64,000 bases of DNA from Arthrobacter sp. StoSoilB5. GTDB taxonomy: Bacteria > Actinomycetota > Actinomycetes > Actinomycetales > Micrococcaceae. Numbering within the stretch: the stretch's first letter is position 1; each line of letters starts with the position of its first letter. Positions 1-64,000 of the stretch are shown one piece after another. The position numbers were made by a program, and so were the translations under genes. The notes beneath the pieces are model-generated. The model saw nothing but the letters and a program-made list of their open reading frames with translations, did no database searches and was not told the DNA's origin. The stretch is taken from the NCBI RefSeq assembly GCF_019977235.1, contig NZ_AP024646.1:2852001-2916000 (forward strand). Reading direction: 5' to 3'.

Positions 1-1104
<1,104 letters not shown>

Positions 1105-1191
1105 GTGGCGTTGTGACCTAAGACTCTGGTCGCCGTCGGTCTTTCACGGCAATCTGGCAGGACAAATGCTTTGCTCGGTGGGAGGACGGTT

Positions 1192-1662
1192 ATGAACAGT
1201 TCAGGTTCCGCAGGCTCCATCATCGTAGGAGTCGACGGCTCGGATGCATCAATCGCTGCCCTCAGGGAAGCCCAACGCCTGGCTTTGCCCTTGGGCTCTG
1301 AGGTGGTTGCGACGGCGTTCTGGGAGTATCCCCGTGTTTATGACGGCTACGTAGCCATGGGAATCACCGGCTTCGAGGAAGCCGCGGGGGAGATCCTCAA
1401 GCAATCCGTGGAAAAAGCATTCGGTCCTGCCATTCCGGACAACGTCGTTTCCCGCCTGGTCCGCAGTCATCCCCGGCAGGGGCTGATCGAGGCAAGCCGC
1501 GACGCGGATCTGATCGTTGTTGGACGGCGCGGACATGGTGGGTTCGGTGGGCTGCTGGTGGGATCGGTCAGCTCAGCATGCGTCGCACACGCCCATTGTC
1601 CGGTTCTCGTTGTGCATGAGCCTGAGAGGGATTCGACGGCGGACAACGGCAGGATCCAGTAG
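1192..1662 (+). CDS. Universal stress protein, single domain
   Basis: 156-residue UspA-fold protein. The N-terminus has the beta-1 strand IIVGVDGSDAS. Near the C-terminus is the nucleotide-binding signature GRRGHGGFGGLLVGSVS, matching the ATP-binding G-2x-G-9x-G-S/T pattern, followed by AHCPVLVV. The ATG at 1192 is chosen because GGAGG lies 6-11 nt upstream; an in-frame TTG at 1171 has no ribosome site. It lies 87 bp after the ATPase-less DevS-like gene and before a flavoprotein gene. Usp proteins of this type are major members of DevR-controlled dormancy regulons. The specific ligand or partner is unknown. Confidence 0.9.
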   Translation: MNSSGSAGSIIVGVDGSDASIAALREAQRLALPLGSEVVATAFWEYPRVYDGYVAMGITGFEEAAGEILKQSVEKAFGPAIPDNVVSRLVRSHPRQGLIEASRDADLIVVGRRGHGGFGGLLVGSVSSACVAHAHCPVLVVHEPERDSTADNGRIQ

Positions 1663-1671
1663 AAGTGTTCC

Positions 1672-1716
1672 GGGGTCTTTTGGCCCTACGTCCCGATGCC
1701 CAGGGCTTCCTAGGCT
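1672..1716 (+). promoter_or_regulatory. DevR-type box and -10 element of the flavoprotein gene at 1764
   Basis: The palindrome-like GGGTCTTTTGGCCCT at 1673-1687 matches the box found before other genes of this island (13 of 15 bases identical to the site at 6191-6205). A TAGGCT hexamer at 1711-1716 follows after 23 nt, the same geometry as the other sites. Seen in sequence; DevR binding is inferred. Confidence 0.6.
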
Positions 1717-1763
1717 CGCAGTAGACGACGGGTGAACGCACCCGCCCAATGGAGGAGATGAAG

Positions 1764-2207
1764 ATGACACTGCCAAACACTGAGCCTGGCCGGATCGATG
1801 GAGCACGGCATGTCAGCGAAGACCTAAGCAAAGACCAGTGCTGGGAATTGCTCCGTTCGCAGACTACCGGCAGGGTTGGATTCGTGCATCACGGGAGGGT
1901 GATGATCCTTCCTGTTAACCACTTGATCCACAGGAAAAATATCTACTTTCGTACAGCTGCCGAAGGGCTTATCGGCGAGCCATTTGCACGGATGCAGGTA
2001 TCGTTCCAGGTTGACGACTTCCGGATGGACAGGAGTGAAGGCTGGTCTGTGCTCGCCAGTGGTCCGTCTTCCCATGTCGTAGAGCCTGAGCTGTTGACCG
2101 AGCTCTGGGGCAAGGCCATGGCCGAGCCTTGGGCAGGCGGTGGACGTGACCTCTTCGTCCGTATTCAGGTCGTCGAGATGACAGGCCGGCACGTCTACTT
2201 GGCCTGA
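1764..2207 (+). CDS. Pyridoxamine 5'-phosphate oxidase-fold flavoprotein
   Basis: 147-residue split-barrel flavin-binding protein. It starts with the paralog signature DQCWELLRSQTTGRVGFVHHG and has ILPVNHLIHRKNIYFRT in place of the usual FPVNY...FRTG segment, followed by a truncated C-terminal half. ATG 1764 is preferred over ATG 1749 because GGAGGAG at 1751-1757 then sits 6 nt upstream. It is one of five such paralogs in the island (others at 8877, 9418, 12902 and 18859). Relatives bind FMN, F420 or heme and act as small oxidoreductases; this copy is the most divergent. It probably forms an operon with the downstream Usp gene (41 bp gap). The substrate is unknown. Confidence 0.8.
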   Translation: MTLPNTEPGRIDGARHVSEDLSKDQCWELLRSQTTGRVGFVHHGRVMILPVNHLIHRKNIYFRTAAEGLIGEPFARMQVSFQVDDFRMDRSEGWSVLASGPSSHVVEPELLTELWGKAMAEPWAGGGRDLFVRIQVVEMTGRHVYLA

Positions 2208-2248
2208 CAGCACCCATGGGCCATGCGTGGCGGAACGAGGAATCGACC

Positions 2249-3088
2249 ATGAATGACAACGAGCTGATCGTCGTTGGCTACGACGGTTCACACGAGGCAG
2301 ACAGGGCCGTGCAGTGGGCTGCCCGGCTGGCCAACAAGAGAAAATGCCCGCTGCAAGTGGTGCATTGCTCGCTCTGGCCAGTTATAACCCACAACCTGGA
2401 ACCTGTGCCTGGAATCGCCGAAAGCGGCCTGCGCCACGCCGCCGAGTCGGTCGTTTCCGAAGGAGTAGCCCGCGTTCATGAGGTGTCGGCTGACGTTGAG
2501 GTCACAACAAGCCTGGTGTATGGCTGGCCGGCAGAGAACCTGCGCAAATTGGCCTCACACGCTTCCCTCCTCGTTGTGGGTACGCGCGGCATTGGCGGAT
2601 TCCTGGGCCTGCTGGTTGGATCGGTCAGCCTCGAGCTGGCCGCCACGGCGGCCTGTCCCGTGGCCGTCATCGGGCCCGTGGAGCGTCCCGGCGGACCCGT
2701 CGTTGTCGGAATCGACGGGGAAGACTGGGAGGCGACGCTCAGGTATGCAGCGTCCTTCGCACACCAAGCCCAAGCGAGCCTAAGGGTTGTGCACGTTCGC
2801 AGAAAGCACGACGGCCATGACCCGGCTGAGGGCCCTGGCGCCCGGGAAATGCTCGACTCCGCATTACGTACCGTACGCAACACGTCGCCTGGGCTGGAGG
2901 TGGCGGATGTCCTGCTGACTGGAACATCCGTCGCAGGAACACTCTTGAGCGCGGCAAGTGATGCACAGGTTGTCGTTGTGGGGAGTTCCGGCCTCGGCCT
3001 CGTTAAAGGCAGTATTGGTTCGACTGCCCATGCCGTGCTCCACCACGCCGGCTGCCCGGTGATTGTCGTCAGGCACACCAAGCCATAA
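2249..3088 (+). CDS. Universal stress protein, tandem two-domain
   Basis: 279 residues with two UspA domains (about 1-145 and 150-279). Each ends with a nucleotide-binding loop: GTRGIGGFLGLLVGSVS in the first and GSSGLGLVKGSIGSTAH in the second, followed by CPVAVIG and CPVIVV. Start ATG 2249 has AACGAGGA upstream at 2234-2241; the in-frame ATG at 2216 lacks a site. It follows the flavoprotein gene on the same strand and converges on the Usp gene at 3198-4061. Tandem Usp proteins in mycobacteria bind ATP and are linked to growth arrest; the role here is inferred from family and context. Confidence 0.9.
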   Translation: MNDNELIVVGYDGSHEADRAVQWAARLANKRKCPLQVVHCSLWPVITHNLEPVPGIAESGLRHAAESVVSEGVARVHEVSADVEVTTSLVYGWPAENLRKLASHASLLVVGTRGIGGFLGLLVGSVSLELAATAACPVAVIGPVERPGGPVVVGIDGEDWEATLRYAASFAHQAQASLRVVHVRRKHDGHDPAEGPGAREMLDSALRTVRNTSPGLEVADVLLTGTSVAGTLLSAASDAQVVVVGSSGLGLVKGSIGSTAHAVLHHAGCPVIVVRHTKP

Positions 3089-3147
3089 CAGAAGGCTGGT
3101 CGTGGCAGCGAAGGATCCTGAACCTGAAGGTCCCCCGAACACCTGAA

Positions 3148-3176
3148 GGGCCCCGGAACGTTTGGATCCAGGGCCC
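3148..3176. terminator. Candidate bidirectional terminator hairpin
   Basis: GGGCCC at 3148-3153 can pair with GGGCCC at 3171-3176, with extra partial pairing inside. It lies between two convergent Usp genes. There is no clear T-run, so the call is tentative. Confidence 0.35.
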
Positions 3177-3197
3177 GTTCAAGCTACAGCGCTCAGG

Positions 3198-4061
3198 CTA
3201 CTCGGAGTGCTTCACCGTATGGACGCGGGTGATGATGGTCGGGCACGGCAGCTTGCTGAGAACTGAGTGTGCCGTGGATCCCAACAGAAGACGCTTGAAA
3301 CCGCCATGCCCCTTGCTGCCGACAACCAGCAAGCGTGCAGTAGCGGCGGCGGCGATAAGTGCCTCGGCCGGTCCCATGTGGGTCTCCAGAACCTGATGCA
3401 CAATGAGGTCTGGGTAGGTGTCGGCAAGTCCTGCAACCGTTTCGGCCAACACCACGCGTTCTTCCTCGGCGACGATTTCTGAGAAGTTTCCTGGGGGCAT
3501 GCCGCGGCTAACCACCGGCTCGGGCAGCCGGAAGGCGTGGAGCACGGTAAGTTCCTGCCCTTCCCGATCTGCCTCGGCTGCGGCAAACGCAACGGCTTGC
3601 GTGGACTCTTCCGAGCCGTCCACGCCGACGAGGACGCCGTGCCGGTTCGCCAGATCGTGCTCTCCTATAACTGCCACGGGGCAGTGGGCCACGGCGGCAA
3701 CCTGCAGCGCACGGTCAGTGAGGGACCCCCCAACCCAGCTGTGCCCGGACCCGATAACCACCATCGAGGCCTTCTTTGACTTCTTACGCAGCGCGTATCC
3801 GGCCCCTCCTGACACCAAATCGGTGCTTATTTCGACAGTCGGCTCAAGTTTGCTGGCCCGGTCCTTGGCCGTTACAAGGAATTTGTCACCGGATTCCCGG
3901 ATCCATTCGTTGTACCCAACGGCGTCATATGCCCAGCGGTCATCCACTGCGTGAACAAGCTGGACCGGCAATTTCAGGGCGGCCGCCCTCTGCATGGCCC
4001 ACCGCGTGGCAGCGTCGCTACTGGGGGAGTCGCTGACACCAACGACAATTGCTTCCTTCAT
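3198..4061 (-). CDS. Universal stress protein, tandem two-domain
   Basis: 287 residues with two UspA domains. The first starts IVVGVSDSPSS and ends with GSGHSWVGGSLTDRA...CPVAVIG. The second starts VLVGVDGSEES and ends with GSKGHGGFKRLLLGSTAHS...CPTIIT. The second loop fits the ATP-binding consensus; the first is degenerate, so one nucleotide site may be non-functional. It starts at ATG 4061, preceded by AAGAAGAACGGGA. A DevR-type box sits about 90 bp upstream at 4151-4166. It is transcribed toward the Usp gene at 2249-3088. Confidence 0.9.
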   Translation of the reverse strand: MKEAIVVGVSDSPSSDAATRWAMQRAAALKLPVQLVHAVDDRWAYDAVGYNEWIRESGDKFLVTAKDRASKLEPTVEISTDLVSGGAGYALRKKSKKASMVVIGSGHSWVGGSLTDRALQVAAVAHCPVAVIGEHDLANRHGVLVGVDGSEESTQAVAFAAAEADREGQELTVLHAFRLPEPVVSRGMPPGNFSEIVAEEERVVLAETVAGLADTYPDLIVHQVLETHMGPAEALIAAAATARLLVVGSKGHGGFKRLLLGSTAHSVLSKLPCPTIITRVHTVKHSE

Positions 4062-4122
4062 GGCTGGTCCCGTTCTTCTTGGATGTTTCCCCGGAAGGGT
4101 GAGGCCGGGGCTTTGTGAGTCC

Positions 4123-4166
4123 AGTTTCTGCCTTCCTTTTCCTGGGAGTTAGGGCCGGAAGTCCTA
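4123..4166 (-). promoter_or_regulatory. DevR-type box and possible -10 for the Usp gene at 3198-4061
   Basis: AGGGCCGGAAGTCCTA at 4151-4166 reads TAGGACTTCCGGCCCT on the minus strand, close to the published mycobacterial DosR consensus core GGGACTwwAGTCCC. The same 15-mer AGGGCCGGAAGTCCT recurs at 20278-20292 before ackA. On the minus strand GAAACT (4128-4123) lies 22 nt downstream of the box and could be a weak -10. Confidence 0.6.
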
Positions 4167-4221
4167 CTAGGCCCAGTCCGGGCGGACACTGGGGCCTCTC
4201 CTGTCCCGGGTTGGCCCCCGG

Positions 4222-5607
4222 CTATTCCGGCGCCTCGACTGAGATGGCCTCCAGATATTCCGGAACCCGTGCTTTCCAACCCAATTCACGCTTGATTCGA
4301 AGACGCAACGCGTCTGAGGCTTCCGGTTCACCGTGCGTGACGTAGGTCATCCTTGGCGCCTGCGGAGCCGAACGCATCCACCGGATGATGGCGTCGGCGT
4401 CGGCATGTGCACTGAAACCCTCGAGTTGGATCACTTCGGCGCGTATCGGAACGTCGTGTCCATAGACCCTGAGCTCACGTGCACCGCCCGCAAGCGCCGC
4501 ACCGCGGGTTCCGGCGGCTTGGTAACCACTCAGCACCAGGGCGTTCTTTGGATCGGAGCCATACGCCTCTATGTGGTGCAGGATCCTCCCGCCGGTCAAC
4601 ATTCCGCTGGCTGAGATGATGATCATCGGCCCCCCACGGAGGTTGAGGAGCTTTGAGTCATCCGCGCTTCTGGTCATGGTGGCGAGCTGGTACATGTTTT
4701 TGAATTCCTCAGGACGCAAGCGATGCTCCTCCGGATGCTGCTGGTACATGTAAGAGGCGTCGATGGCCATGGGACTGTTGAGGTAAACCGGTACGTCCGG
4801 GATGCGTCCATTACGGCGAAGACGGGCCAACTGCAGCATCAATGTTTCGGCACGTCCCACTGCGAACGCCGCGATGAGGATTACCCCTCCACGTTTGATG
4901 ACACGGTTGACTACTTCTCCGAGTTCATTTTCAGAGCTGCCCAAGGGATGTGCACGGTTGCCGTACGTGGACTCGGTGACCAGGATGTCAACAGCACCAA
5001 GTTCGCGCGGCGGGTACATGAAGGGATCGTCCGTCCTGCCCAGGTCACCAGTGAAATGGACGGAGTGCCCGCCCACTCGGACATGGATTTGGGCCGCCCC
5101 CAGGATGTGGCCTGCCGGGACAAAAGTGGCCTCAACTCCGTGGCCTAGGTCGACGGTGGCATCGAAATCCACTGGCCTGAAGCTGTTAAGTGATGTGACG
5201 GCGTCCGCGGCGGTGTAGAGCGGAAGGGCAGGCACGTGGACTGAGGAGCCCGTTTGGCTTGCGTAGCGGGCTTCCTCTTCCTGCAGATGGCCGCTGTCAG
5301 GCAGCAGCAGTTTGCAAAGCTGGTTGGTTCCATGCGTCGCGTAGACGGGCCCGCGAAAACCATCCCGGACCAAGACCGGGACGTAACCCGTGTGGTCCAA
5401 ATGGGCATGGGTCAGAAGTATGGCGTCAATGGAGGAAGGCGTAACCGGGAAGGGCCTGCGATTGCGTTCCCGAAGCCGCTTATAACCTTGGAAGAGCCCG
5501 CAGTCAACGAGTACCCGCGAGCCTTGGAATTCAAGGAGATACCGCGAACCTGTGACCGTATCCGTTGCGCCGAGAAAGCGGAGTCTGGGGACGTGCTTGT
5601 TATGCAT
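4222..5607 (-). CDS. MBL-fold beta-CASP exo/endonuclease-family protein
   Basis: 461 residues. The N-terminal metallo-beta-lactamase domain has the zinc motif THAHLDHTGY (His67, His69, Asp71, His72) and the further ligand region HFTGDLGRTDD. A beta-CASP insert (about 245-370) and a C-terminal RMMBL motif (LEGFSAHADADAI) follow. This is the CPSF73/YSH1-like RNA-processing subgroup rather than a lactamase. Start ATG 5607 lacks a strong ribosome site. It stands alone between a Usp gene and an SPW gene on the same strand. Known relatives process or degrade RNA; a role in RNA turnover during dormancy is only inferred from location. Confidence 0.85.
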   Translation of the reverse strand: MHNKHVPRLRFLGATDTVTGSRYLLEFQGSRVLVDCGLFQGYKRLRERNRRPFPVTPSSIDAILLTHAHLDHTGYVPVLVRDGFRGPVYATHGTNQLCKLLLPDSGHLQEEEARYASQTGSSVHVPALPLYTAADAVTSLNSFRPVDFDATVDLGHGVEATFVPAGHILGAAQIHVRVGGHSVHFTGDLGRTDDPFMYPPRELGAVDILVTESTYGNRAHPLGSSENELGEVVNRVIKRGGVILIAAFAVGRAETLMLQLARLRRNGRIPDVPVYLNSPMAIDASYMYQQHPEEHRLRPEEFKNMYQLATMTRSADDSKLLNLRGGPMIIISASGMLTGGRILHHIEAYGSDPKNALVLSGYQAAGTRGAALAGGARELRVYGHDVPIRAEVIQLEGFSAHADADAIIRWMRSAPQAPRMTYVTHGEPEASDALRLRIKRELGWKARVPEYLEAISVEAPE

Positions 5608-5659
5608 GGGGACCTATCAACGTTGGCCGGCAGTTTTTTGCAGGGGGATTCGGGGAAGC

Positions 5660-5691
5660 ATCTGGCGCCGGGCGATGCTCCGGCGCCAGAT
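5660..5691. terminator. Perfect 12-bp hairpin after the SPW gene
   Basis: ATCTGGCGCCGG at 5660-5671 pairs perfectly with CCGGCGCCAGAT at 5680-5691 around an 8-nt loop. It lies just past the SPW gene stop (minus strand) and upstream of the nuclease gene, where an intrinsic terminator would insulate the two. No long T-run follows. Confidence 0.6.
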
Positions 5692-5702
5692 ATTTGTCCT
5701 TG

Positions 5703-6065
5703 CTAGGACGACGGCATGACGTGGTGATGCCGGTATTCCTGGGTACTGGGTTTTATTGCCAATGCGGTAACTACCAACGCAACGGCGCCGGCAATCCACG
5801 CGCTCCAGGCCGCGCCCGTGGCAGAAGTGAAGCCGGCTACCCACGGCGCCAGCAGCAGGGCCACGGCAATAATGGCTTGTGCCCATTCCGCGGCAGGCAT
5901 CCCCGGCATGGCAAGGTTAACGACCCCGCCGATGACAAGGAGTATGCCCAGCGTGACCATTACCGCCGTCGAGGACCCCATTTGACTGGTCCACAGCACT
6001 GAGAGGGCCGCATAGGCGCCGGCTGCGACAACGGTCCAGTCCTGCCATCGCGTCCATTTCTTCAT
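5703..6065 (-). CDS. SPW-repeat family small membrane protein
   Basis: 120 residues with four predicted membrane helices (about 12-30, 36-55, 63-80, 87-107). The pattern W..W..V..G.Y.ALSVLW followed by LLLAPWVAGFTSATGAAWSAWI fits the SPW-repeat family (SPW/APW at the ends of helices). Function is unknown. It is divergent from the response regulator gene at 6289 and shares an intergenic region with two DevR-type boxes, so co-regulation is likely. It starts at ATG 6065 with AAGGAGCAAGAACACC upstream. Confidence 0.8.
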   Translation of the reverse strand: MKKWTRWQDWTVVAAGAYAALSVLWTSQMGSSTAVMVTLGILLVIGGVVNLAMPGMPAAEWAQAIIAVALLLAPWVAGFTSATGAAWSAWIAGAVALVVTALAIKPSTQEYRHHHVMPSS

Positions 6066-6138
6066 GGTGTTCTTGCTCCTTCATTGTCTGGAAACACCGC
6101 CTGCCTCTGCAGGACGGCTTCCGGTCTCCCGTATTCCC

Positions 6139-6205
6139 AGCGTCCGTTCAAACCACATGGCACAACAGGGCCGAAAGTCACGAGGCGGCAGGGTCCTTGG
6201 GCCCT
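6139..6205. promoter_or_regulatory. Two DevR-type boxes between the SPW gene and devR
   Basis: AGGGCCGAAAGTCAC at 6167-6181 and AGGGTCCTTGGGCCCT at 6190-6205 lie in the divergent intergenic region. On the minus strand GACGCT (6144-6139) is 22 nt from the first box and could be the SPW -10. No convincing TAGnnT element was found for the devR side. This arrangement suggests autoregulation of devR, as known for mycobacterial devR. Confidence 0.6.
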
Positions 6206-6288
6206 TGTGACCCGGCGAGGAGGTCGGCAACAATTTGGAGGTGTTGAAAGATCGGCATGTGCGGTGCCCCCCGCCGGAGAGGATAATC

Positions 6289-6996
6289 ATGAATCGCATA
6301 GAGGAATCCGGCCAGGACATCACGGCTCAGCCCATCAGTAGGGCGCAGCCCATCCGCGTCTTCATACTCGACGACCACGAATTGGTACGCCGGGGTTTGC
6401 AGGAGTTGCTGGAAAGCGAAGGGTTCGAGGTGGTTGGCATGTCCGGGTCTGCCGAGGAGGCGACACGCCGGATACCAGCCCTGCACCCCGACGTAGCGGT
6501 CTTGGATGCGCGGCTTCCGGACGGGACAGGAATCGAAGTTTGCCGGGACGTCCGCTCCGTGGACCCTCGCCTCAACTGTTTGATTCTGACCAGCTACGAC
6601 GACGAGCAGGCACTGCGGGGAGCAGTCCTGGCTGGCGCTGCCGGTTACATACTCAAGGAAATTGGCGGCACGGATCTCCTGGGCGCCTTACGACGGGCAG
6701 CCCGCGGCGAATCGTTGTTCGATGAGTCCGTCAAGGCTCGGATTATCAAGGGACTGACGGAGCCCAAACGGCTGGATCCGCGCGTAGCGTCCCTGACCCC
6801 GCAGGAGCGGCGTGTCCTGGACTACGTCGGCCAAGGCATGACCAACCGCCAGATTGGCGAGGAGATGCTCCTGGCAGAGAAGACTGTCAAGAACTATGTC
6901 TCGTCATTGTTGGCGAAACTGGGTTTTGAGCGCCGGACCCAGGCCGCGGTTTTCATGGCCCACACGCCAGGGGACGACTCAGGACGAGGTCGCTGA
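6289..6996 (+). CDS. devR: DevR/DosR-like NarL-family response regulator
   Basis: 235 residues. Receiver domain: acidic pair Asp28-Asp29, phospho-acceptor Asp73 in VLDARLPDGTGIE, LILTSYDD, and the conserved Lys in YILKE. The C-terminal LuxR-type HTH reads LTPQERRVLDYVGQGMTNRQ...LAEKTVKNYVSSLLAKLG, then FERRTQAAVF. From memory this is nearly identical to the recognition region of mycobacterial DevR (Lys-Thr-Val-Lys-Asn-Tyr-Val). That supports reading the GGGnC...GnCC palindromes in this window as its targets. Start ATG 6289 has GGAGAGG at 6276-6282. It converges on the cognate kinase gene 7014-8723. The N-terminal 20 residues are an extra tail. Confidence 0.92.
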   Translation: MNRIEESGQDITAQPISRAQPIRVFILDDHELVRRGLQELLESEGFEVVGMSGSAEEATRRIPALHPDVAVLDARLPDGTGIEVCRDVRSVDPRLNCLILTSYDDEQALRGAVLAGAAGYILKEIGGTDLLGALRRAARGESLFDESVKARIIKGLTEPKRLDPRVASLTPQERRVLDYVGQGMTNRQIGEEMLLAEKTVKNYVSSLLAKLGFERRTQAAVFMAHTPGDDSGRGR

Positions 6997-7013
6997 CAGG
7001 CAGGTTGACCCGC

Positions 7014-8723
7014 TCACCGCAACGGAACGGTCCATGTCAGCGAGGTACCTTTGCCCGGGGTGCTGGTGATGGTGCATGAACCATTGAGTTCAGCGGCCCG
7101 GCGGATCATGTTCCCCAGCCCATTGCCGGACCCGGGCTCCTTGAATCCGCGGCCATCATCGGCCAGCTCCATGATCAGGGCGCCGTCTTCCACTGCCACG
7201 GCAACGGTGATGGTTTCTGCCCCCGAATGGCGGACGGCGTTGCTGAGGCTTTCTGTAATGACTGCCAACAGGTGCTCTACGACAACCTCGTCTTCCAAGG
7301 CGTCCACGGCACCTGTCAGTGTCAGGTGAGGTGCATGTGGCAGGGCCTTTGCCCCCGCATGTATGGTCCGCAGGATCCGGCTACTCAAGAGCTCACGTTC
7401 ACGGGTATTGGCCCGCAGCGAGTAGATAGTATTCCGAAGATCGCGGATGCTGGTGTCGAGCTCGTCCGTTATGGCATCGATTCGCCCTGCAGCAGAGCCT
7501 GTGGAAGTGAAACGACGCAGGCTTTGGATGCTCAGTCCTGCGGCGAAGAGCCGTTGAATCACCAGATCATGAAGATCCCGCCCGATCCTGTCCCGGTCGG
7601 TAAAGACCACCAACTGCTCACGTAAGCGATGAATACGGTCAAGGGCCAGAGCCAAGGCCACGTGTGAGCCGTAGACGGATGCCATATCAATATCGGTGGC
7701 GGAGAAGGCCCCGGTGCCGGGCGAACGGCCCAGTATGAGGAATCCCTGATGGGTGCCCTGGGCGCTGAGGTCCACCATGAGCAATTTTCCCGGCTGCCCA
7801 TCGCCTGTGCCGTCAACGAGTCTCCAAGGATCATCGAAGGTGGTGGCTGCCCCGTCCAAGGTACCGGCGCCGACATCCGCGGAATCCACGGATAGCACCC
7901 GACCCCTGAGTGCGACGCTGTTTATTCCGGCGAAACCCTCCACAGTGTAGCCCCCGGGCCGCTCGGCGGCAGGCAGCAGGACCAAGGCCAGCTTCGCCTC
8001 GGATTCCAGCAAAGCCCTGCTTGCGATCAGGTCCAGGGATGCACTTTCGGGCTGGCCGTCCTCAAGCATCCTGCCGGTGATGTCCATGCAGGCTTCGAGC
8101 CACGATGTCCGGCGACGGGCGTCCTCGTAGAGGCGCGCGTTCTCAATGGCCACGCCGGCTGCGGCCGCCAAGGCAATCGCCAGATCCTCGTCCTCCGGCG
8201 TGAAGTCCTCGCCGCCGTTCTTTTCCGTCAGGTAGAGGTTCCCAAAGACCGTGTCCCGGACCCGGACCGGTACACCGAGGAACGATTTCATTGGAGGATG
8301 GTGCCGGGGAAAGCCATACGCTTTGGGATGCTGGCTGAGATCATGGAGCCGCAGCGGCGCGGGCTCAGTGATCAGGAGACCAAGGACCCCGTGGCCGGTG
8401 GGAAGAGGGCCGATCCGGCTGGCCAGGTGGTCATCGATGCCGACGGTGATGAAGTGACTGAGTGCGTTGTCCTCGCCGATGACGCCCAGAGCGCCATAGC
8501 GTGCTTGGAGGAAATCGCAGGCGGATCTTACAACCCGCTCCAACACGGATTCGAGGCTCAGATCCTCCGCCACGGCCACCACCGCTTCCAGCAGCCCCCG
8601 TGTTCTCTCCTGCGCCTGGAGCAGTTCTCCCGCCCGGGCCATGAAGTCTTTCAGGAGATCTTCCAACTGGACTCCCGGCGCGCTCGGGGGCTCGTTGCGT
8701 GCTTCCTCCGGAGAGTCGTTCAT
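7014..8723 (-). CDS. devS: DevS/DosT-like GAF histidine kinase
   Basis: 569 residues: GAF-1 (about 60-205), GAF-2 (about 228-368), HisKA_3 dimerisation domain with phospho-acceptor His385 in [13 protein letters not shown], and HATPase_c (about 478-567) with N-box ESLSNAVRHSG and G-box ADDGRGF...GNGLGNM. In GAF-1, His142 of FPRHHPPM lines up by position with the heme-proximal His149 of DosS; heme binding is inferred, not shown. It starts at ATG 8723 with GAAAGG upstream. It converges on devR with an 17-bp gap and is divergent from the flavoprotein gene at 8877. It presumably senses hypoxia, NO or redox and phosphorylates DevR. Confidence 0.92.
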   Translation of the reverse strand: MNDSPEEARNEPPSAPGVQLEDLLKDFMARAGELLQAQERTRGLLEAVVAVAEDLSLESVLERVVRSACDFLQARYGALGVIGEDNALSHFITVGIDDHLASRIGPLPTGHGVLGLLITEPAPLRLHDLSQHPKAYGFPRHHPPMKSFLGVPVRVRDTVFGNLYLTEKNGGEDFTPEDEDLAIALAAAAGVAIENARLYEDARRRTSWLEACMDITGRMLEDGQPESASLDLIASRALLESEAKLALVLLPAAERPGGYTVEGFAGINSVALRGRVLSVDSADVGAGTLDGAATTFDDPWRLVDGTGDGQPGKLLMVDLSAQGTHQGFLILGRSPGTGAFSATDIDMASVYGSHVALALALDRIHRLREQLVVFTDRDRIGRDLHDLVIQRLFAAGLSIQSLRRFTSTGSAAGRIDAITDELDTSIRDLRNTIYSLRANTRERELLSSRILRTIHAGAKALPHAPHLTLTGAVDALEDEVVVEHLLAVITESLSNAVRHSGAETITVAVAVEDGALIMELADDGRGFKEPGSGNGLGNMIRRAAELNGSCTITSTPGKGTSLTWTVPLR

Positions 8724-8794
8724 CGTCGCCTTTCGACCGGGACCGGCAACACCCTGCGAGGTGCCGCAGCCATCTACGGTGCCAGCCTACTCCG

Positions 8795-8870
8795 GGGCCA
8801 TTCAGGCCTCCACAGTTGGCTGGGTAGGGGGCTTTGGGCCCTGTCGCAATGCCGTGGGCCGGCTTAGTGT
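8795..8870 (+). promoter_or_regulatory. Two DevR-type boxes and -10 of a leaderless flavoprotein gene
   Basis: GGGCCATTCAGGCCT at 8795-8809 and GGGGCTTTGGGCCCT at 8828-8842. TAGTGT at 8865-8870 follows after exactly 22 nt, and only 6 nt then separate it from ATG 8877. Transcription would therefore start at or next to the A of ATG, giving a leaderless mRNA. No ribosome site is present, which agrees. Confidence 0.65.
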
Positions 8871-8876
8871 CATCGC

Positions 8877-9347
8877 ATGACGAACAAACCAGCTATCCCC
8901 GAGGCAGAGAACCTGGACATCAAGCAATGCTGGGAACTGCTGCGCAGTGTGTCAGTGGGGCGCCTGGCAGTCTGGGCAGGCGACCATCCCGACATCTTCC
9001 CCATTAATTACAAGGTCGATCACGGAACCTTGGTGTTCCGCACTGGCGAAGGCACAAAGCTCCATGCAGCCTTGGGGGCAACACCTGTAGCGGTGGAGGC
9101 GGACGGGGTGGACTCCGGATCCGGTATTGCCTGGAGCGTCGTGATCAAGGGGACAACAGAAAGCATCAAGTTGACACAGGATGTGCTGGACACTGTTGGC
9201 CTTTTGCTCTTTCCTTGGCAGGCTGGCCGGAAGGACCATTTTGTCCGCATTGTCCCAACTTCCATGACCGGGCGACGCTTCAAAGTGACGCCGCCCCTGA
9301 CGTGGTGGAGCCCCTTGGACGATGCCACCCGCGCAGGTTTGGAGTAG
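8877..9347 (+). CDS. Pyridoxamine 5'-phosphate oxidase-fold flavoprotein
   Basis: 156 residues. Signature blocks: KQCWELLRSVSVGRLAVW, DIFPINYKVD, LVFRTGEGTKLHAAL, GIAWSVVIKGTTESI, FPWQAG, and FVRIVPTSMTGRRF. These define the paralog family also present at 9418, 12902 and 18859. The split-barrel fold binds a flavin or related cofactor, and family members are small oxidoreductases of mostly unknown substrate. No Shine-Dalgarno precedes ATG 8877. A -10 hexamer ends 6 nt before it, so it is probably leaderless. It lies divergent from devS, with two DevR-type boxes between them. Confidence 0.85.
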   Translation: MTNKPAIPEAENLDIKQCWELLRSVSVGRLAVWAGDHPDIFPINYKVDHGTLVFRTGEGTKLHAALGATPVAVEADGVDSGSGIAWSVVIKGTTESIKLTQDVLDTVGLLLFPWQAGRKDHFVRIVPTSMTGRRFKVTPPLTWWSPLDDATRAGLE

Positions 9348-9367
9348 TGGCCGGCCCTTCCTGGCCC

Positions 9368-9410
9368 GGGACCAACGGCCCTAACGACGCCGACCTGCCG
9401 CCGCTAGCGT
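9368..9410 (+). promoter_or_regulatory. DevR-type box and -10 of a leaderless flavoprotein gene
   Basis: GGGACCAACGGCCCT at 9368-9382 is followed after 22 nt by TAGCGT at 9405-9410. ATG 9418 comes 7 nt later. Spacing matches the sites before 8877 and 18859 exactly. Confidence 0.65.
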
Positions 9411-9417
9411 CGAGGGC

Positions 9418-9882
9418 ATGAAGACAAAGCCTGATGCCGTAGTAGAACGGCTGGCCCCGGACGAATGTTGGGACCTGTTGGGTGAGACCAACGTTGGCCG
9501 GCTTGCCGTCCTGGTTGATGGACACCCCGATGTCTTTCCGGTGAACTACGTCCTGGACGGAGACAGCATCGTCTTCCGTACAGGTGCTGGTACAAAATTC
9601 TGGAGCACCATGACCACCCCCTGCGCCTTGGAAATCGACGGTTACCGGGCACTCAGCGGAAAAGCCTGGAGTGTGGTCGTTCGCGGCCGGACAACCCTGA
9701 TCCTGGACCGGGAGGAAAGGGCCGAGGTCGACGCACTGGGGCTCGATCCCTGGCAACCCGGCAGCAAGAACTACTACGTGCGCCTTACTCCGGACGCCGT
9801 CACCGGCCGCCGCTTCACGACCAAGCGGCCGGACCTCTGGGGAACCCCGTTGAACGACGCGCGCACCGATACTTTCCACTAA
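9418..9882 (+). CDS. Pyridoxamine 5'-phosphate oxidase-fold flavoprotein
   Basis: 154 residues with the same blocks as the neighbour at 8877: DECWDLLGETNVGRLAVLVD, DVFPVNYVLD, IVFRTGAGTKFW, GKAWSVVVRGRTTLI, DPWQPG, and YYVRLTPDAVTGRRF. The two are adjacent tandem paralogs, each with its own DevR-type promoter, so they arose by duplication but are not simply co-transcribed. ATG 9418 lacks a ribosome site and is likely leaderless. It is followed by a possible hairpin and an alcohol dehydrogenase gene. The catalytic role is unknown. Confidence 0.85.
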   Translation: MKTKPDAVVERLAPDECWDLLGETNVGRLAVLVDGHPDVFPVNYVLDGDSIVFRTGAGTKFWSTMTTPCALEIDGYRALSGKAWSVVVRGRTTLILDREERAEVDALGLDPWQPGSKNYYVRLTPDAVTGRRFTTKRPDLWGTPLNDARTDTFH

Positions 9883-9896
9883 CCCACTCCCAAACT

Positions 9897-9931
9897 GCCT
9901 TGCACGCGTGCTGGACGGCAGCCTGCAAGGC
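9897..9931. terminator. Short inverted repeat after the flavoprotein gene
   Basis: GCCTTGCA at 9897-9904 is complementary to TGCAAGGC at 9924-9931 with a 19-nt spacer. It lies between the flavoprotein gene and the alcohol dehydrogenase gene. No T-run follows, so it may be an attenuating hairpin or an operator instead. Confidence 0.3.
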
Positions 9932-9954
9932 AACGCACAGGACGGATCAGCACC

Positions 9955-11022
9955 ATGAAAGCCCTTGTTTACGGCGGTCCAGGAACCAAGACGTGGAAAG
10001 ATGTTCCGGATCCAGGCATCACAGAGCCCACGGATGCGATTGTGCGCATCGACACAACCACCATTTGCGGGACCGATCTGCATATCCTCAAAGGCGACGT
10101 ACCTGCGGTGGAACCTGGACGGATCCTCGGCCATGAAGGCGTGGGTACCGTCATGGAGGTTGGCAGTTCAGTTAGCGGCATCAGGGCAGGAGACCGTGTG
10201 ATCATCTCTTGCATCAAGTCCTGCGGACACTGCGTCAATTGTCGGAAAGGGCTGTTCTCGCATTGCCTTGGAGACGAAGGGCAGGTGGGTACGGGCTGGA
10301 TTTTCGGTCATCTCATTGACGGGACGCAGGCGGAGTTCGTTCGGGTTCCCTACGCGGACAACTCACTTCACAAGCTTCCGCACGGTGTCAGCGATGATGA
10401 GGCCGTCATGTTGTCCGACATCCTTCCCACGGCCTTTGAGATCGGTGTGCTGGATGGCCGCGTAGCTCCCGGCGACATTATCGCCGTAGTGGGGGCCGGA
10501 CCCATTGGCCTGGCAGCCATGGCGACGGCGGGACTCTGCGGCGCGTCGACGATCATCGCCATCGACCCCAACGAAAGCCGCCTTGCAAGGGCCGCCGATT
10601 TCGGTGCAACGCACACCGTCAACCCCGAAAGCCCGGACTGGATCAGCGACGTCCTGGCCCTCACGGATGGTGCCGGCGTTGACGTTGCCATGGAAGCGGT
10701 GGGGATACCGGAGACTTTCGAGATGGCACTGCGGCTGGTGCGTCCAGGAGGCAATGTGGCCAATATCGGCGTTCATGGGAAGCCCATTCAACTGCCCTTG
10801 CAGGACTTGTGGATCCGCAATATCAACATCAGCATGGGCCTGGTCAACACGAACACCACCCCGATGCTCCTGCGCTTGGTTGCCCAGCACAAGCTGCCCG
10901 CAGAGAAGTTCGCCACCCATCACTTTTCCCTCGACCGGATCATGGATGCCTATGACACCTTTTCAAGGGCCGCCGAAACGGAGGCATTGAAAGTGGTAAT
11001 CAGCAGGACTCCCCATGACTGA
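9955..11022 (+). CDS. Zinc-dependent alcohol dehydrogenase (MDR family)
   Basis: 355 residues. GroES-like N-terminal domain: catalytic zinc ligands CGTDLH (Cys near 39) and GHEGVG (His near 62), and the structural zinc cluster CGHCVNCRKGLFSHC. Rossmann domain: VGAGPIGLAAMATAGLCGA and IDPNESRLARA, so NAD(H) is likely because an acidic residue ends beta-2. It is in an apparent operon with the P-type ATPase gene at 11032 (9 bp gap) and downstream of two DevR-type flavoprotein genes. It probably reoxidises or reduces aldehydes and alcohols during fermentation; the substrate is not known. Confidence 0.88.
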   Translation: MKALVYGGPGTKTWKDVPDPGITEPTDAIVRIDTTTICGTDLHILKGDVPAVEPGRILGHEGVGTVMEVGSSVSGIRAGDRVIISCIKSCGHCVNCRKGLFSHCLGDEGQVGTGWIFGHLIDGTQAEFVRVPYADNSLHKLPHGVSDDEAVMLSDILPTAFEIGVLDGRVAPGDIIAVVGAGPIGLAAMATAGLCGASTIIAIDPNESRLARAADFGATHTVNPESPDWISDVLALTDGAGVDVAMEAVGIPETFEMALRLVRPGGNVANIGVHGKPIQLPLQDLWIRNINISMGLVNTNTTPMLLRLVAQHKLPAEKFATHHFSLDRIMDAYDTFSRAAETEALKVVISRTPHD

Positions 11023-11031
11023 ACCTTCGCC

Positions 11032-12963
11032 GTGAGACATCGTTTGGTGGCGCTGGTTGCGCGCTTTCCGTTGGTGGCCGGCACTGTGCTGGCCATGCTC
11101 GGCGTGGCGGCGCTGGCTATCAGCGGGAACAATGCCGCAGCCCAGGGGACGGCCACCATCTACTCGCTCTCGGTAGCGCTCTACCGCGCCGGAGGCATGG
11201 TCAAGGGCCTTTTTCAAGGACGCTGGGGTATTGACCTTTTGGCCGTAACAGCCATCTGTTCCACCGCCATTGTCGGGGAGTACATCGCATCACTTGTCAT
11301 TGTTCTCATGCTGACCGGTGGCGAAGCGTTGGAGGACTTTGCCCACGGCCGCGCCACCAAGGAGCTCCGCGCCCTATTGGAACGTACCCCGCGTATTGCC
11401 CACCGTGAGGAAGCCGGTGGGAGCGTGGAAGATGTCGGCGTAGACGACGTTGGTCCCGGTGACATTCTGCTGGTGAAGCCGGCTGAAACGGTCCCCGTGG
11501 ACGGTAGGCTGCTGTCCGACGTCGGGACCTTTGACGAGTCCGCGCTGACAGGCGAAAGCCTGCCGGCGGAGCGACTGGCGGGAGACTTGCTGCTCAGTGG
11601 CTCCGTGAACGGGGCCGACGCGATCCGGATGGTGGCCACGGCTTCTGCAGGCGATTCCCAGTACAGCCAGATTGTTGCCTTGGTGAGGGAGGCCGCGGCG
11701 AGTCGTGCACCTACGGTTCGCCTGGCTGACAGATATGCCGTGCCGTTCACCCTGGTTGCCTTTGTCCTTGCCGGGGCGGCCTGGTGGCTTAGCCAGGATC
11801 CAGTCCGGTTTGTGCAGGTGCTCGTTGTTGCGACGCCGTGTCCCTTGCTGATTGCCGCGCCCGTCGCCTTCCTTGCCGGCACCAGCCGGGCCGCCAAGGC
11901 CGGCATCATCATCAAGAATGCAGGTACGTTGGAACAGCTCAGCCGCGTGAAGACAGCTGTGTTCGATAAGACCGGTACTCTCACCCAAGGCAGACCTGTC
12001 CTGACCGGGATTCGCCTTTCTGCGGGGGCAGGCCTGTCAATAGACGAGCTGTTGCAGCTGGCGGCATCGGCTGAGCAGTATTCGTCGCACATCTTTGCGG
12101 CCTCCGTCATTGCGGCGGCACGCGAGCGGGGCTTACCGTTGCTGCCGGCGACGGACGCCAGCGAACACGCCACCAATGGCGTGGGTGCCGATGTCGGAAC
12201 CCGGAGGGTGGTGGTGGGAAAGCCGGCGTTCGTCGAGGAAAATACGGCAGGCTTTGAAAGAACGCCCCTGGAGGGAGGGCAACTCGCGGTCTACGTGGGT
12301 GTGGGGGGAAAGTTTGCCGGGACGCTCATCATGAGTGATCCCTTGCGGGCAAATGCTGTGGAAACACTTACGGAACTCCGCAGGCTTGGTGTCACACAAA
12401 CCATGCTGTTGACTGGCGACGCGTCGTCGACCGCCCATCACATCGCCGAAACCGCTGGGATCGGCAATGTCCATGCGGAGTGTCTGCCTTCCGACAAGGT
12501 CGCCACCGTTGCAGCCCTCCCTGTGCGGCCGGTCATGATGGTTGGTGACGGGGTCAACGACGCCCCTGTCCTGGCGGCGGCCGACGTCGGCATCGCCATG
12601 GGCGCCAAAGGTGCCACTGCGGCAAGTGAATCGGCGGACGTGGTCATCATGCTCGACGACCTCTCAAGAGCCGCGTTTGCGGTGGACATCGGCCAGCACA
12701 CCATGCGGATCGCCCGCACGAGCATCTGGACAGGCATACTCCTGAGCTTAGGCCTGATGGCCGTGGCAATGTTGGGCGTGATCCCCGCCGTGGCCGGGGC
12801 GCTGCTTCAGGAATTCGTGGATTTGGCTACTATCCTGAATGCGCTCAGGGCGCTTGGTCCACGGCTGGCCAGCCCACATTCAAGGGCCCTTGGCCCCGCG
12901 TTCAGTAGCGCTCGGGTTCATCCCCAAGTTCAAAGTAACGGCCCTGGACGCGCGTTGGAGTGA
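11032..12963 (+). CDS. Heavy-metal-type (P1B-like) P-type ATPase with TPCP motif
   Basis: 643 residues, GTG start 9 bp after the dehydrogenase gene. P-type motifs: DESALTGESLP (actuator), VFDKTGTLTQG (phospho-Asp), MLLTGD and GDGVNDAPVLAAADVGIAMG (hinge). The membrane metal motif is ATPCPLLIAAP, so the canonical CPC of copper/zinc pumps is replaced by TPCP. The usual SEHP-type motif reads SSHIFA. There is no N-terminal HMA domain. The transported ion cannot be read from the sequence. Its 3' end overlaps the convergent flavoprotein gene at 12902-13324 by 62 bp. It is likely co-transcribed with the alcohol dehydrogenase gene. Confidence 0.85.
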   Translation: MRHRLVALVARFPLVAGTVLAMLGVAALAISGNNAAAQGTATIYSLSVALYRAGGMVKGLFQGRWGIDLLAVTAICSTAIVGEYIASLVIVLMLTGGEALEDFAHGRATKELRALLERTPRIAHREEAGGSVEDVGVDDVGPGDILLVKPAETVPVDGRLLSDVGTFDESALTGESLPAERLAGDLLLSGSVNGADAIRMVATASAGDSQYSQIVALVREAAASRAPTVRLADRYAVPFTLVAFVLAGAAWWLSQDPVRFVQVLVVATPCPLLIAAPVAFLAGTSRAAKAGIIIKNAGTLEQLSRVKTAVFDKTGTLTQGRPVLTGIRLSAGAGLSIDELLQLAASAEQYSSHIFAASVIAAARERGLPLLPATDASEHATNGVGADVGTRRVVVGKPAFVEENTAGFERTPLEGGQLAVYVGVGGKFAGTLIMSDPLRANAVETLTELRRLGVTQTMLLTGDASSTAHHIAETAGIGNVHAECLPSDKVATVAALPVRPVMMVGDGVNDAPVLAAADVGIAMGAKGATAASESADVVIMLDDLSRAAFAVDIGQHTMRIARTSIWTGILLSLGLMAVAMLGVIPAVAGALLQEFVDLATILNALRALGPRLASPHSRALGPAFSSARVHPQVQSNGPGRALE

Positions 12964-13324
12964 TCTCCACGTAGGTGTATTTGCGGGTCGGGATCCACGG
13001 TTTGAGGGGCAACTTGTCGGCCTCGTCGATTTCCGACTGCGACTCGATCACGCGCGCCGTCCCTTTGAGGACCACGCTCCAGGCTTCGGCGTCAACGATC
13101 TCTTCCACTTCGAAGGCAACCTTCTCATTGACGGTCAGCTCGGCAAGCTTGGTTCCCGGATTCGTCCTGAGAAGCAAACGCTTCTCGTGTGCGATGAAGT
13201 TCAAGGGGTAGATGTCCGGCTCGCCCAGGACGCTGACGGCCAAACGACCATGCTGGTTCCGTTCGAGGACCTTCCATGAGTCGGCTTCGGACAGGATAGT
13301 GCCTGGTCGCTCGTCATTTTCCAC
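12902..13324 (-). CDS. Pyridoxamine 5'-phosphate oxidase-fold flavoprotein
   Basis: 140 residues. Blocks match the paralogs but are more divergent: DSWKVLERNQHGRLAVSVLG, DIYPLNFIAH, LLLRTNPGTKLAELT, AWSVVLKGTARVI, KPWIPT, and YVEITPTRVQGRYFE. The start is GTG 13324 with AGGAG 7 nt upstream, so unlike its leaderless paralogs it has a normal leader. It overlaps the 3' end of the P-type ATPase gene (convergent) and is divergent from pta. It probably uses a flavin or F420-type cofactor; the substrate is unknown. Confidence 0.83.
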   Translation of the reverse strand: MENDERPGTILSEADSWKVLERNQHGRLAVSVLGEPDIYPLNFIAHEKRLLLRTNPGTKLAELTVNEKVAFEVEEIVDAEAWSVVLKGTARVIESQSEIDEADKLPLKPWIPTRKYTYVEITPTRVQGRYFELGDEPERY

Positions 13325-13419
13325 GGTCTTTCTCCTGCACTTGAGGTAGGGGCTGCCGGGCTGGAGGGCCTCTCACAGCTGATGTCCGTGATCCTACGGC
13401 TGGCCGTGTTGGCCCCAAC

Positions 13420-13434
13420 AGGGTCGAAGGTCCT
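13420..13434 (+). promoter_or_regulatory. DevR-type box upstream of pta
   Basis: AGGGTCGAAGGTCCT matches the island consensus and resembles the sites at 6167 and 16095. A second weaker element, GGGACCATGACCT, is at 13447-13459. No TAGnnT hexamer at the usual distance was found, so promoter geometry here is uncertain. It could also serve the divergent flavoprotein gene. Confidence 0.5.
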
Positions 13435-13529
13435 GTGGGCAGGCAGGGGACCATGACCTTCGGCTCTGGCTTCCGGGGCCTGTCCGGGAGAAGCTGTGAA
13501 GCAGCCAGTTCAGGTCTGGAGGGAAACAT

Positions 13530-15605
13530 ATGGTCCAGGGCGTTTACGTTGCTTCCGTGGCTCCGGGTTCCGGAAAGTCGCTGGTTGCTTTGGGGCTGGC
13601 CGATGCCCTGCATCGCAGGACGGGACGGTTGGGCTTCTTCCGGCCGCTGGTCAATCGCGCCGAGGCGCAGGAGGACCCCGTAATCGTCATGCTTCGGCGA
13701 CTCTACGAACTGGAACCCTCCCGCTGCCGGAGCGGTATGTCCCTCGACTCAGCGAGGGCTGACGTCGCGGCGGGCCGCCAGGACGAAGTGTTCTCCTGGA
13801 TCCTCGCGGAGTACAGGGGGATTGCGCAAGAGTGCGATGTGGTGGTGGTTGACGGCTCGGATCTCCGTGGAAACGACGCCGGAAGGGAATTTGACCTCAA
13901 CACCAGGTTGGCGAACAACCTGGGGCTGCCTGTGCTGGCTGTGGTTGGCGCAAGGGGACTCTCGGTGGAACAAACAGCAGGCGCAGCGGAGGCAGCCGTC
14001 AGGCAGTTCAAGGCCGGGCGCTGCCCGGTCCTGGCGTTGGTGGTGAATCGCGCCGATCCCGGGGCACTGGAGGATGTCCATCGAGCTGTAAGGGCGTCTG
14101 CGGGGGAGGTCCCTTCATACGTGATACCCGAAGTGCCTCATATTTCCACCCTGACTGTTGCAGACGTCGCTTCCGCCTTGGGCCTTACCCGTCTGTCGGG
14201 CAGCACAGAGCTGGACCGTGATGTGCGCAGCATCAAGGTGGCGGGGATGAACGTGGATAACTTCCTTGAGACCCTCCGTCCGGGCGATCTGGTCATCGTT
14301 GCCGGTGACCGCTCCGACGTCATGATGGCCTGCCTGGCCTCGGCCCTGTCGCCCGAACTTCCGACGCCTGCGGGCATTATCCTGACGGATGGGTTGCTTC
14401 CCGGTGCACACGTGCTGCCGTTGTTGGAGCGTGCGCCCTTCCCTGTCTTCACACACTCGACAGATACGTATGCCACAGCACAAAAAGTCGCAGGTGTGCG
14501 CAGCGAAATCCACACGGGGGAGAACCGTAAGCTGGCAGCTGCCCTGGGTGTGTGGTCCCGATGCGTCAACGAAACCGAAATGCTCGATCGTTTGGCCCTT
14601 CCCCATCCGGCCACGATGACACCCCTCCGCTTCCTCAACGAGCTGATCGAAAGGGCCCGGAAGCAGGAACGAAGAATTGTCCTGGCCGAGGGCGAAGAAT
14701 TGCGCGTCCTGCGGGCGGCCGAGATCCTTCGACGCCGGGATGTTTGCAGGATAACGGTCCTGGGCGACGTTGCTGTGATCCGGGAGCTCGCTGAAGCCCA
14801 TGGCATCGATGTGAGCGGGCTCCAGATCCTTGATCCTGCCAGTTCACCGCTCAGGGAGCGCTTCGCTGCCGAGTATTGCCGCTTGAGGGCGCACAAAGGC
14901 ATGATCATGGAACGTGCCCGGGAAATCATGCTTGAAGGGGCGTACTTCGGCACAATGATGGTCCAGCTCGGTGAAGCAGACGGCATGGTCTCCGGCGCGG
15001 CTCACACTACGGCCAACACCATACGGCCTGCGTTGGAGTTCGTGAAGGGCCGGGAGGGGGAGGGCCTGGTGTCCTCTGTTTTCTTCATGTTGTTTCCGGA
15101 CCGGGTGTTCGTTTATGGAGACTGCGCAGTGGTTCCCGAGCCAAACGCAGAACAACTCGCGGCAATCGCCATCGCTTCCGCTGACACTGCTTCCCGTTTC
15201 GGCGTAGAGCCGAGGGTGGCCATGCTTTCCTATTCGACGGGAGGCTCTGGATCCGGAACTGCCGTAGACAAGGTGCGATGCGCTACGGAACTGGTCAGGG
15301 AAGCACGTCCTGACCTTCCGGTGGATGGGCCAATTCAGTACGACGCCGCAGTAGATGCGACCATCGCGAGCTCCAAGTTGCCTTCGTCAGCAGTGGCAGG
15401 GAAGGCGACTGTCTTCATCTTTCCCGACCTCAACACTGGCAACAACACCTATAAGGCGGTGGAGCAGTCCTCGGGTGCTATCGCCGTCGGGCCCATCTTG
15501 CAGGGTCTGCGCAAGCCCATCAACGATCTATCCAGGGGCTCAACAGTGGATGACATCATCAACACGGTAGCCATCACCGCCGTCCAGGCGCAGCACGCAG
15601 GCTAG
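13530..15605 (+). CDS. pta: Phosphate acetyltransferase
   Basis: 691 residues, the long three-domain type. N-terminal BioD-like P-loop domain with VAPGSGKSLVALGLADAL (residues 10-27), DRTGG domain (about 220-340), and C-terminal PTA_PTB catalytic domain (about 370-690) with SGAAHTTANTIRPALEFV and SYSTGGSGSG. It interconverts acetyl-CoA and acetyl phosphate. Start ATG 13530 has GGAGGGA upstream. ackA and xfp lie at 20375-23963, so acetyl-phosphate metabolism is complete in the island. The stop overlaps the stop of the convergent Usp gene by 4 nt. A DevR-type box lies about 95 bp upstream. Confidence 0.95.
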   Translation: MVQGVYVASVAPGSGKSLVALGLADALHRRTGRLGFFRPLVNRAEAQEDPVIVMLRRLYELEPSRCRSGMSLDSARADVAAGRQDEVFSWILAEYRGIAQECDVVVVDGSDLRGNDAGREFDLNTRLANNLGLPVLAVVGARGLSVEQTAGAAEAAVRQFKAGRCPVLALVVNRADPGALEDVHRAVRASAGEVPSYVIPEVPHISTLTVADVASALGLTRLSGSTELDRDVRSIKVAGMNVDNFLETLRPGDLVIVAGDRSDVMMACLASALSPELPTPAGIILTDGLLPGAHVLPLLERAPFPVFTHSTDTYATAQKVAGVRSEIHTGENRKLAAALGVWSRCVNETEMLDRLALPHPATMTPLRFLNELIERARKQERRIVLAEGEELRVLRAAEILRRRDVCRITVLGDVAVIRELAEAHGIDVSGLQILDPASSPLRERFAAEYCRLRAHKGMIMERAREIMLEGAYFGTMMVQLGEADGMVSGAAHTTANTIRPALEFVKGREGEGLVSSVFFMLFPDRVFVYGDCAVVPEPNAEQLAAIAIASADTASRFGVEPRVAMLSYSTGGSGSGTAVDKVRCATELVREARPDLPVDGPIQYDAAVDATIASSKLPSSAVAGKATVFIFPDLNTGNNTYKAVEQSSGAIAVGPILQGLRKPINDLSRGSTVDDIINTVAITAVQAQHAG

Positions 15606-16060
15606 GCGTCGTCCTCCGTAGCCACCAGAAGAACCGGGCAGTGGGCATGGGCTGCACAAGCCTTGCTGACCGATCCAATGGGCTGGTTCAGGAACCCGCC
15701 GGCGCCGTGCCTGCCTACGACGAGCAACTGTGATCCACGGCTTTCCTCGACCAATACCTTCGCTGGTTCGCCGAATTTGACAGTGACCGTCAGGTCTTCG
15801 GGGCGGGACTCTCCGAAAGCGCGTTCAAGTGCCTCGTCCACCAACCGCCTCGCCGTGTCCTCAAGCTGTGAAGTGAAGCGGGTCAGTTCATGTTCGAAGC
15901 GCGATGCCATGTAGAAATCGGACATGCCGATACACGTGATCACGTCAATGGGCCCACCCAGGGCGGACGCCAACCGCCCTGCCATTTCGAGGGTCTTCGA
16001 GGAGTATTCCGAGCCATCGACGCCGACGACGATTCGATTCGGCCGTGATTGTGAGTTCAT
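15602..16060 (-). CDS. Universal stress protein, single domain
   Basis: 152 residues: RIVVGVDGSEYSSKT at the N-terminus and nucleotide loop GRHGAGGFLNQPIGSVSKA followed by AHCPVLLV. ATG 16060 is chosen because the Usp fold begins there and sequence upstream does not resemble a Usp. No Shine-Dalgarno is visible. CAAGCT (16072-16067 on the minus strand) lies 6 nt before the ATG and 22 nt after a DevR-type box, so it is probably leaderless. It is close to a CtpF-like ATPase on the same strand, a Usp/ATPase pairing also seen in the mycobacterial DosR regulon. Confidence 0.88.
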   Translation of the reverse strand: MNSQSRPNRIVVGVDGSEYSSKTLEMAGRLASALGGPIDVITCIGMSDFYMASRFEHELTRFTSQLEDTARRLVDEALERAFGESRPEDLTVTVKFGEPAKVLVEESRGSQLLVVGRHGAGGFLNQPIGSVSKACAAHAHCPVLLVATEDDA

Positions 16061-16066
16061 GGGACC

Positions 16067-16109
16067 AGCTTGGCCCTGCGCACGGTGCCACGATAGGGCC
16101 GAAGGACAC
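16067..16109 (-). promoter_or_regulatory. DevR-type box and -10 for the Usp gene at 15602-16060
   Basis: AGGGCCGAAGGACAC at 16095-16109 shares 12 of 15 bases with the site before pta. Read on the minus strand, the box ends at 16095, then 22 nt, then CAAGCT at 16072-16067, then 6 nt to the ATG. Confidence 0.55.
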
Positions 16110-16113
16110 GTTT

Positions 16114-18723
16114 TCAGGCCGGCGAAGGGGTTCCGCTTTGCCGGTGGCGCAGCCGTTTGTAGAGCCAATCGACGCCAAGGACGCCAGGAATGGCAAGGAC
16201 GGCTACGAGCCACCCCAAGGCAGTAGGCGGCGCCTGTCCAAGGATTCCGGCCAGGGGCGGAACGAACAGGAACAGGGCCAGTGCCGCCAATTCCGCGGAT
16301 ACAGCCCAGAGCAGGAGCCGGTTGGTGAACCATCCCTGCTTCCACGGGGGAGCCGTTGCGCTTCTGCATGCGAAAGCGGTAGCGAGTTGGCCCAGCACAA
16401 CGGCGGCAAAGGCAGCCCCGGACGCTGACATCAGTACACCCGGATCCAATGATTGGCCACGAGCCCAGCCGCTGCCGAACAGCACTGTTGAGAATGCCGT
16501 CATTGCGATCAAGGCCTCGGTGGGTCCCATCACGGCAAACACCCTCAGCATGAGTAGACGGTCCAGAAGGTGCCGCTTTTCGGGAGGTCTCTTCAATACA
16601 AGCTTTCCCGGCGGCTCGGCCCCGAGAGCCAGGGCAGGCAGCAGATCTGTTCCGATGTCGAGCGCCAGGATCTGGAGGACACCAAGCGCAAGCGGGAACT
16701 GGCCGCCTGACAATGCCCAGATGACGAAAGGTGCCAGCTCTGCCACGTTGTCGGTGAGGTGGTAAGTGAGGAAGCGGTGAATGTTCGAGTAGGTTGCCCG
16801 CCCTTGTTCGATTGCGGCCACGATCGTAGCGAAATGGTCGTCCAGGAGAACCAAGTCCGCAGCTTCGCGGGCCACGTCTGTGCCGCTGAGTCCCATGGCT
16901 ACTCCGATGTCGGCCTGGCGAAGCGCGGGACCGTCGTTGACGCCGTCTCCCGTCATCGCCACCACATGGCCGCGGGCCTGCAAGGCCTTCGCCACGCGGA
17001 GCTTTTGCTCCGGTGAAACCCTGCTGACCACAACTCCGTCGCGGTCCAGGAGGGCACCGAGGATCTGCTCGTCCCCCGGGAGATCGACGCCTTGGACAAC
17101 GAGGTTGTCCGGACCCATCAGCCCAATTTCCGTGGCGATTGCACCGGCCGTTGATGGGTGGTCGCCAGTGATCATTGCAATCCGGATCCCAGCCCCCCTG
17201 GCTGCCTTGATCACGTCACCGACATCCGGCCTGGGCGGGTCATGGAGCCCGATGAGGCCCAAGGGTACAAGGTTGCGTTCGGCCTCCACGGCCGATCGTT
17301 CCAGCCAGTCCTCCGCCGTACCAGGCAATTCCCGGCTTGCCACTGCTATCACCCGCAATCCGCGCGAAGCCATCGACTCCACAGCGTCGGCCAAGTTGCC
17401 AGAGGTATCCCCGCACAAGGGCAAAACGGACTCCGGTGCCCCCTTAACGAAAAGCGTGGTCCCGACGATGACGGACTCCCGGCGTCTGTTGGCGTCAAAG
17501 GCAAAGCGCCGCATCGTGGTGACCGTTTCAGGCTCACGTCCCAGCAGCCGCCGGGCAAGGGAATCAATCGCCGCTTCCATAGGGTCGCCGCTGGCCGTCC
17601 ATTCACCTGCATGTTGCACGGCCCGACCTTGCGACGCTGCCCGTGCACCCAAAGCAGCCAGCAACGCCGCGCTGCGTGCCTGCCCTTCGATCCGTGCAAC
17701 GGGGCCGTAGCCCTCGCCCCCGATTTTCACCGGACCGTCGGAAGTGAAGACTTCGACGGCGTTCATCCGGTTTTGCGTCAAGGTACCCGTTTTGTCCGTG
17801 CAGATGAAGGTGGTTGAACCGAGGGTCTCGACTGCCTCCAGATTGCGAACCAGCGCATGTCGTTCAGCCATCCGCTGCGCTCCCATGGCCAGCGACAAAG
17901 TGACGGTGGGCAGGAGGCCCTCCGGAATCAGCGCCACGGCAACGCCGATCGCAAACAGAAACGAGTCGCGCCAGACGATTCCTACCAAGAGTGAAACGAC
18001 GAAGAACAAGCCTGCAACGCTCAAGGCAACAAGTGCTACGAGCCGGACGATCCTCCGGAGTTCCAGGGTCAAGGGAGTTGGTGGCGACTTGGTGCCACTC
18101 GTGAGTGCCGCAATGGCAGCCAGTTTGGTGTTGCCGCCAGTGGCGGTGACAAGGCCCTCTGCTTCTCCGTTGACCAGGAACGTTCCGCCCCAGGCGGGGT
18201 CATTGCTGCCTTTCGGTACTGCTGCACTTTCGCCGGTCAGCATGGATTCATCCACCGTGCAGCTTGAGGCAGCAACGAGCAGGATGTCCGCGGGCAGCCT
18301 GTCGCCAGCGGCCAGAATGACGACGTCTCCCGGGACGAGGTCGCTTGCGTGGACGCTTTGGATCCTGCCATCGCGTCGTACATTCACTTCGGCCGGGAGG
18401 AGGCCCTGCAGCCGTTCAGCTGCGTGCTGGGCACGTTCTTGCTGGATGTGGGCGAAGACCCCGTTGACGATCACAACAATGATGATTGCCACACACAACT
18501 GCGGCATGCCACCGATGTAGGCCAAGGCGGCTGCGACCCACAACATCAACGCGAAGAAGTGCGTCAACTCGCCCAACAGCTTTCGCCACTGCGGCACTTT
18601 TCCGGCTTGTGGCAGTACATTGGGTCCAGCTTCTGCCAACAAGCCCGCGGCCGCACCGGAACTCAGCCCATCGGTTCCGGTCGCCGCAGGCAGCGGTGCG
18701 GGGGGTTTGTTCCCAGGGGACAT
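16114..18723 (-). CDS. P2-type cation-transporting ATPase, CtpF-like
   Basis: 869 residues. Cation ATPase N-terminus (GLLAEAGPNVLP), E1-E2 actuator with DESMLTGESAAVPKG, membrane motif ALIPEGLLPTVTLSLAMG (PEGL type, as in calcium-like P2 pumps), phosphorylation loop ICTDKTGTLTQNRM, and hinge MTGDGVNDGPALRQADIGVAMG. About ten membrane helices, with the C-terminal cation ATPase domain present. ATG 18723 (GGAGA just upstream) is preferred to the in-frame ATG 18792. In mycobacteria the P2 ATPase CtpF belongs to the DosR regulon, and location here suggests the same. The ion, probably Ca2+ or another divalent cation, is inferred. Confidence 0.9.
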   Translation of the reverse strand: MSPGNKPPAPLPAATGTDGLSSGAAAGLLAEAGPNVLPQAGKVPQWRKLLGELTHFFALMLWVAAALAYIGGMPQLCVAIIIVVIVNGVFAHIQQERAQHAAERLQGLLPAEVNVRRDGRIQSVHASDLVPGDVVILAAGDRLPADILLVAASSCTVDESMLTGESAAVPKGSNDPAWGGTFLVNGEAEGLVTATGGNTKLAAIAALTSGTKSPPTPLTLELRRIVRLVALVALSVAGLFFVVSLLVGIVWRDSFLFAIGVAVALIPEGLLPTVTLSLAMGAQRMAERHALVRNLEAVETLGSTTFICTDKTGTLTQNRMNAVEVFTSDGPVKIGGEGYGPVARIEGQARSAALLAALGARAASQGRAVQHAGEWTASGDPMEAAIDSLARRLLGREPETVTTMRRFAFDANRRRESVIVGTTLFVKGAPESVLPLCGDTSGNLADAVESMASRGLRVIAVASRELPGTAEDWLERSAVEAERNLVPLGLIGLHDPPRPDVGDVIKAARGAGIRIAMITGDHPSTAGAIATEIGLMGPDNLVVQGVDLPGDEQILGALLDRDGVVVSRVSPEQKLRVAKALQARGHVVAMTGDGVNDGPALRQADIGVAMGLSGTDVAREAADLVLLDDHFATIVAAIEQGRATYSNIHRFLTYHLTDNVAELAPFVIWALSGGQFPLALGVLQILALDIGTDLLPALALGAEPPGKLVLKRPPEKRHLLDRLLMLRVFAVMGPTEALIAMTAFSTVLFGSGWARGQSLDPGVLMSASGAAFAAVVLGQLATAFACRSATAPPWKQGWFTNRLLLWAVSAELAALALFLFVPPLAGILGQAPPTALGWLVAVLAIPGVLGVDWLYKRLRHRQSGTPSPA

Positions 18724-18784
18724 CGTTTCTCCAATGCGGGATGCCTGTTCGATGAAAGGCTCCACCAGTGACCGGGACGCGTCT

Positions 18785-18851
18785 AGGGCCAAAGGGCACG
18801 GTTGGGAAAGGACCTTCTGCCCTACACGTGCCGCGTCTGAGGCGTTAGGCT
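18785..18851 (+). promoter_or_regulatory. Two DevR-type boxes and -10 of a leaderless flavoprotein gene
   Basis: AGGGCCAAAGGGCAC at 18785-18799 and AGGACCTTCTGCCCT at 18809-18823. TAGGCT at 18846-18851 follows after 22 nt, and ATG 18859 comes 7 nt later. The region is divergent from the CtpF-like ATPase gene, which may also respond. Confidence 0.65.
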
Positions 18852-18858
18852 CTGCGCC

Positions 18859-19359
18859 ATGGAGAACACATCACCGGACCAGGAAACCAAAGAACTCAGC
18901 GTTCACGACTGCTGGAAGTATCTGCAGTCCACGTCCACGTGCAGGGTGGCACTCATCAATGGGGACGTTCCAGAGATCTTCCCGGTCAACTACATCCCCA
19001 ATTTCGGGACGCTGCTGTTCAGGACCGGGCAAGGGACCAAACACAAGGCCCTCCGCGAAGGGTCCGTGCTTGCGATGGAAGCTGACGGGTTCAACCGCTA
19101 CGGGACCATTGCCTGGAGCGTCATCATCAAGGGACGCCCCGAGTTTGTGACCCATCCCGAAGAAATCCAGGAAGCGGTGGATGCCGGCTTGTCCCCGTGG
19201 CAGCCCGGTCCCAAGGATATTTTGGTGCGGGTGACGCCCACGGAAATCAGCGGACGGAGGTTTGTCATCACACCACCCTCCAAATGGTGGCCACCGGTGG
19301 ATCCTGCCGCATCTGACGACGACGAGGCCGCGGAAGGGGACGACGCCGTAACCGGGTAG
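18859..19359 (+). CDS. Pyridoxamine 5'-phosphate oxidase-fold flavoprotein with acidic tail
   Basis: 166 residues. Blocks: HDCWKYLQSTSTCRVALING, EIFPVNYIPN, LLFRTGQGTKHKAL, GTIAWSVIIKGRPEFV, SPWQPG, and ILVRVTPTEISGRRFV. It ends with an acidic tail (PAASDDDEAAEGDDA) absent from the paralogs. It is closest to the copies at 8877 and 9418 and shares their promoter layout. ATG 18859 has no ribosome site and is probably leaderless. It is divergent from the CtpF-like ATPase gene and converges on a tandem Usp gene. Confidence 0.85.
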   Translation: MENTSPDQETKELSVHDCWKYLQSTSTCRVALINGDVPEIFPVNYIPNFGTLLFRTGQGTKHKALREGSVLAMEADGFNRYGTIAWSVIIKGRPEFVTHPEEIQEAVDAGLSPWQPGPKDILVRVTPTEISGRRFVITPPSKWWPPVDPAASDDDEAAEGDDAVTG

Positions 19360-19404
19360 GTGCCCACGTCCCGGTTTCCGCGGTTCTGGTTTGTAGCCCG
19401 GCTC

Positions 19405-20208
19405 TTAGGACGGCCGTGTCAGGATGGTGGGGCACTGGACATTGAGAAGAACGTGCTGTGCCACGGATCCCAGCAGCACCCGCAGGCCGCCCCGCCCGCG
19501 GCAACCCATGACCAGCAGCCGGGCGTCCCTGGCAGCAGCCACCAGCGCGTCCCCAGGGCCGAGACCGTCCTCCAGCCTTTCCTGCACGGATACCCCCGGG
19601 TAGCGTTCGTTGACCCAGCGAACGGCTTCAGCCAGGATGCCACTGTTCCGGGGAGATCGGGGCTCCGGACCCGAAGCATGAACGATGATCAGTTCTTCGT
19701 CCATACGCTGTGCCTCACTCGCCGCCAGATCCAAGGCAGTGAGCGAATCGGCGGAGCCGTCAACTCCGACCACCACGCCCGTGCGGACTCCGGATGCCAT
19801 GTCCGGAACCACAGCGACCGGGCAGTTGCTTGTGACTGCGATCTGGAAACTGACGGAGCCGTATCCCTGGCCTTCCGTCCCTGGCCCGCGGTCGGTTCCG
19901 GCAACCAGCATGTCTGCTTCCGGGGACAGGCCAGCGAGGGTTTCTGCGGGTTCTCCGGACAACTGCGTGGATGAGACCTCCAACGAAGGGTACGCCTCTG
20001 CGAGCCGCCCGGTTTCGCTGCCCAACAGGTCGCTGGCACGTTCCAGGGCCAACTTTCGTTCACCCTCCACGGGAAACGCCCAGTCCGGCGGAACCACATG
20101 AACGAGGTTGAGCCCCAGACCAGGGGCATCAGCATGTGCCGCCGCCCAGTCTGCGACATTCCGGCCCGCCCTGGAACCATCAAGGGCTGCCACGATCTGC
20201 TTCTTCAC
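19405..20208 (-). CDS. Universal stress protein, tandem two-domain
   Basis: 267 residues with two UspA domains. First: KKQIVAALDGSRAGRN to GTDRGPGTEGQGYGSVSFQ...CPVAVV. Second: GVVVGVDGSADS to GCRGRGGLRVLLGSVAQH...CPTILT. The GTG at 20208 is chosen because the Usp fold starts immediately after it and GAGGGG is about 10 nt upstream; the open frame also has a TTG at 20235. It is divergent from ackA, with a DevR-type box between them that has a possible -10 on each side. Confidence 0.85.
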   Translation of the reverse strand: MKKQIVAALDGSRAGRNVADWAAAHADAPGLGLNLVHVVPPDWAFPVEGERKLALERASDLLGSETGRLAEAYPSLEVSSTQLSGEPAETLAGLSPEADMLVAGTDRGPGTEGQGYGSVSFQIAVTSNCPVAVVPDMASGVRTGVVVGVDGSADSLTALDLAASEAQRMDEELIIVHASGPEPRSPRNSGILAEAVRWVNERYPGVSVQERLEDGLGPGDALVAAARDARLLVMGCRGRGGLRVLLGSVAQHVLLNVQCPTILTRPS

Positions 20209-20249
20209 GTAACGGCGTTCCCCTCGCAGTCCCAACAGTGATCGTTTCC

Positions 20250-20321
20250 ACTATCTGCGCGAGTGGCCGCAGCCGCAAGGGCCGGAAGTCCTTCCCGCCG
20301 CCTGCAGAAGTGCGTTAGGGT
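20250..20321. promoter_or_regulatory. DevR-type box shared by a Usp gene and ackA
   Basis: AGGGCCGGAAGTCCT at 20278-20292 is identical over 15 bases to the site at 4151-4165. Toward ackA, TAGGGT at 20316-20321 follows after 23 nt. Toward the Usp gene, GATAGT (20255-20250, minus strand) follows after 22 nt. One box could therefore activate both divergent genes. Confidence 0.6.
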
Positions 20322-20374
20322 CCTCAGCAGAGAGCTGGAAGCTCCCACTGGACGTCGGCGGGAAGGATCATGAT

Positions 20375-21523
20375 GTGCAAGTTCTTGTGCTGAACCCCGG
20401 CTCCTCATCGCTAAAATACCACTTGAGGGACACCGCGCACCCCACAGGGCAGGACAGCGTCCTGGCTTCGGGACAGGTCAATTTGCCACCGGATAGCCGC
20501 TATGAGCCCTCCCGCCTGCACGAGACCTTTGAAGAAATCGGTGCCGCAGTGGCCAAGAACATGGGTACAGGATCTCCGGAGGCAATCGGACATCGCGTCG
20601 TTCACGGCGGTGACCGGTTCAGCACCCCGGTATGCGTCACGTCAGACGTTGTGGCGGCAATTGAAGGGCTGAGTCCTTTGGCGCCGCTGCATAACCCCTC
20701 AAGCGCCGCCTGTATGAAGACTGCTGGAGAACGCTGGCCGGGGGTCCCCCAGGTGGCTGTCTTCGACACAGCGTTCCACCGTTCCATCCCTGAATTCGCA
20801 GCCCGCTATGCCATTCCGGAAGACAGCTATACGGAGCACCCCGTCAGGCGGTATGGGTTCCACGGCATTTCCGTGGAGATGGCATGCCGTGATGCGGCTG
20901 CGTTTCTTGATGTGGCCTGTCCTTCGCTGAACGCAATAGTGGCGCACGTGGGTAACGGCGCATCGGTGACGGCAGTCAGGGAGGGCCGCAGCGTGGACAC
21001 CTCCATGGGTATGACACCACTGGAAGGCCTGGTCATGGGTACCCGGTCAGGGGACCTGGACCCTTCCATCATCGTGTTGATGCAACGTGCGGGAGCCACT
21101 GCAGACGAAGTCGACGCTGTCCTCAACCACCAATCGGGCCTCCTGGCATTGGCCGGAACGGCGGACATGCGCGAAATTGGCGCGGCGGTAGGGCGGGGGG
21201 AGCCCAGGGCGGTTCTCGCCCTCGAAACTGCTGCCTACCGTCTCGCCAAGTACATCGCGGCCTACTCGATGGTGGTTCAGCGGCCCGACGCTCTAGTGTT
21301 CACGGGGGGCGTGGGGGAGAATTCCCATCTGTTCAGGGCCAAGGTCCTTTCCTGGCTGGGCCCGTTGGGATTGCGCGTCTCCGCGGACGAGAATTCAGAT
21401 GATGTGAAAGGTATCCGTGGGGTCAGCACGGATGATTCCACATTTCCTGTGCTTGTGGTGCCCAGCGACGAAGAGCGCGCGATCGCGGAAGCAACGGCTT
21501 CACTTCTCGCTGAACACGAATAG
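20375..21523 (+). CDS. ackA: Acetate kinase
   Basis: 382 residues (family about 400). Motifs: LVLNPGSSSLKYHL, GHRVVHGGD, VFDTAFHRSIPEFA, RRYGFHGIS, VAHVGNGASVTAV, GLVMGTRSGDLDP, and FTGGVGENSHLFR. It converts acetyl phosphate and ADP to acetate and ATP. The start is GTG 20375 with GGAAGGA upstream. It is followed after 13 bp by xfp, so the two form an operon that turns sugar phosphates into acetyl phosphate and then ATP without respiration. A DevR-type box with a -10 lies about 55-97 bp upstream. Confidence 0.95.
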   Translation: MQVLVLNPGSSSLKYHLRDTAHPTGQDSVLASGQVNLPPDSRYEPSRLHETFEEIGAAVAKNMGTGSPEAIGHRVVHGGDRFSTPVCVTSDVVAAIEGLSPLAPLHNPSSAACMKTAGERWPGVPQVAVFDTAFHRSIPEFAARYAIPEDSYTEHPVRRYGFHGISVEMACRDAAAFLDVACPSLNAIVAHVGNGASVTAVREGRSVDTSMGMTPLEGLVMGTRSGDLDPSIIVLMQRAGATADEVDAVLNHQSGLLALAGTADMREIGAAVGRGEPRAVLALETAAYRLAKYIAAYSMVVQRPDALVFTGGVGENSHLFRAKVLSWLGPLGLRVSADENSDDVKGIRGVSTDDSTFPVLVVPSDEERAIAEATASLLAEHE

Positions 21524-21536
21524 GAAGGATTGCAAG

Positions 21537-23963
21537 ATGAGGCCAAGCACGCCGGACACCCGCCAGATTTCCGGACCGGAGTCCGAGGACTTTGAACAGC
21601 TCAACCGATACTGGGCCGCTGCGAACTACCTCACCGTGGCACAGATCTACCTCCAGGAAAATCCCCTTCTACGCGAACCATTGGAAGCCCGGCACATCAA
21701 ACCCCGGCTTCTGGGCCATTGGGGGACCAGCCCCGGGTTGTCTCTCATTTATGCCCACCTGAACCGACTTATCCGTCGCACGAGCGCGGAAGTCCTCTTG
21801 GTGACTGGCCCTGGCCACGGAGGCCCCGCCGTCGTTGCCAATACGTATCTTGAGGGCAGCTACTCAGAGATTTATCCGGCTGTTGGCAGGGATCTTGAAG
21901 GGCTGAGGCGCCTAGTAAGGCAATTTTCGACCCCTGGCGGGATCCCCAGCCATGTCGGCCCGGCCACGCCCGGTTCCATCCACGAAGGCGGTGAACTGGG
22001 CTACTCGCTAATGCATGCCACCGGAGCCGCCATGGACAATCCGAACCTTATAGTTGCCTGTGTTGTCGGGGATGGAGAGGCAGAAACAGGGCCCTTGGAG
22101 GGTTCATGGAAGGCGCCGGCATTTATTAACCCGCTCCGCGACGGCGCGGTCCTTCCTATTCTCCACCTCAACGGATACAAGATCTCAGGTCCCACGGTCT
22201 TGGGCCGTCGCTCGGACCTGGACGTCGCAGCGTTGCTCGCGGCGCATGGCTGGGACCCCATCACTGTTGCAGGAGACGATCCGGACCTCGTCCACCCAGC
22301 CCTGGCCTCCGCGATGGATTCGGCGTACATCTCCATCCGGGCCATCCAGTCGCATGCCCGCCAAGAAGGCGTGATAGGTCCGGCCCGATGGCCTGCCATT
22401 ATCCTTCGCACGCCCAAGGGTTGGACGGGGCCGGTCGCAGTGGACGGCGTGCCGGTTGAGGGAACCAGCCGTTCACATCAGGTGCCGTTGGGTGGAGTAA
22501 GGGAAAAGCCTGAGCATCTGGCGCAACTGGAGACCTGGATGCGCTCCTACCGTCCGGAGGAACTCTTCGACGACCAAGGGCGCCTTATCCCTGAACTGGC
22601 GGCATTGGCTCCCGACGGCGGCCTTCGCATGGGGGCGCTGCCGGCGAGCCGCGGGGTAGGGGGTGGAGACCTCGCGATACCCGACCTTGGCCGGTACGCC
22701 GTCGGGGCTGTTCCGCGCGGAGCGTTGATGCACGAGAGCACCAAACCACTCGGGGAGATGTTCCGGGACATCTATATCGAGACTGCCGATGATCCCATAT
22801 TCCGCCTTTTCTGCCCGGACGAAACCAATAGCAACCGGCTTGGTGCAGTCTTTGAAGCCACGGACAGGTGCCTGCTGGAGTCGCCCGTTAACGGTGCTGT
22901 CTCCCTGGCCGAGGATCATGTCTCGGCCAGCGGCCGGGTCATGGAGGTCCTCTCGGAACACCTGTGCCAAGGCTGGCTCGAAGGATATGTGCTAACAGGA
23001 AGGCACGGCTTCTTCGCAAGCTACGAGGCATTCGCGATGGTGGGCGCCTCCATGACAGTCCAGCACGCCAAATGGTTGCAACATTCCAGGGAGCTGGACT
23101 GGCGCCAGCCTGTCCCGAGTCTGAATATCCTGCTGACCTCTACATGTTGGCGAAACGATCACAACGGATTCAGCCATCAGGGACCGGGGCTCATCGACAC
23201 GGTCCTATCCCTGTCCGGAAGTGTCATCAGGGTCTACCTCCCGCCGGATGCCAATACCCTGTTGGTTGCGGCGGAACACATGCTCAGGAGCAAGGATTAC
23301 GTAAACCTCGTTGTCATCGACAAGCAGGAGCACCCCCAGTATTTGACGCTTGCCGAGGCGAGGGAGCACGCTGCCGTTGGTGCATCCATATGGGGGTGGG
23401 CCGGGAATGAATCGGGCGGCAGTTCACACGTCCCTGCAGAACCTGACATCATCCTGGCCTGTGCCGGGGATGTTCCTACCCAGGAGACATTGGCCGCCGC
23501 CTGGCTTCTCCGGCGTCACGTTCCCAAGCTCACTGTGCGGGTGGCCAACGTCATGGATGCCATGGTCCTCCAGCCTGAGGATGCGCATCCCCACGGGCTC
23601 TCACGTGAGAAGTTTGATGAGATCTTTACTACGGACGTGGACGTGGTGATGGCGTGGCACGGATACGCGCGGGCCCTCCATCAACTCCTGCATGGGCGCC
23701 CAAATCCAGAGAGATTCCACGTCCGCGGTTACAACGAACAAGGGACCACCACCACCCCCTTCGACATGGTGGTCCTGAACAGGGTCAGCCGCTACCACCT
23801 CGTTATGGAGGCGCTACGCCGGGCCCGCAGGCAATTCATGGGCAGCGACGAACTCCTGGAACATTGCCGGAGCCAGCTTGACGCCCACGCAGCCTACATT
23901 CGGGAACATTTCCAAGACCTTCCAGAGATCAGGAACTGGGTGTGGTCGGAGCCGGATTCCTAA
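21537..23963 (+). CDS. xfp: Xylulose-5-phosphate/fructose-6-phosphate phosphoketolase
   Basis: 808 residues, the usual length. ThDP enzyme with HWGTSPGLSLIYAHLNRL, TGPGHGGPAVVANTYLEG, VGDGEAETGPLEGSW (cofactor motif), HLNGYKISGPT, TGRHGFFASYEAF, and WRNDHNGFSHQGPG. It cleaves xylulose-5-P or fructose-6-P with phosphate to acetyl phosphate plus glyceraldehyde-3-P or erythrose-4-P. ATG 21537 is chosen with AGGAAGGA upstream; an in-frame start inside ackA is an open-frame extension. It is operonic with ackA. The stop overlaps the convergent multicopper oxidase stop by 4 nt. Confidence 0.95.
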   Translation: MRPSTPDTRQISGPESEDFEQLNRYWAAANYLTVAQIYLQENPLLREPLEARHIKPRLLGHWGTSPGLSLIYAHLNRLIRRTSAEVLLVTGPGHGGPAVVANTYLEGSYSEIYPAVGRDLEGLRRLVRQFSTPGGIPSHVGPATPGSIHEGGELGYSLMHATGAAMDNPNLIVACVVGDGEAETGPLEGSWKAPAFINPLRDGAVLPILHLNGYKISGPTVLGRRSDLDVAALLAAHGWDPITVAGDDPDLVHPALASAMDSAYISIRAIQSHARQEGVIGPARWPAIILRTPKGWTGPVAVDGVPVEGTSRSHQVPLGGVREKPEHLAQLETWMRSYRPEELFDDQGRLIPELAALAPDGGLRMGALPASRGVGGGDLAIPDLGRYAVGAVPRGALMHESTKPLGEMFRDIYIETADDPIFRLFCPDETNSNRLGAVFEATDRCLLESPVNGAVSLAEDHVSASGRVMEVLSEHLCQGWLEGYVLTGRHGFFASYEAFAMVGASMTVQHAKWLQHSRELDWRQPVPSLNILLTSTCWRNDHNGFSHQGPGLIDTVLSLSGSVIRVYLPPDANTLLVAAEHMLRSKDYVNLVVIDKQEHPQYLTLAEAREHAAVGASIWGWAGNESGGSSHVPAEPDIILACAGDVPTQETLAAAWLLRRHVPKLTVRVANVMDAMVLQPEDAHPHGLSREKFDEIFTTDVDVVMAWHGYARALHQLLHGRPNPERFHVRGYNEQGTTTTPFDMVVLNRVSRYHLVMEALRRARRQFMGSDELLEHCRSQLDAHAAYIREHFQDLPEIRNWVWSEPDS

Positions 23964-25414
23964 CGGACTTCGATCACGCCCATCATTCCCAGGTCTTCGT
24001 GGTCAAGAATGTGGCAGTGGTAAACGGAGCGCCCGACGAAATCATCAAAGGCCACGCGGACCGTGACCCTGCCGTTCGCGGGGACGTTCACCACATCCTG
24101 ACGTCGAACGAAATCCAGTGCCTGACCGTCTTCTTCGATGATCTGCATGGGCCACACGTGAAGATGGAAGGGATGGTCCATGGAGCTGCCGTTGACCAAG
24201 GTCCATTCCTCGACGCTGCCCACCGAAGCTATGGTGTCCGTCCTGGTTGCGTCGAACTGCCTGCCATTGATCGTGAATCCCATCATCCCCATACCCATCC
24301 CGGCACCGAATGTCAGGCGACGGTGGACCGCGACCGGGGACGACCTTAGGTCCGCGCGTTGGCTTCCCGCGGGCACCACCGGCCAAGGCCCTGCTTGCTT
24401 GCCCGCAACCCGTAACGTGGCCAAAGGCGTACTGTCATTGTCCTCAGTACCTGGCACCCGCGATCCTTCAGTGCCCGGCATTCCCGGCATGACGCCACGA
24501 TTGTAGTGTGTGGCTCGCAAGACCGCTTCGCCGGTGACTGTTGTGACCAGCAGGTCGGCCCGGTTGCCGGGAGCGAGCAGCAGGTCCTCTGTCGCAAGTG
24601 GCTGTGGGAGGCGGCCGGAGTCTGTCGCCAGCAACTGAAGGCGCTGGCCGTCAATGCTCAAACGGAGGTAGCGGGCAGCACACGCATTGATGATCCGCCA
24701 CCTTTCACGTTCCCCGGGACGTGCCTCCAACCGCGGATTGAGTTGGCCGTTGACCAGGAGGAGCGTGCCTTCGCGGCCAGCCATCCTCTCCATTTGAGAC
24801 ACCTGTTGGATGTTCCCGAAAGGGTCCAATGTGGTGTCGGAAACCACCAGGATCCTTTCACGAACCGTGCTGATGGGCTCAGGGTCCTCAACGATGATCG
24901 CTCCAAAGAGGCCTCCAAAGACCTGGTCGGCCACATTGCCGTGATGATGGGGGTGGTACCAGTACACGCCGGGTGGATGGTCGTCAGGTAGCCGGTACTC
25001 ATAGCCGAAGTCTCTGCCGGGGCCTACCACGGTAAAAGCATTGTCGCCTTGGCCTTGGGGCGAGACATGCAGTCCGTGGACATGGAGGTTGGTGGCTTCA
25101 CGGAGGTTATTGACGAGGTGGATTCTTAGGACGTCGCCAGGTTGGATCCGAAGCGTTGGACCCGGTATTTCGTGGTTGTAGGCAAGGGCGGATGCTTGTC
25201 GTCCCGCGAGCTGCACAGGGCCGTGACTCGCTTCAAGCTGGACGTCCAGTCTGCCTGCCGAACTTTTCAAAACGGGCGGGTAGGTCAAATCGGGTTCAGC
25301 GGTGGAGGTGGTGGGACGGGCCAGCGTCATAACGAGGCCTGTCACGCCCATGACAGTGCTCGCCAGCCCCAGACTTCCCAGCAACAACGCCGAGCGTCTG
25401 CTGAGGGGCTCCAT
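23960..25414 (-). CDS. Multicopper oxidase, Tat-exported
   Basis: 484 residues. The N-terminus SRRSALLLGSLGLASTVMG is a Tat-like signal. All four copper motifs are present: HVHGLHVSPQG, YWYHPHHHGNVADQ, DHPFHLHVWPM and YHCHILDHEDLGMMG, giving the type 1 Cys/His/Met and the trinuclear centre. It resembles CueO/FtsP-type oxidases that oxidise Cu(I), Fe(II), Mn(II) or phenols outside the membrane. There is a methionine-rich GAGMGMGMMG stretch typical of metal-handling forms. Its start overlaps the stop of the SHOCT gene (ATGA at 25414), so translation is coupled. The substrate is inferred only. Confidence 0.9.
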   Translation of the reverse strand: MEPLSRRSALLLGSLGLASTVMGVTGLVMTLARPTTSTAEPDLTYPPVLKSSAGRLDVQLEASHGPVQLAGRQASALAYNHEIPGPTLRIQPGDVLRIHLVNNLREATNLHVHGLHVSPQGQGDNAFTVVGPGRDFGYEYRLPDDHPPGVYWYHPHHHGNVADQVFGGLFGAIIVEDPEPISTVRERILVVSDTTLDPFGNIQQVSQMERMAGREGTLLLVNGQLNPRLEARPGERERWRIINACAARYLRLSIDGQRLQLLATDSGRLPQPLATEDLLLAPGNRADLLVTTVTGEAVLRATHYNRGVMPGMPGTEGSRVPGTEDNDSTPLATLRVAGKQAGPWPVVPAGSQRADLRSSPVAVHRRLTFGAGMGMGMMGFTINGRQFDATRTDTIASVGSVEEWTLVNGSSMDHPFHLHVWPMQIIEEDGQALDFVRRQDVVNVPANGRVTVRVAFDDFVGRSVYHCHILDHEDLGMMGVIEVR

Positions 25415-25671
25415 CAGGGTCCTTCACCGAGAACCTTGACCCGTTCGCGGTATTCGTCTGCGGTGAGTTCCCCCCTCGCAAAGCGTTCATCGAGTATTTG
25501 CCGGGCCGGGCTTCGTCCGGGGGACTGTAAATCCGAAGTATGGCGTGACCCGGTTCCGTACCCCGCGCCGAACATCCGGACTGCAAGAAGCACAAGTATC
25601 GCAAGGCCGATGAGCGTGAGAAGCCCCCAGATCCACATCCAACCGTTGCCCATGCCATAGCCCCACATCAT
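25414..25671 (-). CDS. Small membrane protein with C-terminal SHOCT domain
   Basis: 85 residues. One membrane helix (about 12-33, WIWGLLTLIGLAILVLLAV) is preceded by a Met/Trp-rich start (MMWGYGMGNGWMWI). The C-terminus ARQILDERFARGELTADEYRERVKVL is the SHOCT short domain. It is directly coupled to the multicopper oxidase gene by an ATGA overlap. Such Met-rich SHOCT proteins frequently accompany copper genes; a copper-related role is inferred. AAAGGTTCTTGTC upstream offers an AAAGG ribosome site. Confidence 0.82.
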   Translation of the reverse strand: MMWGYGMGNGWMWIWGLLTLIGLAILVLLAVRMFGAGYGTGSRHTSDLQSPGRSPARQILDERFARGELTADEYRERVKVLGEGP

Positions 25672-25754
25672 GACAAGAACCTTTCACCTCACGCAGTCAC
25701 TGCTGTGTACCCGATGTGCGGGCGGGTTCGCCCGCCTCTTGCGGCTGCCCCCTC

Positions 25755-26525
25755 TCAGATTGCGGCCCATCCGTTGTCCGAGGGGAGCACACTCCCGTTG
25801 ATATTCGATCCGTCCCGGCTCAGCAGGAACGCTATGCCGGCCGCGAGTTCCTCGGCTTCTGCGATAGGCGGCACATTGGCCTGCATGAGCGGGCCAAGAA
25901 CTTCAACCGCGAGCTGGGACTGGAACTCGGCATGGATATTGGTCCTTGTTCCGCCGGGGCAGATGGCATTCACGCGAATGCCCTTGCGCCCGTACATTAC
26001 GGCCGAACTACGCGTGAGTCCGATGACTGCGTGCTTGGAAACGGTATAAGCTGCTCCTGCCGCGGAGCCTCGGAGTCCGGCTTCCGATGACACATTCACG
26101 ATTGAGCCGTATCCGGCGTCGAGCATCAAGGGGACCACCGCGCGCATGAGGCGCATCATCGACGTGAGGTTCACGTTGAGAACCCGCTCCCATGTCGCGT
26201 CGTCTACCTCATGAACAGGCTGAAAACTGTCCATGATGCCAGCGACGTTCGCCAAGGCGTCAACCCTTCCGTTCACTGCGGCGACGACACGCCGCACGGC
26301 GTCCTCTGCGCTGATATCACCCGCCGCGGGCACGAGGTCCAATTCTGAATGATCGGCAACAAGCCGGTCCAAGCCATCCTGGCTCACATCGCTGGCGATG
26401 ACGTGCCCGCCTTCCCTTGCAACGCGCAGCGCGGTCGCACGACCGATGCCAGAGGCTGCCCCGGTGACGATGACGGTCTGACCGTCAAACCGGCCAGGTG
26501 TGACAACTTCGTGCCATGCGGGCAT
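25755..26525 (-). CDS. Short-chain dehydrogenase/reductase (SDR)
   Basis: 256 residues, classical SDR. Cofactor motif TGAASGIGRATA (residues 20-31), NVAGIMD (NAG-like), catalytic Ser in VNVSSEAG, YTVSKHA (Tyr/Lys), and the PG turn ICPGGTRTN. Acidic Asp at the end of beta-2 (IASDVSQD) suggests NAD(H). The start at 26525 (MPAWHEVV) has AGAAGGAGCGTCCC upstream on the minus strand. It is monocistronic and the substrate is unknown. Confidence 0.87.
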   Translation of the reverse strand: MPAWHEVVTPGRFDGQTVIVTGAASGIGRATALRVAREGGHVIASDVSQDGLDRLVADHSELDLVPAAGDISAEDAVRRVVAAVNGRVDALANVAGIMDSFQPVHEVDDATWERVLNVNLTSMMRLMRAVVPLMLDAGYGSIVNVSSEAGLRGSAAGAAYTVSKHAVIGLTRSSAVMYGRKGIRVNAICPGGTRTNIHAEFQSQLAVEVLGPLMQANVPPIAEAEELAAGIAFLLSRDGSNINGSVLPSDNGWAAI

Positions 26526-26705
26526 GGGACGCTCCTTCTACATTCAGGTCCCCGGAACGCCGAACCAGCATTTTGAGGAATCCGGCTGCCGTGTTTGGCT
26601 CGCCTTTTGCCAGCTGGAAGCCCCGTGGACTGGGTAGTGTATTTGTTCCTAAGTCGTGTATGTGTCCTTAAGCAATAGCGTGCGGCGCGGACAAAGCGGC
26701 CAACA

Positions 26706-26746
26706 AGTGCTGAAAGTCCCTATGCTTCCGAGCATGCCTCTACGCT
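26706..26746 (+). promoter_or_regulatory. Possible DevR-type box and -10 of the DUF1003 gene
   Basis: AGTGCTGAAAGTCCCT at 26706-26721 shares 12 of 15 bases with the box at 6167. TACGCT at 26741-26746 lies 6 nt before ATG 26753, giving another leaderless layout. The box-to-hexamer gap is 19 nt, not 22, so this site is less certain. Confidence 0.4.
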
Positions 26747-26752
26747 GTGCTC

Positions 26753-27211
26753 ATGAGTGAAACAAAGACAACGTGGCATGGGCAGCATAAGGCGGGTCTG
26801 AGCCGAGGTGAGCGCGCGGCAGACCTCCTTCGGAATGGCATGGGCAGCTGGACTTTCGTTGGGCTCTTTCTAGTATTCATGTCAGTTTGGGCTGCCATGA
26901 ATACGTTTATTTTTGCCAATCAGGCATGGGACCCCTATCCGTTTATTCTCCTGAACCTCTTTTTGTCCATGCTGGCCGGTCTCCAAGGTGCCATACTGCT
27001 GATTGCTGCAAAGCGGCAGGATGCGATAGCCGCAGCCATGGCTCTCCACGATTATGAAACGGACACGCAGGCGAAGACCGAGATCGATCGGCTGATGGCC
27101 GTCAACAGCCAGCAGTTGGAACTACTTGAGGAGCTCCGGGTCCTGCTGCTGGAGCCGCGAATGTCAGGGACAAACGACGGCGGAACAACCCCGCCGGTCC
27201 CGGACGCCTAA
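26753..27211 (+). CDS. DUF1003 membrane protein
   Basis: 152 residues. Two adjacent membrane helices (about 33-52 WTFVGLFLVFMSVWAAMN and 67-86 FILLNLFLSMLAGLQGAILL), then a hydrophilic helix with QDAIAAAMALHDYETDTQAK and a terminal coiled-coil-like stretch. This is the DUF1003 pattern. An in-frame GTG lies at 26747; ATG 26753 is preferred because a TACGCT hexamer ends 6 nt before it and no ribosome site exists, suggesting a leaderless gene. Function unknown. Confidence 0.82.
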   Translation: MSETKTTWHGQHKAGLSRGERAADLLRNGMGSWTFVGLFLVFMSVWAAMNTFIFANQAWDPYPFILLNLFLSMLAGLQGAILLIAAKRQDAIAAAMALHDYETDTQAKTEIDRLMAVNSQQLELLEELRVLLLEPRMSGTNDGGTTPPVPDA

Positions 27212-27219
27212 ACGGGGTT

Positions 27220-27235
27220 GCTGGAAACGTCCAGC
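27220..27235. terminator. Small hairpin after the DUF1003 gene
   Basis: GCTGGA at 27220-27225 pairs with TCCAGC at 27230-27235 around AACG. It is 9 nt past the DUF1003 stop. The stem is short, so termination is uncertain. Confidence 0.3.
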
Positions 27236-27301
27236 GACGTAGAGTGGAAATGCTTGGCTTTGGCACCCCGCTCGCTCACGTGGCAGGAAACAGGAGACGC
27301 T

Positions 27302-27820
27302 ATGCATCACGACGCGCACAAAGATCCGGCAGCAGAACGCCGCGCACTCCAGGCCGTTGAGCATCATCACGCCGAGATGCTTGGGAAGCTGCGGGAGCTC
27401 GTGGCCACGCTCGTACGGGCGGTCGAGGAGCGTGACTCCAACGCCGAGCATCACGCACAGGAGGAGTTGCTTGCCTGGTGCCAGCATGAGCTGATTCCGC
27501 ACGCTTTGGCAGAGGAAGGTCCCCTTTATGGAGGCCCCAGGAAAGCTTTAGAGGGCAGGCTTCTGGTTGAAGGCATGTTGGCAGAGCACAAAGCAATTGT
27601 CCGTCTGGTGGAACAACTTAGTGTTTCCCGCGGTGTGAAGGCTGCGGTGACCGGCGGCGTCATAGAAGAACTCTTCGCCTTGCACTTGGATAAGGAGAAC
27701 AACCTCCTCATGCCGTTTATCGCTGATTCCGCTGAACTTTCACTGGCGTCCGCCGTTGAAGGGCTACACGAACTGGTCGGTGAAACCCATACTCACGCTC
27801 ACGATCACAAACAAAGCTGA
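27302..27820 (+). CDS. Hemerythrin-like HHE domain protein
   Basis: 172 residues. His/Glu ligand pattern of the HHE fold: HHHAEMLGKLREL (near 21-33), HHAQEELLAWCQHELIPHALAEE (near 56-78), MLAEHKAIVRLVEQL (near 97-111), and LFALHLDKENNLLMPFI. A His-rich tail (HTHAHDHKQ) is unusual. It starts at ATG 27302 with AGGAGA at 27291-27296; the upstream in-frame start at 27218 has no site. Such diiron proteins bind O2 or iron or respond to NO. It lies at the edge of the dormancy island, but no clear DevR-type box is visible. Confidence 0.85.
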   Translation: MHHDAHKDPAAERRALQAVEHHHAEMLGKLRELVATLVRAVEERDSNAEHHAQEELLAWCQHELIPHALAEEGPLYGGPRKALEGRLLVEGMLAEHKAIVRLVEQLSVSRGVKAAVTGGVIEELFALHLDKENNLLMPFIADSAELSLASAVEGLHELVGETHTHAHDHKQS

Positions 27821-27874
27821 GAAGCCTGACTTTGTGCACGGATTGTGTTGTACGGGCCCTTCGGGTTGAGTCGC

Positions 27875-29182
27875 TCACCCGAGTTCACGCGTAGTTTTTC
27901 GGCTGGTTTCCGGCCCCGCGAAGGCTGCGATAGCGCCAAGGATCCCTACGGCCAGGCACAACCATACTGCCGGCTGCCAGGAGCTTGGCCCGGCGCCGAG
28001 TGCTTGGGCGATGGTTGGGGCGAAACCAGCCGCAACCAAGCCGAGCATGAGGCCTACAGCCATCCCCGTATACCGCACCTTTGCCGGGAATTGCTCGGCA
28101 TAGTATGCGGCGCCGACGCCTATGGCCATGCTATAGAAGACGCTGATTCCCAGGACCGCCGCGATCAACATGAGCATGATATTGCCCGAGTCGATGGCGT
28201 TGAAGAGGACGAACAGGGTGGAAGTGGCACCCAAGGCGCCGATGATGTAAACCGGGCGTCGTCCAAATCGGTCCGCCCATACGCCAACCACGGGTGCCAT
28301 GACCGCGGCACCAATGTTGCCTACAGAGACCGCTACCAGCATGGTGACGCTCGATACGCCTTGGTTCTGCGACACATAGGCCAGGGTGAACACGTTGAAA
28401 ATGGTCCCGACGACGTTGATGCAGCTGCAGATGAGTACGCGAAGTGTAGCTTTCCAGTGATAACGCAAAAGGGTGACGATGGGGAGTGAATCCGTTTTGC
28501 CTTCCTCGCGTACTTCCTTGAAAACTTCGGGTTCTTCAAGATTTCGCCTGAGGAGGTAAGCGATTATGGTCAGGACGCCACTGAGAAGGAACGGGATACG
28601 CCATCCCCAGGAAATCAAGTGTTCCTGGGGCATTGCGGCCAGAGGCAGGAAGACCAGAGTGCCCAGTGACATGCCCAGCTGCATGCCGCTCATGGAGAAA
28701 GCAGTGTAGAACGCCCGTTTGCCGTCGGGGGCGTGCTCTACGGTCAGACTGCTGGATCCGGGCACCTCTCCGCCTGCTGAGATGCCTTGCAGGAGCCGGA
28801 GAAGGACCAAGAGAATCGGCGCGACTAAACCTATGGTTTGGTAGGAGGGCAGGATACCGATGAAGAAGGTGGCGGACCCCATCAACCCGATGGAGAGCAT
28901 CAGGGCAAGCCGGCGGCCCAGACGGTCCCCGATGTGGCCCCAGAAGATAGCACCGAATGGGCGGGCGACGTAGGCAACACCGAAGGTTGCGATGGATACC
29001 AGGGCCCCTGCTCCGCCCGTCATGTCGGAGAAGAACACTTTGCCGAAGACAAGGGCCGCAGCGGTTCCGTAGATGACGAAGTCGTAGTACTCCAGTGCGC
29101 TGCCAAAGAAACCGGAGATAGCAGCACGGCGCACCCTCCGGGCCTTTTGTAGCCCCGCAACGTCTGCGATGGTTATTGACAT
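27875..29182 (-). CDS. MFS transporter, metabolite:H+ symporter (MHS) type
   Basis: 435 residues with 12 predicted membrane helices. The N-terminus GFFGSALEYYDFVIYGTAAAL and the loop GHIGDRLGRRLALM match the MHS family (ShiA/ProP/KgtP type), with the second-half loop GVWADRFGRRPVY. ATG 29182 with AAGGAGACAAA upstream is chosen; the open frame extends far upstream into the VOC gene. It is the last gene of the minus-strand catabolic operon. It likely imports an organic acid, the substrate of the pathway or a related compound. Confidence 0.88.
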   Translation of the reverse strand: MSITIADVAGLQKARRVRRAAISGFFGSALEYYDFVIYGTAAALVFGKVFFSDMTGGAGALVSIATFGVAYVARPFGAIFWGHIGDRLGRRLALMLSIGLMGSATFFIGILPSYQTIGLVAPILLVLLRLLQGISAGGEVPGSSSLTVEHAPDGKRAFYTAFSMSGMQLGMSLGTLVFLPLAAMPQEHLISWGWRIPFLLSGVLTIIAYLLRRNLEEPEVFKEVREEGKTDSLPIVTLLRYHWKATLRVLICSCINVVGTIFNVFTLAYVSQNQGVSSVTMLVAVSVGNIGAAVMAPVVGVWADRFGRRPVYIIGALGATSTLFVLFNAIDSGNIMLMLIAAVLGISVFYSMAIGVGAAYYAEQFPAKVRYTGMAVGLMLGLVAAGFAPTIAQALGAGPSSWQPAVWLCLAVGILGAIAAFAGPETSRKTTRELG

Positions 29183-29208
29183 TTTGTCTCCTTTTTCTGT
29201 TGCGAACG

Positions 29209-29904
29209 TTAGAGAGTGATGGGTTTCAGTCGAATAGTTTGTGGTCCCGCGGACGAGTCGAAGGTGACTGCGTATAGTCCATCGGGTCCGCCGTTGTAGG
29301 TAATTTCCGTGCCGAGTTCTTTTGTGCTGGCGACATCGCCCAGCCACTTCTGGAGGTCGGCTTCGCTGCCGCCGAGTTCGATGGATGTGACTCCGCCGCC
29401 CTTGTGGTCTCCCGTGCCTACCTGAACCGGCGCCAGACTCGAATGCCTGCCCAAGTCGGGGACGTAGTAGATGTTGGGTTTTCCCAAACGCCAGGAGTTC
29501 CAAAAGTCGGGAGCGTGCGGAATTGATGGTTTGTCGGCTGCGGGGACCATGGCGACTTTGCCACCGGATATTCCTTCCATCGGCGCAATTCCGTGCGCTT
29601 TGGCGAATTGGTGGATGTCGTCCAGCGAGTCGGTGCGCAGGCACAGGCCTGCGAAGCAATCACCGGAAGCCGTTTGCCGCTCCAGTTCCAGGGCCATTGG
29701 GGCGCGGTCTGTGATCATCCGGTGATCGACTATGCTCTCTACTTCGATGTAGACGTAGTTGCCCAGTGAGATGATCTTTTGGCCCAATCCCAGCCCTGGA
29801 AAGTAGCCGCCATCGGAGGAACCGATACCGGTTTCGCGGCTGAGTTCCACGGTGGTGCGGTATAGGTTGTCTGACCAGACAGCAATGTGATCGAGTGTGA
29901 TCAC
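29209..29904 (-). CDS. VOC / Glyoxalase_3-like domain protein
   Basis: 231 residues. It starts LDHIAVWSDNLYRTTVELSRETG and continues with GGYFPGLGLGQKIISLG and NYVYIEVESIVDH, the pattern of the glyoxalase-like VOC family (PF13468 type). A possible metal set is His6 and Glu of YIEVES plus C-terminal residues. It lies 26 bp upstream of the MHS transporter gene and 46 bp downstream of the OYE gene. Family members include lyases, isomerases and dioxygenases; the reaction here is unknown, but the position in the operon suggests a late catabolic step. Confidence 0.78.
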   Translation of the reverse strand: MITLDHIAVWSDNLYRTTVELSRETGIGSSDGGYFPGLGLGQKIISLGNYVYIEVESIVDHRMITDRAPMALELERQTASGDCFAGLCLRTDSLDDIHQFAKAHGIAPMEGISGGKVAMVPAADKPSIPHAPDFWNSWRLGKPNIYYVPDLGRHSSLAPVQVGTGDHKGGGVTSIELGGSEADLQKWLGDVASTKELGTEITYNGGPDGLYAVTFDSSAGPQTIRLKPITL

Positions 29905-29950
29905 TTATGGCTCCTTGGGTTTGAGGATTAACAGGTTTTCGGGTCCTGTA

Positions 29951-31069
29951 TCAGGACCGAGACAATGCGGTCTGGACTGGTGTTCTGAACGCCCGTGCGT
30001 ATTGGTGGGGGTACCTCACCGGTCCGCCTAATTGCTCGCTCGCTTCCTGGGCCCAATTGGGGCTGCGAAGCAGCTTCCGTGCCAGGAAGACGGCGTCGGC
30101 CTTTCCCGAGGCAATGATGTCGGCTGCCTGTCCAGGTTCGGTAATGAGCCCTACAGCTGCTGTTGCGATGGACGCCTCTCTGCGGATCCGATCGGCGAAT
30201 CCCACCTGGTAACCAGGCCGGACGGGAATCTGCGCGTCGGGCACCAACCCTCCGGTTGAGACGTCGATCAGGTCGACACCATGGTCCTTCAGGGTCTTCG
30301 CGAGGAGGACCGACTCGTCACTGGTCCAGCCGGTGCGTTCGTCGCCGGTGTCCCCGGCCAGCCAGTCGGTCGCTGAGACGCGGAAGAACAGGGGCTTATC
30401 GTCGGGCCATTCCTGCCGGACAGCGTCAACGACTTCCACCGCCAACCTCAACCGGTTGCCAAGAGCTCCGCCGTATTCGTCGGTGCGGTGATTGGACGCG
30501 GGCGATAGGAACTGGTGGATCAGGTACCCGTGGGCGCCGTGGAGTTCCAGCACATCAAAGCCCGCCATATGGGCCCGACGGGCGCTGTGAGCGAAGTCCC
30601 GGACGAGGGCGTGGATTTCCGCCCGGGTTAGTTCCTTCGGCGCTGCGATGGTCCCGAACGGCACTGCGCTGGGACCCACACGGTCCCATTCCATTTCTTC
30701 AGGGCGTTCGCCTCCCCACGGGCGGCCGCTGGCGGCTTTGCGGCCTGCATGCACCAGTTGGATGCCGACGGCGGTCCCGTGGTCGTGAAGGAATTCGATG
30801 ATTCTGCGGTGGGAGATTGCCTGCTGGTCGTTCCACAGGCCCAGATCATATTGGCTGCTTCGCCCCCTCGGGTTGATAGCGGTTGCTTCGACCATGGCCA
30901 GACCTACGCCGCCCAGTGCGCGGGCGGCGAGGTGCTGGAAATGCCAATCGGTGGCTGCTCCGGTTTCGGGGCCAGTCGGATTGGATGAGAACTGCATCAT
31001 GGGAGACATCCAAATACGGTTGGGTATGGTGAGTTGCCGAAGAATAATGGGGTCGAACAGCTCAGTCAT
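29951..31069 (-). CDS. Old Yellow Enzyme-family NADH:flavin oxidoreductase (YqjM-like)
   Basis: 372 residues, FMN TIM barrel. Motifs: LRQLTIPNRIWMSPMMQFSS, GLAMVEATAINPRGRS, IQLVHAGRKA, FDVLELHGAHGYLIHQFLSP (His/His substrate pair), RLAVEVVDAVRQEWP, and AVFLARKLLRSPNW. ATG 31069 with AAGGGG upstream is chosen; the larger open frame runs into the amidohydrolase gene. It overlaps that gene by 8 bp. Such enzymes reduce activated C=C bonds, often in unsaturated ring-cleavage products or cyclic enones. Confidence 0.88.
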   Translation of the reverse strand: MTELFDPIILRQLTIPNRIWMSPMMQFSSNPTGPETGAATDWHFQHLAARALGGVGLAMVEATAINPRGRSSQYDLGLWNDQQAISHRRIIEFLHDHGTAVGIQLVHAGRKAASGRPWGGERPEEMEWDRVGPSAVPFGTIAAPKELTRAEIHALVRDFAHSARRAHMAGFDVLELHGAHGYLIHQFLSPASNHRTDEYGGALGNRLRLAVEVVDAVRQEWPDDKPLFFRVSATDWLAGDTGDERTGWTSDESVLLAKTLKDHGVDLIDVSTGGLVPDAQIPVRPGYQVGFADRIRREASIATAAVGLITEPGQAADIIASGKADAVFLARKLLRSPNWAQEASEQLGGPVRYPHQYARAFRTPVQTALSRS

Positions 31070-32042
31070 CGTGGCCCCTTCGATCTCGGGCCAGGCCCAG
31101 GAATGTCTGACCACTACGCTGCAGTGCGGCTCGGTCCAAACCGCCTTTGTCCACGAAAGCGGGCAGGTTGCTTTCTGCCATGTCGAATGGGTAGTCGGTT
31201 CCACAGAGGATCCGGTCTTGTCCGGCGTGTGCCGCCAGCAGATCGAGCGTGTTTTGGTCGTGCGTGACGGTGTCGAAGTACGCGGAGCGGAAAAGTTCCC
31301 GCGGATCGCTGGAACTACCCGCACGGACATCCGCCCGGGCATGCCATGCGTGTGACCATCTCCCCAGAAGTGCGGGAGCGCATCCGCCGCCATGGACGAA
31401 ACAGATCCGCAGATCAGGCAGTTCTTCAAGGACGCCACCAAGGATCCCCGCAGCCACAGCCGTTGCTGTCTCCACGGGGTTGCCGATGAGGTTCGCCAAG
31501 TAGTGGGAGGACCATTCCGGACGTGGCAGCTGCATGGGGTGAACGAGCACCGCCAGACGGTGTTCGGCCGCCGATTCCAGCACGGACCGGAGCACGCCGG
31601 TGTCCAGTGACTCTCCCCGCAGAAGCGGCGGGATGGCGACCCCCGCAAGGACGCCGGCTTTGGCGATGCCGGCGACTTGTCGCACTGCACTGGATTCGTC
31701 ATCGAGCCGGGTCAGTCCCAGGCCAGCCAGGCGACCGGACGACTCGGCGACCACCTTTGAAAGACTCGCGTTGTAGTCCTCGACGTAGTTCTCTGACGAT
31801 GAGTTCACGGCGAAGGCGAACGGTGGTGGCGACACAGCCCGCAGCGAGATTTCATGGGCGTCCATATCGGCGATGATCGCGTTGACGTCGCTCATTGCCT
31901 CTGTCCGGATAGACAACGGCAGGTCTCCCAGGAACAACTCCCCATCTTGGTCCCGCATGGCACCATATGGAGAGCCGGATGGGAGTCCGAACAAGTCCGA
32001 AGGTAACCAGTGGGCGTGAACGTCGATCAAACCCGCGCTCAT
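31062..32042 (-). CDS. Amidohydrolase-family protein, ACMSD-like decarboxylase/hydrolase
   Basis: 326 residues, TIM-barrel metalloenzyme. Metal ligands: DVHAHWLP (His10, His12 region), VHPMQLP, FVHGGGCAPAL, and CGTDYPFDMAES (Asp). This is the Amidohydrolase_2 pattern shared by aminocarboxymuconate-semialdehyde decarboxylase and hydroxy-aromatic decarboxylases. The start overlaps the stop of the cupin gene by 4 nt (ATGA), so translation is coupled. The substrate is unknown; a ring-cleavage product or carboxylated (hetero)aromatic is plausible. Confidence 0.85.
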   Translation of the reverse strand: MSAGLIDVHAHWLPSDLFGLPSGSPYGAMRDQDGELFLGDLPLSIRTEAMSDVNAIIADMDAHEISLRAVSPPPFAFAVNSSSENYVEDYNASLSKVVAESSGRLAGLGLTRLDDESSAVRQVAGIAKAGVLAGVAIPPLLRGESLDTGVLRSVLESAAEHRLAVLVHPMQLPRPEWSSHYLANLIGNPVETATAVAAGILGGVLEELPDLRICFVHGGGCAPALLGRWSHAWHARADVRAGSSSDPRELFRSAYFDTVTHDQNTLDLLAAHAGQDRILCGTDYPFDMAESNLPAFVDKGGLDRAALQRSGQTFLGLARDRRGHDD

Positions 32043-32479
32043 GCCGCGTCCAGCGGCAGCGGCTCGTTGTAGGAGTCGAGGTGTTCGACGGTGGTGAAAA
32101 CGAGGTCAGTCTGACCGATGTTCTCAATGTCGTGAAGCAGGTACTCGCCGGCGCCGAAGTGGAAGTGCCGCGTCTCACCGGCGGTGTACGAGACATCACG
32201 GGTTGTGCCGTCATGGGTATGCTGCCTGCTGCTGCCGGCGTTGACGGCGGTCCAGAAGTAGTCAAGAACATGGCGGTGGGCATGCCAACGTTCACCCGGC
32301 GCGAGCCGGATTTCCCAGACCCTGACCCGGTCATTGTGGCTGAGCAGTTGGGACCCGACGTGTGCGTCAAAGGCATGGGATGCGAACTCTCGGCGGAGGT
32401 CCTCGGACCATCCTTCGTAGTTCTCTCCGACAAGGGTTCCTGCAAGGGGAAGATCGCTGAGGAAGCTGTTGGCCGTCAT
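32039..32479 (-). CDS. Cupin-domain protein
   Basis: 146 residues, single cupin. Motif 1 reads RLAPGERWHAHRHVLDYFWTAV, with three His but Asp in place of the usual Glu. Motif 2 is in the GETRHFHFGAGEYLLHDIENIG segment. ATG 32479 with AAAGGA upstream is preferred over an in-frame start at 32533 inside the monooxygenase gene. It lies between the FAD monooxygenase and amidohydrolase genes. It could be a small dioxygenase, isomerase or hydrolase accessory; the sequence does not decide. Confidence 0.78.
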   Translation of the reverse strand: MTANSFLSDLPLAGTLVGENYEGWSEDLRREFASHAFDAHVGSQLLSHNDRVRVWEIRLAPGERWHAHRHVLDYFWTAVNAGSSRQHTHDGTTRDVSYTAGETRHFHFGAGEYLLHDIENIGQTDLVFTTVEHLDSYNEPLPLDAA

Positions 32480-32507
32480 AGTGAGGTCCTTTCCTGGGTT
32501 GTTGTGA

Positions 32508-33698
32508 TTAGCGTCCGGGGCCGTAAAGGCCAAATCGAAGATCCTGGTCGCCCGGGGTCCAGGTGTTCGTGAACTGTGACCGTTCGCCCATGGCTTTTAC
32601 ACGCGTGAGCAGGTTGCTGCTCAACTGGAGCTGGCCCGGTTCCCATTTCTCGAGCGCTTCGGCGATATTGCCTGCCGCAGCTGTCAAGGCTTCACTGAGG
32701 GCCCAAGCATCGGCGGCCGCCTTGGCTGTGCCGGCAGCTGCATGTGGTCGGGCGGCACAGGCGGCATCTCCGATGAGTGCGACGCGCCCATTGGCCATTT
32801 TCGATGCCCGTGAGTCCCAGACCACCTGGATGAAGGGGGACTCCGTGGAGGTGACCAGTTCAGCTGCCGCCGGTGCGAGCAGACGGGACGCGGCCTGCCG
32901 CATTTCAGTCACGTACCGGTCCTGGACCTGGTTGGGGTGCACGGAGACTTTCCCGGGGAATCCTTGCTTGCTGATGAGCATTTCGTCTAGCTCAAGACCT
33001 TCTGGAACGTTGCGGTACCAGACGTAGTTCATGAGACGCTGTCCTTTACCAAGTCCCCTGTCGCTGGGAATGGGATACATCGTGATCTGGGAATGGGGAA
33101 CGACGTTGTACGTGACGGCGTCATTGAGCAGGTTTGCCGTTTCTGCCGAGAGATCTGCCTCGTCGACGGTCCCGCGCCATCCGATGTAGCCGGAGTATTC
33201 AAGGGTGACATCCGGATCGATTCGAGCCCGGTTGGCGGAGGTGATGCCGTCAGCGACGACAACCAGGGCGGCCTTTTCTTCCCTGCCACTGACGAACCGT
33301 ACGGTGACTGAATCCTCGTCCTGATCGAAACCGCAGGCGAACTCTCCCAGATGGTAGTGGTCTCGTCCGAAGTCCGTGAGCAAGGCGCGGTAGAACGTGC
33401 CCCACGATGTGTGGGACCAGGACCGGGCTTCCCGGTCAATAATGCGGTTTTCGCCGTCGAGATATTGAACCCAGCTCGTTGTGGTGCTGACGTCTTCGGG
33501 CCGTTGGGAACTGCGTTCCTGGAACCATCGCAGAGTGTCCGGTTGCAGAACGATGCCGCCCCCACGTCCGTCCAGGTCTGTTGGTGTCCGTTCGTAGATG
33601 TCGACGTCGAATCCGAGGTCGCGGAGCAGCAGGGCAGCTGTGAGTCCCCCGATCGATCCTCCGATAACAAGTGCACGCGATCCTTCATAGGCGCTCAT
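32508..33698 (-). CDS. FAD-dependent aromatic monooxygenase
   Basis: 396 residues. Motifs: VIGGSIGGLTAALLLRDLG (FAD), the E(R) end of beta-2 in DIYERTP, VVADGITSANR (DG motif), and ALIGDAACAARPHAAAGTA (GD motif). This is class A flavoprotein hydroxylase architecture. From memory it resembles 2,6-dihydroxypyridine 3-hydroxylase of nicotine-degrading Arthrobacter in length and N-terminus. It overlaps the MFS gene stop by 4 nt. It is the likely ring-hydroxylating step of the operon; the substrate is an aromatic or pyridine-type compound by inference. Confidence 0.87.
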   Translation of the reverse strand: MSAYEGSRALVIGGSIGGLTAALLLRDLGFDVDIYERTPTDLDGRGGGIVLQPDTLRWFQERSSQRPEDVSTTTSWVQYLDGENRIIDREARSWSHTSWGTFYRALLTDFGRDHYHLGEFACGFDQDEDSVTVRFVSGREEKAALVVVADGITSANRARIDPDVTLEYSGYIGWRGTVDEADLSAETANLLNDAVTYNVVPHSQITMYPIPSDRGLGKGQRLMNYVWYRNVPEGLELDEMLISKQGFPGKVSVHPNQVQDRYVTEMRQAASRLLAPAAAELVTSTESPFIQVVWDSRASKMANGRVALIGDAACAARPHAAAGTAKAAADAWALSEALTAAAGNIAEALEKWEPGQLQLSSNLLTRVKAMGERSQFTNTWTPGDQDLRFGLYGPGR

Positions 33699-35077
33699 GA
33701 CGAAATTCCTTTCAATGTGGTTTGGTTTTCACGGGCGCCTGCTTGGGCATCCGTTGGTAGGTCCGCGTCGCGGGTTTCGGGGGCAAAGTACAGGCCAACG
33801 AGGGCGAGGATTCCCGTGGAGGCCAACACTGCCGTTGCCACTCCGAGATTGCCTCCAAACCACGAGGATGCGATCACACCTGCTACGAGCGGGCCAGCGG
33901 CGGTGACATAACGGCCGATGCTGTTGGCCAGGGCAATCCCACTTGCCCGCATGCTCGGTGCGAACATTTCGGGACCGTAAACGAAGTTCCCGGAAAGGGC
34001 GCCGAACAGCCCAAAGCCAACGATTGGAATGATGATCAGGTAGGTGGCATAGGAGTGCTCGAAGGGAAACAGGTAAGCGACGCTGGCCCCGGCAATGAGG
34101 AAGCTGACAAGGAAGGCCTTCTTGCGTCCTATGGCGTCGGCGATAAAGCCCCAGGATGCGTACCCGAGTATTCCGCCGGCGTTGAACAGCATGGATGAGA
34201 TGGCGACGCGGTGGTTTGCCTCTTGCATTGGGAGCGATTCAGCGATGGTCATGTCGCGAATGATTTGGGGGTACCAGGTGGACACGCTCCAAAAAGCGAG
34301 GAGGGCGCCAGTGGCCAGGGCGGTACAGATGAGCGTCGCCCGTAGATGTGGCGGTGAAAGAAGCCTGCCGAGAACAAATTGGTCCTCAGGTCCCCGCGAG
34401 GTATTGCCCTTGCGTTCTTTGCGCTTGGCGATGACGTCTTTGATCTCTTCCGGTTCCGGGACATAGCGTCGCAGGAACCAGACCAGGAAGGCCGGAACAA
34501 CCGCGAGGACCAACATGAAGCGCCACCCGTTTTCACTGAGCAGGCCGTAGGCCAGCGCTGCCATGAAGAATCCGCCTGCGTATCCGGACATCATGACCCC
34601 GCAAGCCCGTGCACGGTATCTGTTGCGCCATACTTCTGCGACCAGCGCCGCCCCGACAGGGGCTTCGACGCCCGACCCGAGGCCGGCAATGAAACGGAGT
34701 ATGCCAAGCTGCCACCATGTATCTGCGAACGCGGCAGCGGCGGTGAAGACTGCGTAGGTCAGGATGCCGATCGACAGGACGCGGACGCGGCCGAAGTAAT
34801 CTGCCAACACGCCGAAGAGGATTCCGCCGGTAGCCCAGCCCGCAAGGAACAGGGCAACGGTCAGTCCTCCGTATACGCCGATTTGTGCTGAATTGACCAT
34901 AATTGCCGAGTGCGGCAATAGGTCCGTCATGGCCGGTCCCAGGACCAGCGCGTAGAGACTTCCGGCGAAGCCATCGAGGGCCCATCCCATGGTTGTGCCG
35001 AAAAGTACCAACCATTGCACCCGGGTGATTTGTTGTCGCCAGCCAGGCGTCACCTGAGTCGGTTTGTTCTGCGTCAC
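33695..35077 (-). CDS. MFS transporter, sugar/aromatic-acid symporter type
   Basis: 460 residues, 12 predicted helices. Features: GWALDGFAGSLYALVLGPAM, GVLADYFGRVRVL, RFIAGLGSGVEAPVGAALVAE, and a long cytoplasmic loop (about 225-250) rich in Arg/Lys. This resembles the SHS/AAHS transporters of organic and aromatic acids. The start at 35077 lies 31 bp downstream of the aldehyde dehydrogenase gene, and its end overlaps the monooxygenase start. It is probably the uptake system for the operon's substrate. Confidence 0.87.
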   Translation of the reverse strand: MTQNKPTQVTPGWRQQITRVQWLVLFGTTMGWALDGFAGSLYALVLGPAMTDLLPHSAIMVNSAQIGVYGGLTVALFLAGWATGGILFGVLADYFGRVRVLSIGILTYAVFTAAAAFADTWWQLGILRFIAGLGSGVEAPVGAALVAEVWRNRYRARACGVMMSGYAGGFFMAALAYGLLSENGWRFMLVLAVVPAFLVWFLRRYVPEPEEIKDVIAKRKERKGNTSRGPEDQFVLGRLLSPPHLRATLICTALATGALLAFWSVSTWYPQIIRDMTIAESLPMQEANHRVAISSMLFNAGGILGYASWGFIADAIGRKKAFLVSFLIAGASVAYLFPFEHSYATYLIIIPIVGFGLFGALSGNFVYGPEMFAPSMRASGIALANSIGRYVTAAGPLVAGVIASSWFGGNLGVATAVLASTGILALVGLYFAPETRDADLPTDAQAGARENQTTLKGISS

Positions 35078-35108
35078 TTTGTACTCCCTTCCGAGGATGC
35101 CGGCTGAC

Positions 35109-36602
35109 TCAGTTCAAACGTCCAGGTGTGTCTGAGCCGTACCAGTCGACATTGGTGTCGGCTGTTCGTACAACGATTGTTTTGATCCAGGTGAAATCGT
35201 CGAAGGATTCTGTTCCCGCGTCCTTTCCAGCGCCGGATTCCTTGATGCCGCCCCATGGCAGGGATGGTTCGAGCCGGTGGTGGTCATTGACCCAGACCAT
35301 GCCTGACTCAATGGCTGCCGCCACACGGTGGCCGCGGGCGAGGTCGTGGGTCCAGACGGCAGCGCCGAGGCCGAACCGGTTGTCGTTGGCCATCTCTATG
35401 GCTTCTGCTTCTGTGTCGAACGGAACGATCACGGCGACGGGACCGAAGATCTCTTCTTGAGCGACGCGCATGTTGTTCGTTGCATCGGCAAAAACGGTGG
35501 GCTGCAGGAAATACCCATTACGGAGGTCTTCAGGCAGGTCGGGAACATTGCCGCCGGCAACCAGGCGTGCACCTTCTTCTTGGCCTATGGAAATGTAGTC
35601 CAGGACCTTGCGGCGTTGCGTAGCGCTGATCATCGGTCCGATTTGGGTCTCCGGCTGTGCCGGGTCACCAATCTTGATGGCGTTGGCTCTGGCGACCAGC
35701 GCCTCAACGAACTCGGCATACCGTTCCCTTTGGACAAGAAAACGGGCACCGGCCACGCATGACTGCCCGGAGGCAACGAATGCAGCGAAGGCAGCACCTT
35801 CGGCGGCTGCCACAGGCTCATAGTCTCCAAAGACGATTACGGGCGTTTTGCCACCAAGTTCTGCGGTAATGCGTGCGAACCGTGATGCTGTGGCCACGGC
35901 CGCGGAACGTCCAGCCTCGGTCCCGCCGGTCAGTGTCACTTTGGCTACGTCCGAGTGTTCGCTCAAACCAATCCCTGCTTCGCGGCCGCCGGTGACAACG
36001 TTGATGACACCTTCGGGGACGCCCGCCTCTGTGACAATTTTGGCGATGGCGAGGGTTGTCAGTGGGGTCAGCTCCGATGGTTTGACTACCACTGTGTTAC
36101 CGGTGGCCAAGGCAGCAGAAAGGCTTCGAGCGAGGATCAGTGCAGGGTGGTTGAACGGAGTGATAATTCCGCACACCCCGAGTGGGGTGCGCTTTTGGTA
36201 GGTCAGGTACGGACCGTCACTGGGCAGGACTGCGTCCCGTTGCGCGGCGAGAAGGGCCGCGTTGTAGCGGAACCATTCCGGTACGCGTGAGAGCTGGGCG
36301 CGCGTCTCAGTAATGGGGCGGCCATTGTTCTGTGTTTCGAGCGTGAACAGAGTTTCACTTGCAGCTTCCAGCGCGTCTGCTGCCTTAAGCAGGACTCTTG
36401 CCCGGTCGGTCCGGCTCATGCGGGGCCAGGGCCCTGCTTCAAAAGCCACACGGGCGGCGGCAACTGCTTTGTCGACGTCGATACGGACGCCGTCAGGCAC
36501 CGTGGCTATCGGCCGTCCCGTGGCCGGATTGAAAATTGTCAGAGATGCCCCGCTCTCGGCAGGAACATCTTTCCCGTTGATGAACATGAGGTGCTCGATC
36601 AT
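35109..36602 (-). CDS. NAD(P)-dependent aldehyde dehydrogenase
   Basis: 497 residues. Motifs: GIITPFNHPALILARSLSAAL (oxyanion Asn), KPSELTPLTTL (cofactor Lys), TAELGGKTPVIVFGD (catalytic Glu), SGQSCVAGARFLV (catalytic Cys), and EEIFGPVAVIVPF. ATG 36602 fits the family N-terminus (LMFINGKDVPAESG); the open frame extends to 36701 across the promoter. It is the first gene of the minus-strand catabolic operon, divergent from the PucR/GAF regulator. It oxidises an aldehyde intermediate to an acid; the substrate is not known. Confidence 0.9.
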   Translation of the reverse strand: MIEHLMFINGKDVPAESGASLTIFNPATGRPIATVPDGVRIDVDKAVAAARVAFEAGPWPRMSRTDRARVLLKAADALEAASETLFTLETQNNGRPITETRAQLSRVPEWFRYNAALLAAQRDAVLPSDGPYLTYQKRTPLGVCGIITPFNHPALILARSLSAALATGNTVVVKPSELTPLTTLAIAKIVTEAGVPEGVINVVTGGREAGIGLSEHSDVAKVTLTGGTEAGRSAAVATASRFARITAELGGKTPVIVFGDYEPVAAAEGAAFAAFVASGQSCVAGARFLVQRERYAEFVEALVARANAIKIGDPAQPETQIGPMISATQRRKVLDYISIGQEEGARLVAGGNVPDLPEDLRNGYFLQPTVFADATNNMRVAQEEIFGPVAVIVPFDTEAEAIEMANDNRFGLGAAVWTHDLARGHRVAAAIESGMVWVNDHHRLEPSLPWGGIKESGAGKDAGTESFDDFTWIKTIVVRTADTNVDWYGSDTPGRLN

Positions 36603-36751
36603 GGTTTCTCGTTTCTCGTCGTTCGTCAGCTTTGACGTTCTCGAAAGGATCCCTATCAGTATGCGATTCAGGTCACTGCAAAAGTATGTTCTGAGCAACA
36701 CAATTATCTGTTTACTATGTGCCTAGGAACATCGTGGGTTAGACTCCTTGA

Positions 36752-38563
36752 ATGACGCACCGCAGCCCTGGAGCCCAGGGATCGCTCGAGATTCATCGCT
36801 GGCTGGACAGTGTTCGGGCCATCACTCAGACGGTGGTGGCAGCTCAGCCGCTCACGCCTGTGCTAGACCTGATCGCCGACACTGCTGCGGGGCTCATGGG
36901 TTACGAATTCTGTGGAGTGCTCTTGCCTGACCCCTCCGGTCAGAGGCTAACCATTGAGGGTTCAAGTGGCCTTTCCCGTGAGTACATCGACCAAGTCAAT
37001 GCGGATCACCCTGTCCTGTTGAACCAAAGCGCGGGACCTGAAGCTCCTTCCAGCAAGGCCTTTCGAACGGGTGCGCCCGTTGCGATTGCAGACATCCAAG
37101 CGGAGCCGCAATTTGCGCCCTGGGGAGGCGTCGCGCGGGAGCAGGGGTACCGGTCCATGATCTCCGTGCCTTTGCTTGAGTCGGGTCAGGGAGTCATTGG
37201 GACGCTGAACTGCTATCGCAGTGGTATCCACAAGTTTGGTCAACAAGAGATCGCCCTTCTGGCGGTACTGGCAGACCATGCGGCGATAGCACTCACGACT
37301 TCCCGCCTGCGATCGGCCGAAGCCATCCGGATGGAGGAACTCGTGCTACTCAACCGGGAGCTCCACACGCAGAGGGATCTGCTGGAAAAATCTGAAGATA
37401 TTCACCAAAAACTCACTGACATTGCTCTGAGGGGTGGCGGTGTTCCCGGCATAGCCGCTGCACTGTCGATTCTTATATCGCGTCCGGTTTTGATCGAAGA
37501 TTCCCAGGGAGCCGTGATTGGTCGATCCGATCCCGACGCAGGATTCCCCGACGACAGAACCAGGACTGGCATGAGGGATGAGGGGTCAGCCAACTTCAAG
37601 GTGTTTCCGGTGCTGCTCAATGAAAGTGAAGTTGCCAGGATTTGGACCGTGACCGAGGCCGGACCGTTGACTCCCCTCGAGACGCGCGCCGTTGAACACG
37701 CCACGGTGATTACTTCTCTCGAACTTCTTAGGGTGCGAACCGCCGAAGAAGCTCAATGGCGACTCCAAGGTGAGGTCCTGAATGACTTGCTCGGCGGAGA
37801 GCCTTCCGCGCTGGACACCATCCATGCCCGTGCCGAGCGCCTGGGCCACGACTTGAGCATTGACCATACGATGGTCGGCCTGTCTTTGTCCGGCGTGGCA
37901 CAAGGCGATAAGGACGCGTGCCTGCAGCAGGGGCTCCGACGGATCAACGCCTGGGCCTCAACGCTGAAACCGCGCCCGCTTTGCGCCATCCATCACGACA
38001 GAATTGTCGTGTTGCTGCCGACCTCCCTTGAGAGTTCTACAACGGATGCGACGATGGTGGAGAGGATCCGGAAAATGGCGGCGTCACGCCGGCCACACGC
38101 CACTGCGACCGCTGTATCGCGCGGACCCATCACGGGCATCAGCATGTACCCCCGGGCCTATAGGTCCACCTCCGGGGCCCTGAACATGCTCGCTCTGGCT
38201 GGCCGAACTGACACATCAGTCACCTTTGACGACCTCGGCCTTCTGGGCCTGCTATTGCAACTCGACGATTCCAGCCAGCTGCTCCGGTACACGGAACGGT
38301 CCCTCGGTCCCGTCCGTAGGCACGACGAGTCCCGTGGAACTGAGCTTCTGAAAACCCTCAGAACCTACTTTTCCGCAGGGCAAATAAGCATGGACACGGC
38401 GCGACTGCTGCAGGTCCATCCGAACACAGTGGCGCAACGGCTGCGCCGTATACAGACCCTGACGCAGAAAGACCTCTCCCGCCCGGACCACGCAATGGAC
38501 CTCGCCGCAGCCTTGTCCATTGGCGACATTGCCGATACCAGCCCACAACCCGCTCAGGTCTAA
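36752..38563 (+). CDS. GAF/PucR-type transcriptional regulator
   Basis: 603 residues. N-terminal GAF domain (about 25-185: LDLIADTAAGLMGYEFCGVLL, SMISVPLLESGQGVIGTLNCYRSG), a PucR-like central region, and C-terminal PucR HTH (about 525-590: LLKTLRTYFSAGQISMDTARLL, HPNTVAQRLRRIQTL). It is divergent from the aldehyde dehydrogenase gene across 149 bp of relatively AT-rich DNA. It probably senses the aromatic substrate through GAF and activates the divergent operon; this is inferred. Confidence 0.87.
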   Translation: MTHRSPGAQGSLEIHRWLDSVRAITQTVVAAQPLTPVLDLIADTAAGLMGYEFCGVLLPDPSGQRLTIEGSSGLSREYIDQVNADHPVLLNQSAGPEAPSSKAFRTGAPVAIADIQAEPQFAPWGGVAREQGYRSMISVPLLESGQGVIGTLNCYRSGIHKFGQQEIALLAVLADHAAIALTTSRLRSAEAIRMEELVLLNRELHTQRDLLEKSEDIHQKLTDIALRGGGVPGIAAALSILISRPVLIEDSQGAVIGRSDPDAGFPDDRTRTGMRDEGSANFKVFPVLLNESEVARIWTVTEAGPLTPLETRAVEHATVITSLELLRVRTAEEAQWRLQGEVLNDLLGGEPSALDTIHARAERLGHDLSIDHTMVGLSLSGVAQGDKDACLQQGLRRINAWASTLKPRPLCAIHHDRIVVLLPTSLESSTTDATMVERIRKMAASRRPHATATAVSRGPITGISMYPRAYRSTSGALNMLALAGRTDTSVTFDDLGLLGLLLQLDDSSQLLRYTERSLGPVRRHDESRGTELLKTLRTYFSAGQISMDTARLLQVHPNTVAQRLRRIQTLTQKDLSRPDHAMDLAAALSIGDIADTSPQPAQV

Positions 38564-38728
38564 GTCCCAAGGAAGACAAATGCTCTTCCAGCACGCGGGT
38601 GGAGGATGAAGACGCGGTGTTCCAGCTCGCTGCGGCACTGGACCGGCAGGGTCATGATCTTGGAGACATTCACGTTCCGCACGGCTACGTTAGGAGTGAG
38701 GAAGACGCGAGGAAAAGGACGTAGGGGT

Positions 38729-39307
38729 TCAATTGTGCAGAGTGGGCCGGTAGATCAGCTCCTGTATGTGGCCGTCGAGTGTCCGGTTCTCGATCAGCTC
38801 AAGGTCGAAGTCCTGCGCACCATGAAAAATCGGGCTCATTCCGGTCTGGCCAGTAATCACAGGGAAAATTGTCACTTGAACGCGGTCAACCAGTCCGGCG
38901 GCCATCAGTGCCCGGTTCATTGCCAGGCTGCCGTGTGAGCGCAATGGCACGTCGGATTCTTCCTTGAGTCGTGCGATGACGTCGACGGCGTCGCCGGTTA
39001 CGAGCGTCGTGTCCGGCCAGTCGAGAGGTCCTCGCAGGGCGGATGACACTACTGTTGCCGGGAGATTGATCATCCGCGTCACCCATGGATCGCGGACCTC
39101 GGACTCCTCACTGCTTGAGGACAGCATCTCCACGAATGCCCGATATGTGTTGGCCCCGAAAACCATCCGCTGCTCCTGGCTGTATTGAGCGAGGCGGTGC
39201 TCAAGGAGTTCGGGACCCTGTTTGCCCCAGTAGCCGGTCCAGTTGCCGCTCGCGGCGCCGAAACCGTCGAGACTGGAGAATACGTCGAAGGTGTAGGTTG
39301 CTGACAT
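38729..39307 (-). CDS. RibD C-terminal/dihydrofolate-reductase-fold protein
   Basis: 192 residues. It starts ATYTFDVFSSLDGFGA and has RMVFGANTYRAF, WPDTTLVTGDAVDVIARLKE, PLRSHGSLAMNRALMAAGLVDRVQVTIFPVITG and GMSPIF. This is the RibD_C/YwjB-like reductase family, which binds NADPH. It stands alone; the physiological substrate is unknown. It starts at 39307 with AGGAGGGCACC upstream, a strong ribosome site. Confidence 0.85.
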   Translation of the reverse strand: MSATYTFDVFSSLDGFGAASGNWTGYWGKQGPELLEHRLAQYSQEQRMVFGANTYRAFVEMLSSSSEESEVRDPWVTRMINLPATVVSSALRGPLDWPDTTLVTGDAVDVIARLKEESDVPLRSHGSLAMNRALMAAGLVDRVQVTIFPVITGQTGMSPIFHGAQDFDLELIENRTLDGHIQELIYRPTLHN

Positions 39308-39360
39308 GGTGCCCTCCTGGACGGGTTAGGTTCAATGCATCATCGTCCCCGCTATATGCC

Positions 39361-39942
39361 CTAGGTGGATGCCTCGGTTGCACCTGGCCCGGCCTGGACC
39401 TGGTCCAAAGCCATCAGTAAGCCGGCAGTGTCTGGGACGTCAAAGAAGGCGACATTTTGTCCCAGGCCAAGGCTGAGGAGGTCCAATCCCGTGTTCTGAT
39501 ACATGCCGAACAGGCCCATGGCGCCTTGATACCCGAAAGTCACACTCACATGTTGGCCGTCCCTGGACTTGTCCACCTTGGTTGGCAGGGCCCTCACGGG
39601 AGTGTCAGCGACTGACCTGTTCCCTGTGCAAACGATCGCCCGATTGTCGGTGAGTCCGTAGGCGGTGGCGATCTTCCGCCCCTTCTTGACAATGAAGCGG
39701 CCAAAAATAGAGTACAGGCCCACCAGGACGAACGGAATTCCCCAAATAATGAACAAAGGCGACTGCGTTCTGGTAATGGCCAGGGCCTCCCATACAACCG
39801 CAAATCCACCCCAGAGGATGCTGAAAGGCACGAGAAACGCATCAGCGCCCGTAAAACGAACCTTAGGGTCCGGTTGACCAACCCATAGGAGGCGTTCGCC
39901 GTGGCGTAGGAGTGGCAGAATCCGGCTTCTTGGATCATCCAT
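39361..39942 (-). CDS. PH-like membrane protein of unknown function
   Basis: 193 residues. Two membrane helices (about 36-55 and 58-76: VPFSILWGGFAVVWEALAI, PLFIIWGIPFVLVGLYSIFG) follow a short LLRHGERLLWVGQPDP start. A beta-rich domain comes next (KIATAYGLTDNRAIVCTGN, TKVDKSRDGQHVSVTFGYQG). This is the layout of bacterial PH-domain membrane proteins. ATG 39942 is chosen, though it lacks a ribosome site; an in-frame TTG lies at 39984. Confidence 0.65.
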   Translation of the reverse strand: MDDPRSRILPLLRHGERLLWVGQPDPKVRFTGADAFLVPFSILWGGFAVVWEALAITRTQSPLFIIWGIPFVLVGLYSIFGRFIVKKGRKIATAYGLTDNRAIVCTGNRSVADTPVRALPTKVDKSRDGQHVSVTFGYQGAMGLFGMYQNTGLDLLSLGLGQNVAFFDVPDTAGLLMALDQVQAGPGATEAST

Positions 39943-40084
39943 GCAGGAGTGTTGCACAGTTGGTTCCGCTCTGAACAGGACCAAGTAATCCGCCCTGCAT
40001 CGATATTGCTAGTAGTTCTACGAGCCGGGTATCCTCGCGGCATGTGATTCCGCTGGGGGATTCGCAAAGAGCCGGGGGGCTGCC

Positions 40085-40948
40085 GTGCGCCGTTCTTACA
40101 CAATCGTTGCTGCTGCCATCGCCTTGGCTCTTGCCCAGCCCTTGTTCGCCTCGCCTGCCCGTGCCGACGACTCCTGGCACAACTTCATCCAAATCTGGTG
40201 GGACTTTGGTGAGGTCTACTCAGATCTCCCCACGATCACGGACGAGGGTCACGTTACCGTCTACGAGGGCGGCCCCGGCGAGGGCGGCACTGGATGGGAA
40301 GGCCAAGGCCTGGGCCCAGGCCCTACGGTCGTCCTGGACGCAGACGCCTTGGTCATGCCCGGTGATTGGGATGGCAACGGCAGCGCTGATTGGATGTTCC
40401 GCGACAGCGATGGCGGGTTGTTCTCGCTTTCCGGCACCGGCGGGGCTAAGCCGGTGCAAGTCGGCTGGGGCTGGGATGTAATGACAGCCATGGTTTCACC
40501 GGGAGACTGGAACGGTGATGGGCACCCCGATGTTCTTGCCCGCGATGGTTCGGGCGTGCTGTGGATGTACCGTGGCGACGGCATTGGTGGGTGGTTACCC
40601 GGACGCATCCAGGTTGGGTGGGGATGGAACATCATGGCATCCATCTTCAGCGGACATGACTTCAACGAGGACGATAGGCCGGACATTCTCGCGGTGGATG
40701 CAAACGGTGGAATGTGGCTCTATCCGGGAAACGGGACCGGCGGGTGGTTGGGCCGTGTACAAGTTGGGTGGGGCTGGCAAAAGATGGATCTCGTTGCCGC
40801 TCCCGGGGATTTTGACTACGACGGCCATGGCGATGTCATCGCCCGCGACATAGCTGGTTCCATGTGGCTCTATCCCGGCAACGGAGCCGGGGGTTTTACT
40901 TGGACGCGGCGGCTACTCAATATTTCAACGCCAGCACTCTTCGGCTAG
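40085..40948 (+). CDS. Secreted FG-GAP/VCBS repeat protein
   Basis: 287 residues. The signal peptide RRSYTIVAAAIALALAQPLF is followed by ASPARA cleavage. The mature part is made of repeats of about 50 residues carrying QVGWGWxxM and calcium-type loops: DWDGNGSADW, DWNGDGHPD, DFNEDDRPD and DFDYDGHGD, each followed by (L/M)(F/L)YPGNGxGGW-like strands. This is an FG-GAP/integrin-alpha-like propeller, incomplete for a full seven blades. GTG start at 40085. It is exported; adhesion or hydrolase-associated roles are known for such repeats, but none is shown here. Confidence 0.8.
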   Translation: MRRSYTIVAAAIALALAQPLFASPARADDSWHNFIQIWWDFGEVYSDLPTITDEGHVTVYEGGPGEGGTGWEGQGLGPGPTVVLDADALVMPGDWDGNGSADWMFRDSDGGLFSLSGTGGAKPVQVGWGWDVMTAMVSPGDWNGDGHPDVLARDGSGVLWMYRGDGIGGWLPGRIQVGWGWNIMASIFSGHDFNEDDRPDILAVDANGGMWLYPGNGTGGWLGRVQVGWGWQKMDLVAAPGDFDYDGHGDVIARDIAGSMWLYPGNGAGGFTWTRRLLNISTPALFG

Positions 40949-40984
40949 CGGGCGTGGAACGCAAAGCCCTGTCGCAGTTTCGTC

Positions 40985-42391
40985 CTAGGCGGGCCTACGC
41001 CGGATGACGTGCCCCAGGACGGCTGCCAAGGCAAGGCCGGAGAGGATGGTTGCTGACCAGAACCCGGCACGCCCTCCGATCAGGAAGTCACCGGGAACTG
41101 CGAATGCTGCAAAGGTGGAGGCCACGATGGCCAGACCCACGGCACCGCCAAGTTGTTGCATCGTCTGGAACAGCCCGGAAGCAGACCCCGCATGCTCGGG
41201 CTCGACATTCCGGAGCGCGAGGTTTGTCAGTGGCATGAACGTCATGCCAGCCGAGATTCCCGTGCACAGCAGGGCAATCATGACGATCACGAAGGGCGTG
41301 TCGGGATTGAGCTGTGTGAGTGGCAGGAAGGCGACGACGCGAAGGGCTGCACCGATGATGACGAGGCGGACGGCCCCGAAGCGCTCCACGAGTCGAGGGA
41401 CGATCCGCGACATCGCGAAGATACTCAGGGGCATCGGCAAAAAGGCCAGCCCGGTGACCATGGGCGCGAAGTGCAGATCATCTTCGAAGTACTGGACCAT
41501 GAGGAAGAACATCGCAAGCATCCCGCCATACGTTGCGGCCATCGCGCCCAGGGCCGCCACTCGGCTCGGGCTTCGGAGCAGTTCGGGCCGGAGCAGTGGG
41601 TGGGAAACCTTACGCTCGGTGACGGCGAGCGCGGCAATCAGCACCGCGCCAGCCGCGAGTCCGCCAATAGTGTTCGGGTTGGACCAGCCGACGTCGCCTG
41701 CTTGAATGAGGGACCAGACAATTGCGACTGCGCCGCCTGTTGCGGTCACTGCTCCGAGTATGTCGAAGCGACCCTGCCTCCGTGGCGTTTCGTTGATAAG
41801 GCGCGGCACGGCAATGAGCACGATGATGCCGATCGGCACGTTGATGAAGAGGGTCCAGCGCCAATTGGTCAAATCTGTGAGGAGGCCGCCAAGAATGAGC
41901 CCGAGTGCGCCGCCCATGGAGGCGATAGCGGAGAATAAGGCAAGCGCCCGGTTCCGTGCGCCCTCGTCCCTCGCGCTCGTGGTCACGAGTGCGAGTACGC
42001 TGGGGGCCGCGAATGCGGCGCCGAGTCCCTGTAGCGCGCGTGCTATGACGAGAAGCAGGGGAGAGGTGGCCAGGCCGCCGAGCAGGGAGAAGAGCGTGAA
42101 GGCTGCGACGCCAACCAGGAAAGTGCGGCGGCGACCGAAGACGTCGCCGATCCGTCCGCCGAGCAGAAGGAGTCCTCCAAAGGCGACGGCGTAGCCGTTC
42201 AAGACCCAGCTGAGCTCTGCCCGGTTGAAGTGGAGGTCGGTGGCGATGTGGGGGAGTGCGACGTTCACGACCGTCGCGTCGAGGACAAGCATGAGTTGGG
42301 CGAGCATGACCAGCCAGAGGCCAATGCTGCCGGCGCGGCCGCTGGATGGTGCCATGCCGGCGGGCGCCCTTGTGGCGGTTGTGGGTGTCAT
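40985..42391 (-). CDS. MFS drug exporter, DHA2 (EmrB/QacA) type
   Basis: 468 residues, about 14 predicted helices. DHA2 signatures: LDATVVNVALPHIATDLH, WVLNGYAVAFGGLLLLGGRIGDVFGRRR, and RALQGLGAAFAAPSVLALV. Motif C-like LGLILGGLLTDLTNWRW is typical of drug:H+ antiporters. It is divergent from a TetR gene with an operator between them (42460-42476), so induction by the exported compound is likely. The drug is unknown. Confidence 0.9.
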   Translation of the reverse strand: MTPTTATRAPAGMAPSSGRAGSIGLWLVMLAQLMLVLDATVVNVALPHIATDLHFNRAELSWVLNGYAVAFGGLLLLGGRIGDVFGRRRTFLVGVAAFTLFSLLGGLATSPLLLVIARALQGLGAAFAAPSVLALVTTSARDEGARNRALALFSAIASMGGALGLILGGLLTDLTNWRWTLFINVPIGIIVLIAVPRLINETPRRQGRFDILGAVTATGGAVAIVWSLIQAGDVGWSNPNTIGGLAAGAVLIAALAVTERKVSHPLLRPELLRSPSRVAALGAMAATYGGMLAMFFLMVQYFEDDLHFAPMVTGLAFLPMPLSIFAMSRIVPRLVERFGAVRLVIIGAALRVVAFLPLTQLNPDTPFVIVMIALLCTGISAGMTFMPLTNLALRNVEPEHAGSASGLFQTMQQLGGAVGLAIVASTFAAFAVPGDFLIGGRAGFWSATILSGLALAAVLGHVIRRRPA

Positions 42392-42459
42392 GAGGGGTGT
42401 CCTGTTCTAGCCGAATGGCTGACGTACACTAAGAGGAGAGATGCTCCGCTTAGAACTAT

Positions 42460-42476
42460 ACGGAGACACTCTCCGT
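42460..42476. promoter_or_regulatory. TetR operator candidate between exporter and repressor
   Basis: ACGGAGACACTCTCCGT is an inverted repeat with 7-bp arms (ACGGAGA/TCTCCGT) and a 3-bp centre. It lies 30 bp before the GTG of the TetR gene and about 70 bp before the exporter start. A related half-site pair GGAG...CTCC is at 42435-42447. Confidence 0.6.
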
Positions 42477-42505
42477 TTTGCAACCATGTCTTGAAAGGTG
42501 TTTCT

Positions 42506-43066
42506 GTGCGAGCTGACGCTCAACGCAACCGCGATCGCATCGTGGAGGTTGCACGCGCCTTCTTCCGGGCCAAGGGCTTCGATGCGGTTTCGATGGACGA
42601 GGTCGCCAAGGGGGCAGAAGTAGGCCCTGGCACGCTCTATCGGCACTTCCCCACCAAAGAGTCCCTGTACGACGCCGTGCTGGAGGCCTGGGCAGAGAAG
42701 GTGAAAGCCGCCGTCGACCATGCACTTGCCCTTGACGCCCCCGCGCGGGTGCGGTTAATAACCTGGTTGACGGATTACGCGGCGATGCTGACGGAACATA
42801 AGGGTGCGGCCGCGCGGATCACTGCCGCGCTGGGCGATCCCGGGTCTCCGTTTGCGGCGAAATGCCAGACCTACCTCAACGCGAATCAGCGCCTGATTGA
42901 CGAGCTCGACTCTGCCCTGCGCCCAGGTGTGGAGGCAATCCAGATCAGCAGGCTTGTCGGCGGTGTGGCTACGGTGGCGGACAACAGTGGGCTTCCCGCC
43001 GAGTCACTGGCATCGATGCTCGCCATCGTCGCGGACGGGCTTCTCAGGTCCGGCATTAGTTCGTAG
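42506..43066 (+). CDS. TetR-family repressor of the DHA2 exporter
   Basis: 186 residues. N-terminal HTH: RNRDRIVEVARAFFRAKGFDAVSM, then DEVAKGAEVGPGTLYRHF and PTKESLYDAV, typical TetR with YRHFPTKE. The C-terminal ligand domain resembles the TetR_C_33-type found in AcrR-like regulators of drug pumps. GTG 42506 with GAAAGG upstream is chosen; the much longer open frame runs back through the exporter promoter. It is divergent from the DHA2 gene. Confidence 0.87.
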   Translation: MRADAQRNRDRIVEVARAFFRAKGFDAVSMDEVAKGAEVGPGTLYRHFPTKESLYDAVLEAWAEKVKAAVDHALALDAPARVRLITWLTDYAAMLTEHKGAAARITAALGDPGSPFAAKCQTYLNANQRLIDELDSALRPGVEAIQISRLVGGVATVADNSGLPAESLASMLAIVADGLLRSGISS

Positions 43067-43135
43067 CGTATGGGTGAGGTTCTTGTTGGTCTTTTAGCTG
43101 CCGCGTGTGTTTGAGCAGCGATCAACCATCGTTTA

Positions 43136-43147
43136 GTACAGTTGTAC
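43136..43147. promoter_or_regulatory. GTACA-gt-TGTAC operator candidate
   Basis: GTACAGTTGTAC is an inverted repeat with 5-bp arms ending 2 nt before ATG 43150 of the acetyltransferase gene. It has the same GTAC-n4-GTAC frame as the perfect palindromes at 45174 and 60755. The adjacent TetR proteins (43743 and 44435) have similar DNA-binding helices. Confidence 0.5.
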
Positions 43148-43149
43148 AT

Positions 43150-43734
43150 ATGGCCTCTGAGTATTTCCATGGCGACCCCCGCAGTAATTACGAGCGGATG
43201 ATTGCTGGCGACTTTTACATCTCTGACGACCAAGAGATCACGGCCAAACAGCAAAGGGCAATAAGGCTCGCTGGGGAGTTTCAGGCCGCGTTCCTGGACG
43301 ACGTCGAAGCCGCCCAAAGTGTGGCCCGTGAGTTGCTCGGGGCCATGGGCGCCGAGGCACATGTTCGCGCGCCCATTTTTGTCGACTATGGTTTCAACAT
43401 CACCGTTGGTGCCGGTACTTTCATTAATTACAACCTGACTGCGTTGGATGTAGCCGCGATTCAGATCGGCAGCCATTGCCAGATCGGTCCGAATGTACAG
43501 CTTCTGACGCCCACCCATCCCCTGGAGGCCAAGCCCCGGCGTGACAAGCTGGAGGCAGCGAAACCCATTGTCATTGGTGACAATGTTTGGCTCGGCGGGG
43601 GAGTGATCGTGCTGGCCGGCGTGTCAATCGGTGAGAACAGTGTTGTTGGGGCAGGTTCAGTTGTTACAAAGGATTTGCCGGCGAATGTCCTGGCTATGGG
43701 AACCCCGGCAAAGGTGATCAGAACAATTGGGTAG
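43150..43734 (+). CDS. Hexapeptide maltose/galactoside O-acetyltransferase-like
   Basis: 194 residues. N-terminal Mac domain (SNYERMIAGDFYISDDQEITA), then the left-handed beta-helix with hexapeptide repeats (IFVDYGFNITVGAGTFINYN, IGSHCQIGPNVQLLTPTHPL with catalytic His, IGDNVWLGGGVIVLAGVSIG, AGSVVTKDLP). It transfers acetyl from acetyl-CoA to a sugar. ATG 43150 fits the family start; an in-frame upstream start at 43105 has no support. It is 8 bp upstream of a TetR gene and probably co-transcribed with it. Confidence 0.87.
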   Translation: MASEYFHGDPRSNYERMIAGDFYISDDQEITAKQQRAIRLAGEFQAAFLDDVEAAQSVARELLGAMGAEAHVRAPIFVDYGFNITVGAGTFINYNLTALDVAAIQIGSHCQIGPNVQLLTPTHPLEAKPRRDKLEAAKPIVIGDNVWLGGGVIVLAGVSIGENSVVGAGSVVTKDLPANVLAMGTPAKVIRTIG

Positions 43735-43742
43735 GTGGACAC

Positions 43743-44390
43743 ATGACAACTCGAAGAGTTGACCCCGACCGGCGGGACCGGATTATCGAGGCCACCCTGG
43801 AGCTGATTGCAGCAGAAGGAGTCGCCGGAACATCGCATCGCAAGGTAGCAGCTCTGGCAGATGTTCCGTTGGGCTCCATGACATACCACTTCGCTGGCAT
43901 GGACCAGCTGCTCCACGAGGCATTCACGCTCTTCGCAACCCGCATCAGCGACCGCTTCGAACGCCGCATGAACGAGGCAAACTCAGTTGAGGATGTAAAG
44001 AAGGCCGTCGTGGAGATGATCCTCGAGGATACCTATGGTGATCGGAACGCGCTGGTTTTGACAATGGAGTTATACACTCTTGCCGCTCGTCAGCCCGCCT
44101 TCCGGCACCTCACCCACGACTGGATGATGCGCAGCCGAACAGCATTTGAGCGGCACTTCGAGCCTGACGTTGCCCGGCAACTGGATGCCTTGGTTGAAGG
44201 GCTCTCCATCCACCGCGCCTTTGAGCCCCAGGACTATGATCGCGAGCTGGTCAGCGGGGCTGTAGAGAAGCTGTTGGCCTCCGTGGAAACCCGGCACATC
44301 CCGGTTGCGTCCGCTGGCGCGGGCCTGTTGTTCTCCGACGGCACTCCTGCGAACGGGCTTGCCGGGTTCCCGGCCAAGAAGAGGCACTAG
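43743..44390 (+). CDS. TetR-family regulator (paralog of 44435)
   Basis: 215 residues. HTH: DRRDRIIEATLELIAAEGVA, then GTSHRKVAALADVPLGSMTYHF and AGMDQLL. Nearly the same recognition region (ADVPLGSxTYHFAGM) occurs in the TetR at 44435-45109, so the two are paralogs. It follows the acetyltransferase gene by 8 bp. It converges on the second TetR gene. It probably represses its own operon through the inverted repeat at 43136. The ligand is unknown. Confidence 0.85.
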   Translation: MTTRRVDPDRRDRIIEATLELIAAEGVAGTSHRKVAALADVPLGSMTYHFAGMDQLLHEAFTLFATRISDRFERRMNEANSVEDVKKAVVEMILEDTYGDRNALVLTMELYTLAARQPAFRHLTHDWMMRSRTAFERHFEPDVARQLDALVEGLSIHRAFEPQDYDRELVSGAVEKLLASVETRHIPVASAGAGLLFSDGTPANGLAGFPAKKRH

Positions 44391-44434
44391 CGCCTTGCTG
44401 GCCGGGTAGCCGTTAGGCAGGTCCCGGCGGATAG

Positions 44435-45109
44435 CTAGGGTGCCCGCAAAGACCCGGCCGCAAGTACTCTCCGCAGCGCGTCTTTGGCGAGACCTGTTGA
44501 GGCGTCCGTGGAAGACAGGAACCGACGCAGAGTCAGGCCTTCCACAAGAACTTCCAGTATCTCCGCGGTGCGGGGGTCGAAGTAGCGCTCGAGAATCAGG
44601 GCGCTCCCTTTGATCCATGCGCTGGCCAGCTTCCTGCATTCCGGATCCCTAAGTGCAAGTGCTTGGAGTTCGCGGCTTAAGGACAGGCTGCGCGCCGGGC
44701 TCAAGGCCCCCTCGTCGATCAATGCCAACATTTCCCGTGAGGCGTCAGCCGAAGTGGAGATTCCCTCAAGGCGACCCTCCAGCAGGTCCAACTCCCGGGC
44801 GATGAACCTCTCGAACGCGGTCGCCAGAAGGTCCTGCATTCCGGCGAAGTGATAAGTGAGCGACCCCAAGGGAACGTCAGCTTTAGCGGCAATCCGTCGG
44901 AGGCTTGTTTCAGGCACTCCGTATTCGGCAACTACTTCCAGCGCCGCCTCCGCGATCCGTTCCCTGCGGTTGGGATCAAAGCGACGGCGACTCCGATGCG
45001 GGCGTTCTGGTGCAACGGTCCATCGGGTGCTGGTCATGGCTGTGGTGCTGAAACTGTCTTCGGCAATTTTGCCGGTGCCAGCGCCCACCGCCTTCTGCGG
45101 ATCATCCAT
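44435..45109 (-). CDS. TetR-family regulator of the GMC/ThDP operon
   Basis: 224 residues. An unusual N-terminal tail of about 45 residues precedes the HTH: PNRRERIAEAALEVVAEYGV, then PETSLRRIAAKADVPLGSLTYHF and AGMQDLL. It starts at ATG 45109 with GAGAG upstream, though an in-frame ATG at 45037 could be the true start. It is divergent from the GMC oxidoreductase operon. Its promoter region carries two palindromes (45144-45155 and 45174-45185), and the second recurs before the MFS gene at 59362. It is probably the local repressor of the whole regulon. Confidence 0.87.
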   Translation of the reverse strand: MDDPQKAVGAGTGKIAEDSFSTTAMTSTRWTVAPERPHRSRRRFDPNRRERIAEAALEVVAEYGVPETSLRRIAAKADVPLGSLTYHFAGMQDLLATAFERFIARELDLLEGRLEGISTSADASREMLALIDEGALSPARSLSLSRELQALALRDPECRKLASAWIKGSALILERYFDPRTAEILEVLVEGLTLRRFLSSTDASTGLAKDALRRVLAAGSLRAP

Positions 45110-45143
45110 GGCAATCTCTCAATCTGCCGATCAGTATGGGGAT

Positions 45144-45155
45144 ACGTACGTACGT
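45144..45155. promoter_or_regulatory. ACGTACGTACGT palindrome, TetR operator candidate
   Basis: Perfect 12-bp palindrome 35 bp before the TetR start. Its centre is 30 bp (about three helical turns) from the centre of the next palindrome, fitting cooperative dimer binding. Confidence 0.55.
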
Positions 45156-45173
45156 CCACTAGACATGCAATAG

Positions 45174-45185
45174 GTACGATCGTAC
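45174..45185. promoter_or_regulatory. GTACGATCGTAC palindrome, TetR operator candidate
   Basis: Perfect 12-bp palindrome. An identical copy is at 60755-60766, upstream of the MFS gene 59362-60621. No further copies were noticed in the window. Confidence 0.65.
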
Positions 45186-45278
45186 ACTAAAAGCCTAGAA
45201 ACCTGTGATGGGTATCACCAAAGATCACGAACACGGATGCGCTAATGCCGGAAAGTGCCCATTACCCAAAGTTCATGC

Positions 45279-45306
45279 TTGAGTAAATCGAGATACCGTG
45301 TACTCT
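45279..45306 (+). promoter_or_regulatory. Possible sigma-70-type promoter of the GMC operon
   Basis: TTGAGT at 45279-45284 and TACTCT at 45301-45306 are separated by 16 bp. They lie about 110 bp before ATG 45416. The -10 is weak, so the call is tentative. Confidence 0.35.
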
Positions 45307-45415
45307 TACTTATGGGTGATGCGCCTCACTGGCAAGATCACGACACTCCGTAGTCCATGGAGCAGCCCCAAGCTCATGCAAACCAGCGATGGCTACAATC
45401 GAGAGGTTTTGAAGA

Positions 45416-47032
45416 ATGACTGTTCAGCCTTCTTTGCAGACCGAACGTCCAGCAAAGACGAACTATGACGTGGTAATTATCGGCAGCGGAATGGGTGGAG
45501 GCACCCTCGCGTACGCACTCAAGGACAGCGGAGCCAGCGTTCTGATCGTAGAGCGTGGGGGTTTCGTGCCCCAAGAGCCTGAGAACTGGGACCCTGATGC
45601 GGTCTTCGAACATGGGCGCTACAAGAACGCCGAGAAGTGGTACTCCTCGTCCGGAGAGCCCTTCAGTCCCGGAACGTACTACTACGTTGGGGGCAACACG
45701 AAGTTCTATGGCTCCTCGCTGGTGCGCTTTCGGCGCGAGGATTTTGCCGCCTCAGAGCATGAGGAGGGGACTTCGCCCCAGTGGCCGTTCGATTATGATG
45801 CCTTGGCTCCCTATTACTCACGGGCAGAACACGTTTATAAAGTGCATGGTGATCACCGCGATGACCCGACATTGACCAGGACTGAACCGTTTCCTTATCC
45901 CGCTATTGGGCATGAGCCGGAAATTCAAACTGTCGCCGATGGCCTGCGCCGGCAGGGCCTGACTCCTTCCAACATTCCCTTGGGCCTGGACTGGCGACAG
46001 GGAGGAACGTGCATCCGTTGCCGTACCTGCGATGGATTTCCGTGCCGCGTCCTGGCAAAAATGGACGCTGATGTCACCTGCGTTCGCCCTGCAATTGAAA
46101 CCGGAAACGTCGAGATCCTGACCGGCGCCTACGCCGAGAAAGTTCTGACGGATAGTTCAGGGCAGAAGGCAACCGGCGTCGAGCTCGTTGTCGGTGGCGG
46201 CACCATCGTCATCGAGGCAGGAAAGGTCGTCGTTTCATGTGGGGCGGTCAACTCCGCAGCTTTGTTGCTGAGGTCGGCGAACCACCAGCACCCCAATGGG
46301 CTCGCCAATTCTTCGGGGATGCTCGGCCGGAACTACATGGTGCACAACAACAGCATCATGGTTGCCTTCCACCCCAAACGAAACAAGGTTGAGTTCCAAA
46401 AGACGCTCTATTTCAACGACTACCTTCTCAAGGGCACCAAGGATTTTCCATACCCACTCGGCCACGTTCAGCTGATCGGAAAGCTTCAAGGCGCCATGCT
46501 GGTTGGTCAAAAGCCGCTCATTCCCAAATGGGCGTTGGAGATCGCCGCCGGCCACAGCGTGGACTGGTGGCTGTTCACCGAGGATCTTCCCGACCCCGAG
46601 AACCGCGTGATCCTCAGGGACGACAAGGCAATTCAAATCAACTGGAAACCCAACAATGTGCGGGCTCACCAGCTTCTTGTTCGCGAGGTCAAGCGAATCC
46701 TGCGCAAGATGGGCTACCCGATGATCTTCAGTGAGACCACGGGAATTGCCGTGAACTCCCATCAGGCAGGGACCATCCGGGCAGGCGAAGATCCCCGGAC
46801 ATCCGTACTTGATCCCACCTGCCGCACCCACGATGTCGACAACCTTTTTGTTGTTGATTCGTCCTTCTTCCCATCGCTACCCGTGATGAACCCGGCGCTG
46901 ACGATCGCCGCCAACGCGTTCCGCGTTGCGGACCACATAGTGCCTGGTGCCAGCCAACACTGGGCCGCGACACGTCAGCACCAATTTCTACCGATAACAC
47001 CCGTACTTACAGGAAGTAACCAAAATGACTGA
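45416..47032 (+). CDS. GMC-family FAD oxidoreductase with Cys cluster
   Basis: 538 residues. FAD motif DVVIIGSGMGGGTLAYALKDSG (residues 18-39, split here) with ERGGF at beta-2. The C-terminal GMC domain has the catalytic pair His (SHQAGT, about 449) and Asn (MNPALTIAANAF, about 492). A cysteine cluster C-x2-C-x2-C-x4-C (Cys199, 202, 205, 210) is unusual for simple oxidases and could hold Fe-S or bind an acceptor. It is the first gene of the six-gene operon. Relatives oxidise sugar or polyol hydroxyls to ketones. Here it probably forms a keto-sugar or inosose that feeds the following enzymes. It overlaps the ThDP gene by 8 bp. Confidence 0.87.
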   Translation: MTVQPSLQTERPAKTNYDVVIIGSGMGGGTLAYALKDSGASVLIVERGGFVPQEPENWDPDAVFEHGRYKNAEKWYSSSGEPFSPGTYYYVGGNTKFYGSSLVRFRREDFAASEHEEGTSPQWPFDYDALAPYYSRAEHVYKVHGDHRDDPTLTRTEPFPYPAIGHEPEIQTVADGLRRQGLTPSNIPLGLDWRQGGTCIRCRTCDGFPCRVLAKMDADVTCVRPAIETGNVEILTGAYAEKVLTDSSGQKATGVELVVGGGTIVIEAGKVVVSCGAVNSAALLLRSANHQHPNGLANSSGMLGRNYMVHNNSIMVAFHPKRNKVEFQKTLYFNDYLLKGTKDFPYPLGHVQLIGKLQGAMLVGQKPLIPKWALEIAAGHSVDWWLFTEDLPDPENRVILRDDKAIQINWKPNNVRAHQLLVREVKRILRKMGYPMIFSETTGIAVNSHQAGTIRAGEDPRTSVLDPTCRTHDVDNLFVVDSSFFPSLPVMNPALTIAANAFRVADHIVPGASQHWAATRQHQFLPITPVLTGSNQND

Positions 47033-48818
47033 GAAGCAGCTGACCGGCGGACAAATGATTGTCGACTGCCTCATCCGCGAAGGCGTGGATCGAGTCTTTG
47101 CCGTGCCCGGACATGGCAACACCGCACTCTTGGATGCCTTTGTCGACCGCGCCGATGAGATCGAAGTAATCCCCGCCATGCACGAACAGGGCGCTGCACA
47201 CATGGCCGACGGATACTACCGCGCATCGGGAAAAGTCGCCGCGGTCTGCACCTCAATCGGCCCGGGAGCCACCAACACTCTGACGGGCCTGGTCACAGCA
47301 TTTGCCGACTCGCAACCCTTCATCCTGATCACCGGTGCCGTCCACACTTACATGGAAAACCGGGGTGTCCTGCAGGAAATCGACAGGCCACACGGAAACA
47401 ACTTCCCCCGCATGGCAGAACCAGTCGTGAAGCGATGGTGGCAGCCCAGCCGCCTCGAACAGATCCCCATGGTCATGGACCAAGCCTTCAACACCATGTA
47501 CGAAGGCCGTCGCGGACCTGTGCTCGTGGACGTTCCCCAGGACCTGCAGGCTGAATACGGAGATTACAAACGAGTCACCGGCTCCCGCAGGGCGCAAGCC
47601 CGGGCGACAGGTGACGCAACAGCCATCGCAGAAGCAGTCGAGCTTCTCAAGTCAGCCAAACGCCCAGTCATCCTTGCCGGCGGCGGCGTTATTGCCGCTG
47701 AGGCCAGTGACGAGCTGCGCGCCATCGCAGAGCGCCTTGGCGCCCCGGTCACCCACTCCTTCATGGGCAAAGGCGCATTCCCTGCCGACCACGACCTCTA
47801 CGCATGGCCCTGCGGCGACATGGGTTCAATCCCAGGAAATGGCGTCACCAGGACAGCCGACGTCATCCTTGCCGTGGGCTGCCGGTTCAGCGACCGCATT
47901 ACGTCCTCCTACAAGGAAGGCGTCACGTTCAACATCCCCTCAGTCACCAAACTGATCCACATCGACATCGATGGATTTGAGATTGGCCGCAACTACCCGG
48001 TGGAGGTCGGCATCGTCGGTGACGCAAAGACGTCACTGGCCGCCATCAGGGATGCCCTCGGGGCCGGCCCCGACTACCACTCCACCGACTACTTCGCTGA
48101 ACTCCAGGAACTCAAGGCCAAGTGGGACGAGCACCTGCGCCCCATGCGTGAGACCGACTACCTGCCCATGACCAACTCACGTGCCATGGTCGAAATCCGC
48201 AAGGCCCTGCCGCGCGAAGGCATCCTCGTTACGGACTCCAGTAACCCCGCCAACCAGGCATTCAATGAGTTCCCCATCTACGGTCCCAAGACCAACATCG
48301 TTGCTGGCGGCATGTCTGGCATCGGCTTCGGCCTTCCTGCCGCCATCGGCGCGCAAATCGCCGTCCCGGAGACCCCCGTCCTTGCCATGGTGGGCGATGG
48401 CAGCTTCCTCCAAACAGGCACTGAGCTCTCCACTGCGGTCATGCTGGGCACACCGCTGGTCGTCGTTGTCCTGAACAATGGCGGATGGGAAGCCATCAAG
48501 GACCTCCAAATCAGCCTCTTTGGCGCCGAACGCCGCCTGGTCACCAACTGGAGCACCCCGGACGGGAAGCCATACTTCGCCAACATTGCCGAATTCGCCC
48601 GTTCCCTTGGCTGCACTGCAGAACGTATCGAAGACCCCGCGAAACTGGCAGGGGCCATTGAGCGGGCTTTCGCCACCGAAGGTCCTGTTGTCATTGAAGC
48701 AATGAGCGCCACCGAGCTGCCATGGACCGAAATGCACCCGACTGGCTGGTGGGATATCACCGTTCCGGCCTATCACGGCGAAACCCGTGATGAGTACGTC
48801 GCCCAGCGCGGGTTCTGA
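47025..48818 (+). CDS. ThDP-dependent enzyme, IolD/acetolactate-synthase-like
   Basis: 597 residues. N-terminal ThDP domain with catalytic Glu54 in AMHEQGAAHMADGYYRA, central domain, and C-terminal ThDP domain with MVGDGSFLQTGTEL and LNNGG (GDG-NN motif). Features shared with IolD: FAVPGHGN, CTSIGPGATN and the C-terminal WWDITVP. The Glu rules out glyoxylate carboligase, which has Val. No FAD-binding role is evident. IolD opens the ring of a cyclohexane-1,2-dione; a ring-opening or carboligation of a diketo sugar or cyclitol is inferred here. It overlaps the GMC gene by 8 bp and is followed 15 bp later by the TIM-barrel gene. Confidence 0.87.
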   Translation: MTEKQLTGGQMIVDCLIREGVDRVFAVPGHGNTALLDAFVDRADEIEVIPAMHEQGAAHMADGYYRASGKVAAVCTSIGPGATNTLTGLVTAFADSQPFILITGAVHTYMENRGVLQEIDRPHGNNFPRMAEPVVKRWWQPSRLEQIPMVMDQAFNTMYEGRRGPVLVDVPQDLQAEYGDYKRVTGSRRAQARATGDATAIAEAVELLKSAKRPVILAGGGVIAAEASDELRAIAERLGAPVTHSFMGKGAFPADHDLYAWPCGDMGSIPGNGVTRTADVILAVGCRFSDRITSSYKEGVTFNIPSVTKLIHIDIDGFEIGRNYPVEVGIVGDAKTSLAAIRDALGAGPDYHSTDYFAELQELKAKWDEHLRPMRETDYLPMTNSRAMVEIRKALPREGILVTDSSNPANQAFNEFPIYGPKTNIVAGGMSGIGFGLPAAIGAQIAVPETPVLAMVGDGSFLQTGTELSTAVMLGTPLVVVVLNNGGWEAIKDLQISLFGAERRLVTNWSTPDGKPYFANIAEFARSLGCTAERIEDPAKLAGAIERAFATEGPVVIEAMSATELPWTEMHPTGWWDITVPAYHGETRDEYVAQRGF

Positions 48819-48833
48819 CCAGGGAGAATCGTC

Positions 48834-49691
48834 ATGGGTGAAATCAAGCTTGGACTCAATCTCGAATTCGCGCGGTACGAAAACGGCTCCTTTGACTGGG
48901 CCATGGACCGGGCAGCAGAAATCGGCTACCGCAACGTCGAACCCATGGTCCACTGGGGCCGGGAACTTCTCAGCGAAGCAGGGTACTTCCATAGCCGGTC
49001 AATGCTGGATGACCCGCTCAAGCTCAAGCATGCAGCGGAGAGCCGGGGGCTGCAGATTTCCTCGCTCTCCAGCCACGCACCCCTCGCCAAACCTGACATT
49101 GCTGTGGACTACCTGAAACAGTCCATCCGATACGCAGCCGAGTGCGGTGCGCCGATGATCATGGTCGACGACGGCCCGTTGCCTGGGTGGAGCACGGAGG
49201 AGGAGAACCTCATCCTCATGAGGTACACCCTCCAGGAAGCGGCGTTGGTCGCAGAGCCACGGGGGATCGCCATTGCGATTGAAACCCACGGCCCGTATAC
49301 AGCCACCCCTGCAGGCTTGGACCGGCTGATGAAGCTGATCGACTCGCCTGCCCTGACGATCAACCTGGATACCGGGAACAGCTACCTCAGCGAGAACGAC
49401 CCCCATGCATGGCTGGAGGACATCGTGGCCAACGTCACGCACCTCCACGCCAAAGACATCTCCTTTGAGGATGCCAGGAAGTACCGCGGCAAAGTCCGTG
49501 GAATGCTCGGCTGTGCCTGTGGCGAAGGGGTCATCGACTGGGAACGCATCGTGCGGACACTCGCAGCTGCCGACCATGACACGGTCCTGTCAGTCGAGTG
49601 TGGGTCGTTGGATGCAGCGACCAAGAGCTTTCACTACTTGAGCGACGTGATTCGACGCGTCGGTCAACCCTCTCCCCAACCCATCAGTTAA
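48834..49691 (+). CDS. Sugar isomerase/epimerase-family TIM barrel (IolE/Hyi-like)
   Basis: 285 residues, AP-endonuclease-2-type xylose-isomerase-like barrel. Metal ligands expected in IAIETHGPYT (Glu), NLDTGNSYL (Asp), THLHAKDISF (His) and VLSVECGS (Glu). ATG 48834 with GGGAGAA upstream. Family members include inosose dehydratase IolE, hydroxypyruvate isomerase and 3-keto-sugar isomerases. The position between an IolD-like enzyme and a sugar ABC transporter favours a keto-sugar or inosose conversion. Exact substrate unknown. Confidence 0.85.
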   Translation: MGEIKLGLNLEFARYENGSFDWAMDRAAEIGYRNVEPMVHWGRELLSEAGYFHSRSMLDDPLKLKHAAESRGLQISSLSSHAPLAKPDIAVDYLKQSIRYAAECGAPMIMVDDGPLPGWSTEEENLILMRYTLQEAALVAEPRGIAIAIETHGPYTATPAGLDRLMKLIDSPALTINLDTGNSYLSENDPHAWLEDIVANVTHLHAKDISFEDARKYRGKVRGMLGCACGEGVIDWERIVRTLAAADHDTVLSVECGSLDAATKSFHYLSDVIRRVGQPSPQPIS

Positions 49692-49706
49692 TCCGGAGGA
49701 ATAGTC

Positions 49707-51020
49707 ATGAACAACAACTCATCGCGGGTCACGAACATGTCCCGGCGCGGCTTTATCTCCCTTGCAGGAGCTGCGGCGCTGACGGCCTCGATGTCCGCAT
49801 GTGCAGCAGGCGGTGGAAGCGGCAACGCCGCCGGTTCCACCACCCTGAAATTCTGGGACATGCCTTGGGGCCCTTCCGGCTACGCAGAAGAAGCCGAGAA
49901 GCTCGCCAAGTCATTCCAGGGCGCTGGCAACGTCAAGGACGTCGGATACCAGCAGGTTCTGTGGAACGGCTTCAACGAGACCTACTCCTCGGCCATCGCG
50001 TCGAAGACGGGACCTGCCGTCTCGACCGGCGGCGGCTTCCAGTCGTTCCAATACGCAGCCCAGGGCGCCGTCGAATACGCGGACAAACTCATCGAATCGT
50101 TCAAGTCGAACGGTCTCTACGATGATTTCCTTCCGCACGTAGTGGACGCTATGAAGACCCCTGAGGGCTACGTCGCCGTTCCGTGGGCTGTGGACATCCA
50201 GACTCTCTGGTACCGCAAGTCAATCCTGGACGCCGTCGGCGTGGCAGCCCCGACCACCTGGGACGAATTCCTGGAAGCCGGCAAGAAGATCGCCGCGAAG
50301 GGCTTCTACGCCTGGGGCATCAGCGGCGGCAGCGGCAACTTCGGCCCCATGGCCATCCTTAGCCTGATGATCAACAACGGTGGTGGCCTCTTCAACGAAG
50401 GTGGCGAGCTTGACATCGTCACGGACCGGAACGCCGAAACAGCAGATTTCGTCATCGAAGCCGTGAAGGGAGGCCTGACTGATCCCGGGGCCGTGAGCCT
50501 GAAGGACGACGACCTCGTCACCCAGTGGACCAATAAGAAGATTGGAATGGGTTTCTACTACCTTGGCCTGGATGACCAGCTTGCTGACAAGGACATCGTG
50601 GTCATGGACCCCTTGAAGGGCCCTCACGGCGACACCGGCACCATTCAGTACGTCAACAACATCATGATGTACAAGAACACCCCGTCGCAGGAAGCGTCCG
50701 AAGCATTCATCACCCACTACCTGAAGAATATGAAGGTGCTGTGGGAGAAGAAGCTGGTCACCCAGCTTCCCGCGCTGAAATCCATCGCCGAGGCACCGTT
50801 CTTCACCGAGAGCCAATCCAACGTTGCCATTGTCAACAAGTGGCAGCCCGTGGCCAAGACCCTTGCGTCTAAGGGGTCCCAGTCCTCCGCCAAACTTGCT
50901 GCGATCGACGGCGGACAGGCCATGGCTGACTTCTGTCAGACGCTTCTTGGCGGCAAGACCGACGCGAAGACGGCCCTCACTAAACTCCAGAGCGATGTTA
51001 AGTCTGTTACCTCGTCATGA
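49707..51020 (+). CDS. ABC sugar transporter solute-binding lipoprotein (CUT1)
   Basis: 437 residues. The Tat-like SRRGFISLAGAAALTASMSAC leads to the lipobox Cys32, so it is an exported lipoprotein. The body is a family 1 solute-binding fold: LKFWDMPWGPSGYAEEAEKL, AVPWAVDIQTLWYRK, and AFITHYLKNMKVLWEKK. The start has GGAGGAATAGTC upstream. Its end overlaps the first permease gene (ATGA). Ligand presumably the sugar, polyol or cyclitol catabolised by the upstream enzymes. Confidence 0.9.
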   Translation: MNNNSSRVTNMSRRGFISLAGAAALTASMSACAAGGGSGNAAGSTTLKFWDMPWGPSGYAEEAEKLAKSFQGAGNVKDVGYQQVLWNGFNETYSSAIASKTGPAVSTGGGFQSFQYAAQGAVEYADKLIESFKSNGLYDDFLPHVVDAMKTPEGYVAVPWAVDIQTLWYRKSILDAVGVAAPTTWDEFLEAGKKIAAKGFYAWGISGGSGNFGPMAILSLMINNGGGLFNEGGELDIVTDRNAETADFVIEAVKGGLTDPGAVSLKDDDLVTQWTNKKIGMGFYYLGLDDQLADKDIVVMDPLKGPHGDTGTIQYVNNIMMYKNTPSQEASEAFITHYLKNMKVLWEKKLVTQLPALKSIAEAPFFTESQSNVAIVNKWQPVAKTLASKGSQSSAKLAAIDGGQAMADFCQTLLGGKTDAKTALTKLQSDVKSVTSS

Positions 51021-51988
51021 CTCCTCAATCCTCACTAGTCCGTATCCCCGCTGGGCGGCCTGAAGCCGTCCAGCGGGGGGTGGTGCCCGCCAGGAAGCGC
51101 AGCAGGCCACGGCGCCACCACGTTCCGGGGCAATCCCGCTCCACCATGGCGCTTCTGATCGCACCTTCGGTGCTGATCCTGTTGCTGACCAACGCATATC
51201 CCATTGCCTATGCTGCCTTCCAGGCGGTACACAACGGCTCATTAATCAACGCCGGTGAGTTTGTGGGACTGGATAACTTTGCCCGTGTCCTTGGCGGGGA
51301 AGCGTTCTGGAAAGCCGCAGGCTTCACCCTCGTTTTCACCATCACCGGTGTCTTCGGAAGCTGGATTTCAGGGTTGGGCCTTGCCCTCCTGCTGCAGAAG
51401 CGCGTGCCGGCCCGTGGCGTTCTGAAAACCATACTGCTGCTGCCTTGGGTGGTACCGGTCGTGGTTTCGTCTACGTCATGGAACTGGCTGCTGGCCACCG
51501 ATTCCAGCCCCATACCCTCACTGTTCAGGTCACTGGGATTGGGCGAAGTGCGGTTCCTCTCGGACCCATTGCTCGCACAGGTCACGGTGTGTCTGTTTAT
51601 CGTCTGGCTGAACTTCCCGTTCATGATGCTCATGATGAGTGCTGCGCTCACGTCAGTGGATGAAAGCATCTACGAAGCGGCAAAGATCGACGGCGCCACG
51701 CCTCGCCAGCAGTTCATACACATGACACTGCCTATCATCGCCAAGCCCACCTACATTTCCTGGGTGCTCATGACGATCTTCTGCGTCAATGAATTCCCGG
51801 CAATCTATCTCCTGACGCACGGCGGTCCCGTTGGCTCAACAAGCACCCTCGTGGTGCTCGCCTACAGGACGGTTTTCCAGAACTTCCAGACCGGCCCTGG
51901 CGTTGCCATCGCATTCATGATGACCGTGGCGCTGGCGACGGTGGCCACCATCCTGTTCCGGCAGATCCGAAAGTCGAGAGTCGAATGA
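51017..51988 (+). CDS. ABC sugar transporter permease (MalF/UgpA-type)
   Basis: 323 residues, a basic N-terminal tail, then six predicted membrane helices. The EAA loop reads YEAAKIDGATPRQQFIHMTLP. The ATG is within the stop overlap with the binding protein, so translation is coupled, and the end overlaps the next permease by 4 nt. No ATPase gene is present in the operon; as in other actinobacterial CUT1 systems, a shared MsiK-type ATPase elsewhere is expected. Confidence 0.9.
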   Translation: MTPQSSLVRIPAGRPEAVQRGVVPARKRSRPRRHHVPGQSRSTMALLIAPSVLILLLTNAYPIAYAAFQAVHNGSLINAGEFVGLDNFARVLGGEAFWKAAGFTLVFTITGVFGSWISGLGLALLLQKRVPARGVLKTILLLPWVVPVVVSSTSWNWLLATDSSPIPSLFRSLGLGEVRFLSDPLLAQVTVCLFIVWLNFPFMMLMMSAALTSVDESIYEAAKIDGATPRQQFIHMTLPIIAKPTYISWVLMTIFCVNEFPAIYLLTHGGPVGSTSTLVVLAYRTVFQNFQTGPGVAIAFMMTVALATVATILFRQIRKSRVE

Positions 51989-52842
51989 CAACCACCAGCC
52001 TCACCCGAAGTACAGGCACTCAGGTGCGCCGGAATCTAGACCCGGCCGACCGCGGTAAATGGAAGCGGTTCTGGATCCTGATCCTCGTCGCATGCGTTGC
52101 CTTGGTGCCCATCGCCGGAACATTTGTCTTGTCCCTGAGGTCAAACAACGGCACCGGCAGCCTGACACTTGACAACTTCATCCATGTCATCGGCGACACC
52201 GAGGTGGTGGCATGGCTGCTCAATAGTCTCCAAGTAACACTGGCCACGGTGGTGGTATCCGTGCTGGTCGCAGCCCCTGCCGGTTATGTCCTCTCCCGAG
52301 GTCGAAGCCGGCTCGTGGAAGGCTATTCGCTACTGCTCTTCGTGATCCAGTCTCTTCCCGTTATCACGTCAGTCATTCCTTTGTTCATCCTCTTCTCTGG
52401 CATGGGCTTGGCCGACAACCTCATCGGCATAACCATCCTCTACGTCGCCAGTTCGATGTCCGTAGCAACGTGGATGATGGCTTCCTACATGGACGGCATT
52501 CCCGACAGCCTGGAGGAGGCCGCCTGGATTGATGGCGCCTCAGTGTTCGGCAGCTTCTGGCATATCGTGCTCAAAAACTCGTTGCCTGGGATCCTCTCCA
52601 CTGCTATCTTCACTTTCCTGATGGCGTGGAATGACTATCTGGTAGCCAGCATCTTCCTGCGTTCGTCCGGGACATTTACCCTCCCCATCGGTGTTCAGAC
52701 GTTCTTCCAACAGCATGCAACGGACTGGGGCTCGGTCATGGCCGTAGCCGTCATCATGATGCTGCCTCCCGCGATCGTCTTTGGGACGCTGAACAAGTAC
52801 TTCAGCGTCGGCGGCGTCGCTGGTTCGTTGGCCGGCCGGTAG
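51985..52842 (+). CDS. ABC sugar transporter permease (MalG/UgpE-type)
   Basis: 285 residues, six predicted helices. EAA loop: LEEAAWIDGASVFGSFWHIVL. Start ATG overlaps the upstream permease stop. Last gene of the operon, followed by a strong hairpin at 52914-52949. It pairs with the permease at 51017 to form the transmembrane channel. Confidence 0.9.
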   Translation: MTTTSLTRSTGTQVRRNLDPADRGKWKRFWILILVACVALVPIAGTFVLSLRSNNGTGSLTLDNFIHVIGDTEVVAWLLNSLQVTLATVVVSVLVAAPAGYVLSRGRSRLVEGYSLLLFVIQSLPVITSVIPLFILFSGMGLADNLIGITILYVASSMSVATWMMASYMDGIPDSLEEAAWIDGASVFGSFWHIVLKNSLPGILSTAIFTFLMAWNDYLVASIFLRSSGTFTLPIGVQTFFQQHATDWGSVMAVAVIMMLPPAIVFGTLNKYFSVGGVAGSLAGR

Positions 52843-52913
52843 TGCTGGGCCGCAGGTAGTTGATCAACGCAACCTGCAATCAACTGCGTCGGGGTCTCCT
52901 GGCGACCAAGATC

Positions 52914-52949
52914 ATGGTGGGCGGCATCCCTGGAGATGCCGCCCACCAT
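52914..52949. terminator. Perfect 15-bp hairpin terminator
   Basis: ATGGTGGGCGGCATC at 52914-52928 pairs perfectly with GATGCCGCCCACCAT at 52935-52949 around CCTGGA. It lies between the ABC permease gene and the convergent LysR gene, so it can serve both. T-run minimal. Confidence 0.75.
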
Positions 52950-53003
52950 TGCGTCTGGGCTCCAATCCGGGCTTTTTCATGGAAGAATCCCGGACCGCCG
53001 AAG

Positions 53004-53969
53004 TTATCGATCGCCCAGGAAAGCCTCTATATCGTGTCCGCCGTTGAGAATCTCGGCCGTCCCATGATCAGAGGTTTGATGGTCGATGAGAGCCGAATGT
53101 GCCAATCTGGCCATTTCCTTGGTCGCAGGGGACAACAGCTGTCCATGTCTTTTGATCAGTGCCAGCGTGTCGAACATTGGCTCTGCCATGGATACAGCCT
53201 GCAGTCCCAGGGGGTAGACCTCGGACTCCAGGGCGGCCCTGCATGCAATCGTGTCTCCGAAGCCGTCGGCGGCCAAGGACAGTGCCGCTGAGAGATACTC
53301 GACTTCAATGCCGGCGTTAATCGACATCCCTCTCAGTCGAGCCCGGGCGGAGAGCTGCTTCCGGGCAGGATCGGTTTGGGCGTAATGGGCGTCGTAGAGA
53401 ATGAGGGGAGCGGCGCATATTGCAGCGATATCCGGGGGCGTTTGTACCCGTTCCGGCGCTGCGCTTACATAGACCACTTCGTCGCGTGCCAGCGGGAGCA
53501 CATCGAGGCGGTCATCATCCACGGGCAGTGTTACCAGGCCGGCTTCCAATTGCCCGGCGACAACGTCGCTCACGGTCTCTGCACTGTTCTGACCCACCAG
53601 CCGAATACGAACGTTGGGATGCTTTTGTCGGAATCGTTTCGCCAGGTCCTGCTTGATGTAGAACTCCGCATTTCGCAGAAGGCCAAAGGTGGCCGTTCCG
53701 CCGCCCAGGGAGAGGAGGGCGCTTACCGCTTCTGCGCCTTGCTTGGCGGCAAAAACGGTTTGCTCCGCATAGGGAAGTAATTCTTCCCCTGCGGCCGACA
53801 ATACGAGCGTCCGGCCACTCCGGCTGAAGAGGGGCGCACCGAGTTCGGTTTCCAGCCGACGGATGAGGTCGGAAACTGCGGGCTGACTCATGCCCAGCGC
53901 TGCAGCCGCCGCAGTAAAAGTGTGTCCCTCAGCTGCTGCTACAAATGCTTCAAGTTGGGCCAAAGTCAT
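53004..53969 (-). CDS. LysR-family regulator
   Basis: 321 residues. HTH: LAQLEAFVAAAEGHTFTAAA, then AALGMSQPAVSDLIRRLE and GAPLFSR. C-terminal LysR substrate domain (FGLLRNAEFYIKQDLAKRF; AGLVTLPVDDDRLDVLPL). It is divergent from the HisD-like gene at 54155 and likely controls it, as is usual for LysR genes. An imperfect palindrome at its start (53972-53990) may be an autoregulatory site. Confidence 0.87.
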   Translation of the reverse strand: MTLAQLEAFVAAAEGHTFTAAAAALGMSQPAVSDLIRRLETELGAPLFSRSGRTLVLSAAGEELLPYAEQTVFAAKQGAEAVSALLSLGGGTATFGLLRNAEFYIKQDLAKRFRQKHPNVRIRLVGQNSAETVSDVVAGQLEAGLVTLPVDDDRLDVLPLARDEVVYVSAAPERVQTPPDIAAICAAPLILYDAHYAQTDPARKQLSARARLRGMSINAGIEVEYLSAALSLAADGFGDTIACRAALESEVYPLGLQAVSMAEPMFDTLALIKRHGQLLSPATKEMARLAHSALIDHQTSDHGTAEILNGGHDIEAFLGDR

Positions 53970-53971
53970 AA

Positions 53972-53990
53972 GGCAATCCTATAGGTAGCC
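53972..53990. promoter_or_regulatory. Imperfect palindrome at the LysR start
   Basis: GGCAATCCTATAGGTAGCC centres on CCTATAGG and has further partial arm matches (GGC/GCC). It touches the LysR start and could be its own operator. The rest of the 185-bp divergent spacer to the HisD-like gene holds an A/T-rich stretch with TAATGT/TATGGT, suggesting the promoter. Confidence 0.35.
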
Positions 53991-54154
53991 ACGGCACAGT
54001 TGGCTGGAGTTGGGATCGTCCGCCAATCAATAATAAGTAAAAGCTTTCGACTCTGTCGGTTTTAGGGGGGTAATGTTATGGTTAAGTCGTTTCCAAGTAA
54101 CGTGGAGCACACGCACTACCTGCGCTATGGCTCCAGCAACGAAAGAGAAAACCA

Positions 54155-55453
54155 TTGCGCACCTCCCTTAAGAACGCTGAAGTCACTATCTCGGACCCTT
54201 CATCGCCAGTAGGCGTCAGGGAAACCGTTGAAACCGTCATCGCCGACGTTCGTGAACGCGGCGACGCCGCGGTCCGCGCCTACTCTGAAAAGTTCGATAA
54301 GTGGTCCCCCGCCTCCTTCCTGCTGTCGCAGGACGAGATCGATGCGGCCATTGCACGGCTCCCCGAACAAACCGTGGAAGACATTAAGGCAGTTCAGCGG
54401 AACGTTGAGCGCTTCGCCCGCCTGCAACTCGACTCGCTCAAGGAATTTGAGGCTGAAGTTGAACCTGGAATCATACTTGGCCAGAAGAACATTCCCATCG
54501 ACGCAGTCGGTGCCTACGTGCCCGGCGGGCGTTACCCTCTGCTGGCCTCTGCCCACATGACCATCGTCACTGCCAAGGTCGCCGGGGTCCGGAGGGTCGC
54601 AGCAGCCACCCCGGCCGCCGGGGGAGTGGTTCCGGATGCTTCAATCGCCGCTATGCACTTCGCGGGAGCAGATGAGATCTACTTGCTTGGCGGCGTCCAG
54701 GCAGTCGCCGCACTTGCCGTGGGCACAGAGTCCATAGCCCCCGTTGATTTCCTGGCTGGCCCAGGAAATGCCTACGTTGCTGAGGCAAAAAGGCAACTCT
54801 TTGGTGAAGTAGGAATCGACCTCTTCGCAGGCCCTACCGAGGTCTTGATTGTCGCCGACGAGGCGGCCGACCCGTTCCTTATCGCCGTCGATCTGCTCAG
54901 CCAGGCAGAACACGGCCCCGACTCACCGGCCATTCTTGTCACCACGTCCCGGGAAGTCGGCGAGCAGGCCATTGAAGAGATCGATCGCCAACTGGTCGGC
55001 TTGTCCACCCGCGCAGTCGCAGAAGTCGCTTGGCGGGACCATGGCCAAGTAATTCTGGTCGATGACCTGAAAGAGGCCTATGCCGTTGCCGACGAGTTCG
55101 CCAGCGAACATGTGCAGATCCTGACGGCGAATCCACGCGAAGCGCTGGACAGCATGATCAACTACGGAGCACTTTTCCTCGGCGAGAACACCTGCGTTTC
55201 CTTTGGTGACAAAGTCATCGGCACCAACCACGTTCTGCCCACACGCCATGCTGCACGCTACACCGGCGGTTTGTGGGTGGGTAAGTACATCAAGACTGTC
55301 ACGTACCAGGAAGTCACTTCAGTAGCTGCCAGTGCTGAGCTCGGAGAGCTACTTGGTAGGGCAGCACGAGCGGAGAACTTCGAAGGCCATGCACGATCCG
55401 GAGACATCCGGGCTGCCCGGCCCGCTGGCGAACGACCAGCCTGGGCCTCCTAA
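54155..55453 (+). CDS. Histidinol-dehydrogenase-family enzyme, catabolic (HpsN-like)
   Basis: 432 residues, HisD fold. Motifs: VPGGRYPLLASAHMTIVTAK, LAGPGNAYVAEAKRQLFG, DLFAGPTEVLIVADE, SQAEHGPDSPA, EHVQIL, and IGTNHVLPT then ARYTGGLWVGKYIKTVTYQEV. The TGGLWVGKYxKT tail and the LKNAE start differ from biosynthetic HisD. They match the catabolic branch that includes sulfopropanediol dehydrogenase. No other his gene is near. The likely reaction is a two-step NAD oxidation of a primary alcohol to an acid. Start TTG 54155 is chosen because the ATG at 54127 lies in another frame and closes after 14 codons. It is divergent from a LysR gene. Confidence 0.83.
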   Translation: MRTSLKNAEVTISDPSSPVGVRETVETVIADVRERGDAAVRAYSEKFDKWSPASFLLSQDEIDAAIARLPEQTVEDIKAVQRNVERFARLQLDSLKEFEAEVEPGIILGQKNIPIDAVGAYVPGGRYPLLASAHMTIVTAKVAGVRRVAAATPAAGGVVPDASIAAMHFAGADEIYLLGGVQAVAALAVGTESIAPVDFLAGPGNAYVAEAKRQLFGEVGIDLFAGPTEVLIVADEAADPFLIAVDLLSQAEHGPDSPAILVTTSREVGEQAIEEIDRQLVGLSTRAVAEVAWRDHGQVILVDDLKEAYAVADEFASEHVQILTANPREALDSMINYGALFLGENTCVSFGDKVIGTNHVLPTRHAARYTGGLWVGKYIKTVTYQEVTSVAASAELGELLGRAARAENFEGHARSGDIRAARPAGERPAWAS

Positions 55454-55461
55454 CACCCTGT

Positions 55462-55492
55462 CGGTGGGGCGCTCCCTCAGGGCGCTCCACCG
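55462..55492. terminator. Hairpin after the HisD-like gene
   Basis: CGGTGGGGCGC at 55462-55472 pairs with GCGCTCCACCG at 55482-55492 with one G-U pair. It separates the HisD-like gene from the convergent LysR gene. Confidence 0.6.
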
Positions 55493-55515
55493 GCTCCGGC
55501 CAGCTTCGCAGGACC

Positions 55516-56409
55516 TTATGCAGCCGCCTCTAAATAGGGGTGGGCAGATGCAAGTTCAACCAGCGCATCCTGGACTGCCCTGGTCCGCGCCAGGCGTTGC
55601 AGTTCCCGCGGTATGGCCAACCAATATTTCCTGCGGATACTTACCGTGTCTGCAAGGATCCGTACAAGGCGTCTGTCGGGTTCACCAACAAACATTGGCA
55701 ACACAGCAACACCCAGGCCAGCGACTGCCGACATCCATTGCCCAGTGAGGTTGTTGGTCTGTATGACGGGGCGGACACCTGGCAATGCTGCATCCAGGAA
55801 TCGCAAGTCGGGGATATCCAGAAGCGAGTCCACATACCCGATAACCGCGTGTTCCTTCAGGTCATCGACTGAGGATATGACGGGATTCCCTTCCAAATAC
55901 GCCGGGGCAGCGTAGAAACCCAACGGATACGCGGCCAGTTCTGTAGCGTCGACGCCACGAATGGTGGGCTTGGCCAACGAAATTCCCACATCGAACTCTT
56001 TCGTTGCCAAGAGGTTCAGCCGGGTAGCTGTAACGATCTCAACTGCCAGGTCCGGATGCCTGTTTCTCAAGGCACCTAGCCCCGGGCTGAGGACGAAGGC
56101 GCCGAATCCATCCGGCGTGGCTATGCGGACGGTTCCCGATATGCGTCCCGGCCCTGACCCAAGTTCTTCCGCCGCCGCCAACAACGAGGACTCAACCGCT
56201 TCTGCGTGAACCGCGAGGCGTTCACCGGCGTCTGTAAGCTTCCATCCGCCTGCGGAACGAACAAACAACCTGGAGCCGGCGCTGCGCTCCAAATGCGAAA
56301 TCCGTCGTCCGACGGTTGTGTGGTCCACGCCGAGACCACGTGCAGCTGCGACGAGCTTGCCCGTCCGGGCGGTTTCAAGGAAGAAGCGAAGGTCGTCTGC
56401 CGAAATCAC
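55516..56409 (-). CDS. LysR-family regulator
   Basis: 297 residues. HTH: ADDLRFFLETARTGKLVAAA, then RGLGVDHTTVGRRISHLE and GSRLFVRSAGG. C-terminal ligand domain (GTVRIATPDGFGAFVLSPGL). The HTH variant DHTTVGRRI resembles the regulator subgroup of LysR proteins controlling dehydrogenases. It is divergent from the iron alcohol dehydrogenase gene, with an inverted repeat at 56424-56437 between them. Confidence 0.87.
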   Translation of the reverse strand: MISADDLRFFLETARTGKLVAAARGLGVDHTTVGRRISHLERSAGSRLFVRSAGGWKLTDAGERLAVHAEAVESSLLAAAEELGSGPGRISGTVRIATPDGFGAFVLSPGLGALRNRHPDLAVEIVTATRLNLLATKEFDVGISLAKPTIRGVDATELAAYPLGFYAAPAYLEGNPVISSVDDLKEHAVIGYVDSLLDIPDLRFLDAALPGVRPVIQTNNLTGQWMSAVAGLGVAVLPMFVGEPDRRLVRILADTVSIRRKYWLAIPRELQRLARTRAVQDALVELASAHPYLEAAA

Positions 56410-56423
56410 ACTCCAATACTACC

Positions 56424-56437
56424 GTGCATATTTGCAC
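56424..56437. promoter_or_regulatory. GTGCA-tatt-TGCAC inverted repeat, LysR site candidate
   Basis: Perfect 5-bp arms around TATT, 14 bp before the LysR start codon complement and about 117 bp before the alcohol dehydrogenase start. It fits the position of a LysR autoregulatory/activator site. Confidence 0.5.
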
Positions 56438-56553
56438 AGGAACGGGCATCTTTGGCCATTGTTTTGGGCAAATAACTTGCCGAGACTTGTATGCAGGGAT
56501 TAGAAATCAACCGCCGGGGCGCTGTTGCGCTCCAGTAAATGGATAGAGGAAAA

Positions 56554-57714
56554 ATGGTCGCAAATATCGCATTACCCAGAATCATGAAGGTTGGCGGAGG
56601 CTCCGTCGGACATGTTGGGTCGCTCCTGGAGGAACTGCGGGCCGCCAGGCCGCTCATTGTCACGGATGCCTTCATGCTGACCACTGGCAGCGTCGACACC
56701 CTTCTGAATTCCATCAAAAGCAGTGGCCTGGAGCCTGCTGTCTTCTCGGGCGTAGTGCCGGACCCCACTACAGACTCCCTGCATCAAGGGGTGGTTGCCG
56801 CGCGGAACCATGATGCGGACATCATCATCGGCTTGGGCGGTGGAAGTGCCATCGACACTGCCAAGGCCCTGGGGCTGCTGAGCCGTCAAGGCGGAGCCAT
56901 GCGTGACTACAAGGCTCCGCTAAACAACACAGGGCCGGCTATTCCCGTCATAGCGATTCCTACAACGGCAGGCAGCGGATCGGAAGCAACACAGTTCACC
57001 ATCATCAGCGACTCGGAAACGCATGAAAAGATGCTTTGCGCCGGGATCTCGTTCCTGCCGGTGGCCGCAGTTATTGACTACGAACTTACGGTCTCCATGC
57101 CGCCCCGGTTGACAGCCGACACTGGAATTGATGCGCTGACGCATGCCATCGAAGCCTATGTAAGCCGAAGGGCCAACCCCTTCTCCGATACATTTGCGCT
57201 TTCGGCGATCCGAACAATTGGCTCAAACCTTCGGCGCGTCTATGCCGACGGTACGGACACGAAGGCCCGGGAAGCCATGATGCTCGCCGCCACTCAGGCA
57301 GGTATCGCCTTCTCGAACTCCAGCGTGGCGCTGGTCCATGGGATGAGCCGCCCCATCGGCGCCCACTTCCATGTCGCCCACGGTTTGGCCAACGCAATGT
57401 TGTTTCCGTCGGTCACGGAATTTTCAGTGACCGCTGCCGCGTCTCGGTACGCAGACTGCGCGCGGGCCCTTGGTGTCGCCAGTCCAAGCAGTACGGACCA
57501 GTATGCAGCTGAGGCCCTGGTGGCTGAATTGCATGCACTCAACCGGGACCTTGAGGTCCCCACACCCGAAGCGTTCGGAATCGATCGTGAAGCCTGGGAG
57601 GCAAAAATCCCGTTGATGGCAGAGCAAGCGCTGTCCTCAGGCTCCCCGGGCAACAACCCGCTCGTCCCCAACGCAGAGCAGATTCAGAGCATCTACGGGG
57701 AAATCTTCGCCTGA
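56554..57714 (+). CDS. Iron-containing alcohol dehydrogenase
   Basis: 386 residues. NAD motif GLGGGSAIDTAKALGLL; metal-binding DTGIDALTHAIEAYV and HGMSRPIGAHFHVAHGLANA (HxxxH pattern). Family III ADH, acting on short alcohols, polyols or lactaldehyde-type compounds; maleylacetate reductases also belong here, and the sequence does not decide. ATG 56554 has GAGG 4 nt upstream; ATG 56539 has none, so the shorter form is chosen with modest confidence. It is followed by the mmsA gene after 55 bp. Confidence 0.86.
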   Translation: MVANIALPRIMKVGGGSVGHVGSLLEELRAARPLIVTDAFMLTTGSVDTLLNSIKSSGLEPAVFSGVVPDPTTDSLHQGVVAARNHDADIIIGLGGGSAIDTAKALGLLSRQGGAMRDYKAPLNNTGPAIPVIAIPTTAGSGSEATQFTIISDSETHEKMLCAGISFLPVAAVIDYELTVSMPPRLTADTGIDALTHAIEAYVSRRANPFSDTFALSAIRTIGSNLRRVYADGTDTKAREAMMLAATQAGIAFSNSSVALVHGMSRPIGAHFHVAHGLANAMLFPSVTEFSVTAAASRYADCARALGVASPSSTDQYAAEALVAELHALNRDLEVPTPEAFGIDREAWEAKIPLMAEQALSSGSPGNNPLVPNAEQIQSIYGEIFA

Positions 57715-57769
57715 TCTGCCAGGCAAACCACGCAAAGCCAGTTCAACACCAAGACTCCAAAGGATAGAC

Positions 57770-59263
57770 ATGACCACAATTAACCACTTCATCAACGGCG
57801 CCGAAACGTCCGGTGAAGGTGACCGGACCCAGCCCGTCTACAACCCCGCAACCGGGCAGGTCACGGCTCAGCTGCGCCTGGCCAACGAAGCCGATCTGGA
57901 CGCCACGGTCGCGGCGGCGAAGAAGGCCGCGGAGTCCTGGGGTGACATTTCCCTGGCCAAGCGCACCGCGGTGCTGTTCAAGTTCCGCGAACTGGTCGCC
58001 GCGCACGTGGACGAACTCGCCGAGCTGATCACGGCCGAGCACGGCAAGGTCCTCTCCGACGCCAAGGGCGAAATCGGCCGCGGCCTGGAAGTCATCGAGT
58101 TCGCCTGCGGCATCCCGCAGCTGCTCAAGGGCGACTACTCGGACCAGGTCTCCACCGGTATCGATGTCTTCTCCTTCCGCGAACCCCTGGGCGTCGTCGC
58201 CGGCATCACCCCGTTCAACTTCCCCGTCATGGTCCCGCTGTGGATGGCCCCGATGGCGATCGCCACCGGCAACGCGTTCATCCTCAAGCCCTCCGAACGG
58301 GACCCGTCCGCGCCGATGCTGCTAGCCAAGCTGTGGAAGCAGGCCGGCCTGCCCGATGGTGTGTTCCAGGTCCTGCACGGCGGCAAGGAAACCGTTGACG
58401 GTTTGCTGACCCACCCGGACGTGGACGGCATTAGTTTTGTTGGTTCCACCCCGATCGCCCAGTACGTCCACGAGACCGCCACCCGGCACGGCAAACGGGT
58501 CCAGGCCCTGGGCGGGGCGAAGAACCACGCCATCATCATGCCCGACGCCGACCTGGACAACGCCGCGGACCACCTCGCCGCCGCCGCGTTCGGTTCCGCC
58601 GGGGAACGCTGCATGGCCATCTCCGTCGCCGTCGCCGTCGGGGACGCCGCAGAGTTGATCGTGAAAAAAGTTCAAGAACGCGCCCTGGCCGTGAAAGTCG
58701 CCAACGGCACCGAGCCCGACGCCGAAATGGGACCGGTCATCACCCCGGCCTCCAAGGAACGCATCCTGCGGATCGTTACCGAAGCCGAAACCGCCGGCGC
58801 GGCCATGGTCGTGGACGGCCGCGACCTCGTGGTCCCCGGCCACGAAGACGGGTTCTGGGTCGGCCCCACCGTGATCGACCACGTGGGCACCGAAATGAGC
58901 GCCTACACCGAGGAAATCTTCGGCCCCGTCCTGGTCGTGGTCCGCGTCGCCGACCTCGAAGAAGGCATCGCGCTGATCAACGCCAACCCCTACGGCAACG
59001 GCACCGCGATCTTCACCTCCAACGGCGCCGCAGCAAGGAAGTTCCAGCGCTCCGTGACCGTGGGCATGGTGGGCATCAACGTGCCCCTGCCCGTCCCGGT
59101 CGCCTACCACTCCTTCGGCGGCTGGAAAAACTCCCTCTTCGGCGACAAACACATCTACGGCCCCGAAGGCGTCTCCTTCTACACCCGCGGCAAAGTCATC
59201 ACCTCCCGCTGGCCAGAACCCACCCACGCCTCCGGCGCCTCCTACAACTTCCCCTCCAACTAA
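57770..59263 (+). CDS. mmsA: CoA-acylating methylmalonate/malonate-semialdehyde dehydrogenase
   Basis: 497 residues. Motifs: GITPFNFPVMVPLWM, KPSERDPSAPML, ALGGAKNHAIIMPDAD (no ELGGK, so no general-base Glu, typical of CoA-acylating MmsA/IolA), GSAGERCMAIS (catalytic Cys), and FGPVLVVVRV. It converts malonate semialdehyde to acetyl-CoA or methylmalonate semialdehyde to propionyl-CoA; IolA is the last step of inositol catabolism. Codon choice from about 57830 on is markedly more C/G-rich at third positions than in its neighbours. It is followed by a strong hairpin with GTTTT. Confidence 0.92.
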   Translation: MTTINHFINGAETSGEGDRTQPVYNPATGQVTAQLRLANEADLDATVAAAKKAAESWGDISLAKRTAVLFKFRELVAAHVDELAELITAEHGKVLSDAKGEIGRGLEVIEFACGIPQLLKGDYSDQVSTGIDVFSFREPLGVVAGITPFNFPVMVPLWMAPMAIATGNAFILKPSERDPSAPMLLAKLWKQAGLPDGVFQVLHGGKETVDGLLTHPDVDGISFVGSTPIAQYVHETATRHGKRVQALGGAKNHAIIMPDADLDNAADHLAAAAFGSAGERCMAISVAVAVGDAAELIVKKVQERALAVKVANGTEPDAEMGPVITPASKERILRIVTEAETAGAAMVVDGRDLVVPGHEDGFWVGPTVIDHVGTEMSAYTEEIFGPVLVVVRVADLEEGIALINANPYGNGTAIFTSNGAAARKFQRSVTVGMVGINVPLPVPVAYHSFGGWKNSLFGDKHIYGPEGVSFYTRGKVITSRWPEPTHASGASYNFPSN

Positions 59264-59275
59264 CAGCCACCATTC

Positions 59276-59324
59276 GCCATGGTCGATGGGCCTCCTGAGG
59301 GAAGGACCATCGACCATGGCGTTT
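59276..59324 (+). terminator. Strong intrinsic terminator of mmsA
   Basis: GCCATGGTCGATGG at 59276-59289 pairs perfectly with CCATCGACCATGGC at 59307-59320, followed by GTTTT. Also serves the convergent MFS gene end. Confidence 0.8.
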
Positions 59325-59361
59325 TAACCCGTCGTCGACCGCCGCAGCTCCCGGCCGCCGT

Positions 59362-60621
59362 CTAGCGTTCCGAACTGGACGCCTGGATGTTGTGCATGTG
59401 CTCGGGTGCTACTTCGTCACTCGCGGGAGCCACAGCCTTCGCGAGGATGACTCCGAAGGCGCAAAACAGCAAGGGCAAGATGAACGCCAGCGTCAGCCCA
59501 ACCATTCCACCCAGCCAGCCAATAATGGCCGGGCCTGCAAGCAGTCCCACGTACCCGCAGCTAACCACCCGCGCGAGCGTCTTGCCGGAATCGTCCCGTC
59601 CTGCGGCGCCCGCTGCCGTGTAGATCTGCGGAATGATCCCTGAAAGTCCCAGGCCGAACAGTAGCCATCCGATGATCGAGAGCGGATAGAGCGTCGATGT
59701 GACGACAGCCAGCATCCCGGCTCCGGCCATAAGGGAACCGTAGCGAATCACCCGGACAGGCCCCAGCGCATGCGCCGCCCGGTCGGCGAGCAGCCGACCA
59801 ACCGTCATGGCCGACGCGAATGCACCATAGGCCAAGGCGGCCGCAGCCTCGGACTCATTGAGACACTCGACAGTCTGGAGCGCGCTCCAATCGTTGGCTG
59901 CCCCTTCCGAAAGCAGTATCAGGAACGCCATGACGGCGAGGGCAACGATCCTACGCCGATTGCGATCCGGCAAAACAGTGCCTTGTGATGCATCTTCGTT
60001 TACAGGGTCAGGACCGGCTCCGGCTTCGAGCCGGAGTTCGGTTGCGGTGGACAGCAGCCTGGGCGCAGAGAATGCTGCGCCTGCCGCACCTACGAGGCAA
60101 GCAAGGAAGAGAATCCACGCCAGGTCCAGGCCGGAGGATTGCCCGGCCGCTGCGGCAACGGCCCCGACAGCGCCGCCCAAGGAATAGAAGGCATGGAAAG
60201 CGGACATAATCGGCCGGCTGTATCCTCGTTCCACAACGACCGCATGCTGATTCATCGCCACATCGGTGATTCCGTGGCCGAGGCCAAAGATGAACAGGGC
60301 GGCACCCAGGGAGACCGCATCGGTGGCCATGCCCGGCAGGTTCACGGTGACGACCAGGAATCCGAGTCCCAACAAGGAACTGGCCCGGCTACCGATCTTG
60401 CGAATGAGGATACCGGTGAACTGCATTGACACCAGTGCGCCGAGTCCAAGAAGAAGGATGAGTCCGCCGAGAACGGCATGGGATGTCCCGGTCCGCTCTT
60501 GGATGTCCGGAATATTGACAAGCCAGATTGCCGAAAGGAACCCGACTACGGCAAACGTGCCGAACACGCCCCACCGGGCACGGACAAGTGCGCGCTGAGG
60601 CTTGAGGAGGCAGGGCGGCAT
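59362..60621 (-). CDS. MFS transporter (YbjJ/FucP-like)
   Basis: 419 residues, 12 predicted helices: WGVFGTFAVVGFLSAIWLVN, IPDIQERTGTSHAVLGGLIL, and GLGHGITDVAMNQHAVVVER. This is a YbjJ/fucose-permease-like sugar MFS type. It starts at ATG 60621 with GGAAGGATTTCC upstream. A 12-bp palindrome identical to one in the TetR promoter at 45174 is about 134 bp upstream, so it probably belongs to the TetR/GMC regulon. It likely transports the substrate or an intermediate. Confidence 0.87.
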   Translation of the reverse strand: MPPCLLKPQRALVRARWGVFGTFAVVGFLSAIWLVNIPDIQERTGTSHAVLGGLILLLGLGALVSMQFTGILIRKIGSRASSLLGLGFLVVTVNLPGMATDAVSLGAALFIFGLGHGITDVAMNQHAVVVERGYSRPIMSAFHAFYSLGGAVGAVAAAAGQSSGLDLAWILFLACLVGAAGAAFSAPRLLSTATELRLEAGAGPDPVNEDASQGTVLPDRNRRRIVALAVMAFLILLSEGAANDWSALQTVECLNESEAAAALAYGAFASAMTVGRLLADRAAHALGPVRVIRYGSLMAGAGMLAVVTSTLYPLSIIGWLLFGLGLSGIIPQIYTAAGAAGRDDSGKTLARVVSCGYVGLLAGPAIIGWLGGMVGLTLAFILPLLFCAFGVILAKAVAPASDEVAPEHMHNIQASSSER

Positions 60622-61008
60622 GGAAATCCTTCCGGATCAAGACTGTGGAACGTCCTCGTGTAACCCTGGCGATGTCTTGACGTGGCCTATCGGCCTGCTT
60701 CAGAAACGGACGACAACGAGAAGGGGAGACGTTACGGCATCCCGAACGCTATGTGTACGATCGTACGCGGAGCAGTGGGTTCAAGCAAGGCTGGTCCTGG
60801 CCGTCCCTGACTCGCCCGGTGCCGACCACAAGAATGAACGCGGCGACGACGGAACTTGGAAGACAGTGGATTCACCCACCGGCCAACGATTTCCCATCGT
60901 GTGCCGGTCGGGCCTGAACGTTCCGCCGTGAGGGCCGCACAACACTGCTGCAAGTGCTGTACGGCCCAGTGCTGCTGCTAAACGGGAGAGCTTTTCGGCT
61001 TCACGGCC
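60622..61008. other. 387-bp intergenic region, operator only
   Basis: Between the MFS gene (minus) and the 3' end of the MHS gene (minus). It holds the GTACGATCGTAC palindrome at 60755-60766. No supported gene was seen; open frames here lack family features and ribosome sites. Confidence 0.5.
60755..60766. promoter_or_regulatory. GTACGATCGTAC palindrome, shared TetR operator candidate
   Basis: Perfect 12-bp palindrome identical to that at 45174-45185 in front of the TetR/GMC genes. It is about 134 bp upstream of the MFS start at 60621. Confidence 0.6.
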
Positions 61009-62376
61009 CTAGATCGATGGGACGGAGTGCTTCCGCACCCCAGCTTGCTCGTCGGCCAGGGGGCGACGTGCTGTCTCTGCGCTCATCAGCAGCCCGGCCA
61101 GCGAGAGTACGCCGATGCCCATCAGGAAGAACGCCGGCGAGCTCGCGTTGCCGGTGGTGGCTATCAGCCATGTGCCGATGAGCGGTGCGACGCCTCCGAA
61201 AAGCATGGCGCCGACGTTGAAGGGCAGCGCGAACCCGAGGTAGCGCGAGCGGGTGCCGAACAACTCGGTGAAGAACGACGGGAAGACCGCGTCGTTCATT
61301 GCGAAGAACATCAGCGACGCAACAAGGACGGCCGAGGCGAGGACCACTCCGCCGAAGGAGAGCAGCGTCATGATCGGGTAGCTCAAGAGGATGAAAGCGA
61401 TGCTCGAGATCATCAGGGTGCGCTTACGGCCGATGCGGTCGGAGAGACGGGCGGCGAGGGGGATGAAGATGATGTGTGCCAGCAAGCCAATGGTGACCAC
61501 CAGAGTCGCGTTTGCTTCGCTCATACCTGCTTCCTCGATGAGGAAAGAGGGCGTGTAGCTGAGCAGAAGGTAGTAGGCGCCGGCGTTGAGTGACATGACG
61601 AGCAGTGCCTTGAACATCGACGGCAGGCTCTTGCGCGTCTCGGACCAACGGCTCGTGGCCGGGTGCTGATCGACAAGGATCTCGCGTTGCTTCTTTTCGA
61701 GTTCAAGCACCCGGCGGAACTGAGGGGTGTCTTCCAGGCGCAGCCGGAGCCAGAGGCCAACAATGCCGAGCGGGCCTGCCACGAGGAACGGAATCCTCCA
61801 GCCCCACTCCTGCATGAACTCCGGCGACGTGCTTGCGTAGAGGACGGTGGCCATGAGTGATGCCGCCAGGAAGCCAGCAGCTGCTGCGATGGGTACAACG
61901 CTGGTAAGCAGTCCGCGTTTGGCGGCGGGGGCATACTCGGCAACGAAAGTGCCCGCGCCGGCGTACTCCCCGGAGGCAGAGAAACTCTGCGTCATGCGGA
62001 GCAAGAGGAGCAGGATCGGTGCAGAAACGCCGATCATGCCATAGCTCGGAATGAACCCGATGAGGAAAGTCGCTCCGGACATGAGGATGATAGTGGTGGC
62101 GAGGATGCTCTTGCGCCCGATTTTGTCGCCCAGGCTGCCCCAGACGAAAGCGCCCAGCGGGCGAACCAGGAAGGAGAGCGCGAACACCGCGAAGGTACTC
62201 ATCAGTGCAACAGCGCGGTCTTCCGGGGGGAAGAAGACCATGGCGATGGTAGTTGCGAGGTAGCTATAGCTGGCGTAATCGAAGTACTCCAGTAAGGTTC
62301 CAAGCCCGCTGGCTATGACGACTCGGCGGAGCATGGACCGGGGGACGGAATCGGTGGTGACAAGGGTTGTGGGCAT
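61009..62376 (-). CDS. MFS transporter, MHS (ShiA/ProP-like) type
   Basis: 455 residues, 12 predicted helices. GTLLEYFDYASYSYLAT, GSLGDKIGRKSIL and RMTQSFSASGEYAGAGTFVAE mark the metabolite:H+ symporter family. The start at 62376 has AACGAGGAACGCC upstream. A PucR-family regulator gene lies upstream on the same strand (118 bp gap) and may control it. The substrate, an organic acid or betaine, is not known. Confidence 0.87.
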   Translation of the reverse strand: MPTTLVTTDSVPRSMLRRVVIASGLGTLLEYFDYASYSYLATTIAMVFFPPEDRAVALMSTFAVFALSFLVRPLGAFVWGSLGDKIGRKSILATTIILMSGATFLIGFIPSYGMIGVSAPILLLLLRMTQSFSASGEYAGAGTFVAEYAPAAKRGLLTSVVPIAAAAGFLAASLMATVLYASTSPEFMQEWGWRIPFLVAGPLGIVGLWLRLRLEDTPQFRRVLELEKKQREILVDQHPATSRWSETRKSLPSMFKALLVMSLNAGAYYLLLSYTPSFLIEEAGMSEANATLVVTIGLLAHIIFIPLAARLSDRIGRKRTLMISSIAFILLSYPIMTLLSFGGVVLASAVLVASLMFFAMNDAVFPSFFTELFGTRSRYLGFALPFNVGAMLFGGVAPLIGTWLIATTGNASSPAFFLMGIGVLSLAGLLMSAETARRPLADEQAGVRKHSVPSI

Positions 62377-62494
62377 GATGGCGTTCCTCGTTTGAATACC
62401 GGGTCTGTGCGGTGGATCCGCATGGATGTGACGACCATCATGGCAGCTAACCCCGCACCGGAATATGGCCCCAGTGGCGAACCTGAACTTATCG

Positions 62495-64000
62495 TTATGG
62501 ACCTAGTGGTGAAGTATCAGCGCTGTCGCGGAAGCCCCGGGCCTTGAGGGCGAGCCAGAGCTCGGTCTGAGCATCGATGCCGTCAAGATCGTGCCCTGTG
62601 ATCTGGACGATCCGTTGCATCCGGTTCCGAACCGTATGCCGGTGGACGCCCATGCGTTCGGCTGTTGCTTCGATGGATCGACGTTCGAGAAGCCAGGTGT
62701 GCAAGGTGCGGAGGAGGGCTTCACCTCCTCGTGAGTTCTCGATCGGGGCAAGGACGGCGGTGGAGAACGATTCCAGGTAGTCGGAAGGGGCCGCGTTGAT
62801 CAGGAACTCGTGCGAGGCTCCGTCGACATACTCGATTGGCGTGCCGGCCCGACGGCTGGTCTCCAAGGCCAGGGTGGCTTGCCTTATGCTCCGGACGGAG
62901 TGTTCAGGGGCGCCGGAGGTGCCGATCCCCGTTGGGACGTCCAGGCCGTAGTCGGCAAGCGCCTGGCGGGGGTCCACTGTTGCCAGGCACTCGACGACGC
63001 GGTGGCGGTGCCGGATAAAGGGCGCGGCGAGCACCACAGCGAGGTCGTCGATGAGCACTTCGGCGTGTGTCTCATTTCTTGCTTCGATGGCTACGCCACG
63101 GAGTGGGCCTGGATCGATCCCAAGGCTCCGCAGGAATGTCCGCGCGCCTCCCGGCTCCGTGAGCGTCAAAAGGCGCGCAAACCGTTCGGCTCGTTTCCGA
63201 CGTGCCGACTCGTCGAGGAACCACAGGCGTTCGAATTCGAGTGCCAGGAGGGACCGGAGCGCCGGCGCGGCTAGCTCAGCCGTCTCGCGGCCCGAGGGAA
63301 TCCGGACGCAGTAGCCGCGTACGGTGTCGTTGCCGGCAAAGGGGGAAATCTCGACCGTGGCCTCCGCCTCCCCGGTTGCATTGTCCGGCTGTGCTGTCAA
63401 CGTGGACGCGGACAGCCGGAGTTGCTCACCAAGCCGGGGCGCTTGATGACTGGCGAGGCGTTCGCCCAGCGGAGCCAGCAGGCTCGATGGGAACGTCGAG
63501 CTTCGGGCCATGGCCCGCCCGAGCCGGTCGAAAACAGCTACTGGCTCATCGGTTCGTTGTTGCCAGCCGGACAGCAGGTCCCCGACGGAGCCGCCGCGGG
63601 TCACGATTGCGGTAATTTCCATCTGCAGATCGAGGGGTCGTCTCAGGGCCTCCCGCTGGGCATCCGAGACCAGGGCTGTAATGGAGTGAGCAATCCGTCC
63701 CATGTCGGCGAAGTCGGCAGTCAGCAGCGGCACATCATGCTCGTTGGCAAGGCTAAGCACCTGCGAAGGGAGCGTCTCGAATGCTGCCCCGGACCCGAGC
63801 CCGATGATGAACCCGGAGGCGCCAGCGCCCATGGCTTCCGAAAGGAACGCTTCCCAGGCGCCCCAGTCCGAGCCAAGGTGCAGTCCACTGGTGAGGACCA
63901 GTTCCCCGCCGCGCAGGCCCGGAATGGGGCCCTTGCGCTCAAGGGCCAGTGGGATGCCGGCTGGTCGTTGACCTGCCCTGCCTTCGTGGGCCATCGTCAG
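62495..64000 (-). CDS. PucR-family transcriptional regulator (likely 5' partial)
   Basis: About 500 residues visible. N-terminal PucR ligand domain starts mid-motif at PIPGLRGGELVLTSGLHLG; family members usually have another 40-60 residues before this, and the frame stays open to the window edge (codons at 63995-64000). ATG 63994 is therefore probably internal. Central GGDEF-like CdaR region and C-terminal HTH_30: LLRTLHTWLLERRSIEATAE, then RMGVHRHTVRNRMQRIVQITG. It lies just upstream of the MHS transporter gene and probably regulates it or an adjacent catabolic gene outside the window. Confidence 0.85.
   Translation of the reverse strand: MTMAHEGRAGQRPAGIPLALERKGPIPGLRGGELVLTSGLHLGSDWGAWEAFLSEAMGAGASGFIIGLGSGAAFETLPSQVLSLANEHDVPLLTADFADMGRIAHSITALVSDAQREALRRPLDLQMEITAIVTRGGSVGDLLSGWQQRTDEPVAVFDRLGRAMARSSTFPSSLLAPLGERLASHQAPRLGEQLRLSASTLTAQPDNATGEAEATVEISPFAGNDTVRGYCVRIPSGRETAELAAPALRSLLALEFERLWFLDESARRKRAERFARLLTLTEPGGARTFLRSLGIDPGPLRGVAIEARNETHAEVLIDDLAVVLAAPFIRHRHRVVECLATVDPRQALADYGLDVPTGIGTSGAPEHSVRSIRQATLALETSRRAGTPIEYVDGASHEFLINAAPSDYLESFSTAVLAPIENSRGGEALLRTLHTWLLERRSIEATAERMGVHRHTVRNRMQRIVQITGHDLDGIDAQTELWLALKARGFRDSADTSPLGP

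Follow-up and report, generated by a model that had tools for sequence, protein, structure and literature searches.

A group of genes around devR in Arthrobacter sp. StoSoilB5 very probably forms the core of a DevR/OsdR-type regulon. The window, the whole stretch of 64,000 nucleotides that was analysed (NZ_AP024646.1, positions 2,852,001 to 2,916,000), is part of a 5.3 Mb Paenarthrobacter-like chromosome. Sites, their spacing, their conservation and their co-occurrence with DevR are observed; from these we infer DevR binding, activation, the signal and the start points. Boxes cluster around devR and precede universal stress protein (usp) genes, as in DosR/OsdR-type regulons. Twenty island genes were examined without preselection. 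A box that deviates at no more than one position precedes 13 of them, and in 12 of these 13 a -10-like hexamer, NAnnnT, follows the box after 23 or 24 nt. The lone exception is the sensor gene at 7014, whose box lacks a hexamer here and in five of five relatives. A thirteenth module, that of the PPOX-type gene at 18859, has a box with two mismatches. The regulator, the sensors and the predicted promoter modules (box, spacer, hexamer) are listed here.

1..1104, plus strand: second DosT/DevS-like sensor, GAF and HisKA_3, 437 amino acids in full
1113..1155, plus strand: candidate promoter of usp 1192-1662; box GTGACCTAAGACTC, 23 nt, CAATCT
1673..1716, plus strand: candidate promoter of PPOX 1749-2207; box GGGTCTTTTGGCCC, 24 nt, TAGGCT
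4123..4165, minus strand: candidate promoter of usp 3198-4061; box AGGACTTCCGGCCC, 23 nt, GAAACT
6139..6181, minus strand: candidate promoter of small protein 5703-6065; box GTGACTTTCGGCCC, 23 nt, GACGCT
6191..6234, plus strand: candidate devR promoter, predicted to be autoregulatory; box GGGTCCTTGGGCCC, 24 nt, AACAAT
6289..6996, plus strand: devR, NarL/LuxR-family response regulator of DevR/DosR/OsdR type
7014..8723, minus strand: DosT/DevS-like sensor histidine kinase, 569 amino acids, GAF, HisKA_3 and HATPase
8828..8870, plus strand: candidate promoter of PPOX 8877-9347; box GGGGCTTTGGGCCC, 23 nt, TAGTGT, 6 nt to ATG
9368..9410, plus strand: candidate promoter of PPOX 9418-9882; box GGGACCAACGGCCC, 23 nt, TAGCGT, 7 nt to ATG
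13391..13434, minus strand: candidate promoter of PPOX 12902-13324; box AGGACCTTCGACCC, 24 nt, TAGGAT
16067..16109, minus strand: candidate promoter of usp 15602-16060; box GTGTCCTTCGGCCC, 23 nt, CAAGCT, 6 nt to ATG
18757..18799, minus strand: candidate promoter of cation P-type ATPase 16114-18723; box GTGCCCTTTGGCCC, 23 nt, GAGCCT
18809..18851, plus strand: candidate promoter of PPOX 18859-19359; box AGGACCTTCTGCCC (two mismatches), 23 nt, TAGGCT, 7 nt to ATG
20250..20292, minus strand: candidate promoter of usp 19405-20208; box AGGACTTCCGGCCC, 23 nt, GATAGT
20279..20321, plus strand: candidate promoter of acetate kinase 20375-21523; palindrome of 20250..20292 read in the opposite direction, 23 nt, TAGGGT

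The sequence of the devR product argues strongly for a DevR orthologue. Its top PDB match is Mycobacterium tuberculosis DevR (3c3w; 214 bits, E 1.4e-62), and it is 85% identical to its counterpart in Paenarthrobacter histidinolovorans. Alignment with 3c3w retains the phospho-acceptor Asp (vavlD) and leaves the recognition helix nearly unchanged (AEKTVKNYVS-LLAKLG-ERRTQAAVF), which bears out an earlier note on this DNA that had likened the helix to that of mycobacterial DevR. None of the 25 NCBIfam models listed exceeds its own cut-off; the best, MadR, reaches 150.6 bits against a cut-off of 300. The sensor gene at 7014-8723 adjoins devR. Its GAF-A domain matches DevS and DosT (2vzw, E 7.2e-52), and the His and Tyr equivalent to H149 and Y171 of DevS are conserved. 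With this proximal-His/distal-Tyr GAF-A, HisKA_3 and HATPase the protein has the features of a DosT/DevS sensor and is predicted to bind heme. The second sensor begins 210 nt ahead of the window, shares 53% identity with the first across 427 amino acids and stops just past HisKA_3. Its His and Tyr positions are retained and no HATPase match was found in it, so it does not qualify as a full DosT/DevS heme sensor kinase.

The proposed mechanism is as follows. (i) DosT/DevS-family heme-GAF sensors would detect low oxygen, NO or CO, as their family suggests. (ii) The sensors would phosphorylate DevR. (iii) DevR would bind palindromes resembling GGGnCnnnnGnCCCT. Their proximal half, in most cases GGCCCT, lies at the would-be -35 position; with the hexamer taken as -12 to -7, the centre of the 14-bp box core would fall near -42.5. 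(iv) DevR would recruit RNA polymerase, presumably the housekeeping form, to a weak -10 element, NAnnnT, 23 or 24 bp past the core. (v) The predicted targets are devR itself and the genes for the small protein, acetate kinase (phosphoketolase lies downstream of it), the P-type cation ATPase, five proteins of PPOX type and four universal stress proteins. A TAGnnT -10 would serve the PPOX promoters, three of the five also having the ATG at the would-be transcription start; Usp-type promoters would use (C/G)AnnnT. The overlap of box and -35 region is predicted because the hexamers lie at this distance in 12 of the 13 genes whose box has no more than one mismatch. Binding of DevR to GGGnCnnnnGnCCC palindromes upstream of the targets is likewise a prediction, and the sites themselves are present and conserved. 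Across 337 boxes TAnnnT occurs 20 times at 23 and four times at 24, with a mean of 0.57 at other distances (distance 0 omitted).

Most claims of the earlier note stand. Eleven of its 12 boxes hold (1673, 4151, 6167, 6190, 8828, 9368, 13420, 16095, 18785, 18809 and 20278), as do its five TAGnnT hexamers (1711-1716, 8865-8870, 9405-9410, 18846-18851, 20316-20321) and its weaker minus-strand hexamers (4123-4128 GAAACT, 6139-6144 GACGCT, 16067-16072 CAAGCT, 20250-20255 GATAGT). Four hexamers of the same geometry were missing from it: that of usp (box 1113, likewise left out; hexamer 1150), devR (box 6191, hexamer 6229, AACAAT), the P-type ATPase (18786/18757, minus strand) and PPOX 12902 (13421/13391, minus strand, TAGGAT). 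TAGnnT, the hexamer of its five clear cases, occurs in six of 13 window modules and is just one of two -10 flavours; the remaining modules have (C/G/A)AnnnT. The spacing of 22 or 23 nt after CCCT is as claimed, and its novelty is partial, since in M. tuberculosis the proximal Dev box is described as overlapping -35 (PMC3029386) and the OsdR box is the same (PMC5069765), as far as the available parts of these papers go. The proposal of a DosR-type regulon is supported by DevR homology, the adjoining sensor and the co-occurrence of module and DevR in 197 genomes.

Conservation was followed promoter by promoter. In other genomes the module spacing recurs in all 10 boxed upstream regions of usp1171-like type (as in promoter 1113..1155), 3 of 4 for usp 3198-4061, 2 of 2 for the small protein, 11 of 12 for PPOX 8877-9347, 4 of 4 for PPOX 9418-9882, 2 of 2 for PPOX 12902-13324, 3 of 4 for usp 15602-16060 and 1 of 1 for usp 19405-20208; boxed devR upstream regions carry NAnnnT at 23/24 in 16 of 17. 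Genes for Adh (9955) and a P-type ATPase (11032) lie downstream of PPOX 9418-9882. For the ATPase 16114-18723, the sole orthologue upstream region examined (L036) has no box with two mismatches or fewer. One acetate kinase orthologue (L037) has a perfect box followed by TATGGT, and phosphoketolase 21537-23963 would fall under promoter 20279..20321 too if co-transcribed with acetate kinase. A plus-strand reading of 13420 towards pta was dropped, since the window offers two-mismatch boxes only, one of five with a hexamer at 23/24, and the pta boxes of both of two relatives lack the hexamer. An Rfam scan of window 1-24000 at gathering thresholds gave no match.

Least credible, with next to no weight, is the alternative that these palindromes arose by chance or are GC-rich motifs due to coding bias. 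Across the genome the half-strict motif GGNCNNNNGGCCCT is not in excess (111 sites, against 197 for its reversal); among the matches listed, nine of 100 fall inside 18.6 kb of the window, three of these nine in coding sequence. The exact box with 23 nt and NAnnnT gives five sites against three for the control in the whole genome, again no excess. A weight matrix built from 26 published Streptomyces coelicolor sites is only mildly enriched, 2.4-fold in the 45-kb island at a score of at least 8 (15 against 33 in 240 kb), with one site against three at a score of at least 12, perhaps through differing box centres. A cross-genome profile trained on other genomes alone places its six best matches of 5.3 Mb all at 2831363-2870855, about 40 kb, with 150 of 1393 first-look candidates scored; under that same limit the promoters of PPOX 8877, 1749, 9418, 12902 and 18859 rank 2, 3, 4, 5 and 6. 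The composite pattern of box G.G.C....G.CCCT, one position of which was relaxed after Usp-type sites had been seen, with NAnnnT at 23/24 occurs without mismatch seven times in window 1-20400, five times in the 25.5 kb before the window, and not at all in the remaining 43.6 kb or in 240 kb of same-chromosome background. These sites exceed chance expectation. When one mismatch is allowed, the four regions hold 13, 10, 4 and 18 sites, respectively; the one-mismatch site 19868, within coding sequence, is probably chance. For the set as a whole, chance is further opposed by the spacing in other genomes: 43 of 114 upstream regions lack a box, and NAnnnT lies at 23/24 in 60 of the remaining 71, against a mean of 4.1 and a maximum of 11 at control spacings, in promoters that share kinship and are not independent events.

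The same spacing bears on another alternative, in which each hexamer would be a plain sigma-A -10 site, independent of the box, and both would be set by distance from the start codon; this is very improbable. A PPOX start codon of leaderless type at fixed distance would fix box and hexamer alike, and ANNNT is common in mycobacterial promoters in the available part of PMC6448022. Yet 23/24 is kept while the box-to-start distance runs from 62 nt (PPOX 1749) to 146 nt (devR of L045), and other spacings average just those 4.1 of 71. Somewhat less remote, and still improbable, is that the boxes belong to another NarL/LuxR paralogue with DevR merely a neighbour. Related regulators may share GC-rich palindromes, three genomes carry six to seven DevR-like proteins, and DevR binding at the boxes is a sequence-based prediction. 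Against this, profile matches at E<=0.03 occur in 46 of 72 Micrococcaceae genomes with DevR and in none of 125 without it, where other NarL-type regulators are expected; at E<=0.01, 45 of 64 matches have a DevR-like gene no more than 30 kb away, counts again drawn from related genomes. The box also equals that of OsdR and resembles DosR boxes in the parts of the literature available. A model-free pattern agrees with DevR as the regulator (377 sites against 219 for the control in genomes with DevR, 204 against 292 in those without). Eleven of 65 genomes carrying the closest DevR have no profile match at E<=0.2. Class-wide co-occurrence is weaker, 53 of 219 against 3 of 75 at E<=0.1 and 20 of 219 against 2 of 75 at E<=0.02 (p 0.08).

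A broader reading, for which we see an even chance, is that DevR promoters share a single rigid module (core at about -42.5, 23/24 bp, NAnnnT, two -10 flavours) across DevR-bearing actinobacteria. TAGnnT would mark PPOX-type, often leaderless promoters, and (C/G)AnnnT, often followed by GG, those of usp and other genes; the two flavours could set graded induction. The module, and not the box alone, would then define the regulon, so that DevR regulons would be readable from sequence without expression data. In other actinobacteria the module spacing follows 50 of 89 exact boxes. Universality is not claimed because in one further genus of the same class (six genomes, matches in four) just three of 11 boxes fit.

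The island box is the OsdR consensus AGGGCCGATCGGCCCT, EMSA-tested according to the available text of PMC5069765, and is near the M. smegmatis DosR motif GGGACTTNNGNCCCT (PMC6448022, in part). The S. coelicolor OsdR/OsdK regulon, as far as that text describes it, has the same 16-bp palindrome grouped around the regulator gene, targets that include universal stress proteins, a PPOX protein and dehydrogenases, and a box at osdR itself. Unlike it, the island has box centres that are often CTTT-like in place of CGATCG, counts acetate kinase and phosphoketolase among its predicted targets, and has no nitrate reductase genes among the annotated genes of window 1-25414. The terms 'leaderless', 'spacing' and 'transcription start' are absent from PMC5069765. 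With the M. tuberculosis DevR/DosR regulon, as partly seen in PMC3029386 and PMC6448022, the island shares a DevR orthologue, DosT/DevS-type sensors, GGGACTTNNGNCCCT-like boxes and a proximal box over -35, here predicted from hexamer position; because that overlap is already described, the regulon is of known kind. Full induction of some M. tuberculosis genes needs cooperative binding at two or more sites (PMC3029386, in part), whereas the island promoters each have one box at a fixed place, with extra boxes nearby. A search of open-licence papers turned up nothing on DevR regulons among relatives of Arthrobacter and nothing on this box-to--10 spacing; the exact spacing may already be in print for M. 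tuberculosis. The quantified spacing, the two -10 flavours and the likely leaderless starts are added here.

The ATG lies 6-7 nt past the hexamer at 8877, 9418 and 18859 (PPOX) and at 16060 (usp), and these starts are likely to be leaderless. In other actinobacteria the hexamer-to-start offset peaks at 6 nt (10 of 48 distinct promoters). As in actinobacterial leaderless transcripts, the start codon would sit at the predicted 5' end; here three PPOX genes and a single usp gene show the layout, which is tied to DevR box geometry. Such starts do not represent an enrichment among DevR targets, since 22% of expressed M. tuberculosis genes are leaderless in the available part of PMC3898074.

Paenarthrobacter/Arthrobacter relatives offer a soil model for a switch known chiefly from work on mycobacteria and Streptomyces, and fixed spacing helps to recognise the targets of DevR in the sequences of related bacteria. 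For regulon prediction, the rigid geometry replaces a 14-bp motif that is noisy by itself with a composite signal that gives fewer false matches, as the 240 kb background illustrates. Concrete predictions are made for phase dependence, for start points and for a connection of acetate kinase and phosphoketolase with oxygen sensing.

The twelfth box of the earlier note, 8795, is not the promoter-proximal box of the fixed geometry, since it has two core mismatches and no hexamer at 23/24. Single weak sites such as 8795 and 19868 may be chance. A role for 8795 as a distal accessory site is possible because its S. coelicolor matrix score, 8.8, exceeds the 7.5 of 8828.

Comparison with other actinobacterial genomes supports the reading of this island as a DevR/OsdR regulon of a known kind, with predicted targets. 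The useful addition to that known regulon is a quantified promoter module, widely shared, in which a predicted DevR/OsdR palindrome (the box) is followed at a fixed gap by a -10-like hexamer, NAnnnT. The host genome is a single contig of 5.30 Mb, of which the window covers 2852001-2916000. The closest named relatives of its DevR are those of Paenarthrobacter histidinolovorans (85% identity) and Arthrobacter sp. 9V (84%). The features concerned are as follows.

6289-6996: devR; M. tuberculosis DevR is the top match among solved structures
7014-8723: DosT/DevS-like kinase; GAF-A domain closest to DosT and DevS chains
L155:2791-4104 (a fetched locus; window start to 1104): second DosT/DevS-like sensor, 437 aa, GAF + HisKA_3
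4222-5607 (-): beta-CASP metallo-hydrolase with RMMBL domain
within 1-25414: five Usp genes
within 1-25414: five PPOX-type (Pyridox_ox_2) proteins
within 1-25414: P-type ATPases, pta, ackA and phosphoketolase
within 1-25414: alcohol dehydrogenase

The earlier note had described the DevR recognition helix as mycobacterial-like, and the structure-match alignment agrees: helix and phospho-acceptor Asp are both retained relative to M. tuberculosis DevR. A tandem Usp, a further PPOX-like gene and a P-type ATPase (the latter two named by resemblance) lie at about 2828-2834 kb, so that the island starts upstream of the window. More pairs of box and NAnnnT occur at L021:8039-8134 and L021:18623-18665 (genome about 2840.1 and 2850.6 kb); together with a PPOX promoter at 2831.4 kb, they indicate that the regulon island extends about 20 kb before the window. 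The beta-CASP hydrolase scores 363 bits with a type VII Cas14 model, far under the cut-off of 800, and the scan upstream of island genes found no box ahead of it.

Island boxes match GGGnCnnnnGnCCC with zero to two departures. This is the core of the OsdR consensus AGGGCCGATCGGCCCT, for which mobility shift assays with point mutants are described in S. coelicolor (PMC5069765), and the M. smegmatis DosR motif GGGACTTNNGNCCCT, as given in PMC6448022, is close to it. Spacing is given as d, which counts the bases separating the hexamer from the final C of the 14-bp core, so that the 22 or 23 nt originally read after the T correspond to d = 23 or 24. Among 20 island genes taken without selection and searched within 230 bp, 13 have a box that differs at one position or none from the relaxed form G.G.C....G.CCCT, which was picked after the window sites had been seen and also served for the 114 upstream regions and 57 loci below. 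NAnnnT stands at d = 23 or 24 in 12 of the 13; the sole exception is the sensor gene at 7014, whose upstream palindrome is the box of the PPOX gene at 8877 reversed. A two-mismatch box before PPOX 18859 gives a thirteenth module, and d is 23 in ten modules and 24 in three. The hexamer proposed in the note, TAGnnT, holds for six (five PPOX genes and ackA); the other seven (usp, small protein, ATPase and devR genes) carry CA, GA or AA forms.

The fixed spacing is real, and stronger than the sequence alone could tell. Of 114 regions upstream of island-gene relatives, 71 contain a box that departs from the relaxed form at no more than one position, and 60 of these 71 show NAnnnT at 23/24 (other adjacent distance pairs: mean 4.1, maximum 11); the relatives of pta (0/2) and of the sensor (0/5) have none at this spacing. 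In 23 other genomes, at loci chosen by their DevR alone, the sequence up to 20 kb around devR yields 337 oriented boxes that differ at no more than one position from the strict published core, GGG.C....G.CCCT. TAnnnT follows 20 of these at d = 23 and four at d = 24, against a mean of 0.57 at other distances (d = 0 left out). In 57 further actinobacterial loci, including Nocardioides, Micromonospora, Actinoplanes and Kitasatospora, (C/G/T)AnnnT follows 50 of 89 exact oriented boxes at 23/24, in 32 loci (other adjacent pairs: mean 3.0, maximum 7). Away from the island, 240 kb of the window's own chromosome show no such peak (0/6 exact boxes). In six genomes of one same-class genus, NAnnnT at 23/24 follows just 3 of 11 strict DosR motifs; several others have, by eye, TCnGAT-like hexamers in this position. 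Across L058-L114, loci of other actinobacteria, the DevR-linked -10 is (C/G)AnnnT in 43 of 48 distinct promoters; the two bases after it are mostly G (0.69 and 0.73), and this GG may serve as a discriminator signal.

A sequence-only profile built from 22 promoters, all from other genomes, was run over the window's whole genome, where 150 of 1393 candidates received a score. Its six top matches fall within one 40-kb stretch: one at 2831363, ahead of the window, and five at window positions 8827, 1672, 9368, 13389 (minus) and 18810. The seventh (E 0.37) lies elsewhere. In 197 Micrococcaceae genomes, 72 with and 125 without a DevR-like protein (E<=1e-40), matches at E<=0.03 occur in 46/72 versus 0/125, at most 14 of the 72 being profile sources. 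At E<=0.2 the counts are 56/72 versus 14/125; if the rough E-values are taken at face value, chance alone would give about 25/125. For 45 of the 64 matches at E<=0.01, a DevR-like gene is no more than 30 kb away. At E<=0.2, the profile has no match in 11 of the 65 genomes whose DevR is closest. Leaving aside the window's genome and one congener, the class-wide association stands at E<=0.1 (53/219 versus 3/75) and fails at E<=0.02 (20/219 versus 2/75, p 0.08). Because genomes and orthologues are kin, Fisher p-values make the counts look more independent than they are. A model-free search for an exact box, 23 nt and NAnnnT finds 377 sites versus 219 in the reversed control in genomes with DevR, 204 versus 292 in those without, and 5 versus 3 in the window's own. 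Three genomes of one genus of the family (G084, G121 and G175) each encode 6-7 DevR-like proteins and have 9-13 profile matches (E<=0.2), which suggests an expanded DevR network.

Activators bound at about -49 to -36 substitute for the -35 element and touch sigma region 4. With its box core at about these positions, DevR would replace a -35 element and contact region 4 in the same way; the weak -10 elements are compatible with activator dependence. In M. tuberculosis, the Dev box proximal to the transcription start is described as overlapping -35 (PMC3029386). In the PPOX genes at 8877, 9418 and 18859 and in usp 16060, ATG lies 6 or 7 nt past the hexamer, so transcription is predicted to start at or beside it. 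In collapsed promoter sets, the offset from the hexamer to the first start codon that opens an ORF of 90 aa or more peaks at 6 nt (10 of 48 distinct promoters from other actinobacteria), and is 6-8 nt in 9 of 33 in Micrococcales. A stricter expression located the promoter in 23 of 40 profile-match loci (11 from the window's genome), with ATG at 6-8 nt in 15, two of them training promoters. Leaderless genes are put at 22% of those expressed in M. tuberculosis (PMC3898074), so this layout is not in excess. As predicted from sequence, box, -10 and start codon are locked into one unit in several PPOX genes. As a lead, the box listed at -50 for SCO0214, a PPOX gene of S. coelicolor (PMC5069765), would fit the same layout if counted from its first base.

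The second sensor is 53% identical to the complete one at 7014-8723. In the latter, a conserved His and Tyr correspond in DevS to the heme-ligating residue and the distal Tyr; the second sensor also has the heme residues, and a domain search found no HATPase domain in it. A sensor search of 28 relative loci gave a single match per locus, which, wherever the 7014 orthologue was placed, fell at that same place; no second copy is therefore seen beside devR in those relatives. The shortened sensor may act only jointly with the full kinase, or may be a decoy.
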